Assembly (NCBI GenBank): GCA_963920705.1 | Contig: OY987233.1 | Coordinates: 8,608,001 to 8,672,000 of the forward strand | Length of the DNA: 64,000 nt | DNA from: Odiellus spinosus | Lineage: Eukaryota > Arthropoda > Arachnida > Opiliones > Phalangiidae | Reading direction: 5' to 3' | Shown here: positions 1 to 64,000 of the stretch, one piece after another | How the letters are laid out: every line of letters begins with the position of its first letter | Position numbering within the stretch: position 1 is the first letter of the stretch | Position numbers and translations under genes: made by a program | Notes under the pieces: model-generated | Database searches by the model: none | The model's input: only the letters and a program-made list of their open reading frames with translations | Told to the model about the DNA's origin: nothing

Positions 1-164
1 TTTTTGAAATGTTAAGCGCGTCTTCAATCGAAATTTTTTTGGCCAAAAAAATAACAAGTTAAATTTTTTGGTGCAAAAAAATCCTTATTTCAAATGTGGC
101 TTTTAGATCGTCACGCGTAAAATGATTAAACTTATGCTTAATATATTCTATAATAAACTCTTAC

Positions 165-3100
165 CTTAAATTCATTCGTTACTTTACTCCTACAATCGGC
201 GTATGGTTTTAAGATTTGCTCGTTATAATCCTGAATGAATTTGAATAGTAATATTTTTAAGATCAACTGATTCTTTCCCCTTTTGACTTTCAAAACTAGA
301 CCCCATTTGGCTTTCAAAACTAGCCCCCCCATTTGGCTTTTAAAACTAGCCCCCCCATTTGGCTTTCAAAACTAGCCCCCCCCCATTTGGCTTTCAAAAC
401 TAGCCCCCAATTTGGCTTTCAAAACTACCCCCCCCCCCATTTGGCTTAGAAAACTAACCACCATTTGGCTTAGAAAACTAGCCTCATTTGGCTTTGAAAA
501 CTAGCCTCATTTGGCTTTGAAAACTAGCCTCATTTGGCTTTGAAAACTAGGCTCATTTGGCTTTGAAAACTAGGCTCATTTGGCTTTCCGAACTAGCCCC
601 ATTTGGCTTTCCGAACTAGCCCCATTTGGCTTTCCGAACTAGCCCCATTTGGCTTTCCGAACTAGCCCCATTTGGCTTTCCGAACTAGCCCCATTTGGCT
701 TTCCGAACTAGCCCCATTTGGCTTTCCGAACTAGCCCCATTTGGCTCTCCGAACTAGCCCCATTTGGCTTTCCGAACTAGCCCCATTTGGCTCTCCGAAC
801 TAGCCCCATTTGGCTTTCCGAACTAGCCCCATTTGGCTTTCCGAACTAGCCCCATTTGGCTTTCCGAACTAGCCCCATTTGGCTTTCCGAACTAGCCCCA
901 TTTGGCTTTCCGAACTAGCCCCATTTGGCTTTCCGAACTAGCCCCATTTGGCTTTCCGAACTAGCCCCATTTGGCTTTCCGAACTAGCCCCATTTGGCTT
1001 TCCGAACTAGCCCCATTTGGCTTTCCGAACTAGCCCCATTTGGCTTTCCGAACTAGCCCCATTTGGCTTTCCGAACTAGCCCCATTTGGCTTTCCGAACT
1101 AGCCCCATTTGGCTTTCCGAACTAGCCCCATTTGGCTTTCCGAACTAGCCCCATTTGGCTTTCCGAACTAGCCCCATTTGGCTTTCCGAACTAGCCCCAT
1201 TTGGCTTTCCGAACTAGCCCCATTTGGCTTTCCGAACTAGCCCCATTTGGCTTTCCGAACTAGCCCCATTTGGCTTTCCGAACTAGCCCCATTTGGGTTT
1301 CCGAACTAGCCCCATTTGGGTTTCCGAACTAGCCCCATTTGGGTTTCCGAACTAGCCCCATTTGGCTTTCCGAACTAGCCCCATTTGGCTTTCCGAACTA
1401 GCCCCATTTGGCTTTCTGAACTAGCCCCATTTGGCTTTCTGAACTACCCCCGTAGTCTTCAGAACTATCAATTGCGTATAGGCTAAGCCGAAATTTTCAA
1501 GAGCCGAGACGCTTGATTCGTGTTTGAAGAATCTTTGAAGGCCATTCCCTTTGGGAATTAGAAGACTCAAGGCCTAATCTCTTCACATTTGTCCACCTTT
1601 ACTTTTGCAGCGCGTACTGTAGGAATTGTTTACTTACATTAGAGATGTAGAGAGCCTCATTTTACGTATGCTGACTACTTATACTATTTAAATATTGCGT
1701 AATATATTCAAGGTGTATGGGAGCCCTCAAACGAACTACACATTCATATATCATACTATACCGCGGATAGATAACTTAAGATACTACTCACATTGATGCA
1801 AGGAAATATTTTCAAATATTTTTCTATTGTTTCGTTTGAAAGTATACCTGAAAAATACGTTAAAAAAAATTTTTAGAACTACATGATCATGTTTGAAGTG
1901 ACTATTGTCAGAAGCCGATGAAACCCTCCTTTGAAGTCTACTACTCTAATCTTTCATATAGGGCTTCTCTCTGTATGGGTAAAATTCACAATTTTACGAG
2001 ATCGTAGGGGTCGTACTTCATACCCCTTGTCTACGGAAAATTGGAAATTCTCTCTCTCCACAAACGACGAGGTTTTTTTGACGAACTCCAAGGCTGCTAG
2101 AGATATTCGCTCGACGAACTTCCGCTCCGAAAATATCTACCGTTAGGAGGCGTACGAATCGCGCTTTTTGAAACTAACCCATACAGAGAGGGGTAAACAA
2201 GACCCGGGAGTAATAGACTTCAAAGGAGGGTTTCATCGGCTTCTGCTATTGTAGTAAACAACGCCCCGTACCTTAATACTGTCAGCAAAGTTCCATTTTT
2301 ACGTCGTATCCCATCACTTAAAAATAGACAAAAAAGGCATCACCCCTGTCTGGCTCGAGTGATTTGGACTGTTCCTCGGTCGGGAGAAAGGGACGGAATT
2401 TAGGCGGGCCGCGCTTGGTAGCAGACGGTCTAAATAGTGAACGGAGGAAGCGCCACTTTTTGGAGAAATTCCGGAGTTGGGGGGGGGGAGGACAATATGT
2501 CTTCCCCCCAACTCCGGAATTTCTCCAAAAAGTGTCGCTTCCTCCGTTCACTATTTACATGGCGATTGCGGCTGCTAGAGTGTCTCGAATCAGAATCTGC
2601 CGGTACATTTACTTGGAATTTTGCTGATAGTATTACGCTACGGGGCGTTGTTTACTTTTATGGAATAAAGTGATAGACTTTTAGAAATTTTTGAGCCTTA
2701 GCTCAGTTATAAAAATTTTAAAATGATGAGTTTGAGACAGAAGTGAACTTGTTCATTCATCCTAATTCAAATAAACATCATGAGCTTGAAGTGAGCGGTA
2801 AACTTTTGAGCCCGAGGTGAGCTCGACACCCATGTGTATGAAATGAGACAATGTGAGCTGAGCTCAATCTCCAGCGCACAGGTATATATGAAAAGAATAG
2901 TAAAAATCCCAACCACCAATGATATGCAGTCCAAAAGTTCAACGACCAACAAAGACATAAGATTACAGACAGTCGAATCGTAACCACTCATTGGTGTCAC
3001 AGGACATTAGCCCCTCATCTTGGCATTTTCCAAATTAATTAAGAAAAAGATTTTTACCTTTTTCCTTTTGCAATGTGGTGGCTTTGCACTTCTTCATGAA

Positions 3101-6100
3101 TTTTTCACCCCCGTATTTTTTTCTGCAACCCTTTCAATATTAAATATATATTAAGTAATTAAGATGTTTCAGGATTGTTTGAATATCGATTGCTAGAACA
3201 ATTTGAGTAACGATCAAGGTACTGTCGCTCTTGTACCGTCTTATCACAAGTAACGTAGTAGATATAAGTATATGACAGTAATACTGATAAACCTAATCAC
3301 GGTATGTTTCAAAGTTCACCATTTATCCGCCACTAATTTGTTTCGACTCCAAATCAGTCGAGATAGATAGACCTTATTCAGTGCCATCGACTTCTAGTTG
3401 TTTTTATGAACGATGAGGTGTAACCTAACAAAATAATACTTCGTCTCCTGAAACGGAAAAGGGGGAGCCGCATGTACGGCAACCTGAGCGGCGTGGACCT
3501 AATACAATATAGACATCTAGCGGAATTTCTTAGCACACTTTCGTCCGCTCTCTGGTCTTTTCATTAGAAATTTAGATTATTTAGGATTATTTAGGGACGA
3601 CAAGACGTGTTCCGCGTGTTTTCTTTCTTTTAACGGTTTCTTTTAACTCTTTTTCATCGTTTCTATTTCGTTTGTAAATAGTAATGAATGGCCAACTCGA
3701 AAAAAAAATCGATAAATCCGCTTATAATATGATGGCACCACTGTACTAGGCCCACGATTGTATATAATTTCGCGCTGTCGAAGATACAACGGGGAGCCCG
3801 AGTTAGGGGAACACAATTTTCCGTTCCAGGAGACGAAGTATTATATTCCTAGGTGTAACGGAAACTAAGCATGAACTCGAAGTATTATTAAACTGTGGTC
3901 CTATCCCTGATGACCACAAATTACATTTACTTAAATTGTTCTTGAATTGTGTTTCAAATATGAAAAATATTATTTACATCTTTATCATATTTTATTTCCT
4001 TGTTTAGAGACTTAAAGAAAAAAAAAATGAATTAATAGTTGCGATGACAATAAAAATGAGGCTATCAAGTAATGGAATTTGAGTAGTATCGTTAAAAACA
4101 TTTAAAGGGAGAATGCAACCTAATTACAAGTGATTTTTATTGATTCCTTATCGTTTAAAGAGGCCTAATTCACCGATAAAAAGTTTACAATACAAATATT
4201 AAACTAGAAATAAATTAAAAACTTACCCTTAAAATAGGCTTAATAGGATTCATGGAGATCCTGAATTGCGTCCGTGTAAGGTCTAGCGACCAATGAACAA
4301 AGGCCCGTCGTTCACGCGAGATCTCCACGAGACTTACAGTCGCGCGCGATTGGTCGCTAGACCTTACACGCGAGGAAAACAGGACCTCCATGAATCCCAC
4401 TAAGCCTATTTTCAGGGTAAGTTTTAAATTTATTTCTAGTTTTATATATGTTTGTAAATTTTTTCGCTAGTGGATTAGGCCTATTTAAACAATAATGAAT
4501 CGATTAAAAATCACTTGTTGTTAGGTTGCATCCTCCCTTTAAGAAAATCAATCGCTCTTGAATTTTAATTTTTTTTTTCACCTTTGAACACTAATTTCCT
4601 TATCAATTGGGACGATACCGTATATTTGTGGAACGTCATTAAAGATAATTTTGATACGAAAGGAAGTTGACTTGATCTGAATTAAGTACTTTCACGAAAA
4701 ATAACTCGAGTGCTAATTCGGTAGATTAATTCAAAAGTTCGTATTTTCCTTTTTTTTTTATTTCATTTGTTTAAAACTTAATAAGAATTTAATTGTTAGT
4801 ATTTACCTCGTCAAATTTTACACAAGCCTAAAATATTTATATGAAAATATCAATAAAAATTATGCAATAAGATTTTAGAATCAATTACCTCTTCTTTTTT
4901 ATCATCCTCCTTTGAATATGAAAATTTAAATATATAAAATTGAATAACACCGAATATAAATAACGAATATTATTAATGTACGAGACTGCTACCAAGAATT
5001 CATATTGTCCAATTTTTTCAATCATTAAATTTCTTTAAAGGGAAACGGAAGGAAATCGTTGAGTAATATCAAGAATCCATTCAGGTTCCATAAGAATATG
5101 GGCTCCAGTATAGCTTAAGCCTCTGGTACCATCCTCCCAAACTTTGTAACAAAAGTTTGTCTGCAATTTTCGCAACATTTGTACGCTTAGATCTTTTTTC
5201 GGTCGGCTCCATTTTTATTACCCAAAATATTATGTCAAGGTCGTTAGGGGCGCGGGGTAATAATATAATGTCAGGAGCGATTTACTTGAAAAATCGATTC
5301 GAAGCAGACGAACTTTTGCTACAAAGTTTGGGAGGATGGTTATTGAATCGCGGGCCTCCCATATTCTTATGGAACCTGAATGAATTCTTGGTTCTATGAC
5401 ATATGTATATATATTTTGAATTGATTTTTAACGATCTTTGCGAAAATGCTACTCAATTTCCATTTGGAGTTTATCAAAAATCCGTGAATGCTTAAGAAAC
5501 TATTTTTCTTCACTATGCAGTAGAAGTCTCGTAAACTAGTTTCATAATAAGGTTCTAGATAAATACTTACGAGTTTCAAAGAACAGGCCTCGTTTTCCAT
5601 ATGTCTCATTTCTTCATAAGTCTTAAGGAAAATAACAATTCGGGGTTACAAGAAATGATTTAAATAGTTATATTCTTTAGTTACTTACTTTTGAGCAATC
5701 ATCCGTAATCTTTCTCACTGCGTTATTAAGAAAAGAAAAAAAATATATAGTGTATTTAAACCGAGAATTATTGAAAGGTTGTTGGACAAAGTATTATACT
5801 TATGATAGTATTGTAAAGGAAGTAAACTAATTAATTATTAAAGGAGTCTGACGGAAAAATCGAAAGCTCTATTTTGTTGTTTGTAATAAAAAAAACCCTT
5901 ACTCCAGGCAAATATTTTTTAACTCCGCTTAATTACTACCAAATTAAGATTTAATGTCAGCGTTTTACCCTCCTACTACATTAAAACGTCCACCATCTTG
6001 TTTTATTTACAAAAGGGGATACCAACCAATCAAAATTTTTCTTTGGGAAAATCTTATTACGTGTTTTGTTAGATGGCGCAAGAGTCTCGAACGGGGTTCC

Positions 6101-6721
6101 GAGAAACATACTTTTGCTCGAATTGATATCTATGAGCAGGGTTCAAAATGGTGGTCGACCTTTAAATTCGCAATTTAAGGTATTTAAATACCATTTTTTC
6201 GAAATTTAAATTATTTAAATAGGCTTTTTTTCGCAATTTAACTATTTTAGATGCTTTTTTTTTGTCTAAGAAATCTAAAAATAAAGTTATCGCCTATTAC
6301 TCGCAATAGACGATTCCATAAAGTCTGCATATGTTCCAACCTTGAATAATGCTAACATCTTCCGTAGAAACGGGTTCTATTCAACGGCTATTTTTGTTAG
6401 TTTCAAGGTTGGCAAATGTATAGAAAATGCTATACTTTGAACCAACCTTGAAAAAACTCTAAATTTTCAATATAAACGGGTGCTTTTTAACGGCTATTTT
6501 ATCTGTTTCTACATTATTGTATATGATACTTTATAAAACCATCTATTTCCTTCAGTCTCCTTTTAGCGAAATTTACCTGGCAAAGGTTCTTCGCATATAG
6601 CGTCAAATTTTTTCATAAAAGAATCTGTGCATTTCGATTCTCCATCGGCGACTACAGCGTTAATTAACCCTATCAGGAACGTCAGAAATCCTAAAGCTAA
6701 AACCAAGACGCGTTTATCCAT
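165..6721 (-). CDS. g1: 13-exon small secreted Cys-rich protein gene, 3' end cut by window
   Basis: Unrecognised family; predicted secreted protein. Exons by alignment with paralogs (5' to 3' on minus): 6577-6721, 5689-5717, 5571-5621, 4889-4909, 4807-4827, 3978-4010, 3058-3130, 1792-1847, 165-230; exons 10-13 lie left of position 1. All borders are AG/GT and the 165 codons are open. The start at 6721 (MDKRVLVLALGFLTFLIG...) gives a clean signal peptide, probably cut after AVVA before DGESKC; an in-frame ATG ten codons upstream would put charged residues in front of it. Cysteines: two in exon 1, one each in exons 2, 3, 5, 8 and 9, two in exon 7 (GC and FMKKC). Exon 8 ends FPCIN, where paralogs have IPCIV. 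Intron 8 holds a 23-bp satellite and two MITEs; intron 5 holds a TTAA element; intron 3 runs from 4910 to 5570. Duplicate of g3. Function unknown. Confidence 0.85.
281..1448. repeat. 23-bp minisatellite in intron 8 of g1
   Basis: About 50 tandem copies. The first few units (to about 560) are the TTTGGCTTTCAAAACTAGCC type with variable C runs; from about 570 the homogeneous unit is TTTGGCTTTCCGAACTAGCC plus CCA (23 bp). Flanked by exon 9 (165-230) and exon 8 (1792-1847). No conserved coding capacity. Confidence 0.95.
1909..2245. mobile_element. MITE, 7-bp TSD group (CAGAAGCCGATG ends)
   Basis: 337 bp with long inverted ends (CAGAAGCCGATGAAACCCTC and its complement), flanked by CTATTGT on both sides. 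The paralogous site in g3 (about 22,825) lacks it. No transposase. Sister copies at 27,232 and 47,699. Confidence 0.85.
2254..2656. mobile_element. MITE with AGTAAACAACGCC ends and internal palindrome
   Basis: Inverted ends GTAAACAACGCCCCGTA. Contains a near-perfect palindrome at about 2436-2552 (arms GTGAACGGAGGAAGC...CTCCGGAATTTCTCC around a G-rich loop) that copy B (22,841-23,172) does not have. Confidence 0.8.
4106..4538. mobile_element. TTAA-target MITE (AGGGAGAATGCAACC ends)
   Basis: 433-bp non-autonomous element with ends AGGGAGAATGCAACCTAAT and complement, flanked by TTAA. The matching place in g3 (24,202-24,205) has a single TTAA and no element, proving the TSD. A TTAA target is typical of piggyBac-type elements; no transposase is present. 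Confidence 0.88.
5070..5390. mobile_element. MITE, 7-bp TSD group (CAAGAATTCATTCAGG ends)
   Basis: Inverted ends CAAGAATCCATTCAGGTTCC and complement. Present in g1 and absent from g3; roughly 280 bp seen in g3 (about 25,100-25,370) are missing beside it, so the insertion came with a deletion or replaced an older element. Confidence 0.8.
5842..6564. mobile_element. MITE-derived segment in intron 1 of g1
   Basis: Starts TTAAAGGAGTCTGACGG and ends CTTCAGTCTCCTTTTAG, a decayed member of the AGGGAGCCTGAAGG family. It ends about 12 bp from the exon 1 splice donor and so supplies most of intron 1. The same state occurs in g3 (25,843-26,315). Confidence 0.65.
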
Positions 6722-6773
6722 CGCCAACTGCTTTCGAATACTAAATATCAACTCACTTAATATATTAGTTTCC

Positions 6774-6785
6774 CTTTAAATATAT
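6774..6785 (-). promoter_or_regulatory. Possible TATA element of g1
   Basis: TATATTTAAAGG on the minus strand about 55 bp upstream of the ATG. The g3 copy has TATATTTAGAGG. It differs from the TATAAGAG box of the other sub-cluster, so confidence is low. Confidence 0.35.
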
Positions 6786-6966
6786 CACCGAGAAAAGGGT
6801 TATAAATATGGTATTAATCTATTTTTTATTTACTAAGAAATCAAGTGGATTAGACCATGGTCTATTTTACTTTGATTTCCTAGTACGTATGCTGAGTAAA
6901 TCTAAAAGGTTGTATACATTTGTCTATATTTTAAATTTCTCCTACTTAAAAATAAAGGTAGCTTAA

Positions 6967-7455
6967 AGGGAGACTGAAGGAGATCGTGTGTAATATGCGA
7001 TAACTTAATTTTTTAGATTTCTTAGACCATAAAATATGTAATTTTGTACAAAAAGTATCTAAAATATTGCGAAAAAACGTATTTGAAAAAGTACTTTTAA
7101 ATTTCGAACTCACAGATCTACCACTTTTTTGAATACTTCTCGAAGAGAAGGGGATTCGAGCCAATCAAATCTCGTCTTTTTATTCCAATATTGAAGCGAC
7201 AAGCCACCAAAAGGTGGCGCCGCACTTCCCATAAAAAACTATATCAATTCGAGCAAAAGTATGTTTTTTCAGAACCCAATTGGAGACTGTAGCGCCATCT
7301 AACAAAACACGTAATAAGATTTTTCCAAAGTAAAATTCTGATTGGCTGGTATCCCCTTTTTTTACGTGGAACAAGATTTTAATAAGTCGGGCTGGGGGGG
7401 GGGGGGTAAAACCTTAATTTTGGAGTAATTAAGCGGAGTACTTCAGGCTCCCTTT
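6967..7455. mobile_element. MITE (AGGGAGACTGAAGGA ends) upstream of g1
   Basis: TTAA flank at 6963-6966, ends AGGGAGACTGAAGGAGATCG and GTACTTCAGGCTCCCTTTT. Corresponds to 26,714-27,205 in copy B. Lies in the 2.2-kb spacer between g1 and g2, where no gene was found. Confidence 0.75.
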
Positions 7456-8953
7456 TGACTTCCTGTGTGCTAAGTAATATACGGAAATTCAAGGTTGATA
7501 TCATTAGTACAGTTTAATTTATTCAGTCGAGAATATACAGATATAATGTTTTGAAAATTTAAATATTCAAATATTAACGATGTTTTTACGCGGAATGTTG
7601 AATTTTTGCGCAGCTGGTTGATCATGAAACAATCATTATCGTTATAAATGTAATGGACTATTCCCACCAAAGGGTCGACCATTTTGCTTGAAATTCAAAA
7701 TATGATTAACGTTCTCCATGGGAAATTAACTTTGAAATAACTTAATCACTCCCAAAATTAAGCAGCTTTAAAATTTCAAAGTCTCTTGAAAATTCGTACA
7801 CAAAAACCAATCCTACTGTTCCGCAACTTATACTTTGAAATAGATTCGCGCGTGCTAACTAATATACGGAATTTTGCAGTTAATCACTCTTACAATTTAT
7901 TTAATCATTTCAGAATGGTTTTAAAAATTAAAGTTAACTCCAAATTTAAATTCTGTAGCATTTATATATGTATGTATGTAAAAATGTATGTCACAGGAAA
8001 AATTTCCGCAACTGTAAAAATACATTTATATATTCGCCATGTATTTTATAAATTTTTAACATAAAAATTCCCCGCAATAAATGCGTCATCATTGTGGTCG
8101 CTTGACTATTGTTGAGTTTGCTTTTGATTCTCGCGCGTTAACAATCTTTCGCAGAATGCTACTCAATTTTCATTTTAAGTTCATGAAAAATACGTGACAG
8201 CCTCGCATAAATTTTTAGGTTACATGTTATTATTGTTTACATGATGAAAATCTAATGATATATAAATTTTTTTGAATTTCAGATACCCATCTTTGTTTCT
8301 TATGACATAATCGTCATCATTATCATCATCATAGAACGTCTCTGAAGGGTCACGTTTGGCCACTGGAGCAGCGAGAGGCCAATCAACGATCAAGTTTAAA
8401 TGGCGGTCCTGATACGAGAGGGTCGCGGAAACTCGAAAAATGGTTTCCGAACGCGTAACGCCATAAAGCTCAAACATGGCCGAACAATTACAGTCGCGAA
8501 TATTTTAATTTTTAAGTTTCATGCCTTTTAATCAAAATTAACCTGATCCACTCTGAAAGAACCACCATCTTCTAGATCTTCAAAAATGTAAGTAATCATG
8601 TTTTTTATGAAAATCGATCGTGATATAAAGAGCGCTGTTGCCAAAAATTCTGGTTTATGCGTGCTCCGAAGCTCTAGACTTCGTGAAACTCACCTTAAAT
8701 TGGTTAATCTGTAATCTGACCCATATTAACCTTCCAATTAGCCTAATAATTTACAAAACGGGCTTAAATTAACTACTGCATAGCCTCCATTGTCCAAACG
8801 AATATTTTTTTAATTATGCACAGGTATAAGGTATATAATGACGATAGAGAACAAATAATTTTGAGTTCATGCTATTCTACACACGCACGTACATAGAAAA
8901 AATATACTTTGATTATTTATAATTAAATATTTAATCGGTAAATATTGTTTCTT
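7456..8953. other. g1-g2 spacer, no gene seen
   Basis: AT-rich spacer conserved with 27,575-29,210. An 86-codon open frame on the minus strand (8220-8477) is broken by a 5-nt length difference in copy B, so it is not treated as coding. The element-free GTAATAT site at 7474-7480 is the empty counterpart of the insertion at 27,232. Confidence 0.7.
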
Positions 8954-9641
8954 CTACATCTTATAATTATTGAAGAGCTCGAGACATTTTTGATCCTGCA
9001 AAACGTGAAATATTATTAGTTTTTTATAATTTACATCATTATTTAGGTACCTTAAATGTTTCGAAACGTTTACGCATTTCATCCCTACACTGCGAGCGAG
9101 AAAAAAATCCAAATTATGTCGGTTGATATATTTTATACGTAATTAAAATATTAAACTTACTTTAATGGTGTTTTCGCAACCCTGCATGGATCAAAACGGA
9201 TTATAATTTAGATAAAACATTAGTCGCGTTCACACTACAGACTTTCAAACCCGTTTTCAATGGAGAATCGTTTCTTACCTTTTTCACGTTAGAATCCACC
9301 TGATACAAAAATAAAAGGTTAAAAATTCTTGTTAAAGAATTAATTGGATATAGAGATCGTACCATAAACTCATTCGATTATACATAACATGGGAATACAA
9401 CATTAGCCTTTGCTATTACCATCCTCTTCCAAAATTCGTCTGCTATTCGCCTTCTCATATATATAAAAACAATAGGGCATTCTGTCGTTTAATTTTTGAA
9501 CAGGGACTTTATGTAAGCTATAGGTCTTAATTTACTGACTATGTATCCAATAGTTATGGAAATATTTAATTTTTATTAAAAAAAATTAAATCTTATAATT
9601 AAGTATTCGAAAATAGGTTTAGAATATTATTTTGGGCTAGT

Positions 9642-10209
9642 CAGAGTTCGTACACGACCTAGAAAACCTGGAGAAGTCAGGGAATTTAGAAATTGGCCCA
9701 AAAGGTCAAGGAAAAGTCAGGGAATTTGAAAATTGGCCCAAAAGGTCAGGGAACAGTCAGGGAGTTGGAAATTGGCTTACGCGGTCAGGGAACAGTCAGG
9801 GAGTTGGAAATTGGCTTACGCGGTCAGGGAACAGTCAGGGAATTTGAAAATTGGCCCAAAAGGTCAGGAAAAAGTGAGGGAATTTGAAAATGAGCCCAAG
9901 TGGTCAGAGAAATTAAATATTTTGGTACGTGTCAAGGAACTGTTTATGATTGGTTTGACCAATTCATTGTAACGAAATTATTATAAACTGAAAATATTTG
10001 CTTAAAGATTCAAATTTGTTTCTCATATTCTGAGTAAACTATTGACCCTGATTTATAAACTATGTCAAATAAAAAGTGGGAATTGCCAAGAGCTCGCTCG
10101 TAAGAATAAATTCACAAAAAAAAAAGATTAAAATTGGTCTGGGAAATTATTTAGAAATGGTCAGGAAAGACCTGGAAAAGTCAGGGAAATAAATTTTCTA
10201 CGAACCCTG
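9642..10209. mobile_element. hAT-like non-autonomous element with CAGGGAA repeats
   Basis: Ends CAGAGTTCGTACA and CGTACGAACCCTG-like, with internal tandem blocks of about 40 bp containing GGTCAGGGAA and GTCAGGGAATTTGAAAATTG. Short-open-frame ORFs in it are repeat artefacts. Intron 9 of g2. Copies at 29,898, 33,569 and (CAGGGTTGCC type) 24,314. Confidence 0.75.
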
Positions 10210-10412
10210 CCCTATGTTCTTAGGTAATAAATAAGTTCTTAATACTCATACCTTAAATTCTTTCGCTATTTTAGTTGTGCAAGTTTCATACGGTGTCCTG
10301 AGCTGCACATTTATATCCTAACAATTAAAAATGAATATAGTTAGTCAATATTTAAATTTACGTTTCTGCTGTCCAAATAAAAATATTCCAATCCAGAATA
10401 TTTTATATTTAT

Positions 10413-10797
10413 ATACAAGGTGTTTCGAAAATGGTGGTAGGACCGAGCTACAGTGGGTTCTATGGGTCATTTTAAGACGAACATATTCTATATCGTTTTG
10501 TCATACGGGGCGCCGTTCAAGAGTTACGAAATGAATCATGTACGGATGACCCCTTAACGTACATTAATAAACGTATGCTCAATGATAAAATACGTTTAAT
10601 TATTTAGCTGGTGTTTTAAAAAAATGATTGTATCATTGAGTATACGTTTATTAGTATACTTTAAGGGGTCATCCACGCAAGATTAATTTCGTAATTCTTG
10701 AACGGCGCCACGTACGACAAAACGTCATAGAACATTTTCGTCTTAAAATGACCCATAGAACCCCCTGTAGCTCGGTTTTCGAGACAACCTCACCCTT
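10413..10797. mobile_element. Long-TIR foldback MITE (ACAAGGTGTTTCGAAAA ends)
   Basis: Ends GTGTTTCGAAAATGGTGGTA and complement; inner arms around AACGTACATTAATAAACG form a hairpin over nearly the whole element. Copies at 30,545-30,882 and 57,912-58,309. TA-rich insertion sites fit a Tc1/mariner-type parent; that assignment is inference. Confidence 0.75.
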
Positions 10798-11082
10798 TAC
10801 TCAAAATAGATTAAAATTAACTTGGTTCTAGACATTGCTATCCATTTAAGCCTCACAAATTACCTTACTCATTAACCTTATTCCCCTTTATATGAAAAAA
10901 TATATACTCACGACTATGCAAGGAATATGTTGCTTCATTTTTTCAATTTCCTCTTTTGTGAAAACTATTAAAAAATAACTTTTGAGGGTAAAATATATCG
11001 ATTAACGAAATGCTATCGGTGTCGAGACATGGTTCATATATTATATTCTGATTTTGCAACTAGATCATTAGGTCCTAGTATT

Positions 11083-11811
11083 TTAAACAGATTATCCCGC
11101 AAGAAGTCCATGTCAGACATTCTATAAATGGTTAATGGTGGCTTTGACGAGTCACGTCACTCAAGAGAACCAATAAGATAACGCGCAAGCAATCAGGCAA
11201 AAAGAAGCTTAAATGTTATTATAAGTCGATTGGTATTTATCAATGATTCGTGTGAATTTAATCCAACTCTGCTCTTCTGCCCGAATTAAGAAATTCTTCC
11301 TTCTTATTAAAATAATTTACGAGGCTACTATCTTAAAGGGAGAATGCAATCTAATAACAAATGACTTTTAATCGACTCCTTATCGTTTAATTATGCCTAA
11401 TCCAACAGTAAAACAAGTTACAGACAAATATGAAACTAGAAATCAATTTAAAACTTACCCCGAAAATAGGCTTTGCGGGAATTCATGGGGATCCTGAATT
11501 TCTTCGCGTTGAAGGGTCATCGACCAATCGAATGTTATTGGTAGTCTCATAGAGATCCCGCCTTATAACGATGGGCCTTTGCTCATTGGTTGCTGACCCA
11601 TCAGTTCGAATAAATACCCTCTCTCTACCTCCTTTTTAGAAAAAGAAAAAGAAATGGACGGAGGTAGGGCGTAAGAGGAGTTTCCTGCAAATTAATCACA
11701 GTTATACGAAGTTTAAGGATTGAATAAACCCGATAACTTAATAAATATTCGAAGGAAACCTCGACCAAATACGTTTCACCGCATTCCTGATGCATCTATT
11801 CAGAGAACCCG
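11083..11811. repeat. 730-bp direct repeat, left copy
   Basis: Matches 17,338-18,061 to its end and 31,160-31,695 in part. It contains the left part of a TTAA MITE (from 11,337) that is broken at about 11,615 and joined to unrelated sequence. Confidence 0.85.
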
Positions 11812-12894
11812 GTAGGGTTCTATGTTATGGGCTGATCATCATCTGTAATGCAATTTTGATTTCCTTAAAAAATTCAACCTTTAGCCAATCAGAACGCTCC
11901 ATTTTCCCATTGAAATAACATTAAAATCGACTCTTTCGAGGACATGTCCCTTGCATCGCAGAACTAAAAGAGGAATTATTTGTTACGGTTAAAACCAATT
12001 TTAAATGGTAGAGCAAGGTTCGAACGTGTGCCTTTTCCAAGTTTCATTTAAAAATATTAAGTCTTAAGTATTTTAAAAATAATTCTGAAGTTGACCCTTT
12101 TTTTGGTACTTAGCTGGTTTCGCGCATGGCCAAATTCGTAATGTTATTCTATGGGATTTGGTTTTTTGAAAGTGGCTTACCTTTCAGGTTTATTTTCTAA
12201 TACTTCCGGATATTTTTAAAACTTGGATTTTCCGTGTGGTATGAATTAAGATTCGAGCTTTATTTTAAGACTAATTTCATAATAATACACCGATTAATTG
12301 GCCCACAATCTATTTATGAAAACGGACGAAAAAGTAAGGCGGAGAAATAGATTCGCCAAAAACCTAAGCCTAATTTGACAAATTAGGCTTAGGTTTTATA
12401 TGGCTTTTTAAAATCACGTGCAGGAGGACTCGTGGAGGAGCGCGCTTGATTTGGAGGCTATGGGTATTGAACTCTGACTTAATTTCTCCTTCTTCATATT
12501 TTTGCCGTTTATGAAATTAGTCTAAAACTAAAGCCCGTAAAATATCTGGAATCATTAGAAAATAAATCTGAAAGGTAAGTCTTTTACAAAAAATCTAAAT
12601 CCCATAGAATTACATTAATTTTCAATTTCTCCGCCTTTTTTTTTTTTTTTCGTTTTTATAAATAGACTGTGGCCAAACTAATCGGTGTAAAATTATGAAA
12701 TTAGTCTTAAAATAAAGCCCGAAAAATATCTGGAATCATTAGAAAATAAATCTGAAAGGTAAGTCTCGTACAAAAAATCTAAATCCCATAGAATAACATT
12801 AAGTTTCAATTTCTCCGCCTTAAAACTTAAAAGTACTCTCCATTTTAAAAATGTGAAAGTCCGAACGACTTGGCATTTCGAACGGCAATAAGGA
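11812..12894. repeat. Inverted-repeat block, no gene
   Basis: To about 12,130 nothing recognisable. An arm at about 12,137-12,330 is repeated inverted at about 12,505-12,620 and again at about 12,650-12,810. A near-perfect hairpin AACCTAAGCCTAATTTG...CAAATTAGGCTTAGGTT sits at about 12,359-12,397. Confidence 0.7.
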
Positions 12895-15070
12895 AGGTAT
12901 TAACATCCAAAATAATGAAAAAAATAATTTAAATTTAGTTTAACGGGTAATGGGAAAAATATGAAGATTTCGCTGCGGCTGTCGGAGGTATTAACATAAA
13001 AAATGATGAAAAAGTTATTTTAAATTTGGTTTAAGGGTAATGGGGAAAATATAAAGATTTCGCTGCGGTTGACGGAGGTATTAACATCAAAAATGATGAA
13101 AAAATAAATTTTAATTGGGATTAAAGGGCACTGGTAAAAATGTAGAGATTTGACTGAATCAAGTGCAGCTGCCGCAGCTATTAACATCAAAAATTATGAA
13201 AAAATTAATTTTAATTGGGATTAAAGGGCACTGGTAAAAATGTAGAGATTTGACTGGAATCAAGTGCGGCTGCCGGAGGTATTAACATCAAAAATTATGA
13301 AAAAATTAATTTTAATTGGGATTAAAGGGCACTGGTAAAAATGTAGAGATTTGACTGGAATCAAGTGCGGCTGCCGGAGGTATTAACATCAAAAATTATG
13401 AAAAAATAAATTTTAATTGGGATTAAAGGGCACTGGTAAAAATGTAGAAATTTGACTGGAATCAAGTGCGGCTGCCCCAGCTATTAACATCAAAAATTAT
13501 GAAAAAAATATATTTTAATTGGGTTTAAAGGGCAATGGTAAAAATGTAGAGATCTGACTGAATCAAGTGCGGCTGTCGCAGCTATTAACATCAAAAATTG
13601 TGAAAAAATTAATTTTAATTGGGATTAAAGGGCACTGGTAAAAATGTAGAGATTTGACTGAATCAAGTGCAGCTGCCGCAGCTATTAACATCAAAAATTA
13701 TGAAAAAATTAATTTTAATTGGGATTAAAGGGCACTGGTAAAAATGTAGAGATTTGACTGAATCAAGTGCGGCTGCCGCAGCTATTAACATGAAAAATTA
13801 TGAAAAAATTAATTTTAATTGGGATTAAAGGGCACTGGTAAAAATGTAGAGATTTGACTGGAATCAAGTGCAGCTGCCGCAGCTATTAACATCAAAAATT
13901 ATGAAAAAATTAATTTTAATTGGGATTAAAGGGCACTGGTAAAAATGTAGAGATTTGACTGGAATCAAGTGCGGCTGTCGGAGGTATTAACATCTAAAAT
14001 TATGAAAAAATTAATTTTAATTGGGATTAAAGGGCACTGGTAAAAATGTAGAGATTTGACTGAATCAAGTGCGGCTGCCCCAGCTATTAACATCAAAAAT
14101 AATGATAAAATTAATTTTAATTGGGATTAAAGGGCACTGGTAAAAATGTAGAGATTTGACTGAATCAAGTGCAGCTGCCGCAGCTATTAACATCAAAAAT
14201 TATGAAAAAATTAATTTTAATTGGGATTAAAGGGCACTGGTAAAAATGTAGAGATTTGACTGAATCAAGTGCGGCTGCCGCAGCTATTAACATGAAAAAT
14301 TATGAAAAAATTAATTTTAATTGGGATTAAAGGGCACTGGTAAAAATGTAGAGATTTGACTGGAATCAAGTGCAGCTGCCGCAGCTATTAACATCAAAAA
14401 TTATGAAAAAATTAATTTTAATTGGGATTAAAGGGCACTGGTAAAAATGTAGAGATTTGACTGGAATCAAGTGCGGCTGTCGGAGGTATTAACATCTAAA
14501 ATTATGAAAAAATTAATTTTAATTGGGATTAAAGGGCACTGGTAAAAATGTAGAGATTTGACTGAATCAAGTGCGGCTGCCCCAGCTATTAACATCAAAA
14601 ATAATGATAAAATTAATTTTAATTGGGATTAAAGGGCAATGGTAAAAATGTAGAGATCTGACTGTTTCAAGTGCGGCTTCCGCAGCTATTAACATGAAAA
14701 ATTATGAAAAAATTTATTTTAATTGGGATTAAAGGGCACTGGTAAAAATGTAGAGATCTGACTGAATCAAGTGAGGCTGCCCCAGCTATTAAAATCAAAA
14801 ATTATGAAAAAATTAATTTTAACTGGGTTTAAAGGGCAATGGTAAAAATGTAGAGATCCGACTGAATCAAGTGCGGCTGCCCCAGCTATTAACATCAAAA
14901 GTTATGAAAAAATTAATTTTAATTGGGTTTAAAGGACAATAGTAAAAATGTAGAGGTCTGACTGAATCAAGTGCGGCTGTCGCAGCTATTAACATCAAAA
15001 ATTATGAAAAAATTTATTTTAATTGGGTTTAAAGGGCAATGGTGAAAATGTAGAGATTTGACTGAATCAC
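12895..15070. repeat. 101-bp satellite array with 5-mer higher-order unit
   Basis: About 21 monomers of 100-101 bp (ATTAACATCAAAAATTATG ... AATCAAGTGCGGCTGCCGCA). Diagnostic variants recur every 502-503 bp: ATTAACATG at 13,784 and 14,286, ATTAACATCTAAAATT at 13,985 and 14,488. The edges are more diverged. No open frame. Confidence 0.95.
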
Positions 15071-15133
15071 TTTTTAAAGGGCTAGTCTTTTAATATAGAA
15101 GTTAACACTTTCGTGCTAGACTGAAGTGACAGA

Positions 15134-17346
15134 TATTATATCAAAAATGTCTTTGCGAACAAAGACCCAGAAGGACATGTTATGGCCTTGAATGTCTGAA
15201 GTGACATATATTTCATTTTCTTTTAAAACATTAAATTTAAATACAATTAAATTTTCTTTTAAAACATGAAATTTAAATATAATTAGATTTTCTTTTAAAA
15301 CGAAATTTAAATATAATCACAATCTGGCACGATTTAGAGTTTCAAATTTCAAAACAACTGATTTTATTCACTCGGAAATATTTAAGAAAAAACATAACAG
15401 ACGATTTTCTCCCATTGACGCTTAACATTAAATTTCGCTTAATTATTTTTCAGGGATTACGTGTCAAACAAAACGAAACTTTTCGTTCGATAGAAAAATT
15501 TACTTAATTTAGCTTTGGCTTTAGGCGTAGAATCAAAGTTCTATGATCTGATCTCATACCTTAATTGGATAATGTTTTCTATGGATAATGTTTTATTATA
15601 ACTCCTCGACTTTAGTCGAGGCAATTCGTTCATGTTAGCTTATGAATGCTTATACAAGGAATTTAAAGGGAATAAAAATTCCCCATATTTTAATTTTTAA
15701 TCTAGGTTGCAAACGAACAAACCTAACCCATGGATAATGTTTTATTACAACTCCTCGACTTTAGTCGAGGCAATTCGTTCATGTTAGCTTATGAATGCTT
15801 AGGTATGTACCCATTTCGCCCAAAATATTTCGCCCAAAATGATCTATTCCCATTTCGCCCAAGGCATTTTTTGCCCAAAATTATCTATTCCCATTTCGCC
15901 CAATCCTACTTTGCCCAATCGCTTTATCATTTGGCCCTAAATTATCTCTTCCCATTTTGCCCAAACTAAAAATTCCTTTTCTCAATTCGCCCAATCCCAA
16001 TTTGCCCAATCGTTTTATCAGTTAGCCTAGAATTATCTATTCCCATTTCGCCCAAACCAAAAATTTCTCTTCCTTTTCGCCTAAAACGATTAAAGCTTAA
16101 ACCTTTTAAAATTTAAAGTCTTAGTAGGCCAAAAAAGTGACTTTTATTTAATTTAGGTTAGGTTAGGTTAGGTTAGGTTAGGTTGGGGGAAAAAAAGGGG
16201 GAAAATGTGACTTGGGCAAAATGAGATTGGTCCAAATCAAAATTGGGCGAAACGAGATTGGGCGAGAAGACATTAGGCCAAATGGAAATTGGGCGAAAAG
16301 AAATTGGGCCAAATGGGGTTGGGCGAAATGGGATTTGGGCGAAAAGAAATTGGGCGAAATGGGAATTGGGCGAAAATAAATTGGGCGAAATGGGGGTAGA
16401 CCAATGCTTATACAAGGAATTTAAAGGGAAAAAAATTCCCCATATTTTAATTTTTAATTTAGGTTGCAAACGAACAAACCTAATCCATGGATAATGTTTT
16501 GTTATAACTCCTCGACTTTAGTCGAGGCAATACGTTCATGTTAGCTTATGAATGCTTATACAAGGAATTTAAAGGGAATAAAAATTCCCCATATTTTAAT
16601 TTAAGTTGCGAACGAACAAACCTAATCGATGGATAATCCTAATAACTAATTAGTGGTCCCTTATGGAAATCATCATTTAAATTGTACGGTTTTAATGAAA
16701 AGAAAAATGAAAGTATTACAATTTATTTAAAAACCTTATCCGCTCCAAAATTCGTCGCTTTGAAGTTCTCTTCCCTTGCGCGCGCAATATAGCTTTGAAA
16801 GTACAAATTGTTATGGTTTGCCTCGTCTGCTAAGTTAGAAAAGAAGGTGACTTTAAACGGGCTTTAAAAAACACATTTCCCTTTATCATATACCCATTCC
16901 AATAAACCGGCGAGTATTTTTAACGATCCGTTCAATTGTGAGTCGTGGAAATTCGGGTTAAATTAAGAAAACAAAAAGTGGACTCGCGTTATACTGAAAA
17001 ATAACAGTTCAATACACGTTTTCCCTGAAAAATAATTAAGCGAAATTTAATGTTAAGCGTCAATGGGAGAAAATCGTCTGTTATGTTTTTTCTTAAATAT
17101 TTCCGAGTGAATAAAATCAGTTGTTTTGAAATTTGAAACTCTAAATCGTGCCAGATTGTGATTCTATTTAAATTTCGTTTTAAAAGAAAATCTAATTATA
17201 TTTAAATTTCATGTTTTAAAAGAAAATTAAATTGTATTTAAATTTAATGTTTTAAAAGAAAATGAAATATCTGTCACTTCAGACATTCAAGGCCATAACA
17301 TGTCCTTCTGGGTCTTTGTTCGCAAAGACATTTTTGATATAATTTT
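15134..17346. mobile_element. 2.2-kb element with about 320-bp terminal inverted repeats
   Basis: Left arm 15,134-15,455 and right arm 17,033-17,346 are inverted copies (ATATCAAAAATGTCTTTGCG ... CGCTTAATTATTTTTCAGGG). The inside has about 150-bp repeats starting GGATAATGTTTTATTA with a CCTCGACTTTAGTCGAGG hairpin (about 15,590, 15,730 and 16,490) and the block at 15,806-16,405. No transposase. Confidence 0.8.
15806..16405. mobile_element. Foldback block of CATTTCGCCCAA repeats with TTAGG tract
   Basis: Left half has repeats of CCCATTTCGCCCAA, right half the inverted TTGGGCGAAATGGG; it splits one of the 150-bp units (15,803 and 16,408). Near its middle (16,153-16,184) is a run of about six TTAGG units. 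Confidence 0.8.
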
Positions 17347-18061
17347 AAACAGATTCTCATGCAAAAAGTCCATGTCAGACATTCGATTTTGGTGGTTTTG
17401 GCGAGTCACGTCACTCAAGAGAACCAATAAGATAACGCGCAAGCAATCAGGCAAAAAGAAGCTTAAATATTATTATAAGTCTATTTCGATTGGTATTTAT
17501 CAATGATTCGTGTGAATTTAATCGAACCCTGCTCTTCTGCCTGAATTAAGAAATTCTTCCTTCTTATTAAAATAATTTACGAGGCTACTATCTTAAAGGG
17601 AGAATGCAATCTAATAACAAATGACTTTTAATCGACTCCTTATCGTTTAATTATGCCTAATCCAACAGTAAAACAAATTACAGACAAATATGAAACTAGA
17701 AATCAATTTAAAACTTTCCCCGAAAATAGGCTTAGCGGGAATTCATGGGGATCCTGAATTTCTTCGCGTTGAAGGGTCATCGACCAATCGAATGTTATTG
17801 GTAGTCTCATAGAGATCCCGCCTTATAACGACGGGCCTTTGCTCATTGGTTGCTGACCCATCAGTTCGAATAAATACCCTCTCTCTAACTCCTTTTTAGA
17901 AAAAGAAAAAGAAATGGACGGAGGTAGGGCGTAAGAGGGGTTTCCTGCAAATTAATCACAGTTATAGGAAGTTTAAGGATTGAATAAACCCGATAACTTA
18001 ATAAATATTCGAAGGAAACCTCGACCGAATACGTTTCACCGCATTCCTGATGCATCTATTT
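17338..18061. repeat. 730-bp direct repeat, right copy
   Basis: Matches 11,083-11,811, including the broken TTAA MITE and its unrelated continuation, so it copied the junction formed in copy A. Confidence 0.85.
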
Positions 18062-18755
18062 ATTACGAAGTGATTGCGCATGCGTGCAGCATCGCGATAA
18101 CGCTGTTGACAGTTTTCCGTAAAATTAAGACCCCCCCCCCCATTATCTTTTAAATAATGCCCATCGGGAACTAGCCGTATACTTTCCTAAAGGGCAGTAA
18201 CATTGAAAAAATTGGCAAAAATATATTTTAATGGTTCAGTATTGTAGCGCCTCTAGTGGAGTTTAATGAACTACAATTTGATAAGTCGAAGTAGGGACGT
18301 TGCAGAATTTGAAGAATTATCCGGAGATGAAATTTTAAGCTCGATTAATTATCAAATTACTCGTTTATTAGAACGGATAACGCGAAGATAAAAATATGAC
18401 GTTTCTCGAAATCCGCGAAGAACGAAATATAATAATTATATTTTAATCTCAATTGAAAGGAACAGCGACTAAATTACTACATTCTAGCTTCGAGATCTCC
18501 ATTTGGGTTAAAATCCGCGAAGAAACTCGAGTTTCAAATGTTTCTTATCGGCGAATGAATAACTCGTATAGCGCATCAATTTCCTATAACAATGAGTACG
18601 AATAAAAAGTTTGCCTTACGTTCGGATACTTTAACTCGAATAAGAAATGGATATGATTTTCGCGAACGGATAATATCTAATTGACATTCACGATGGTCTT
18701 ATTCAATTAATAAAAGTTATACGAATTCCGAGCTGGAACTGAACTTGCCCCTTAA
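18062..18755. other. Gene-free spacer with a partial TIR element
   Basis: No exon found. About 18,570-18,745 resembles one end of the GAGCTCGGAATTCGTATA element (34,826-35,391; 52,049-52,610). A 10-base C run sits at 18,131. Confidence 0.55.
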
Positions 18756-18781
18756 AGGGAGAATGCAACCTAACAAAAAGT

Positions 18782-18821
<40 letters not shown>

Positions 18822-19220
18822 CTATTCCTTATTGTTTAAATAGGCCTAATCCACTAGCCAAAAAATTCACGAAGAAATATTAAACTAGAAATAATTTTAA
18901 AACTTACCAGGAAAATAGGCTTAGCGGGATTCACGGAGATCCTGATTTCCTCGCGAATAAGGTCTAGCGACCAATCGAACGCGGTTGTAAGTCTCGTGGA
19001 GATCTCGCGTGAACGACGGGCCTTCGCTCATTGGTTTCTAGACCTTACACGGAGGCAATTCAGGATCTCCACCAGTCCTGCTAAGCCTATTTTGATGGTA
19101 AGTTTTAAATTTATTTCTAGTTTAATACTGGTTTTGTAAACTTTTTATTGGTGGATTAGGACTATTTAAACGATAAGGAATCGATAAAAAAATCTCTTGT
19201 TATTAGGTTGCATTCTCCCT
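18756..19220. mobile_element. TTAA-target MITE with long poly(T)
   Basis: AGGGAGAATGCAACC ends flanked by TTAA (18,752-18,755 and 19,221-19,224). It contains a run of about 40 T. It lies directly behind the g3 poly(A) signal. Confidence 0.85.
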
Positions 19221-19255
19221 TTAATTGTAAATATTTCTGTAACTATCGAGAGCTA

Positions 19256-19261
19256 TTTATT
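19256..19261 (-). promoter_or_regulatory. Poly(A) signal of g3
   Basis: AATAAA on the minus strand, about 31 nt after the g3 stop codon. Confidence 0.55.
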
Positions 19262-19291
19262 TCTGTAATTAATGCGAGAAAATTTAGAGTT

Positions 19292-22200
19292 TTAAATTTG
19301 TTTTTCACGAATGGCTTCAGTGATTTTTGTAGCACATTCATGATCCTGCAACAATGAAATCAGTAATTTGTTACATTTTTAATTGCAAAAGTATCTTCAA
19401 TATACCTTAAATTCTTTAGAAACTTCCCAGTCTTGATCGATACACTGCTCACAGTAAAATTATTATCGTGACATTTCTGTATTCGCTTGTTATAATAGAC
19501 GAATTCGAAATTAAAGAGGGGCGGCGCGCCATTGGGGTACACTCTTTACGCGCCGATCTATTAAGAGATGTGGCTATCTTAGCTCACATTCTGATCCTAT
19601 TCTGATTGGCTAAGCTATGACAACTAGGTGGTAACCCCTCCCATCGCGCTTCGAGACTCAACGCGTTTCCCATAGCAACGGGTGTAATATGTGGATAGGT
19701 ACGAGCGCGAGAGATAAAGTGAGGCGCAGGCGCACCATCTATGATAATTCATCATTATATTTGTACCCCAATGGCTGTAGCCCCTGGATCAGTTGGATTA
19801 CGAGTATGGATATTTCGAATTCGTCAATAATTAAAATATTCATTAACACATACTTACTTTGAGTGAAGCTTCGCACCCCTGATTTGAAACGTACAATTGA
19901 ACAGGTTAAAGTTGGCATCAAATGAAAAAAATATATATTTTTGAAATTTTTTGAATCTCATCAACGCAAAGTATTAAAATTTGGAATTTAGGTTTAAAAT
20001 CAGAGGTCGCCAGACGTATTTGCAAAGGAATTTTGGGGTGAGTGGGAATTTTGGGGCGAGTGGGAATTTTTTGGTGAGTGGGAATTTGGGTCGAGTCGGA
20101 ATTTGGGTCAACTTTTTCGAGCCAAATGGGACCAACCCGATAAATGCATGGCTTCAAATATAGGTCTCATAAAAACGGGCCTTAATTGTAAAATTTTAAG
20201 GGGGAAGTCTTGTGTTTTTGAAGTTCTCTTGAAAGGGGTAAAAGTTCAGGTGATTGACCTTTAGCAAAAACAATGATTCATTATAACTTTTTTAAACGCC
20301 AATTTCTAATAAATCTATATTTAATCTAGAAGTCTGAAAACAGATCGATTAACGAAGCTGATTGCGTTTCGCTGATTGATTGAATTTTAAAATTCAAGTG
20401 ATTATATAACTTATATAACCTTGCACTTTTCAAATCAAAATACCAAACGTCTATCCCCTTTAAAGGGAGCCTGAAGGAAAAATCTAAAGCCCTATTTCGT
20501 TGATAAAACAGAAATACTGTAATAAATAGACCCTTCCTCCACTCAAATATTTTTACCCCTCTTAACTACTCCAAAATTAAGGTCGGCGTTTTAACCCCAC
20601 GACTTATTTAAATCGTCCACCATCCTGTTCCATGTATAAAAGGGGATACCAGCCAATCAGAATTGTACATTGGGAAAATAATATTACATGTTTTGTTAGA
20701 TGGCGTCACAGTCTCCAATGGGGTTCCGAAAAAAATATACTTTTGCTCGAATTGATATCGATTTTTATGGGAAATGTGGCGCCACCTTTTGGGAGCTTGC
20801 CGCTTCTATATATAATAATGGAATATAAAGACAAGATTTGATTGGCTCGTATCCCCTTCTTTCCGAGCAGGATTCAAACTGGTGGTTTAACAGTAAGTTC
20901 GAAATTTAAAAGTACTTATTTAAATATCGTTTTTTCGCAATTTAATTATTTAGGATACTTATTTTTTTGTAGTAAAAAAACATATTTTAAGGTCTAAGAA
21001 ATCAAAAAATTAAGTTATCGCCGATTACACACGATTTCCTTCAGTTTCCCTTTAAGAGTAAGAGGAGAAAAGATTGTTTTTAAATGTTTACCTTTTTCAC
21101 GTCTTTATCCACCTAAAATAATCTTGGATTAGTGATATTCTCGATACAGTGTTTATGGCCGCACTTTTTGAAATGTTAAGCGCTTTTTTTTTTGGCCAAA
21201 AAAGTAACGAGTTAAATTTTTTTGTTGCAAAAAATCCTTATTTCAAATGTGGCTTTTAGATCGTCACGCGTAAAATGATTAAACTTATGCTTAATATGTT
21301 CTATAATAAACTCTTACCTTAAATTCATTCGTTACTTTACTCCAACAATCGGCGTATGGTTTTAAGATTTGCTCGTTATAATCCTGAATGAATTTGAATA
21401 ATAATATTTTTAAGATCAACTGATTCTTTCCCCTTTTGACTTTCAAAACTAGACCCCTTTTGCCTCTCAAAACTAGCCCCCCCCATTTGGCTTTCAAAAC
21501 TAGCCACCCCCCATTTGGCTTTCAAAACTAACCACCATTTGGCTTTCAAAACTAGCCACCATTTGGCTTTCAAAACTAGCCACCATTTGGCTTTCAAAAT
21601 TAGCCACCATTTGGCTTTCAAAACTAGACACCATTTGGCTTTCAAAACTAGCCACCATTTGGCTTTCAAAACTAGCCACCATTTGGCTTTCAAAACTAGC
21701 CACCATTTGGCTTTCAAAACTAGCCACCATTTGGCTTTCAAAACTAGCCACCATTTGGCTTTCAAAACTAGCCACCATTTGGCTTTCAAAACTAACCACC
21801 ATTTGGCTTTCAAAACTAGCCACCATTAGGCTTTCAAAACTAGCCACCCCCCATTTGGCTTTCAAAACTAGCCACCATTTGGCTTTCAAAACTAGCCACC
21901 CCCCATTTGGCTTTCAAAACTAGCCGCCATTTGGCTTTCAAAACTAGCCACCCCCCATTAGCTTTCAAAACTAGCCACCATTTGGCTTTCAAAACTAGCC
22001 ACCATTTGGCTTTCAAAACTAGCCACCATTTGGCTTTCAAAACTAGCCACCCCCCATTTGGCTTTGAAAACTAGCCTCATTTGGCTTTCAAAACTAGCCT
22101 CATTTGGCTTTCCGAACTAGGCTCATTTGGCTTTCTGAACTTGCCCCATTTGGCTTTCCGAACTAGGCTCATTTGGCTTTCCGAACTAGGCTCACTTGGC

Positions 22201-25200
22201 TTTCCGAACTTGCCCCATTTGGCTTTCTGAACTAGCCCCATTTGGCTTTTTGAACTAGCCCCATTTGGCTTTTTGAACTAGCCCCATTTGGCTTTTTGAA
22301 CTAGCCCCATTTGGGTTTCTGAACTAGCCTCATTCGGCTTTCTGAACTAGCCTCATTCTGTTTTCAGAACTACCCCCGTAGTCTTTCAGAACTATCAATT
22401 GCGTATAGGCTAAGCCGAAATTTTCAAGAGCCGAGACGCTTGATTCGTGTTTGAAGAATCTTTGAAGGCCATTCCCTTTGGGAATTAGAAGACTCAAGGC
22501 CTAATCTCTTCACATTTGTCCACCTTTACTTTTGCAGCGCGTACTGTAGGAATTGTTTACTTACATTAGAGATGTAGAGAGCCTCATTTTACGTATGCTG
22601 ACTATTTATACTATTTATATATTGCTAAATATATTCAAGGTGTATGGGAGCCCTCAAACGAACTACACATTCATATATCATACTATACCGCGGATAGGTA
22701 ACTGAAAATACTACTCACATTGATGCAAGGAAATATTTTCAAATATTTTTCTATTGTTTCTTTTGAAAGTGTAACTGAAAAATATGTAAAAAAACATTTT
22801 TAGAAGTACATGATCATGTTTGAAGTGGCTATCGTATAGAGTAAACAACGCCCCGTACCTTAATACTGTCAGCAAAGTTCCATTTTTACGTCGTATCCCA
22901 TCACTTAAAAATAGAAAAATAAGGCAACACCCCTGTCTGGCTCGAGTGATTTGGACTGTTCCTCGGTCGGGAGAAAGGGACGGAATTTAGGCGGGCCGCG
23001 CTTGGCTATATATTGTCTTCCCCCAACTCCGGAATTTCTCCAAAAAGTGTCGCTTCCTCCGTTCACTATTTACATGGCGACTGCGGCCTCTAGAGTATCT
23101 CGAATCAGAATCTGCCGGTACATTTACCTGGAATTTTGCTGATAGTATTACGCTACGGGGCGTTGTTTACTTTGATGGAATAAAGTCATAGACTTTTAGA
23201 AATTTTTGAGCCTTAGCTTGTTATAAAAATTTTAAAATTATGAGTTTGATACAGAAATGAAATTGTTCATTCAAAATTAAAAGTGAGCTCTAGCTCCTAA
23301 TTCAAATAAACATCATGAGCTTGAGGTGAGCGGTAAACTTTTGAGCCCGAGGTGAGCTCGACACCCATGTGTATAAAATGAGACAATGTGAGCTTAGCTC
23401 TATCTCCAGCGCACAGGTATATATGAAAAGAATAGTAAAAATCCCAACCACCAATAATATGCAGTCCAAAAATTCAACGACCAACAAAGACATAAGATTA
23501 CAGACAGTCGAATCGTAACCACTCATTGGTGTCACAGGACATTAGCCCCTCATCTTGGCATTTTCCAAATTAATTAAGAAAAAGATTCTTACCTTTTTTA
23601 TTTTGCAATGTGATGGCTTTGCACTTCTTCATGAATATTTCACCCCTGTGTTTTTTTCTGCAACCCTTTCAATATTAAATATATTAAGTAATTAAGATGT
23701 TTCAGGATTGTTTGAATATCGAGTGCTAGAACAATTTGAGTAACGATCAAGGTACTGTCCCTCTTGTACCGTCTTATCACAAGTAACGTAGTAGATATAA
23801 GTATATGACAGTAATACGGATAAACCTAATCACGGTATGTTTCAAAGTTCACCATTTATCCGTCACTAATTTGTTTAGACTCCAAATCAGTCGAGATAGA
23901 TAAACCTTATTCAGTGCCATCGACTTCTAGTTGTTTTTATGAACGATGAGGTGTAACGGAAACTAAGCGTGAACTCGAAAGTATTATTAAACTGTGGTCC
24001 TATCCCTGATGACCACAAATTACATTTACTTAAATTGTTCTTGAATTGTGTTTCAAATATGAAAAATATTATTTACATCATTATTATATTTTATACTCTT
24101 GATTCGAGACTTAAAGAAAAAAAAAATATATTTAATAGTTGCGACGACAATCAAAATGAGGCTATCAAGTAATGGAATTTGAGTAGTATCGTTAAAAACA
24201 TTTAAGAAAATCAATCGCTCTTGATTTTTTTTTTTTTTTTTTTTTCACCTTTGAACACTAATTTCCTTATATATGACGTAGTATATTTCTGGAACGTCAT
24301 TAAAGATAATTTTCAGGGTTGCCACAGGTCAGGGAAAACAGGGAAAAGTCAGGGAATTTGAAAATGAACCAAAAAGGCCAGGGAAAAGTCAGGGAATTTG
24401 AAAATGAACCAAAAAGGTCAGGGAAAACTCAAGGAATTTAAAGATCTGTCAAGAATCATTATCTTGATTTGAAGCAAAGGCTTAAAACAACCTAAATGAT
24501 TACCATATTATTTAAAATATTTATTTAAAAGTAATATAAAAGATAAAACGTTAAAAATTGGGTAGTGTTAGCTCAAACGGTCAGGGAAAATCGTTGGAAA
24601 AGGTCAGGGAAAAACCTGGAAAAGTCAGGGAATTTCAATCTGATAAAAATGTGGCAACCCTGATTTTGATATGAAAGGAAGTTGACTTGATCTGAATTAA
24701 TTACTTTCACGAAAAATAACTCGAGTGCTAATTCGGTAGATTAATTCAAAAGTTCGTATTTTCCCTTTTTTTTTTTTTCATTTGTTTAAAACTTAATAAG
24801 AATTTAATTGTTAATATTTACCTCGTCAAATTTTACACAAGCCTAAAATATTTATATGAAAATATCAATAATAATTATGCAATAAGATTTTAGAATCATT
24901 TACCTCTTCTTTTTTATCATCCTCCTTTGAATATGAAAATTTAAATATATAAAATTTAATAACACTGAATATAAATAACGAAATTTAGAATATTATTAAT
25001 GTACGAGACTGCTACTTCATTCATATTGTCCAATTTTTTCAATCATTAAATTTCTTTAAAGGGAAACGGAAGGAAATCGTTGAGTAATATGCGATAACTT
25101 AATTTTTAGATTTCTTAGACCGTAAAATATATTATTTAGTACAAAATAAAGTATGAAAAATAGTTAAATGGCGAAAAAAAGTCCTTTTAGAAAAAGACAG

Positions 25201-26468
25201 CGCGAAAGCGACCTTATCACTGGTGCCAGAAATAAGCGAGAATCAACTGATAGGCTCTATACAATAGCGAAATCACGCGACCATAGTGATGACGTAGTAT
25301 TGCGGGGAATGTTTATTTGAAAATTTTCGAAAATGGCGATTATAAAATATGTATTTTTACTGTCGCGGTAATTTTGTTCTATGACATATGTATATATATT
25401 TTGAATCGTTTTTTAACGATCTTTCCGAAAATGATACTCAATTTCCATTTGGAGTTTATCAAAAATCCGTGAATGCTTAAGAAACTATTTTTCTTCACTA
25501 TGCAGTAGAAGTCTCGTAAACTAGTTTAATAATATTCTAAGGTTGTACATAAAAACTTACGAGTTTCAAAGAACAGGCCTCGTTTTCCATAAGTCTAATT
25601 TCTTCGTAAGCCTTAAGGAAAATAACAATAAGGGGTTACAGATTTGTGATTTAAATTGTTATATTCTTTAGTGACTTACTTTTGTGCAATCATCCTTAAT
25701 CTTTCTCACTGCGTTATTAAGAAAAGAAAAAAAAAAAAAAAAAAAATAGTGTGTTTAAACCGAGAATTATTGAAAGGTTGATGGACAAAGTATTATACTT
25801 ATGATAGTATTGAAAAGGAAGTCAACTAATTAATTATTAAAGGAGCCTGACGGAGTTGTTTGTAGTAAAAAAAAACCGTTACTCCAGACAAATATTTTTT
25901 AACTCCCCTTAAGTACTACCAAATTAAGATTTAATTAAAACGTCCACCATCTTGTTTTATTTACAAATCAGAATTTTTCTTTGGGAAAATCTTATTACGT
26001 GTTTTGTAAGATGGCGCCACAGTCTCCAACGGGGTTCCGAGAAACATACTTTTCCTCGAATTGATATCGATTTTTATGGGAAATGTGGCGCCACTTTTTG
26101 GGGGCTTGCCGCGTAAATATATATAATATAATAAAAAGACGAGATTTGATTGGCTCGTGTCCCCTTCTCTACGAGCAGGATTCGAAATGGTGGTCGACCT
26201 TTAAATTCGAAATTTAAATTATTTAAATAGGCTTTTTTCGCAATTTAACTATATTAGATGCTCTTTTTTTTTGTCTAAGAAATTTAAAAATTAAGTTATC
26301 AGTCTCCTTTTAACGAAATATACCTGGCAAGGGACTTTCGCATTTAGCGTCGAATTTTTCCATAAAAGAATCTGTGCATTTCGATTCTCCATCGGCGACT
26401 ACAGCGTTAATTAACCCTATCAGGAACGTCAGAAATCCTAAAGCTAAAACCAAGACTCGTTTATCCAT
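19292..26468 (-). CDS. g3: complete 13-exon small secreted Cys-rich protein (209 aa)
   Basis: Exons: 26324-26468, 25680-25708, 25561-25611, 24904-24924, 24822-24842, 24077-24109, 23593-23665, 22719-22774, 21318-21383, 21092-21112, 19858-19878, 19406-19444, 19292-19345; total 630 nt, 209 residues, stop TAA after REKQI. Phases are 1 after exon 1, 0 after exons 2-6, 1 after exon 7 and 0 after exons 8-12. The signal peptide MDKRVLVLALGFLTFLIG... ends near AVVA/DGES. Twelve cysteines are present: KCT and AKC in exon 1, DDC in exon 2, EAC in exon 3, AC in exon 5, GC and KKC in exon 7, FPC in exon 8, ADC in exon 9, GC in exon 11, the first residue of exon 12, and HEC in exon 13. Exons 10, 11 and 12 read VDKDVKK, GCEASLK and CIDQDWEVSKEFK. 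An AATAAA lies at 19256-19261. Duplicate of g1. Role unknown; secretion is predicted from the signal peptide. Confidence 0.88.
19498..19835. mobile_element. TIR element (GACGAATTCGAAAT ends) in intron 11 of g3
   Basis: Ends AGACGAATTCGAAATTAAAG and ATTTCGAATTCGTCAATAAT; the inside has an inverted CCATTGGGGTAC motif. A shorter relative lies at 40,014-40,220 in intron 9 of g5. Confidence 0.7.
20464..21051. mobile_element. TTAA-flanked MITE (AGGGAGCCTGAAGGA ends)
   Basis: 588 bp, TTAA on both sides (20,460-20,463 and 21,052-21,055). Parent type of the segments at 5842, 6967, 25,060, 25,843 and 26,714. Intron 10 of g3. Confidence 0.82.
21430..22385. repeat. 24/23-bp minisatellite in intron 8 of g3
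   Basis: Partner of 281-1448, but most units are 24 bp (TTTGGCTTTCAAAACTAGCC plus ACCA). 24 bp keeps frame, so units read as eight-residue repeats on both strands; this is a by-product of the period. The 23-bp TTTCCGAAC units that fill copy A occur only at the right end. Confidence 0.93.
22841..23172. mobile_element. MITE with GTAAACAACGCC ends, copy B
   Basis: Same site as 2254-2656 but without the 117-bp internal palindrome, so the palindrome arose or was lost after the duplication. Confidence 0.78.
24314..24662. mobile_element. CAGGGTTGCCAC element in intron 5 of g3
   Basis: Perfect ends CAGGGTTGCCACA and TGTGGCAACCCTG, with CAGGGAAAAGTCAGGGAATT repeats inside. The g1 site (about 4640) is empty; comparison gives a short duplication ATTTT. 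Confidence 0.82.
25060..25190. mobile_element. Truncated AGGGAAACGGAAGGA MITE end in intron 3 of g3
   Basis: Left end of the 588-bp family next to TTAA (25,056-25,059), without a right end. g1 has the same stub (from about 5038) cut by the element at 5070. Confidence 0.6.
25843..26315. mobile_element. MITE-derived segment in intron 1 of g3
   Basis: Counterpart of 5842-6564 with internal deletions; its right end lies about 10 bp from the exon 1 donor. Confidence 0.6.
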
Positions 26469-26713
26469 CGCCAACTGCTTTCGAATACTAAATATCAACT
26501 CACTTAATATCTTAGTTTCCCTCTAAATATATCACCGAGTAAAGGGTTACAAATATGGTATTAATCTATTTTTTATTTACTAAGAAATCAAGTGGATTAG
26601 ACCATGGTCTATTCTACTTTGATTTCCAAGTATGTATGCTGAGTAAATCTAAAAGGTTGTATACATTTGTCTATATTTTAAATTGCTCCTACATAAAAAT
26701 AAAGGTAGCTTAA

Positions 26714-27205
26714 AGGGAGACTGAAGGAGATCGTGTGTAATATGCGATAACTTAATTTTATAGATTTCTTAGACCATAAAATATGTTATTTAGTACAAAA
26801 AGTATCTAAAGTATTGCGAAAAAACATATTTAAATAAGCACTTTTAAATTTCGAACTTACAGATATACCGCCATTTTGAATACTTCTCGAAGAGAAGGAG
26901 ATTCGAGCCAATCAAATCTCTTCTATCCCAATATTGAAGCGGCAAGCCACCAAAAGGGGGCGCCACATTTCCCATAAAAATCGATATCAATTCGAGCAAA
27001 AGTATGTTTTTTCAGAACCCCGTTGGAGACTGTAGCGCCATCTAACACGTAATGAGAGTTTCCCAAAGTAAAATTCTGACTGGCTGATATCCCCTTTTCT
27101 ACGTGGAACAAGATTTTAATAAGTCGGGCTGGGGGGGGGGGGGGTAAAACGCTGACATTAAGCCTTAATTTTGGAGTAATTAAGCGGAGTACTTCAGACT
27201 CCCTT
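26714..27205. mobile_element. MITE (AGGGAGACTGAAGGA ends) upstream of g3
   Basis: Counterpart of 6967-7455; contains a poly(G) run at about 27,131. A 211-codon open frame over it and the next MITE is non-coding. Confidence 0.75.
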
Positions 27206-27231
27206 TTAACTTCCTGTGTGCTAAGTAATAT

Positions 27232-27567
27232 CAGAAGCCGATGAAACCCTCCTTTGAAGTCTACTACTCCAATGTTCCATATAGCGCTCCTCTCTGTATG
27301 GGTAAAATTCCCAATTTTACGAGTTAGAAGGGGTCCTACTTCATCCCCCCTGTCTACGGAAAATTGAAAATTCTCTCTCTCCACAAATGACGACGTTTTT
27401 GGACGAACTCCAAGGTTGCTAGAGATATTCGCTCGACGAACTCCCGCTCCGAAAATATCTACCGTTAGGAGGCGTACGAATCGCGCCTTTTGAAAATAAC
27501 CCATACAGAGAGGGGTAGACAAGACCCGGGAGTAATAGACTTCAAAGGAGGGTTTCATCGGTTTCTG
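27232..27567. mobile_element. MITE, 7-bp TSD group (CAGAAGCCGATG ends)
   Basis: 336 bp, flanked by GTAATAT at 27,225-27,231 and 27,568-27,574. Copy A has a single GTAATAT at 7474-7480 with the same flanks, a clean empty site. Confidence 0.92.
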
Positions 27568-27574
27568 GTAATAT

Positions 27575-29210
27575 ACGGAAATTCGAGGTTGATATCATTA
27601 GTAGTTTTATTTATTCAGTCGAGAATATACAGTTATAATGTTTTGAAAATTAAGTATTCAAATATTAACGATTTTTTTACGCGGAATGTTTAATTTTTGC
27701 GCAGCTGGTTGATCATGAAACAATCATTATCGTTATAAATGTAATGAACTATTCTCCCCAAAGGGTCGGCCATTTTGCTTGAATTTCAAAATATGATTAA
27801 CGTTCTCCATGGGAAATTAACTTTGAAATAACTTAATCGCTCCCAAAATTAAGCAGCTTTGAAATTTCAAAGTCTCTTGAAAATTCGTACACAAAAACAA
27901 ATCCTACTGTTCCGCAACTTATACTTTGAAATATAGTTTAGTTTCGCGCGTGCTAACTAATATACGGAATTTTGCAGTTAAATTACAATTTATTTAATCA
28001 TTTCAGAATGATTTTAAAAATTAAAGTTAACTCCAAATTTAAATTCTGTAGCATTTATATATGTATGTATGTATAAATGTATGTCACAGGAAAAATACAT
28101 ATTATATATTCGCCATATTTTATAAATTTTTAACATAAGAATTCGTCATCATTGTGGTCGCTTGACTATTGTTGAGTTTGCTTTTGATTCTCGCGCGTTC
28201 TGGCAGCATGAATAAAATCGCTTTCGCGCTGTCTTTTTCAGAAAGTCTATTCCTATAGACGTCATAATTTTTATTTTAAAAATTTAGAAAATGGCGATTG
28301 TAATATATGTATTTTACGGTCGCCGTATTTTTTTCTTTATCATATTTATAAATCTAATTTGAATCTTTTTTAACGATCTTTCGGAGAATGCTACTTAATT
28401 TTCATTTTAAGTTCGTGAAAAATACGTGACAGCCTCGCATAAATGTTTAGGTTACATGTTATTATTGTTTACATGATGAAAATCTAATGATATATAAATT
28501 TTTTAGAATTTCAGATACCCATCTTTGTTTCTTATGACATCATCGTCATCATCATCATAGAACGTCTCTGAAGGGTCACGTTTGGCCACTGGAGCAGCGA
28601 GAGGCCAATCAACGACGGGATCAAGTTTAAATGGCGGTCCTGATACGAGAGGGTCGCGGAAACTCGAAAAATGGTTTCCGGACGCGTAACGCCATAAAGC
28701 TCAAACATGGCCGAACAATTACAGTCGCGATAATTTTAATTTTTAAAGTTTCATACCATTTAATCCAAATTAATCTGATCCACTCTGAAAGAACCACCAT
28801 CTTCTAGATCTTCAAAAATGGTAAGTAATCATGTTTTTTTATGAAAATCGATCGTGATATAAATAGCGCTGTTGCCAAAAATTCTGGTTTATGCGTGCTC
28901 CGAAGCTCTAGACTTCGTGAAACTCACCTTAAAATGGTTAATCGAGCTGATGTTATTCTGAGATACATTGGGTATATCTGTAATCTGACCCATATTAACC
29001 TTCCAATTAGCCTAATAATTTACAAAACGAGCTTAAATTAATTACTGCATAGCCTCCATTGTCCAAACGAATATATTTTAATTATGCACAGGAATGACGA
29101 TAGAGAACAAATAATTTTGAGTTCATGCTATTCTACACACGCACGTACATAGAAAAAAATATACTTTGATTATTTATAATTAAATATTTAATCGGTAAAT
29201 ATTGTTTCTT
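27575..29210. other. g3-g4 spacer, no gene seen
   Basis: Counterpart of 7481-8953. It holds AT-rich sequence and a CATCATCATC run, with no exon-like block shared with the gene family. Confidence 0.65.
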
Positions 29211-32200
29211 CTACATCTTATAATTATTGAAGAGCTCGAGACATTTTTGATCCTGCAAAACGTGAAATCTTATTAGTTTTTTATAATTTACATCATTATT
29301 TAGGTACCTTAAATGTTTCGAAACTTTTACGCATTTCATCCCTACACTGCGAGCGAGAAAAAAATCCAAATTATGTCGGTTGATATATTTTATACGTAAT
29401 TAAAATATTAAACTTACTTTAATGGTGTTTTCGCAACCCTGCATGGATCAAAACGGATTACAATTTAGATAAAACATTAGTCGCGTTCACACTACAGACT
29501 TTCAAACCCGTTTTCAATGGAGAATCGTTTCTTACCTTTTTAACGTTAGAATCCACCTGATACAAAAAAAAAAGGGTAAAAATTCTTGTTAAAGCAATTA
29601 ATTGGATATATAGATCGTACCATAAACTCATTCGATTATACATAATAACATGGGAATACAACATTAGCCTTTGCTATTACCATCCTCTTCCAAAATTCGT
29701 CTGCTATTCGCCTTCTCATATATATAAAAACAATAGGGGCATTCTGTCGTTTAATTTTTGAACAGGGACTTTATCTAAGCTATAGGTCTTAATTCTATGG
29801 ATCCAATAGTTATGGAAATTTTTAATTTTTATTAAAAAAAATTAAATCTTATAATTAAGTATTCGAAAATAGGTTTAGAATATTATTTTGGGCCTGTCAG
29901 AGTTCAGGGAACAGTCATGGAGTTTGAAAATTGGCTTACGCGGTCAGGGAACAGTCAGGGAATTTGAAAATTGGCCCAAAAGGTCAGGGAAAAGGGAGGG
30001 AATTTGAAAATGAGCCCAAATAGTCAGAGAAATTAAATATTTTGGTACATGTCAAGGAACTGTTTATGATTGGTTTGACCAATTCATTGTAACGTAATTA
30101 TTATAAACTGAAAATATTTGCTTAAAGATTCAAATTTGTTTCTCATATTCTGAGTAAACTATTGACCCAGATTTATAAACTATGTCAAATAAAAAGTGGG
30201 AATTGCCAAGAGCTCGCTCGTAAGAATAAATTCACAAAAAAAAAAAAAAAGATTAAAATTGGTCTGGGAAATTATTTAGAAATGGTCAGGGAAGACCTGG
30301 AAAAGTCAGGGAAATAAATTTTGTACGAACCCTGCCCTATCTTCTTAGGTAATAAATAAGCTCTTAATACTCATACCTTAAATTCTTTCGCAATTTTAGT
30401 TGTACAAGTTTCATACGGTGTCCTGAGCTGCACATTTATATCCTAACAATTAAAAATGAATAAAGTTACTCAATATTTAAATTTACGTTTCTCCTGTACG
30501 AATAAAAAAAAAAAAAAATCCAATCTTTAATATTTTATATTTATATACAAAGTGTTTCGAAAATAGTGGTAGGACAGAGCTACACTGGGTTCTATGGGTC
30601 ATTTTAAGACGAACATATTCTATATCGTTTTGTCATACGGGGCGCCATTCAAGAGTTACGAAATGAATCATGTACGGATGACCCCTTAACGTACATTAAT
30701 AAACGTATGCTCAATGATAAAATAGGTTTAATTATTTAAAAAAATTATTTTATCAACGCAAGATTCATTTCGTAATTCTTAAACGGCGCCACGTACGACA
30801 AAACGTCATAGAACATTTTCGTCTTAAAATGACCCATATAGCTCGGTCCTACCACCATTTTCGAGACACCCTCACCCTTTACTCTAAATAGATAAAAATT
30901 AACTTGGTTCAAGATTCTGCTATCCATTTAAGCCTCACAAATTGCCTTATTCATTAACCTTATTCCCCTTTATATGAAAAAATATACTCACGACTATGCA
31001 AGGAATATGTTGCTTCATTTTTTCAATTTCCTCTTTTGTGAAAACTATTAAAAAATAACTTTTGAGGGTAAAATATATCGATTAACGAAATGCTATCGGT
31101 GTCGAGACATGGTTCATATATTATACTCTGATTTTGCTACTAGATCGTTAGGACCTGTTATATTTTAAACAGATTCTCACGCAAAAAGTCCATGTCAGAC
31201 ATTCGATGTTGGTGGTTTTGGCGAGTCACGTCACTCAAGAGAACCAATAAGATAACGCGCAAGCAATCAGGCAAAAAGAAGCTTAAATATTATTATAAGT
31301 CTATTTCGATTGGTATTTATCAATGATTCGTGTGAATTTAATCGAACCCTGCTCTTCTGCCCGAATTAAGAAATTCTTCCTTCTTATTAAAATAATTTAC
31401 GAGGCTACTATCTTAAAGGGAGAATGCAATCTAATAACAAATGACTTTTAATCGACTCCTTATCGTTTAATTATGCCTAATCCAACAGTAAAACAAATTA
31501 CAGACAAATATGAAACTAGAAATCAATTTAAAACTTTCCCCGAAAATAGGCTTAGCGGGAATTCATGGGGATCCTGAATTTCTTCGCGTTGAAGGGTCAT
31601 CGACCAATCGAATGTTATTGGCAGTCTCATAGAGATCCCGCCTTATAACGACGGGCCTTTGCTCATTGGTTGCTGACCCATCAGTTCGAATAAATTCAGG
31701 ATCTCCATGAATCCAGCTAAGCCTATTTTTCGAGTAAGTTTTAAATTTATTTCTAGCTTTATATTTGTTTGTAATTTATTTTACTGGTGGATTAGGACTA
31801 TTTAAACGATAATGAATCGATGAAAAATTACTTGTTGTTAGGTTGCATTCTTCCTTTAAAATGTGTCTATTGTTAAACGAATTCCTTTTCAACACAAATA
31901 TAGTCTAGATCGTGCAAAATTTATCACCACGTTTAGTAAGTTTCTTGTAAATGATTCTTACTTTTTGTTGGATCTCTAATTGTTTCAGCTTTACAATCCT
32001 CCATGAAATACATATCCTTAATTACCTTATTGCAACCCTTTCAATATTCGTAATATACAGGTTAATGATATTAACTTCGAAATTATAACATTTTCGGTCT
32101 ACTCTTCGTGCGTAATCAATCACAATCAAGTTTATAAGACGACATACTGCGTGTTACAATGAAGTGAGTCCGATTTTCTCAGTCCATAGTTTCACCCGAA

Positions 32201-35200
32201 ATTTTTACAGAAAGGTGGTCAGACCCAATATATTCTTTCTAGAGTAAATCAGACTCGGCCGGGCGAGACACGCTCCTTCGTTTCGCGATAGAGAGGGGAG
32301 AGTCGTTTTTTGTCGATACATTGTCACCCCCGTAAACGTTTAGAAAATTCTGCGCGATATTAGCACCGCCTACTTAGTTCCAATCTCAACCGCTAGAGAA
32401 GGAAATTTCGAATTCCGTATTTCGACAATTTTAGAGTTTTTGGATGTTTTTCCGCTCTACTCGGGCGAAAGCTCTGACGACAAAACACTCGGAACCACGT
32501 ACCAACAAGAATCCATTCAGGTTCCATAAGAATATGGGAGCATAGCTTTAGCCTCTGGTACCATCCTCCCAAACTTTGTAACAAAAGTTCGTCTGCAATT
32601 TTCACAACATTTTGTACGCTTAGATCTTTTTTCGGTCGGCTCCATTTTTATTACCCAAAATATTATGTCAAGGTCGTTAGTGGCGCGGGTTAATAATAGA
32701 TGTCAGGAGCGATTTACTTGAAAAATCGATTCGAAGCAGACGAACTTTTATCTACAAAGTTTGGGAGGATGGTTATTGAATCTAGGCCCTCCCATATTCT
32801 TATGGAACCTGAATGAATTCTTGGTACCAATCATATGTCTTGTTGTAAACTTGAAGCGTGATTTACCGTGCTACTAGGTAGAATTTTTCTCGCTATTGTG
32901 TCTTGTGAATTGTCGATTATGCACGAAACCTCGTGTTAGGACGATTTAGGTACTGGATTATCTTAACAACAACATGGAATCCTGCAGACTTTATGGATTT
33001 CCCATTCGTAATTTCCGAAAATCGTCCTAGCGTCTTTGTTCTATTTAATTATGGAATATTATTTACATCATCTTGAAATTGCACTAGCATCTCGTAAGCC
33101 TAATCAAAAGAGCAATTATTATAATTTTATGATTATTTATATAAAGGGAGGGTAAAGAAGAAAATGAAGTTTTTTTTTATTATTTCTATTTTTAAAAATA
33201 AGAGTTATTTATTGTAAATCATTCAGGAAAATAAATGTACTTGTCGTAATTGTGCCAAAAAATCCGAAAAGATTCAGATTTTGGTTCAACTCAATTAAAA
33301 GGAAAACCTCGGCGACTATTCAAAAGACGCCACTGTACCTTTGGCTTCATGAAATCCCCGCGACACGCGCTGTGGCATTCATTCTTTGAATCACGATAAA
33401 TCCTGCTCGTTCTGGATTATGTTGAAATATGTTCACGCCCACAATCGCGTGCGTACAACAGCGAGTGCCAAAGGTACAGGGGCATTGGCGTCTTTTCATT
33501 GGTCGGAGGTTCTCCTTTTAATTTAATTAGATAAAACTTTTCTGATTTTATTTTGGCGCAATTCAGTGCAGGGCTCGTACAGGACATGGAAAGCTCAGGT
33601 AATTTGGAAATTCCTCAAAAGGTCAGCGAATTTTGAAATTGACCCGAAAGATCAATAGAAAATCATAGAATTTGGAAATTGGCCCGATAAAAGGTCAGGG
33701 AAAAGTCAGGTAATTTGGAAATTGGCCCGAAAGGTCAATAGAAAGTCAGGGAATTTTGAAATGGGCCCAAAAGGTCAGGGAAAAATCGGGGAATTTGAAA
33801 AATACCCAAAAAGATCATGGAAAAGTTTGGGAATTTGAAAATGAGCCCGAATGATCAGAGAAATTAAATATTTTAGTACATGTCAAGGAACTGTTTTTGG
33901 TTGACCTATTAATTGTAACATAATTATTATAAACTAAACTAAAGACTAAAATGTTTTCTCAAATTCTGAGTAAACTATATCGACCATGATTGATAAACTA
34001 TGTCAAATAAAAAAGAGGGAATAACCAAGAGCTCGCTCGTAAGAATACATTTATGAAAAAGATAAAAATTGGTCAGGGAAAGTAATTAAAAATGTCAGGA
34101 AAAAATGGAAAATTCAGGGTAATTAACTACCAAAATTTTTGTACGAACCCTGATTTAGTCTTATTTTTAATAATATCAACGTGATTAGAAAGTTCTATAT
34201 TTACCTCGTCATATTTTTCGCAGGACTTAAAAATGTGTTGGCGGTGAATTCAAATATATGAATAACTTTTTAAAATAGTTAATTATCTTTTAAAATGAAT
34301 TACCTCGTCTTTTTTACCATTTTCCTGCGAATGATAATTGAAAGCGGAAGAATATTATAATTTAATCGCCCAATCAACTTCATTACTTTGATTATAATAC
34401 TTGCCTGTTTCAGTTTACATGCCTCGTTTTCCGTTAGTCTCATTTTCTCGTACAACTAGAGAAATAATTAGTTTACGGTCGCAATATGGCGCTGGAGTGT
34501 TAAAGTGTAAGCACCAGGCAAAGCATATTCTCATGTTTTGGTAGTTTCAAAAATGGCTAAAAACTTTTTGAAAAAAAAAAACAAAAAAACTGCGAGGCTA
34601 TAGGAGTCTAGATGGTTTAGTTACTTTGTAATAAATGAATTTATATTTTGTATCAAGTTTTACCGATAGTGCAAACGACACATTATGGATTTAAAAGTTT
34701 CTGCGCATCGGTTTCGCGTCGCTCTAGTACTAAAAAGAGTTCTGACGTTATTTCTCTCAGAGCACGTGACGTACTGACGTGCCTTAAACGGCTGACCATA
34801 TAAACACCGGCCTATTCTTTTAATGTTAGAGCTCGGAATTCGTATACTTTTTATTAATTGGATAAAATCTACCAAATTCTGATGCATATTATCTGTTTGA
34901 TTAAAAATAGACTATTTTTCATTCGAGTTAACTTATTCTCGAGAAGATTAAGTTAAAAACGTAATCCATATCCGTTTTTATGCAAAAATGACCTTATCTT
35001 AGAATATTATCCGCGTTATACGTTCGGGTAAAATAATTATAAATTTATTTTCGAGAAAAATAGCCTGTAGAAAGATGATTTTAAAATCCTAGTTTCGTTG
35101 TTTTATTTTTATTCTTCGAATTAAAAGTCAATTTGAAATATTTTTTTTCCTATATTTTAGACTGATTCTGGAAACGTGAATTTTCTTATCCATCGTTATA

Positions 35201-36832
35201 CGTTTGGATACGAGTAATTTATTCGTAGATAAAGCGCCAAACGTTAATCTTCGGGTAAACCTTACACGTTTAACAATTATACGAATATACAAATTTCATT
35301 TTTTAGTTCCAAACAATTTATCCGAAAATAAAATATCTGAAAATATACGAATAACGGAAGATAATGAATATCTGATTCCGAGCTCTAGTTAGGACATTAC
35401 AAGCGCTGTTGAAGACTGAAATAATATGATTAGTCGGAACTCGTATTTTCTTTTTCCAAATTTTACCAAACTTCAGAAATTAATTTAAACACCAAAAACG
35501 TGTCTAAAAATTCTGAAATAATACTCGAATATGTTTTTTAGCACGGTGTTCCATTTTTAGCTGAAGTTTCCTTTTAAGAAAAATATGCTTTCGATTGAAT
35601 TAATTAATGCGTGGTGCTTGCACATTAAGATTTTCTTATTACGGGACTTACTTTAACGCACTCGTGTTCGCCCTTCATCGCTTTGGGTAGAAAAAAATTA
35701 TTGGTTAGAAACCTTTTTTTATAAATAACTTGAGTTCCAAATGGAATTTGAGTAGAATTTCGTTAAATTACGATTCAAAATATAAATACTCATGGCATAT
35801 AGAAAATTACCCCAACAATGAAAAATATAGTATAAATTGGCGCTGAACGACCAAGCAGGCATTGATCAATCTTTAGATTGTATAGGATTACAATTTTTCT
35901 CGATAGGTGGCGGGATCATGCAGCGATTTTGTGGACGCTTCTCTCCCGTTACCGTATCAACCTGATATAGATGTTACTACATAAGGTTGCTACGGTAAAG
36001 GGAGAGACGCGTCTGCAAAATCTTTGGTTAATCGCGCCTCTATAGTTGAAAATTGGCAAATTAGATTTTCCCCTTTGGATTTTTTTTTCCCGCGTGCATT
36101 ACTGGCTTTGATAAAATATAGGGGACGTTGAGCAGTCGATAAAAATAGTTCAAACTAAATGTTATTTAGTCTTTAGACCAGATTGGATTCGGACAACCAC
36201 CAAATGAAGTTTCTGTTCCATTTACTTTATTTTTTAGATTTTATTTTCTATGAACCATGCATTCCTTCTAGCGAGTTTTTTGAAGCTTTAATAGCACAGA
36301 AAATCCGTGAAAGTCACTGGAGGCTTTTCGGAACTTTCCAGAAATTTCTAGAACTATCAGCACTTTCCATAATTTTCTAGACTCTCCAAACTTTTCTGGA
36401 AACTTCAAGAACATTCTGGGTAAAGTTACGGACGTATGCAAGTGCGAACATTGTAAATTAATAACTAGTGTTTGATTTAATCTCGCGGATTCTGGCAATT
36501 GATGCGGATAATGCATTCGCGTGGTTGTTTTCGTGAAAGTACTTTATAGGGAAAGTCCCTTCTTTCGATTTAAACTTTGCGTTTAATCAAGTTTCTCCAA
36601 AATTCAAGGGAAATAAATTATATTTATATATTTGCCATTTTGAAGTTTCTTAAAAACGTGTCAACCCAAAGGTGTAATTGAGTTTACCTTTCATAGGTGT
36701 TGCGCAAACACCAGCCATCTTTTCCAGCTTACGTTCCGTACATTTTGGTTCTTCACCAGCCCCGACTTCTACAATTTGTCCCGTCAGGAACGTCATCATT
36801 CCTAACCCTAAAACCAAGATGCATTTATCCAT
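29211..36832 (-). CDS. g4: complete 13-exon small secreted Cys-rich protein (205 aa)
   Basis: Exons: 36688-36832, 35652-35680, 34405-34455, 34304-34324, 34205-34225, 33067-33099, 31962-32037, 30992-31044, 30377-30442, 29536-29556, 29418-29438, 29308-29346, 29211-29252; 618 nt. Signal peptide MDKCILVLGLGMMTFLTGQI, then the KCTERKLEKM segment typical of exon 1. Small exons read ENGKKDE (4), SCEKYDE (5), VDSNVKK (10) and GCENTIK (11); the last is DQKCLELFNNYKM. Exon 3 ends CAG and is followed by GCAAG, so intron 3 appears to be a GC-AG intron; it is only 80 bp and has no tandem array, unlike the same intron in g5-g7. A TATAAGAG box lies about 45 bp before the ATG. The 3' half (exons 8-13) is duplicated as g2. 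Confidence 0.88.
29898..30334. mobile_element. CAGGGAA-repeat element, shortened copy B
   Basis: Counterpart of 9642-10,209 with fewer internal 40-bp repeats; right end CGTACGAACCCTG-like (TTGTACGAACCCTG). Confidence 0.72.
30545..30882. mobile_element. Foldback MITE (GTGTTTCGAAAAT ends), internally deleted
   Basis: Counterpart of 10,413-10,797; part of the right inner arm is missing, so the hairpin is shorter here. Confidence 0.72.
31417..31855. mobile_element. TTAA-target MITE, intact, in intron 7 of g4
   Basis: TTAA at 31,413-31,416 and 31,856-31,859, both ends present. The left part alone is found at 11,337 and 17,600, so the rearrangement breakpoint lies inside this element (about 31,695). 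Confidence 0.85.
32506..32823. mobile_element. MITE, 7-bp TSD group (CAAGAATCCATTCAGG ends)
   Basis: Flanked by GTACCAA at 32,499-32,505 and 32,824-32,830. Long inverted ends CAAGAATTCATTCAGGTTCC. Intron 6 of g4. Confidence 0.9.
33569..34152. mobile_element. hAT-like CAGGGCTCGTAC element in intron 5 of g4
   Basis: Ends CAGGGCTCGTACA and TGTACGAACCCTG; flanks ATTCAGTG and ATTTAGTC look like an 8-bp duplication with two changes. Internal CAGGGAA repeats as at 9642. Confidence 0.75.
34826..35391. mobile_element. TIR element (GAGCTCGGAATTCGTATA ends) in intron 2 of g4
   Basis: Begins AGAGCTCGGAATTCGTATA and ends TATCTGATTCCGAGCTCT; a second copy is at 52,049-52,610. No coding capacity. Confidence 0.75.
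35700..36680. other. Intron 1 of g4, unassigned
   Basis: No repeat family or gene recognised. A 36.3-36.4 kb stretch has several GGAAA/CTTTCC-type near repeats. Short open frames here have no match in the paralogs. Confidence 0.5.
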
Positions 36833-36875
36833 CGAATAATTTACTTTAAATAGAAAGAAATATGTATTCCCGGGT

Positions 36876-36883
36876 CTCTTATA
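36876..36883 (-). promoter_or_regulatory. TATA box of g4
   Basis: TATAAGAG on the minus strand, about 44-51 bp upstream of the g4 ATG. The same box at nearly the same distance occurs in g5-g7, so the 5' UTR is predicted to be only about 15-20 nt. The conserved spacing is seen; the role is inferred. Confidence 0.6.
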
Positions 36884-37273
36884 CATAAAAAAATTAGGCA
36901 TTGTTTTCGAGATAGATACATTTATCTACGGTTACCATTAATATTTTATTTTATGTTTTGTTTATTCAGGCCTTGATTTTGAAACTTACGTATTCTTATT
37001 TAACGATGTTTAGCACGATATTGCTCAGTTGGTCAATAGAAATATACCCTTTACATTAAGGCAGGCTGTCACATATTTTTCTTGAACTCCAAATGGAAAT
37101 TGAGTAGTATTTTCGAAAAGATCGTTAAAAAACGATTCAATATATATACATTGAATATAAATATGTCATAGGCAAAATAACCGCGACAATAAAAATACCA
37201 GTGGTCCTATAATTCCTATAAAATCCTATATCCTGTATTTCCTGTCCTATAAAGTCCTATCATGTTGAGTTAA

Positions 37274-37455
37274 AGGAAGAATACAACCTAATAACAAGTT
37301 TTTTTATCGATTCCTTATAGTTTAAATAGGCCTAATCCACCAATAAAACGTTTACGAAACCAATATTAAACTAGAAATAAATTTAAAACTTACCCCGAAA
37401 ATAGGCTTAGCGGTATTCATAGAGATCCTTAATCGCCTCCGTGTAAGGCCCAGAG
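37274..37455. mobile_element. Left half of a TTAA MITE, g4-g5 spacer
   Basis: TTAA at 37,270-37,273 then AGGAAGAATACAACC; similarity stops after TCCGTGTAAGG at about 37,450. Right end missing. Confidence 0.65.
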
Positions 37456-37547
37456 GTTCAAATTTAACCTCTTTCGCTCTACACTACTATGCGCGTGACA
37501 TGCGTATGTATTTCAATATTTCTTATGTCCTGTGAACTTAATTTAGA

Positions 37548-37839
37548 CAAGAAGGATCAGACAAGGAGAGGGAAAGTGGGAACGGCGCTGTTACTACTGC
37601 GTCGGCCTAAACTCCCACTCTGGGAGAACGGGGGTAGAGACGTTTCGTGGTAAATTGTTGTCACGTGGGTAAAACGGATCCTTTATGAGGCGCGTAGTAG
37701 TCGACGACGCTAGCGACCTCGTGACAACAGTTTACCTCGAGAATTACCTATCCCCCCTTTCCACCCGAGTGGGAGGTTGGCTCTTCTCTCTCTAACTCAA
37801 CGCAGCCCCACTTTTCCTCTCCTTGTCTGATCCTTCTTG
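37548..37839. mobile_element. MITE, 7-bp TSD group (CAAGAAGGATCAGA ends)
   Basis: 292 bp flanked by ATTTAGA at 37,541-37,547 and 37,840-37,846. GC-rich inside. Second copy at 49,278-49,558 with its middle in the other orientation. Confidence 0.9.
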
Positions 37840-38212
37840 ATTTAGACGACTAGACTTGAATAAACTTGAATGCGGGCTACATTTTGATCTATTTTAGACA
37901 CATTTAGTCACGATAGAAAAATAGTTTCTGGAAACTTTAAATTACAAGGATAATTACCATTTTGGTAATTTTTACCAGAGCAAGCGATAAATTTCCAGTA
38001 TTCTGGTAACTTACCGCGTAAATTACCGATTTAAAACTCTACAAAAAGATGCCCGGAAAGAGTCGAACATAGATGCCGAATTTTTGGTATTAAGACGAGA
38101 GATCTTAATACCCTTTCTCTTATAGATCTACCTTGATATATTGGAGCTCATGAAACACCCCATATTTGTGTAAAAACACAAGGAAATACACGCAATAACT
38201 AGGATTTCATTC

Positions 38213-38218
38213 TTTATT
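38213..38218 (-). promoter_or_regulatory. Poly(A) signal of g5
   Basis: AATAAAGAAT about 38 nt after the stop; the same AATAAAGAATC string follows g6, g7 and g8 at similar distance. Confidence 0.65.
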
Positions 38219-38255
38219 ATTTTAACGTTAATGTTTAATCGATGTACAGCTGTTG

Positions 38256-45608
<7,353 letters not shown>

Positions 45609-45650
45609 CGAACCTTGAATTAGAATAAAGCATTAGATCTATTCGCGTGT

Positions 45651-45658
45651 CTCTTAAA
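45651..45658 (-). promoter_or_regulatory. TATA-like box of g5
   Basis: TTTAAGAGACACGCGAATAG on the minus strand, 43-50 bp upstream of the ATG. It aligns with TATAAGAGACACGC in g7; the first A is changed to T here, which may weaken it. Confidence 0.5.
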
Positions 45659-46590
45659 CACATTAAGGACGAGGAAATCTCTTCGTGGTAGAATTTGCGG
45701 CACCAATTGGCACGGTTACCATTACAATATGTTTTTTTTTATCATGTTTATTCAGTCCATGATTTGCTATTTGCTTAAAGTGAGGATGTTAGGGAATTTT
45801 CATGAACTCTAAACTGAAATTGAGTAGCATTTACGTGAAAATTGTTAAAAAACGATTTGATATACATATATAGATATGGCATAAAATTATTACAGCGACT
45901 GTAAAAATACACATTTTTTAATCGTCATTTTCGAAATTTAAAAAATATATATATATTCCCAGCAATACTACGTCATGACTATGGTCGCGTGATTTCGCTG
46001 TTGAATAGAGCTTCCTACAGTGGATTCTCACCGCGTTCTGGCACCACTGATAAGATCGCTTTCGCGCGTTTTTTTCGTAAAAGTACTTATTCATATATTA
46101 ATTCCAAATAAGGCCTTTGAAAAAAGTGGTAACAACCCCACTTTAGGTTTTTCAGCTGGGCCATAGAAAAATACACCTTTAAACATTAGTTTTATTATAC
46201 CGTAAATAAGCTTAGTTATTTCATCCTAGTGCATACAAATCTTTGATATTACAGTTATAGTCATTTACTTTTGTAGTTTGTACAGATGCTAAATACCTAA
46301 AAATTGTAATTCATATTTTATTTTCATATAAAAGTCCAAAAAATGAAATGTGTAAACATATATCGTTTTATATTATATAAAAATCACTCTGTCTGTTTGT
46401 GCAGAACACAAATATGGCCGCGCAAAGGTACACACATTACGTTAAACTTCAATACAAACTCGGCTTGAGTTTCAATTTAAATTTCAAAACACTCGGCCCG
46501 GTTTTATTTCAAAAACAAGCGGTTCATCTTATCGCGAGAATTAAGTCACGCTCTTCATTTGAATCGTTGTTTAGGCCTATTTACAAACGT
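45659..46590. other. Upstream region of g5, no gene seen
   Basis: Contains blocks conserved upstream of g6 and g7 (GTTTGTGCAGAACGCTAACAT-like; CTTTGATAGACTGGTTTAA-like). No element with clear ends. Confidence 0.5.
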
Positions 46591-46596
46591 GGATTA

Positions 46597-47110
46597 AGCC
46601 TAATTTTAAATGTCGATTAAGCCTAATTTTAAATGTCGATTAAGCCTAATTTTAAATGTCGATTAAGCCTAATTTTAAATGTCGATTAAGCCTAATTTTA
46701 AATGTCGATTAAGCCTAATTTTAAATGTCGATTAAGCCTAATTTTAAATGTCGATTAAGCCTAATTTTAAATGTCGATTAAGCCTAATTTTAAATGTCGA
46801 TTAAGCCTAATTTTAAATGTCGATTAAGCCTAATTTTAAATGTCGATTAAGCCTAATTTTAAATGTCGATTAAGCCTAATTTTAAATGTCGATTAAGCCT
46901 AATTTTAAATGTCGATTAAGCCTAATTTTAAATGTAGATTAAGCCTAATTTTAAATGTCGATTAAGCCTAATTTTAAATGTCGATTAAGCCTAATTTTAA
47001 ATGTCGATTAAGCCTAATTTTAAATGTCGATTAAACCCAATTTTTTACGTCGATTAAACCCAATTTTATACGTCGATTGAGCCTAATTTCAAACGTCGAT
47101 TAAGCCTAAT
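46597..47110. repeat. 23-bp minisatellite between g5 and g6
   Basis: About 22 units of GTCGATTAAGCCTAATTTTA plus AAT, highly homogeneous except at the right end. It lies about 1 kb upstream of g5 and 0.3 kb downstream of the g6 3' end. Confidence 0.95.
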
Positions 47111-47361
47111 TATCGCGTTTCCATTCTCTAGTTATATTTTGTAATTAGCTTTAAAAATGCTGACGTCTTATACAGTAGCGTAAATTAGATTGGGGCGCTT
47201 GAACATCGATGTGGAATTTTTGGTATTCCGACGAGAGGTTTGGCTACGCTTCCCCTTATAGACCTTCCTTGGCATAACCTACTGGAGCTTCTGAAACATC
47301 CCATATTTGTGTAGAAAATATACACCCGGAGAAATACATGGAATAACTTCAATTTGATTCT

Positions 47362-47367
47362 TTATTA
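47362..47367 (-). promoter_or_regulatory. Poly(A) signal of g6
   Basis: AATAAAGAATC on the minus strand about 35 nt after the stop codon of g6; conserved with g5, g7 and g8. Confidence 0.65.
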
Positions 47368-47401
47368 TTTTAACATTAATATTTAATTTGTAAATCTTTT
47401 G

Positions 47402-50400
47402 TTAATCTTTTTTCTTCATATTCGCTTTTTGGGCCTCAGCGTATTTCTTGAGACATGTTTGGTCCTGAAATATATGATCGTTAGTCTTAAATTTTTACAG
47501 AATATAATTTAGTTTAGTCGTCGATACCTTAAATCCCTCAGAACGTTTTTTGCTCTCGTCTTCACACTGCACACATATTATATATTTGTATCTAATTCAA
47601 AATTTTTTTTCCAATTCATATATTTACCTTAATGGAATTTTCGCAACCCTGAATCAAAATGAATTACAAATCCGTTATTAATAAGTTATTAGAAATATCA
47701 GAAGCCGATGAAACCCTCCTTTGAAGTCTATTACTCCCGGGTCTTCTCTACCCCTCTCTGTATGGGTTAGTTAGGCGATTCGTACGCCTCCTAACGGTAG
47801 ATATTTTCGGAGCGGGATTTCATCGAGCGAATATGAATATCTCTAGCAGCCTTGGAGTTTGTTAAAAAAACGTCGTCGTTTGTGGAGAGAGAGACTTTCC
47901 AATTTTCCGTAGACAGGGGATATGAAGTAGGACCCCTCCGATCTCGTAAAATTGTGAATTTTACCCATAAAGAGAGGAGCGCTATATGGAACATTAGAGT
48001 ATAGTAGACTTCAAAGGAGGGTTTCATCGGCTTCTGGAAATATACGAAACGTAACGATCTAAGCAAACTGCAGATTGAAGCAAGTTCGGACCGGCAGTCC
48101 GGCACGAAATTAAAATATTAACAACCATCCCCATTTACCCTTCGTTGATATGGACTCTTCTTGCAGCCGCGCTTGGCAATATTGTCTAACCTCCCTGCTT
48201 GGCAGAGACCTTATAAAGCCTGGTTTTCACTAGCCTATATTTCACGGAATCGGGAAAAAAAAATCCGTAGATCTTGACGGAAAAATCCGCGAGGCAAGCC
48301 GTTTTCACTTTGTGCGTAAAATAGCTCCCGCCTTCCGCTAATGGCGCTCGAGAGAAATTTGGATGCGAAAAATCCAAGGTCGTGACCTCTAGCGGCGAGT
48401 CTAGCCTCAATAATCAAAATTGCGAACAACGAAGTGTCAGTTGAGGATTTTTCTTTGGCTTATTTTAATTTAATTAATACGGTAATGATTTTTGCATTAT
48501 GGCGAAAGCAAAGTCTTCGAATATAAAAATCTACGAATCATGACTTCTTCTACTAACGTTTCTAGATTTAATCGTTTCGCCATTAATTTTAATTAAGTAA
48601 AAAAACTAAAACTTTGGCTAAAAACGCGACACGAGGCGACAGCAAACCCCCATTGGAACCACTAGTATCACGTGAGATGCCTACGACGTCACGACCTCAC
48701 GCTTTCCTATTGGTCAACGCTTTCCTTTTCCGCAAAAAAATAAGGAAAGATAGAAACTATATTCCGTGCAAGATGGCTGAAAAACGCGAGAATTTGCGGA
48801 AAGTAACCTCTGAAAAAACGCGGCGTTGGCCCAGTTCCGTCGCGTTTTTGGCTAATGAAAACCAGCCTTTACTTGGACCAAGTATGCTGTAGAGGGACCC
48901 ACAGAGACGGTGGCTAAATTCCCGGCACTTCGATTTGTAACCCTCTAGTTTGTCCTACACTGAACTAATCTCTTCCCTACGTCTTCATACTTCAACCATA
49001 GCGCCCTCTCCTATGGGCCCTACAGCGTACTAAATAATAGCCGTGAATTTTATATCTCGAGCAAAAACCTATGGTGGGTCGCTCTACAAGTATAAGATCT
49101 GTGCTACTTGGCTCCATAGTGTGGGGCTTAGACGCCTTCGAGTTTCAATATTTACACCGACTACAACCTCTAAAGTACCTACAATCGCCTCTCATATGGC
49201 TTTACGCTACTAGGTGGTATAATTGATGTTTTTCAACATTAATCAACCCCATACTGCAATATTTCACTTAGTTTGAGCAAGAAGGATCAGATAAGGAGAG
49301 GAAATGTGGGGCTGCGTTGAGTTAGAGAGAGAAGAGCCAACCTCCCACTCGGGTGGAAAGGGGGGATAGGAAATTCTCGAGGTAAACTGTTGTCACGTGG
49401 TCGCTAGCTAGCGCGTCTCATAAAGGATTCGTTTTACCCACGTGACAACATTTTACCACGAAACGTCTCTACCCCCGTTCTCCCAGAGTGGGAGTTTAGG
49501 CCGACGCAGTAGGAACCGCGCCGTCCCCACATTTCCTCTCCTTATCTGATCCTTCTTGGTTTGAGATATGTTACCATTAGCTTTAGTCGTCTGCTTATTT
49601 ATTACCCAGGGGGTATCTTATTCAAAATCAAAGGCCTAACTGATAAAATACCGTTTAAAGTAGCTCGGTAGTAATTTTCCGTTTAGTTACTGGTAATTGG
49701 TAATTATCTCTGTAATTTCAAATATCTTATTTGTTCTTGAGGATCATTTTGTTTGAGGGGGAAAGTCATTACGTACCTTTTTGACGTCAGCATCAACCTG
49801 ATCATTAATCGGAGATCGGAAAAAATAAGTGTTAAAAGTTTTAACCTATTTCGATATTGAACTCAACACGAGAAGGGCTCGACACTAGACAAAATTGCGT
49901 ACGAGATTTGAAATCTTCACTTGTTTCGCAACTCGAGATTTGTTAAAGATTTGAGGATTTATCGTGGTTGTTTGAAGATTTGTAAGGATTTGAATGATTA
50001 CCGGGGGATTTCAAATCTTTGACTGCAGTAAAAGATTTGTATAAATGTCGGACCCCTGGACAAAATAGCTCCTACCGCAAATTGTTCCTTCACTTTATTT
50101 TTACAAGCCGCTATGGGCATAAGGAGTTCCGTATTAATATCCTGAGGATCCAAATTTGAATAATTAATTCTTGACAAATTATAGCGTATCCCACATCAGG
50201 TAATTTAGGTAGTGAAAGCATATAATTAAATACTCACGACGATACAAGGAATAGTGGCCAAAAGATGATCTATTTCTTCTTTAGCGTGACCTATAAAGAA
50301 AGTTTGTTAGATCTACCAAATGATTGAGTACATCTGATTCTCCACGGGAGATTAATACGCAAGGAGAGCCAATCGTGTCGAATTGGTGGTAGGCAAGAGC

Positions 50401-53400
50401 CTCCGGTTATATTGAAATGTCAAGTGTCATAACTATCCGCTTAAAATCTTTCGTCGTTGGCAGGGCTTTTAAAAGAGTCGATAAAAGTTTGTTTTATATT
50501 TTTTCTCACGACTGGCTCTCCCATTGTATCATTCATACGTGATCTCGAAACAAGTTTCCTTAAAGGGAGAATGCAACCTAATTACAAGTGATTTTTTATC
50601 GATTCCTTATCGTTTAAATAGGCCTAATCCACCGATAAAAAGTTTACAATACAAATATTAAACTAGAAATAAATTTAAAACTTACCCTGAAAATAGGCTT
50701 AGCGGGATTCATGGAGATCCTGAATCGCGTCCGTGTAAGGTCTAGCGACCAATGAGCAAAGGCCTGTCGTTCACGCTAGATCTCCACGAGACTTATGTCG
50801 CGCGCGATTGGTCGCTAGACCTTACACGCGAGGAAATCAGGAGCTCCATGAATCCCACTAAGCCTATTTTCCGGGTAAGTTTTAAATTTATTTCTAGTTT
50901 AATATTTGTTTGTAAATTTTTTAAATAGTGGATTAGGCCTATTTAAACAACAAGGAATCGATAAAAAATCACTTGTTGTTAGGTTGCATCCTCCCTTTAA
51001 AAAAAGTCGATATTTTCACGCGCAGTATATTAACTACATATGGGGGTTGAATTCTTAAACCTATCTAATACCAAGAATACATTCAGGTTCCATAAGAATA
51101 TGGGAAGGCCGCGATTCAATAACCATCCTCCCAATCTTTGTAGCAAAAGTTCGTCCGCTTTGAATCGATTTTTCAAGTAAATCGCTCCTGACATCTATTA
51201 TTAACCCGCGCCACTAACGAACTTGACATAATATTTTGAGTAATAAAAATGGAGCCTACCGAAAAAAGATCTAAGCGAAAATTGCAGACGAACTTTTGTT
51301 ACAAAGTTTGGGAGGATGGTACCAGAGGCTAAAGCTATGCTCCCATATTCTTATGGAACCTGAATGAATTCTTGCTAATACTTAATCATTGCATTTTGCT
51401 ATTTTGTTGGCGACATAAACCCCGCATTTCTAATGTTTCATTCGCGCTTACCCAAAAGTTATATATTATATTTACTTCTGCTTATTTTTTCAAGTTTTTT
51501 GGCGTTACAGGTCTTCATGAATATGGCGTCTGATATTATTTTGTGGCAATCCTGTAATTATTAATTCAACACGAATTATTATCTTCGGACTTGTATTATA
51601 GCCTCGTTTTCAATCAACTTTTTTAAGCTTTTGTTTTCGCTTTTCTAAGAGAAAGCTTCTACATTCAATTCATTTTGATATCCTTTTCTCTGGGGCTCGA
51701 TGCCTGTTAACGTGGATTAAATGAAAATCTTGATTGAAAACGAGCCTTTACTTTTGCGTATCCAGGTGCTAGGAAGATTTAGATACTTTTCTGGGAATTC
51801 TGATTATCCGCGCAATTAGAGATTGTCGTTCACCCCGTAGAAACTTTGCACGGCACCCCCTTTGTGTGGGAGCGTGAGTATTTAAATTTACGTTGTTAAA
51901 TCTTCCTAGCACCGGTCCTCGTTTCAACTTTAAATTAATATATTTACATCTTTCTTAAATGTGCTCCACTTCTTATTAACCTAATTTATTTCATAAATAG
52001 TGTAAATTATCAACTGTATGGCAAGTTAATCACCACAACCCAAACATCTAGAGCTCGGAATTCGTATAATTTTTATTAATTGGATAAAAAAATCTACTAA
52101 ATTCTGATGTATATTATCTGTTTGGTTAAAAATTGACTATTTTTCATTCGAGTTAACTTATTCGAAGATGAAGTCAAAAACATAATCCATATCCGTTTTT
52201 TATCCAAAAATGGCCTTATCTTAGAATATTATCCGCGTTATACGTTCGGATAAAAAAAATCAAAAATTTTTAACTTTCGTGAAAAATAACGATTAGAAAG
52301 ATGATTTAAAATCTTAGTTTCGTTGTTTTATTTTATATTCTTCGAATTAAAAGTCAATTTGAAATATCTTTCTTATATTTTAGACTAATTCTGGAAACAC
52401 GAATTTTCTTATCCATCGTTATAAATTTGAAAACGATTTGTTCGTAGATAAAGCGCCAAACGCGTAATCTTCGGGTAAACCTTATACATTTAACAGTTAT
52501 ACGAATATAGAAATTTCATTTTTTAGTTACAAACAATTTATCCGAAAATAAAATATCTGAAAATATACGAATAACAGAAGATAATGGATATCCGATTCCT
52601 AGCTCTACAAACATCCTTAGATGGTTTAATCAGATTTGGCCGTAGTTAACAAAGCCTGTTTTTTCAGTTTAATGAACTACGGTTTTATCTGATTAAACCG
52701 GCCGCCTGAAGAGGGTCAATTTCGAGCCAATGAGAAGGTCGCTTTCACTTACGTAAAAGTACTTAATCTAGTATGAAAATTATCGTTAATTACGATCCAG
52801 AAATAAACTACGTCATGTATCGGAAACAAAATGACCTATATATTTTTGACATTTTCATTTTGAAGTTTCTTTCTAACTTCTCAACCCAGAGGTATAAAAT
52901 TTTCATATGACTTTTTAATAGTCCTCAGATCATAGGTTTTTGAGCCCAAAATGAACAAGAATTATAGAATCACTCGGAGCCCTGTCACTGGTTACTTGAT
53001 TGAATAAGACACGCGTAACTTGTTTGAAAATAATTATCAGTAATTACCTCGATATGTTTGGCGCAGGCCTTAAAAGTGTTTAAAAAAATCAATTTTGTTA
53101 GTGAATTTGCGTAATTATACATCGATTATACGCAGTTATATACCTCTTCTTTTTTATTCGCTTCCTGAGGGTTTAATTTGATAAAAAACATTAAATTATT
53201 TTATATATTGATATTATATCACTTGATAAAAAGGCGTCAATATGGTGTAGTCCCAATAGATCAATCCATTTGATTGATAAGGGCTATTTGATTGCACGTA
53301 TATTACAAAAAAGAAACGATTTTATCGATCAAATACACGGAGATTAAATGATCCCCTTGTCGATCGAATCCTGGTCGATCAAATAGCTCCCTTGACTACA

Positions 53401-54450
53401 AATGGATCGAATGCGTTTCGATCTATAAATGGCCCTCTGGTCGATGAAATGGCTTCGTTGTCCATGAAATGGCTTCCTTGTCCATGAAATGGCTTCCTTG
53501 TCCATGAAATGGCTTCCTTGTCGATCAAATAGCCCCATGTCGTTCAAATAGCCCCCTTGTCGATCAAATAGACCCTTGTCCATCGAATCGTCACCTTGTC
53601 GATCGAAACGCCCCATGGTAGATCGAAACGCCCCCTTGTCGATCGAATCGCCCCCTTGTCGATCGAATCGCCCCCTTGTCGATCGAATCGCCCCCTTGTC
53701 GATCGAATCGCCCCCTTGTCGATCGAATCGCCCCCTTGTCGATCGAATCGCCCCCTTGTCGATCGAATCGCCCCCTTGTCGATCGAATCGCCCCCTTGTC
53801 GATCGAATCGCCCCCTTGTCGATCGAATCGCCCCCTTTTCGATCGAATCGCCCCCTTGTCGATCGAATCGCCCCCTTGTCGATCGAATCGCCCCCTGGTC
53901 GATCGAAACGCCCCCTGGTTGATCTAAATAGCCCCCTTGTCTGTCTAATTAGACCCCTTGTCGATCGAATAGCCCACTTGTCGATCAAATAGCGACCTTG
54001 TCGATCATCTGAAATTCGATTACTTGGACTCAAGTCAGATCACGATATACTTATACCAATTTCAGTTTACAGGCTTCAACATCAAGGGCTCTCAATTCTT
54101 CGTACGTCTAAAGGCAATATTTCGGGGTCACAATTGCGCTTTAAGATAACGATTGTTTTGACTTACTTTTGTGCAATTGTCTACAACTTCAAACACTGTC
54201 CAGGTTTTACAAAGAGGAAATGTCATGATTTTTAGTTAGAAATATTAAGGTTATTTAAGTATATCTTTCGCTTTAAACTTATCGCGCTTTACGAGAAGTA
54301 TATACCTGGAAGAGGTCGTCCACAAACTGATTCCATGCCTTTCAGTACTTTTTCCGTACATTTTAATTCTCCATCGGCCGAGACTTCTCCTATTTGTCCC
54401 GTTAGGAACGCCGTCACTACGAACGTTAAAACCAAGACGCGTTTCTCCAT
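47402..54450 (-). CDS. g6: complete 13-exon small secreted Cys-rich protein (212 aa)
   Basis: Exons: 54306-54450, 54167-54195, 54057-54107, 53144-53164, 53048-53068, 51948-51980, 51476-51551, 50238-50290, 50076-50141, 49777-49797, 47628-47648, 47528-47566, 47402-47464; 639 nt with every border AG/GT. Exon 1 has a signal peptide (MEKRVLVLTFVVTAFLTGQI) and the KCTEKVLKGMESVCGRPLPG segment. Twelve cysteines give two sets of six. Residues between neighbouring cysteines are about 11, 12, 14, 12, 17 in the first set and 25, 14, 17, 5, 15 in the second. Exon 3 and exon 9 both place Cys at residue 13 (EACKLKL, AACKNKVKEQFA). Last exon DQTCLKKYAEAQKANMKKKD. Intron 3 carries a 20-bp satellite. TATA-like box about 45 bp upstream of the ATG; AATAAA at 47362-47367. 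Function unknown. Confidence 0.9.
47699..48036. mobile_element. MITE, 7-bp TSD group, in intron 10 of g6
   Basis: CAGAAGCCGATG ends, flanked by GAAATAT at 47,692-47,698 and 48,037-48,043. Confidence 0.9.
48214..48872. mobile_element. TIR element (AAGCCTGGTTTTCA ends) in intron 10 of g6
   Basis: Ends AAGCCTGGTTTTCACTAGCC and GGCTAATGAAAACCAGCCTT. A 92-codon + strand frame in its right part (48,614-48,892) runs over the end and is not considered a gene. Confidence 0.7.
48880..49270. other. Unassigned intron 10 sequence of g6
   Basis: Less AT-rich, no repeats or open frames that I can assign; absent from the same intron of g7 and g8. Confidence 0.45.
49278..49558. mobile_element. MITE, 7-bp TSD group (CAAGAAGGATCAGA ends)
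   Basis: 281 bp, flanked by GTTTGAG at 49,271-49,277 and 49,559-49,565. The same intron of g5 has the empty site (TTTAGTTTGAGGAGAGATA at about 39,597). Confidence 0.92.
50564..50996. mobile_element. TTAA-target MITE in intron 7 of g6
   Basis: 433 bp, TTAA at 50,560-50,563 and 50,997-51,000. Very similar to 4106-4538, so both are young. Confidence 0.9.
51072..51374. mobile_element. MITE, 7-bp TSD group (CAAGAATACATTCAGG ends)
   Basis: 303 bp, flanked by CTAATAC at 51,065-51,071 and 51,375-51,381. The same intron of g7 shows the empty site (CTCTAATACTTAACC near 58,455). Confidence 0.92.
51598..51752. mobile_element. Short TIR element (GCCTCGTTTTCAATCAA ends)
   Basis: Ends AGCCTCGTTTTCAATCAA and TTGATTGAAAACGAGCCT. 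A longer relative sits in the same intron of g7 (58,656-59,132). Confidence 0.7.
52049..52610. mobile_element. TIR element (GAGCTCGGAATTCGTATA ends) in intron 5 of g6
   Basis: About 560 bp, close to 34,826-35,391 along its full length. Confidence 0.75.
52620..52730. repeat. Small hairpin element in intron 5 of g6
   Basis: GGTTTAATCAGATTTGG...ATCTGATTAAACCGG arms; the related hairpin 59,435-59,572 lies in the same intron of g7. Confidence 0.6.
53335..54012. repeat. 20-bp minisatellite in intron 3 of g6
   Basis: About 33 units; the core is 15-20 near-identical GTCGATCGAATCGCCCCCTT units, with diverged units (TCCATGAAATGGCTTCCTT) at the left. Shares GTCGATCGAAT...CCCCC with the 23-bp array of g5. 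Confidence 0.95.
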
Positions 54451-54490
54451 CGAACCTTGAATTAGAATAAAAAGTTAGATCTGTTAGCGA

Positions 54491-54504
54491 TTCTCTTATT
54501 TATA
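54491..54504 (-). promoter_or_regulatory. TATA box of g6
   Basis: TATAAATAAGAGAA on the minus strand, 41-54 bp upstream of the ATG, in the same place as the TATAAGAG boxes of g4 and g7. Confidence 0.6.
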
Positions 54505-55785
54505 CACATCAAGGACGAGGAAATCTCTTCGTGGTAGAATTTGCGGCACCAAGTGGCACGGTTACCATTACAATTTTTTAATGATGTTTATTCAGTCCAT
54601 GATTTTGCTATTAGCTTAAAGTGAGGCTGTTAGGGAATTTTCGTTAAAAATCGATTCGAAATAATATAGGTACATACGATATAGAAAAACGTTATCGGAG
54701 CAGTAAAATAAATATTTTATAATTGCCGTAATTAGAAATTTTAAACAAAAATTCCCTGCAATACTACGTCATAATATAACTATGGTCACGTGGATATTGT
54801 AGAACCAACCGTTATGGCACCAATGTTACAGTTTTTTTCATGAAAATACTTAAATATTTGATCATTTTACATTTCAATTATGTTCCCCAATCAAACTACT
54901 TTATTAATCGGAAAAATTAATCCGATTTAAGTTATTTTACAAAACGCGTCTACATAGAGATATAAGATATTTTAATAAGGCTTTCTAATATTATCAATAT
55001 AAAATAAATATATATTCCAAAGGCATTTGAAGCAAGCTCACTTTAATTAGGTTTTCAGCTGTTCTATAGAAAAATAAAACTTTAACCATTAGTTTTATTA
55101 TACCATAGTTAAGTTGGTTATTACGTCCGACTATATTCTTTCGAGTCAAAACTTTGATAGACTGGTTTAAATGGAACAATTACCAGTTTTATAGTAATTA
55201 ATGTAGTTTGTACAGATGCTAAATACCGAAACATTTATATTTGGATGAGGTATAAAATATTTGAAAGTGACTTTTATATATCATGAAAATAAATTATATA
55301 TTTTCCAAAGGCCATAGAAAATAGTGGTGACAACCTCACTTTAAGTTTTTCAGCTGAGCTATCGAAAAATATGACTTTAGCCATTAGTTTTATTAACCTT
55401 AATTAACTTGGTTATTACATCCGACTACATACTTTCGATTCAAATCTTTGATAGACTGGTTTAACCGGAGCAATATTATTACCAGTCTTATAGTAATATA
55501 GTTTGTACAGATGCGAAATACCGAAACATTTATATTTTATTCGTATAAAATTTTTGAAAGTCCAAATATAAATGTAATGCGTATACATTTAGCGTTTTAT
55601 ATCATATAAAACCACCTTTATTTCAAATATTTAATTCTATAGGTATGTCTGTCTGTCTGTTTGTGCAGAACGCTAACATGTACACGCAAAGTTACGTTAA
55701 ACTTGATTGCAAACTAAGTTTGAGTTTCAGTTTCTAATTAAAAATACACAGTTGATCATATCGCGAGAATTCAGCCAAACGGTTC
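54505..55785. other. Upstream region of g6, no gene seen
   Basis: Two diverged tandem copies of a roughly 330-bp block (about 54,990-55,270 and 55,290-55,560: TTTTCAGCTG, TTGATAGACTGGTTTAA, TTTGTACAGATGC), then the conserved TGTGCAGAACGCTAACATG block. Confidence 0.6.
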
Positions 55786-55789
55786 ATTT

Positions 55790-56290
55790 GAAACGTCGAT
55801 TAAGCCTAATTTCAAACGTCGATTAAGCCTAATTTCAAACGTCGATTAAGCCTGATTTCAAACCTCGTTTAAGCCTTACTTTAAACCTCATTTAAGCCTG
55901 ATTTCAAACGTGGATTAAGCCTAATTTAAAATGTCGATTAAACCCAATTTCAACCTCGATTAAGCCCAATTTCAAACGTCGATTAGGTCCAATTTCAAAC
56001 GTCGATTAGGTCCAATTTCAAACGTCGATTATGTCCAATTTCAAACGTCGATTATGTCCAATTTCAAACGTCGATTAAGACCAATTTCAAACGTCGATTA
56101 AAACCAATTTCAAACGTCGATTAAGACCAATTTCAAACGTCGATTAAGACCAATTTCAAACGTCGATTAAGTCCAATTCAAACGTCGATTAAGCCTAATT
56201 CCAAACGTCGCTTTAGCCCGATTTCAAATGTCGATTAAGCCCGATTTCAAACGTCGATTAAGCCCGATTTCAAACGTCGATTCAGACTAA
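55790..56290. repeat. 23-bp minisatellite between g6 and g7
   Basis: About 22 units of GTCGATTAAGCCTAATTTCA plus AAC with many variants (AAGTCC, AAGACC, AAGCCCG). Same place and family as 46,597-47,110 but much less homogeneous. Confidence 0.93.
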
Positions 56291-56526
56291 TTATCACGTT
56301 TCCATTCTCTAGCACTATTTTGTGTTAAATAGAGTAAAATAGATGCCCGGAAACTTGAACATTGATGCCGAATTTTTAGTATTCGAACGAGAGGCTTTAT
56401 AATGTTTGGGCACTTTTCCCCTTATAGACGTTCCTTGATATAACCTACTGGAGCTCCTTAAACACCCCATAATTGTGTAGAAAACATACACTCAGATAAA
56501 TACATGCAATAACTACGATATGATTC

Positions 56527-56532
56527 TTTATT
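56527..56532 (-). promoter_or_regulatory. Poly(A) signal of g7
   Basis: AATAAAGAATC about 60 nt after the original stop codon of g7, in the conserved 3' block shared with g5, g6 and g8. Confidence 0.6.
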
Positions 56533-56591
56533 ATTTTATCGTTAATGTTTAACCAGTATATCTGTTGTTAGTTATTTTTCTTTCTCGCTTC

Positions 56592-59500
56592 TCAACCCCC
56601 CTGGTCGTATTTCTTGAGACATTTTTGGTCCTGCAAAATATGAAATCCGAGTGTTAGTCTTATATTTTTACAGTATACAATTTAGTTTAGTATTCGATAC
56701 CTTAAATCTCTTGTGCATTATCTTGATTTTTTCGTTACACTGCGGACATATGTATTATATATATGTATCTAATTAAAATTAAAAATTTTCCAAATTCATA
56801 TATTTACCTTAAAGCTATTTTCGCAGGCCTGAATCGAAATGAATTTCAACTCAGTTATTAAAAAGATATAAAAAATATATAATATTTCTAGCAATAGCGT
56901 AACGATCTAAGCAAATGCTACTTGAACCAAGGTCGAACCGGCGCGAAATTAAAATATTAACAACCATACAGATTTACGCGTCGTTGATTTATACTGGCGC
57001 CATCTACGAAAATGGGTAATCGGCCACAAATGTTTATCAAGGCTTAAGAGATTTAAAATTCGCGCCTTTTCAAATATGCGCTTCAAATTTTGACAAATTA
57101 GATCAGTTTGTATATTGTCGACGCACGCGTGTCACACACGTGACCTCCAGGGCCGGATTAAGAGGGGGGGCAGGTCATTTTGTTTGAGTGGGAGAGTCAT
57201 TACGTACCTTTTGGAGGTCAGCATCCGCCTGAACATTAATCGGAAATATGAAAATTAAGTGTTAATAGTTTTGAACCTTGTTTGATATTGAACTCAACAC
57301 GAGAAGGATTCGACACTAGTCAAAAATACGGACGATCTCGATTTCAAGTCTTATTTTCGGAACTCGAGATTTGTTAAAGATTTGAAGATTTGAATGATTT
57401 TTCAAGGATTTGACCGATTTCAAATCTTTGACTGTACTATGCAGTTTTGTAGGAGTGTCGGACCAATTTAAAAAATTCTCCTACCTCAAATTATTCCTTC
57501 ACTTTATTTTTACAAGCCGCGTTGGGTATAAGGAGTTGCGTGTTAATTTCCTAAAGATACAGATTTGAATAATTAATTCTTTCCAAATTAGACCTTCGTT
57601 TTTAAAAGACGAGTAAGATTACTGTCCCACATCGGATAATTATATAGACAGTGAAAGATTATAATTAAACACTCACGACGATGCAAGGAATCGTTTCCAA
57701 AAGATGATCCATTTCTGCTTTAGTGTAACCTATAAAGAAAATTATTTAAATCAGACATCTGATTCTCCACGGGAGATTAATACTCAAGGAGAGACGAACG
57801 TGGCGGTTGGTTAGGGAGATTTTATATTTTCCATTGTTTCAGGAGAGTCATAAAAGTTTTTAACTCGTCGGCGGCAGGACAAAAAATTGAATTACATTTG
57901 CAGCTTTTATATACAGGGTGTTTCGAAAATGGTGGTAGGACCGAGCTACAATGGGTTCTATGGGTAATTTTAAGACGAAAATGTTCTATGACGTTTTGTC
58001 TGTTTAAGAGTTACGAAATGAATCATGTACGGACGACCCCTTAACGTACTTCAATAAACGTATACTCAATGATAAAATACGTGTAATTATTTAGCTTGTT
58101 TCTTAAAAGCACGCGCTTGATAAAAAATTGTTTTTAGCATTGAGTATACGTTTATTAATGTACGTTAAGGGATCATCCGTAAATGAATCATTTCGTAACT
58201 CTTAAACGGCGCCCCGTACGACAAAACGTCATAGAACATATTCGTATTAAAATGACTAATTGAACCCACTTTAGCTCGGTCCTACCACCATCTTCGAAAC
58301 ACAGTGTATTGTTTTTCTCACGACTCGCTCTCCCATTGTATTATTCTTTCGTGGCCAGCTTGTTTGATACTGTGAGTGTAATCAAGGTGCATAAAAAGCT
58401 TCAGTATCTCACGCGCAGTATATTAACGACAGAGGACTGAAGTCGCAACCCTCTCTAATACTTAACCATTGCATTTTGCCATTTTCTTGGCGACATAAGC
58501 CACAAACACCCAAAAGTTATATATTTATATTTACTTCTACCTCCTTCTTCAATTCTTTTGACCTTACAATTCTTCATGAATTTGGCGTCCTTCATTTGGT
58601 TTTTGCAACCCTGTCATTATTCATTCAACACCAATAATTATCTTCGGACTTATTTTAAGCCCCCTTTTCAATCAACTTTTTCAAGTTTTTGCATTCGTTT
58701 TTCCAAGACAAAGCTTACATTAAATTCATTTAGATTTTCGCTTCTCTGTCACTAGAAGCCTGTTAAAGCGGATTAAATGAAAATCTTGATTTAAGCTTCA
58801 CCATAAGTACCAAACACTATCTACATTTATGAAACATTTCGTCAGGGCTACTCGTTCAAAAAGCTACCTCCGTAATTCGCTTTCTAGGAGATATACGGGG
58901 GGGGAGGGGGAATAAGCTATCAGTTTAAAACTGGTTCCCGAAGCACTTTCGAGAAATCGATTCATATCGATTAGAGAAAAACGGTTTCCCGTTCACACGA
59001 CTACAACGAAACGTTTTGAAACTGTTTGAATCGGCTCCGAGGCCTAGTATGAACGCGGCTATATATGGCTTCACCTTTTCTTAAAGAAATAGCTCGATTC
59101 TTGGCCATTAAAATCTTGATTGAAAACGCGGCTTTGCTTTGGCGTATCCATGTGCTAGGAAGATTTAGGTACTATGCTGGGAACTATGACTATCCGTGCA
59201 ATTATTAGAGCTTGTCTTCCACTCCGTAGAAATTTTGCACATCACTCCCTTTGTGTGGGAGCGTGAGTATTTTAATTTACGCGCTTAAATCTTCCTACCA
59301 CCAGTTATTGTTTTAACTTTAAATAAAAATACTTACATCTTTCTTATATTTTTCATTCTTCTTGGAAGCCTAATTAAATTCGTAAATGATGTAAGTTAAT
59401 TATCAACTCTATGTAAGTTAAACAGCATAAATATTCTCTTCGGATGAGGCCTAATTACCCCGTGTAATCAGATTTAGACGAGGTTAATGCCTTTATTCTA

Positions 59501-60934
59501 AGTTTAATTAACTTCGGTTTATTCTGATTAAACCGGCTAATTAAGCCTCGTCTGAAGAGAGTCAGTTTCGAAATCTTTTAAGAAATCATAATATTACGGG
59601 TAGTTTTTTAAAAACTAAATTGAAATAATACATTATTTCAAATCTGTATCACTCTGAACAAACCGAAAACAAGAAAATATGAAGTACACCCTTTAAAGTG
59701 AGGCTACCATGGATTTTTTATGAACTTGAAATGTAAAAGTACTAGGCCTAAACCCAGTATGTAAATTATCATTATCAAATAATGTTGACAGCCACACTTT
59801 AATAAATATCACCAGTCCATAGATTTTTGAGCCCAAAAGAACAAGAAAAAATAGGAATTCCATAGGATTCATTTTGGTATAATAGTATGCATTATAATGA
59901 ATTATAGCATCACTATGAGCCCCGTCACTGGTTACTTGATTGAATAAGGCACGCGTAACTTATATGAAAATAATTATCAATAGTTACCTTCAAATGCTTG
60001 GCGCAGGCCTTAAACGTGTTGAAAAAATATATTTTGTTAATAAATTTGCTTAATTATATATGGATGATGTTCAAGTATACCTCTTCTTTTTCATCATAAT
60101 TCTGAGGATGACATTTGATAAAAAAAAACATTGATTTATTATTTACTGATATTGTAAGAGTTTAAATTGGAAAGCGTCAATATGGTGTATTCTTAATAGT
60201 CCCTAAGGGGAAACCCGCGCTGATGGGAAACCCGCGCCGATGGGAAACCCGCGCTGAGAAACCGGCGCTGATGGTAAACCCGTGATGATTTGAAAGCCGC
60301 GCTAATGGGAAAGCCGCGCTGAGAAACCGGCGCTGATGGTAAACCCGTGATGATTTGAAAGCCGCGCTAATGGGAAACCCGCGCTGAGAAACCGGCGCTG
60401 ATGGTAAACCCGTGATGATTTGAAAGCCGCGCGCTAATGGGAAAGCCGCGCTGATGGGAAACCCGCTCCGATGGAACTCCGCTAATTTGCATTATTCAGT
60501 AATACCGTTGTACTATTCCTTCTTATGTACCGCATCCTAGCTTCAAATCACAATTATATATACGTATACCGATTTCAGTTTACAGCATTCAACTTGAAGG
60601 GCTCTCATTTCTTCGTACGTCTAAAGACACAATAATTCGGGGTCACAATTGCGCTCGAAGATATCGATTGCTTCCACTTACTTTTGTGCAATTGTCCACA
60701 ACCTTTTTCGCTTTTTACAAACAGGAAATGTTTAGATTTTGAATTAGAAATCGTCAAGATTATTTAAGTACAACATTCGCTTTGCATACCTGGACGAGGA
60801 TGATCACAAATTGATTCCATCTCTTTCAGTTCTTTTTCCGTACATTTTGTTTCTCCATCGGCCGCGATTTCTCCTATTTGTCCCGTAAGGAACGCTGTCA
60901 CTACGAACGAGACAACCAAGACGTGTTTCTCCAT
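56592..60934 (-). CDS. g7: 13-exon secreted Cys-rich gene with in-frame stop in exon 9
   Basis: Exons: 60790-60934, 60682-60710, 60570-60620, 60081-60101, 59988-60008, 59337-59369, 58535-58610, 57677-57729, 57485-57550, 57208-57228, 56808-56828, 56701-56739, 56592-56630. Signal peptide MEKHVLVVSFVVTAFLTGQI. Splice sites are intact throughout, but exon 9 contains TAA (57491-57493) where g6 and g8 have CAA. A normal transcript would stop after about 162 residues and lose the cysteines of exons 11-13; without that stop the protein would be 204 aa. Exon 9 is 66 nt and phase 0-0, so skipping it would keep the frame but lose one cysteine. This is either a young pseudogene or an allele with a shortened product. 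It is the most compact copy (4.3 kb), with a TATAAGAG box and AATAAA at 56527-56532. Confidence 0.85.
57912..58309. mobile_element. Foldback MITE (ACAGGGTGTTTCGAAAA ends) in intron 7 of g7
   Basis: Full-length relative of 10,413-10,797 with best-preserved ends TACAGGGTGTTTCGAAAATG. Confidence 0.8.
58656..59132. mobile_element. TIR element (CCCCTTTTCAATCAA ends) in intron 6 of g7
   Basis: Longer relative of 51,598-51,752; ends TTTTCAATCAACTTTTTCAA and TTGATTGAAAACGCGGCTTT. Contains a G-rich run at about 58,899. Confidence 0.62.
59435..59572. repeat. Hairpin element in intron 5 of g7
   Basis: Inverted arms CTTCGGATGAGGCCTAATTA and TAATTAAGCCTCGTCTGAAG around a second TAATCAGATTT/AATCTGATTA-like pair. 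Confidence 0.6.
60207..60480. repeat. GC-rich tandem array in intron 3 of g7
   Basis: Units such as GATGGGAAACCCGCGC and a larger repeat of about 60 bp (GAGAAACCGGCGCTGATGGT, then CCCGTGATGATTTGAAAGCC). Unrelated in sequence to the arrays at the same place in g5 and g6. Confidence 0.9.
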
Positions 60935-60976
60935 CGAACCTTGAATTAGAACCAAACATTAAATCTATTCGCGTGT

Positions 60977-60984
60977 CTCTTATA
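60977..60984 (-). promoter_or_regulatory. TATA box of g7
   Basis: TATAAGAG followed by ACACGCGAATAGAT, 43-50 bp upstream of the ATG. The start context CAAGGTTCGATGGAGAAA is shared with g5 and g6. Confidence 0.6.
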
Positions 60985-61664
60985 CGCATCAAGGACGTGG
61001 TAGAATTTGCGGCACCAAGTGGCACGATTACCATTATATATTTTTTTAATGATGTTTATTCAGTTCATGATTTTGCTTTTAGCTTAAAGTGAGGCTGTTA
61101 GAGAATTTTCACGACTTCGAATTAGAATTTGAGTAGCATTTTCGTTAAAATCGTTAAAGTACTTTCCAGAATCAAACGTCATCAATCGGAAAAATAAATC
61201 TACATATTTTATCATTTTAATTTTGAAGCCTTTTTTCAAAACAACATCACTTCAAGTTTTTCAGCTTTTCTATGGAAAATATAACTTTCACCATTAGTTT
61301 TATTAACCGTAATTAACTTGGTTATTACGTCCGACTACATAGTTTCGAGTCAAATCTTTGATAGACTGGTTTAACTGGAACATCTTACAGTAATTTACTT
61401 TTGTAGTTTGCTCAGATGCTAAATACCTAAAAATTTATATTATATTCATATAAAAGAAATAAATTCAAATATAAATGTAATGTGTAAACATTTAACGTTT
61501 TATATCATATAAATACCACCTTTATTTCAAATGTTTAATTCCATAGGTATGTCTGTCTATCTGTCTGTTTGTGCAGAACGCTAACATATACACGAAAAAT
61601 TGCGTTAAACGTCGTTGCAAACTTCTCTTGAGTTTGAGTTTTATTTCAAAACACCCAAAGTCCA

Positions 61665-61715
61665 TTAAGCCTAAGTTCAAACGTCGATTAAGGCTTAATC
61701 GACGTTTGAAATTAC
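61665..61715. repeat. Remnant of the GTCGATTAAGCC minisatellite upstream of g7
   Basis: Two or three inverted units only (AACGTCGATTAAGGCTTAATCGACGTT is a perfect palindrome here), at the position of the long arrays at 46.6 and 55.8 kb. Confidence 0.8.
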
Positions 61716-61962
61716 GCTAATTATCATGCTTCCATTCTTTAGCTCTATTTTGTGTTAAATAGCGTTAAAAATATTGACATCTTAAACAGTAGCGTAAAAT
61801 AGATGCCCAGAAAGAGTTGGGCGCTTGAACATTGCTGTATTCCAACGAGAGGTTTATGTTTGGCACCATTTCTTGATATAACATACTGTAGCTCCCAAAA
61901 CACCCCCCATATTTGTATAGAAAACATACACTTGACTCGGAGAATAACTACGATTTGATTCT

Positions 61963-61968
61963 TTATTA
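61963..61968 (-). promoter_or_regulatory. Poly(A) signal of g8
   Basis: AATAAAGAATC about 32 nt after the stop of g8. Confidence 0.65.
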
Positions 61969-61999
61969 TTTATACGATAGTGTTTAATCGGTATATCTG

Positions 62000-63642
62000 T
62001 TAATTATTTTTCTTCATTTTCTTCTCACGAACGCCCCGGAGGTATTTCTTGAGACATTTTTGATCCTGTAAAATATGAAATCTTAACTTTTTACAGTATA
62101 TAATTTAGTTGAGTCTTCGATACCTTAAATCCCTTGTAAAGATTCTTGGTCTCGTCGTCACACTGCGGACATATTAATTATATCTTTGTATCAAATTAAA
62201 ATTCAATTTTTTCCAAATTCCTATATTTACCTTAATGATGTTTTCGCAGCCCTGAATAGAAATGAATTACAGATCAGATATTAAAATAAATTTCAAACTG
62301 TCTTATTTGTTGTTGAGAATCATTTTGTTTGAGAGGGAGAGTCGTTACGTACCTTTTTGACGTCAGCATTCGCCTAATCATTAATCGGAAATAGGAAAAG
62401 AGAAGTGTTAAACGATTTGAACCTATTTCTATATTGAATTCAACACGAAAGAGTTTTCGACATTATAGACAACAATTTTTAACTTATTTTCGGAATTCGA
62501 GATTTGCTAAAGAAGATTTGTGAGTAATTTATCGTTTAAATAGGCCCAATCCACTAGTAAAAAAATTACAAATCCATATTAAACTAGAAATTAATTTAAA
62601 AGTTACTCCTAAAATAGATTTAGCTGGATTCATGGAGATCCTGAATTTCTTCGCATTCATGAGTTAGCGACTATTTAAATGTTATTGGAAGTCTCATGGA
62701 TATTTCGCCTTATTGACGGGCCTTTGCTATCATTGGTCGCTGCATGACCCACCGCGAATATAAGTTAAGCTGATCTCCATGAATCAAGCTAAGCCTATTT
62801 TCCATCTTAAATTTATTTTCAGCTTAACATTTGTTTGTAAACTTTTTTACCGGTGGATTAGGATTATTTAACGATAATGAATCGATAAAAGTCACTTGTA
62901 GCGAATTATGTTGTATTCATTCTTCCTTTAAGGATTTGAATGATTTAACAGGGACCGATTATATCAAAAGTCTATTCCCTAAAAATAAACAACGCCTCGT
63001 AGCTTAATACTATCAGCAAAGGTTCAGTTTTACGTCATAGCCCATCACTTAAAAATAGTCAAAAAAGTCATCACCCCTGTATGGCTCGAGTGGTTTGGAC
63101 TCTTCCTCGATATTTTGAGTCGGGTGAGAGGGACGAAAATTAGGCGGTCCGCGTTTCGCTATATTGTCTTCCCTCCCAACTCGGGAATTTCTCCGCAGAG
63201 TGTCGCTTCCTCCGTTCACTATTTACACGGCGACTGCGTCCTCTATAGTGTCTCGAATCAGAATCTGTCGGTACATTTACCTCGACCTTTGCTGATAGCA
63301 TTAAGCTACGCGGCGTAGTTAACGTTTGTGGAGTAAATTGATAAACTTTTGACTATATAGATTTGTAGGAGTGTCGGACCCCTGGACAAAACATCTCCTA
63401 CCGCAAATTGTTCTTCCACTTTATTCCTACAAGCCGTGTAGGGTATAAGGAGTTGCGTGTTAATATCCTACAGATCAAAAATTAAATAATTAATTCTTTG
63501 CAAATTAGAGAATGTTAATAATTCACGCGTAATATAAGTGTCCCACATCGGGTAATTTAAACAGTGAAAGATTATAATTAAGTGCTCACGACCACACAAG
63601 GAATAGTTTCCAATTTTGTTTCCATTTCTTCTTTAGTGTAAC
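62000..63642 (-). CDS. g8: 3' part (exons 8-13) of another copy, running off the right edge
   Basis: Exons in window: 63590-63642 (8), 63402-63467 (9), 62353-62373 (10), 62231-62251 (11), 62124-62162 (12), 62000-62065 (13). Exon 8 reads YTKEEMETKLETIPCVV after the split codon, exon 10 ANADVKK, exon 11 GCENIIK, exon 12 CDDETKNLYKGFK; the last exon starts DQKCLKKYLRGV and ends in a Lys/Asn-rich tail. Frame and phases match g6, and the codon that is TAA in g7 is CAA here. AATAAA at 61963-61968. Exons 1-7 should lie beyond position 64,000. Introns 8 and 9 contain a decayed TTAA element and a long TIR element. Confidence 0.86.
62520..62932. mobile_element. Decayed TTAA MITE in intron 9 of g8
   Basis: Recognisable body (GGCCCAATCCACTAG, CATGGAGATCCTGAATTTC) and right end TGCATTCTTCCTTTAA-like (ATTCATTCTTCCTTTAA); the left end is missing. 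Confidence 0.65.
62961..63352. mobile_element. Long-TIR MITE (CAAAAGTCTAT ends) in intron 9 of g8
   Basis: Outer ends ATCAAAAGTCTATTCCCT and GTAAATTGATAAACTTTTGA, inner AACAACGCCTCGTAGC. Diverged relative of 42,037-42,404. Confidence 0.68.
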
Positions 63643-64000
63643 CTATAAAGAAAATTCGTCAAAGGCTGACACGCGAAAATTAATTTTATCGAATCCTATT
63701 GAAATGTATGTAGTAGTGGCTAAATTACTGCGCAATTGGTAGATACCGCCGGAATTGAAGAATGCGCAAAACTCGATTACATTCAATTTTCTTAAATGGC
63801 GCGCGAACTTCGCGTAAGTTCCAATTTTTTCCGTACGGACTCGCCTCTTTGTGGCCAGTTTGATAATCGTGAGCTCGGTGTGCAAGGTTGGGTATTCTCA
63901 CGCGCAGTATATTAACTACATGGGGGCTGAACTCAGAAACTTATCTAATACTTAACCAATTCATTTTCCCTTTTTGTTGGGTGTTTCATTCGCCCTCGCG

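Follow-up and report, generated by a model that had tools for sequence, protein, structure and literature searches.

A tandem cluster of genes with 13 mostly tiny exons encoding cysteine-rich, putatively secreted proteins

The 64-kb stretch of DNA analysed here (the window) carries a real family of genes split into 13 mostly tiny exons, whose products are cysteine-rich and putatively secreted. An exon scan of the window recovered on the minus strand all eight copies reported in the initial annotation (Table 1). One of these supposed 13-exon genes, g7, has only exons 8-13, its exons 1-7 being absent from the exon scans of window and flanks. The flanks hold the missing parts of the edge-cut g1 and g8 together with a ninth copy, g0, which is the eighth full copy. 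The whole cluster (C11:8606140-8690025) comprises eight 13-exon copies and the 3' fragment, for a total of 110 exons and 101 introns. Introns have GT-AG borders in 100 of 101 cases and GC-AG in one, as first described, the GC donor following exon 3 of g5. The frame, said to be open in all copies, is so in seven of the eight 13-exon copies (205-216 aa), while exon 9 of g2 has an in-frame TAA. Rfam and tRNA scans of the 64-kb window gave no matches.

Table 1. Copies of the family and associated features (window positions, or C11 positions where marked).
Feature	Position	Strand	Exons or further occurrences	Remarks
g0	directly right of window			ninth copy, found in flank; four apparent copies of exons 2-3 in the assembly
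g1, 3' part	62000..63642	-	8-13: 63642-63590, 63467-63402, 62373-62353, 62251-62231, 62162-62124, 62065-62000 (stop)	exon scan and reading
g1, exons 1-7	C11:8675614-8672031			outside window, in flank; whole gene open, 214 aa
g2	56592..60934	-	1-13: 60934-60790, 60710-60682, 60620-60570, 60101-60081, 60008-59988, 59369-59337, 58610-58535, 57729-57677, 57550-57485, 57228-57208, 56828-56808, 56739-56701, 56630-56592
g2, candidate TATA-like box	60977..60984	-		50 nt upstream of start codon; by eye
g3	47402..54450	-	1-13: 54450-54306, 54195-54167, 54107-54057, 53164-53144, 53068-53048, 51980-51948, 51551-51476, 50290-50238, 50141-50076, 49797-49777, 47648-47628, 47566-47528, 47464-47402	open, 212 aa
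g4	38256..45608	-	1-13: 45608-45455, 45345-45317, 45254-45204, 43055-43035, 42954-42934, 42634-42602, 41949-41874, 40563-40511, 40409-40344, 39910-39890, 39351-39331, 38424-38386, 38315-38256	open, 214 aa
g5	29211..36832	-	1-13: 36832-36688, 35680-35652, 34455-34405, 34324-34304, 34225-34205, 33099-33067, 32037-31962, 31044-30992, 30442-30377, 29556-29536, 29438-29418, 29346-29308, 29252-29211	open, 205 aa; GC donor
g5, repeat in intron 7	31156..31695	.	11080-11800, 17335-18060
g6	19292..26468	-	1-13: 26468-26324, 25708-25680, 25611-25561, 24924-24904, 24842-24822, 24109-24077, 23665-23593, 22774-22719, 21383-21318, 21112-21092, 19878-19858, 19444-19406, 19345-19292	open, 209 aa
g7	8954..10964	-	8-13: 10964-10912, 10317-10252, 9299-9279, 9181-9161, 9089-9051, 8995-8954	3' fragment, duplicate of g5 tail
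g8, 5' part	165..6721	-	1-9: 6721-6577, 5717-5689, 5621-5571, 4909-4889, 4827-4807, 4010-3978, 3130-3058, 1847-1792, 230-165
g8, exons 10-13	C11:8607948-8606140			outside window, in flank; whole gene open, 216 aa

The order, lengths and phases of the exons agree with the initial annotation, with one exception: in g6 and g8, exon 7 has 73 nt instead of 76 and exon 8 has 56 nt instead of 53. The smallest exon has 21 nt. Eight of the 11 internal exons have a length divisible by three; nine are in phase 0 and two start at codon position 2, so the phase does differ from that of bicycle genes, as had been noted. Length differences among copies in exons 1-12 are multiples of three, a regularity that is partly built in because most exon lengths were fixed during the search. 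Candidate TATA-like boxes similar to that of g2 are seen by eye 50-63 nt upstream of the start in g3, g5, g6 and g8, and g4 has TTTAAGAG at the corresponding place.

In a profile scan the plus strand yields top scores of -3 to 12 for the different exon types and true minus-strand copies score 14 to 105, the remaining minus-strand segments reaching about 15 and being partly other exons of the same family; these scores are not the fair test since the profiles contain most of the scored copies. A leave-one-out ranking, which dropped the nearest duplicate of each tested copy as well, was applied to 68 exons: the 73 internal exons (2-12) present in the window without exon 9 of g2 and, in both g6 and g8, exons 7 and 8. 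When compared to other splice-bounded segments of equal length, 67 of them rank first on both strands, the single miss being exon 6 of g5. Pairwise chaining gave the exon series in four of six pairs, lacking exon 9 in g2/g3 and g2/g4. In g6/g8 and g5/g6 the chains strayed to repeats common to both copies at some exons, and these exons were taken from the sequence directly.

Exon 1 codes for a signal-peptide-like segment followed by KCTE or KCTD, in line with the first description. The seven open proteins share 44 invariant positions, including the 12 cysteines reported initially. Charged residues account for 38-42% of the proteins, which are predicted to be helical (rough Chou-Fasman) and have no low-complexity repeat detectable by eye. 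The order of exons gives a hint of internal duplication (p 0.01-0.09) and a sequence test for two halves with shuffled columns gives p 0.065. This suggests that a unit of six to seven exons may have been duplicated long ago, which would have generated two halves of six cysteines each.

The chromosome ends carry (TTAGG)n, fitting arthropods in general. In the mitochondrial contig (16,074 bases) cox1 abuts cox2 and the best trnL(UUR), a gene capable of moving secondarily, adjoins nad1. According to PMC2194727, the position beside nad1 is usual in chelicerates and myriapods, while Pancrustacea generally have the gene between cox1 and cox2. Arginine kinase also favours the chelicerate side, by a small margin. 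These markers run against the insect frame of the initial annotation; the source arthropod is probably a non-insect, perhaps an arachnid. Since the source looks non-insect, aphid gall effectors serve as an analogy only.

Two whole-genome searches matched the cluster exclusively (8 of 8 and 17 of 17 hits): there is no second genomic place at detectable similarity and the family occupies a single locus. Four proteins gave one Pfam match (E 0.19, below its cut-off) and one NCBIfam match only (E 0.11). The same number had no match to the PBP_GOBP domain (E up to 10) or to the saposin sequence domain, a saposin fold without likeness in sequence being still conceivable. Search profiles were built from four to six window copies. 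Against PDB sequences the whole profile and the two halves had best E values of 0.38, 0.85 and 0.09, judged to be chance. Among 5.8 billion proteins, none of 1740 candidates matched the whole profile (E up to 1) and none of 19 and 189 the two half profiles (E up to 10). No match was found in 165 stretches of IMG/VR contigs, in 147 of GTDB contigs, or for two minisatellite strings in IMG/VR. These negatives say little on other arthropods, because the collections consist largely of microbial or viral sequences, contain few arthropod proteins, or are sensitive to near relatives only. Open PMC full text yielded no family with 13 exons and 12 cysteines, and novelty in print is judged from this search only. 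The proposal of a possibly undescribed family agrees with the lack of a relative in the libraries searched, most of which have few arthropod proteins.

Close copies have dN/dS near or above 1, with 1.44 in the pair g6/g8, and five of 26 pairs exceed 1. Replacements in g6/g8 (27 in 402 sites) exceed changes in introns and flanks (158 in 3512; one-sided p 0.036), an excess with p about 0.005 when the signal peptide is removed (335 sites, rounded). Silent changes, 4 in 93, are comparable to introns, and the 495 nt of exons have no indel, whereas the intron rate would predict about four (P 0.017). Selection above neutrality is read from this one young pair, because dN/dS across the tree is lower in the mature part (0.81) than in the whole protein (0.89), and amounts to 0.30-0.75 in deep pairs and 0.07 in g5/g7. 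Relaxed constraint could be a partial cause of the fast change. Secreted structural or storage proteins (cuticle, egg-shell, silk-gland), changing fast under weak constraint and facing no antagonist, would have such a tree-wide dN/dS of 0.81-0.89, as expected from weak constraint outside the cysteines, and their high charge content would fit. However, the replacement excess of g6/g8 over introns and the lack, by eye, of low-complexity repeats make us regard this explanation as unlikely.

A dN/dS near 1 with random indels inside exons had been named initially as refuting the family; the tree-wide values do approach 1, but the g6/g8 exons are free of indels. An array in decay, its former genes now mostly pseudogenes, would account for the stop in g2, the fragment g7, the repeat-filled introns and a dN/dS near 1. 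It is highly improbable given that seven of eight copies are open and 100 of 101 introns GT-AG despite silent distances between 13-exon copies of up to about 0.8-1.3, and that g6/g8 exons lack indels. Without selection, the seven open copies would be expected to have accumulated about 51 stop-making changes along their tree; the eight 13-exon copies contain a single stop, the seven having been picked as open.

Several known systems resemble the cluster. Schistosome micro-exon genes (MEGs) code for secreted products in strings of small exons whose lengths are often divisible by three, as is the case for eight of 11 internal exons here; compared by description, they are flatworm genes, whereas this genome has (TTAGG)n chromosome ends together with a mitochondrial gene order and an arginine kinase of arthropod type. 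Insect odorant-binding proteins are small, secreted and helical, with six or twelve cysteines and tandem clusters, but there is no Pfam match here and the cysteine spacing is unlike the pattern of these proteins. The pea aphid KQY/KHI cassette effectors share a conserved signal-peptide exon, miniature exons and a divergent mature part; KQY1a has 37 exons, 33 of at most 15 bp, and loci are mostly scattered (PMC7495047), versus 13 exons of at least 21 nt clustered here. Aphid bicycle genes have small internal exons, a signal peptide, fast change and helical products with conserved cysteines, often in two modules (PMC9168663, PMC13041983). Their close paralogues are often on separate chromosomes (PMC9168663), in contrast to one tandem cluster, and nearly all their internal exons begin with the second base of a codon, against two of 11. 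Bicycle genes belong to aphids, phylloxerids and coccids and are expressed in salivary glands; for the present source, mitochondrial gene order and arginine kinase point to a chelicerate. Tyrosine is absent from the 44 invariant positions; bicycle proteins have two Cys-Tyr-Cys motifs, which are missing from non-aphid bicycle candidates (PMC9168663). The published bicycle gene-structure classifier (score cut-off 0.72) rejected g3, g4, g5 and g6, with logits of about -37.5 to -42.5 under either phase reading. Bicycle proteins are reported to have saposin-like folds, swapped or tandem (PMC13041983), and many small exons, a signal peptide, fast change and possibly two helical halves would suit bicycle members diverged past sequence recognition, yet the logit of about -38 for four copies, phase 0 in nine of 11 internal exons and a chelicerate-looking source leave this idea hardly any credit.

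We favour, as the probable reading, a single tandem cluster of diversifying, disulfide-locked and mainly helical secreted proteins that would act on foreign or mating-partner molecules. The sequence features support the earlier view of a tandem, fast-evolving, microexon-built family that is putatively secreted through its signal-peptide-like exon 1. The cysteine scaffold would hold the fold while the remaining residues change fast, presumably because their binding partners would change too. These partners could be molecules of another organism (prey, host or microbe) or of the mating partner, reached upon release from a salivary, digestive or reproductive gland. The cluster has grown by tandem duplication. 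More tentatively, the genes might constitute an undescribed, lineage-restricted arachnid family that arrived independently at an aphid-like effector-gene design, with a steady signal-peptide exon, a disulfide scaffold of two duplicated six-cysteine helical halves, phase-0 exons down to seven codons and diversifying selection. If so, this would suggest that such genes, which their microexons conceal from ORF-based gene finding, are widely missed in chelicerate annotations.

Microexon families evade ORF scans and homology searches, so annotations may lack entire classes of secreted proteins. Having another example of this design beyond the Hemiptera, built in a different exon phase, would allow testing whether chains of symmetric small exons favour rapid protein change, as they may do because loss, gain or skipping of an exon leaves the frame intact. 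The cluster, which combines old copies with young ones and includes one with a stop and one fragment, offers a compact testing ground for this question.

The possibility that exons 8-13 of g7 serve g6 as an alternative 3' cassette under selection was also considered. The g7 exons differ from those of g5 at 1.7% of positions (4/242) and the aligned introns and flanks at 3.5% (105/3014), but non-exon divergence near exons 10-13 is similarly low (1-2%). These figures show no special constraint on the g7 exons and the cassette was therefore rejected. The g5/g7 duplication block terminates at the repeat in g5 intron 7.

The microexon gene cluster is real. Its first exon, described in the initial annotation as a signal peptide followed by KCTE-type residues, was found again in six minus-strand copies, five located by tblastn and the one at 45608 by motif. 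Pairwise chaining of segments bordered by AG and GT, with length and frame kept constant between copies, recovered the proposed 13-exon series in four of six copy pairs; in the other two, shared repeats led the chaining astray at some exons. For g6 and g8, a young pair of copies, exons 7 and 8 were taken directly from the sequence. Exon 13 was located by comparison among copies. Exon profiles run over both strands peak at -3 to 12 on the plus strand; on the minus strand the true copies score 14 to 105, and segments other than these reach about 15. When each exon was left out together with its nearest duplicate, 67 of 68 ranked above all other same-length splice-bounded open segments of both strands, the sole exception being g5 exon 6.

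The window was placed in the 443-Mb assembly at C11:8608001-8672000 and 110 kb of flanks, including a run of Ns, were examined. Exons 1-7 of g1 and 10-13 of g8 are present there, in order and in frame, together with a further copy, g0; the rest of C11:8568001-8742000 gives isolated weak exon scores only (maximum 17.6). Counting the flanks, the cluster comprises eight 13-exon copies plus one fragment (g7), in total 110 exons and 101 introns. Introns have the expected borders (100 GT-AG, one GC-AG). Seven copies have open frames (205-216 aa), and in g2 exon 9 is interrupted by a TAA. Exon-1 and whole-protein queries against the whole genome give 8 and 17 matches (E up to 10 for the latter), all within the cluster, in a search that scores the best candidates only and reads short exons poorly, so that distant members elsewhere could be missed. 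The four g0 exon 2-3 copies, at least 99% alike over most of their length, are possibly an assembly artefact; if real they are mutually exclusive, since the pair measures 80 nt and only one is usable per frame-keeping transcript. By eye, in AT-rich DNA and with no chance control, five of six start codons are preceded at 50-63 nt by a TATA-like box, the exception, g4, having TTTAAGAG, and AATAAA or ATTAAA occurs within 60 nt of all seven stops examined.

Coordinates of features (window positions unless a contig is named; C11, chromosome of the cluster; C286, mitochondrial contig; L068, stretch of contig C19)
Feature	Contig	Position	Remark
Exon 1 (signal peptide, then KCTE/KCTD)		60934, 54450, 45608, 36832, 26468, 6721	minus strand
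g0	C11	8690025-8676890	outside window
g0 exons 2-3, four tandem copies	C11	8689780, 8689263, 8688594, 8687944	identical peptides
g4 intron 3 minisatellite		43173-45067	23-nt unit
g3 intron 3 minisatellite		53440-54006	20-nt unit
g2 intron 3 minisatellite		60208-60474	
g5/g7 duplicates		8138-11615 and 28370-31695	3.5% substitution outside exons
Further copies of block-end repeat		11080-11800 and 17335-18060	
Satellite		13064-15069	20 units of 100 bp; lies between g6 and g7
Inverted repeat arms		15135-15464 / 17014-17343	330 nt, 98% complementary, 1549 nt between arms
Short interstitial TTAGG run (telomere unit)		16153-16184	
Long (AT)n run		38433-39100	most of g4 intron 11
155-codon open frame	C11	8680520-8680984	outside window; by eye, resembles part of mariner-type transposase
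5,000-base N run	C11	8705959-8710958	
Best trnL(UUR) candidate	C286	9924-9991	score 32
Non-coding regions	C286	about 5971-6300 and 9054-9400	
U2 snRNA match	L068	1-65	
18S rRNA gene 5' end	L068	1197-1388	

The seven open proteins share 44 invariant aligned positions, among them the 12 cysteines already noted as conserved. A codon tree of these copies (about 909 substitutions), which were selected as open, predicts about 51 stop-making changes without selection; one stop is seen over all eight 13-exon copies. Length differences in exons 1-12 are multiples of three, partly by construction, most lengths having been fixed in the search. Pairwise dN/dS exceeds 1 in 5 of 26 pairs (g6/g8 1.44, g2/g4 1.31, g3/g4 1.16, g2/g3 and g1/g4 1.06), is 0.62-0.76 for g1/g3 and g1/g2 and 0.30-0.75 for deep pairs, and falls to 0.07 for g5/g7. 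A dN/dS near 1 with random exon indels had been put forward as evidence against the family: the tree-wide ratio is indeed 0.89 (0.81 in the mature part), but g6/g8 exons have no indel where about 4 are expected (P 0.017). Replacements in this pair (27/402 sites) outpace changes in introns and flanks (158/3512, in hand-picked blocks with 272 poorly aligned columns removed; one-sided p 0.036), the more so without the signal peptide (27/about 335, p about 0.005), and silent changes (4/93) stay at the intron level. From these sequence comparisons, the pattern fits diversifying change upon a constrained frame, the excess over neutrality coming from the single pair g6/g8.

The mature part has 38-42% charged residues and, by a rough Chou-Fasman estimate, 59% helix on average. 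An internal duplication of an exon unit is likely, judging from several tests that are not independent of each other. The lengths of exons 2-6 (29, 51, 21, 21, 33 nt) run in step with those of exons 8-12 (53, 66, 21, 21, 39 nt), with permutation p 0.028, or 0.013 when all 11 internal exons are permuted, and the two phase-1 introns sit six apart (chance 6/66). Peptide likeness of exon n to exon n+6 ranks 58th of 5040 pairings (101st length-corrected). Alignment of the two halves by hhalign gives P 0.041 in this register, and half-versus-half alignment of the seven proteins p 0.065 against shuffled columns, only the last 22 columns being aligned.

The g5/g7 duplicate block ends at a repeat with further copies nearby, suggesting unequal exchange between repeats, and g7 probably arose already without exons 1-7. 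The minisatellites of g4 and g3 have similar units, which may have been passed on when the gene was duplicated. The 330-nt inverted repeat is perhaps the ends of a mobile element.

The cluster, a microexon family for fast-evolving secreted proteins, was compared with bicycle genes (PMC9168663, PMC13041983) and KQY/KHI (PMC7495047). It shares design with known effector families, whose membership tests assign it to none. The published bicycle classifier (PMC9168663) rejects g3-g6 with a logit of about -38, or about -42 under the other phase convention, phase 2 of that source being phase 1 in the initial annotation; bicycle proteins have saposin-like folds (PMC13041983). No description of this cluster was found in the literature searches made, and its source is probably an arachnid.

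Of the contig termini inspected, all 6 ends and 2 of the 23 starts carry (TTAGG)n arrays. Arginine kinase, queried without residues at exon edges, best matches among single-domain PDB chains 1rl9, 1p52 and 1m15 (597-593 bits), which are horseshoe crab enzymes, and 5u8e (591), from a spider; further chains score 590 downward (5zhq and 7re6, 584), and two two-domain entries total higher because two stretches are summed. In the 16,074-base mitochondrion cox1 abuts cox2, and the best of three ARAGORN trnL(UUR) candidates adjoins nad1, the other two scoring 19. In Pancrustacea this tRNA separates cox1 from cox2; in most chelicerates and myriapods its place is next to nad1 (PMC2194727). Its position and the arginine kinase scores make a chelicerate source the likeliest. 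By eye, the two mitochondrial non-coding regions have a long stretch in common, a duplicated control region, and trnQ and trnI have moved to adjoin trnL(CUN); both are reminiscent of a recombination that has been proposed in the harvestman Phalangium opilio (PMC3325882), and a harvestman source would be a guess. On contig C19, about 1.1 kb separates a match to U2 snRNA from the 5' end of an 18S rRNA gene, an arrangement that would place U2 in the rDNA spacer.
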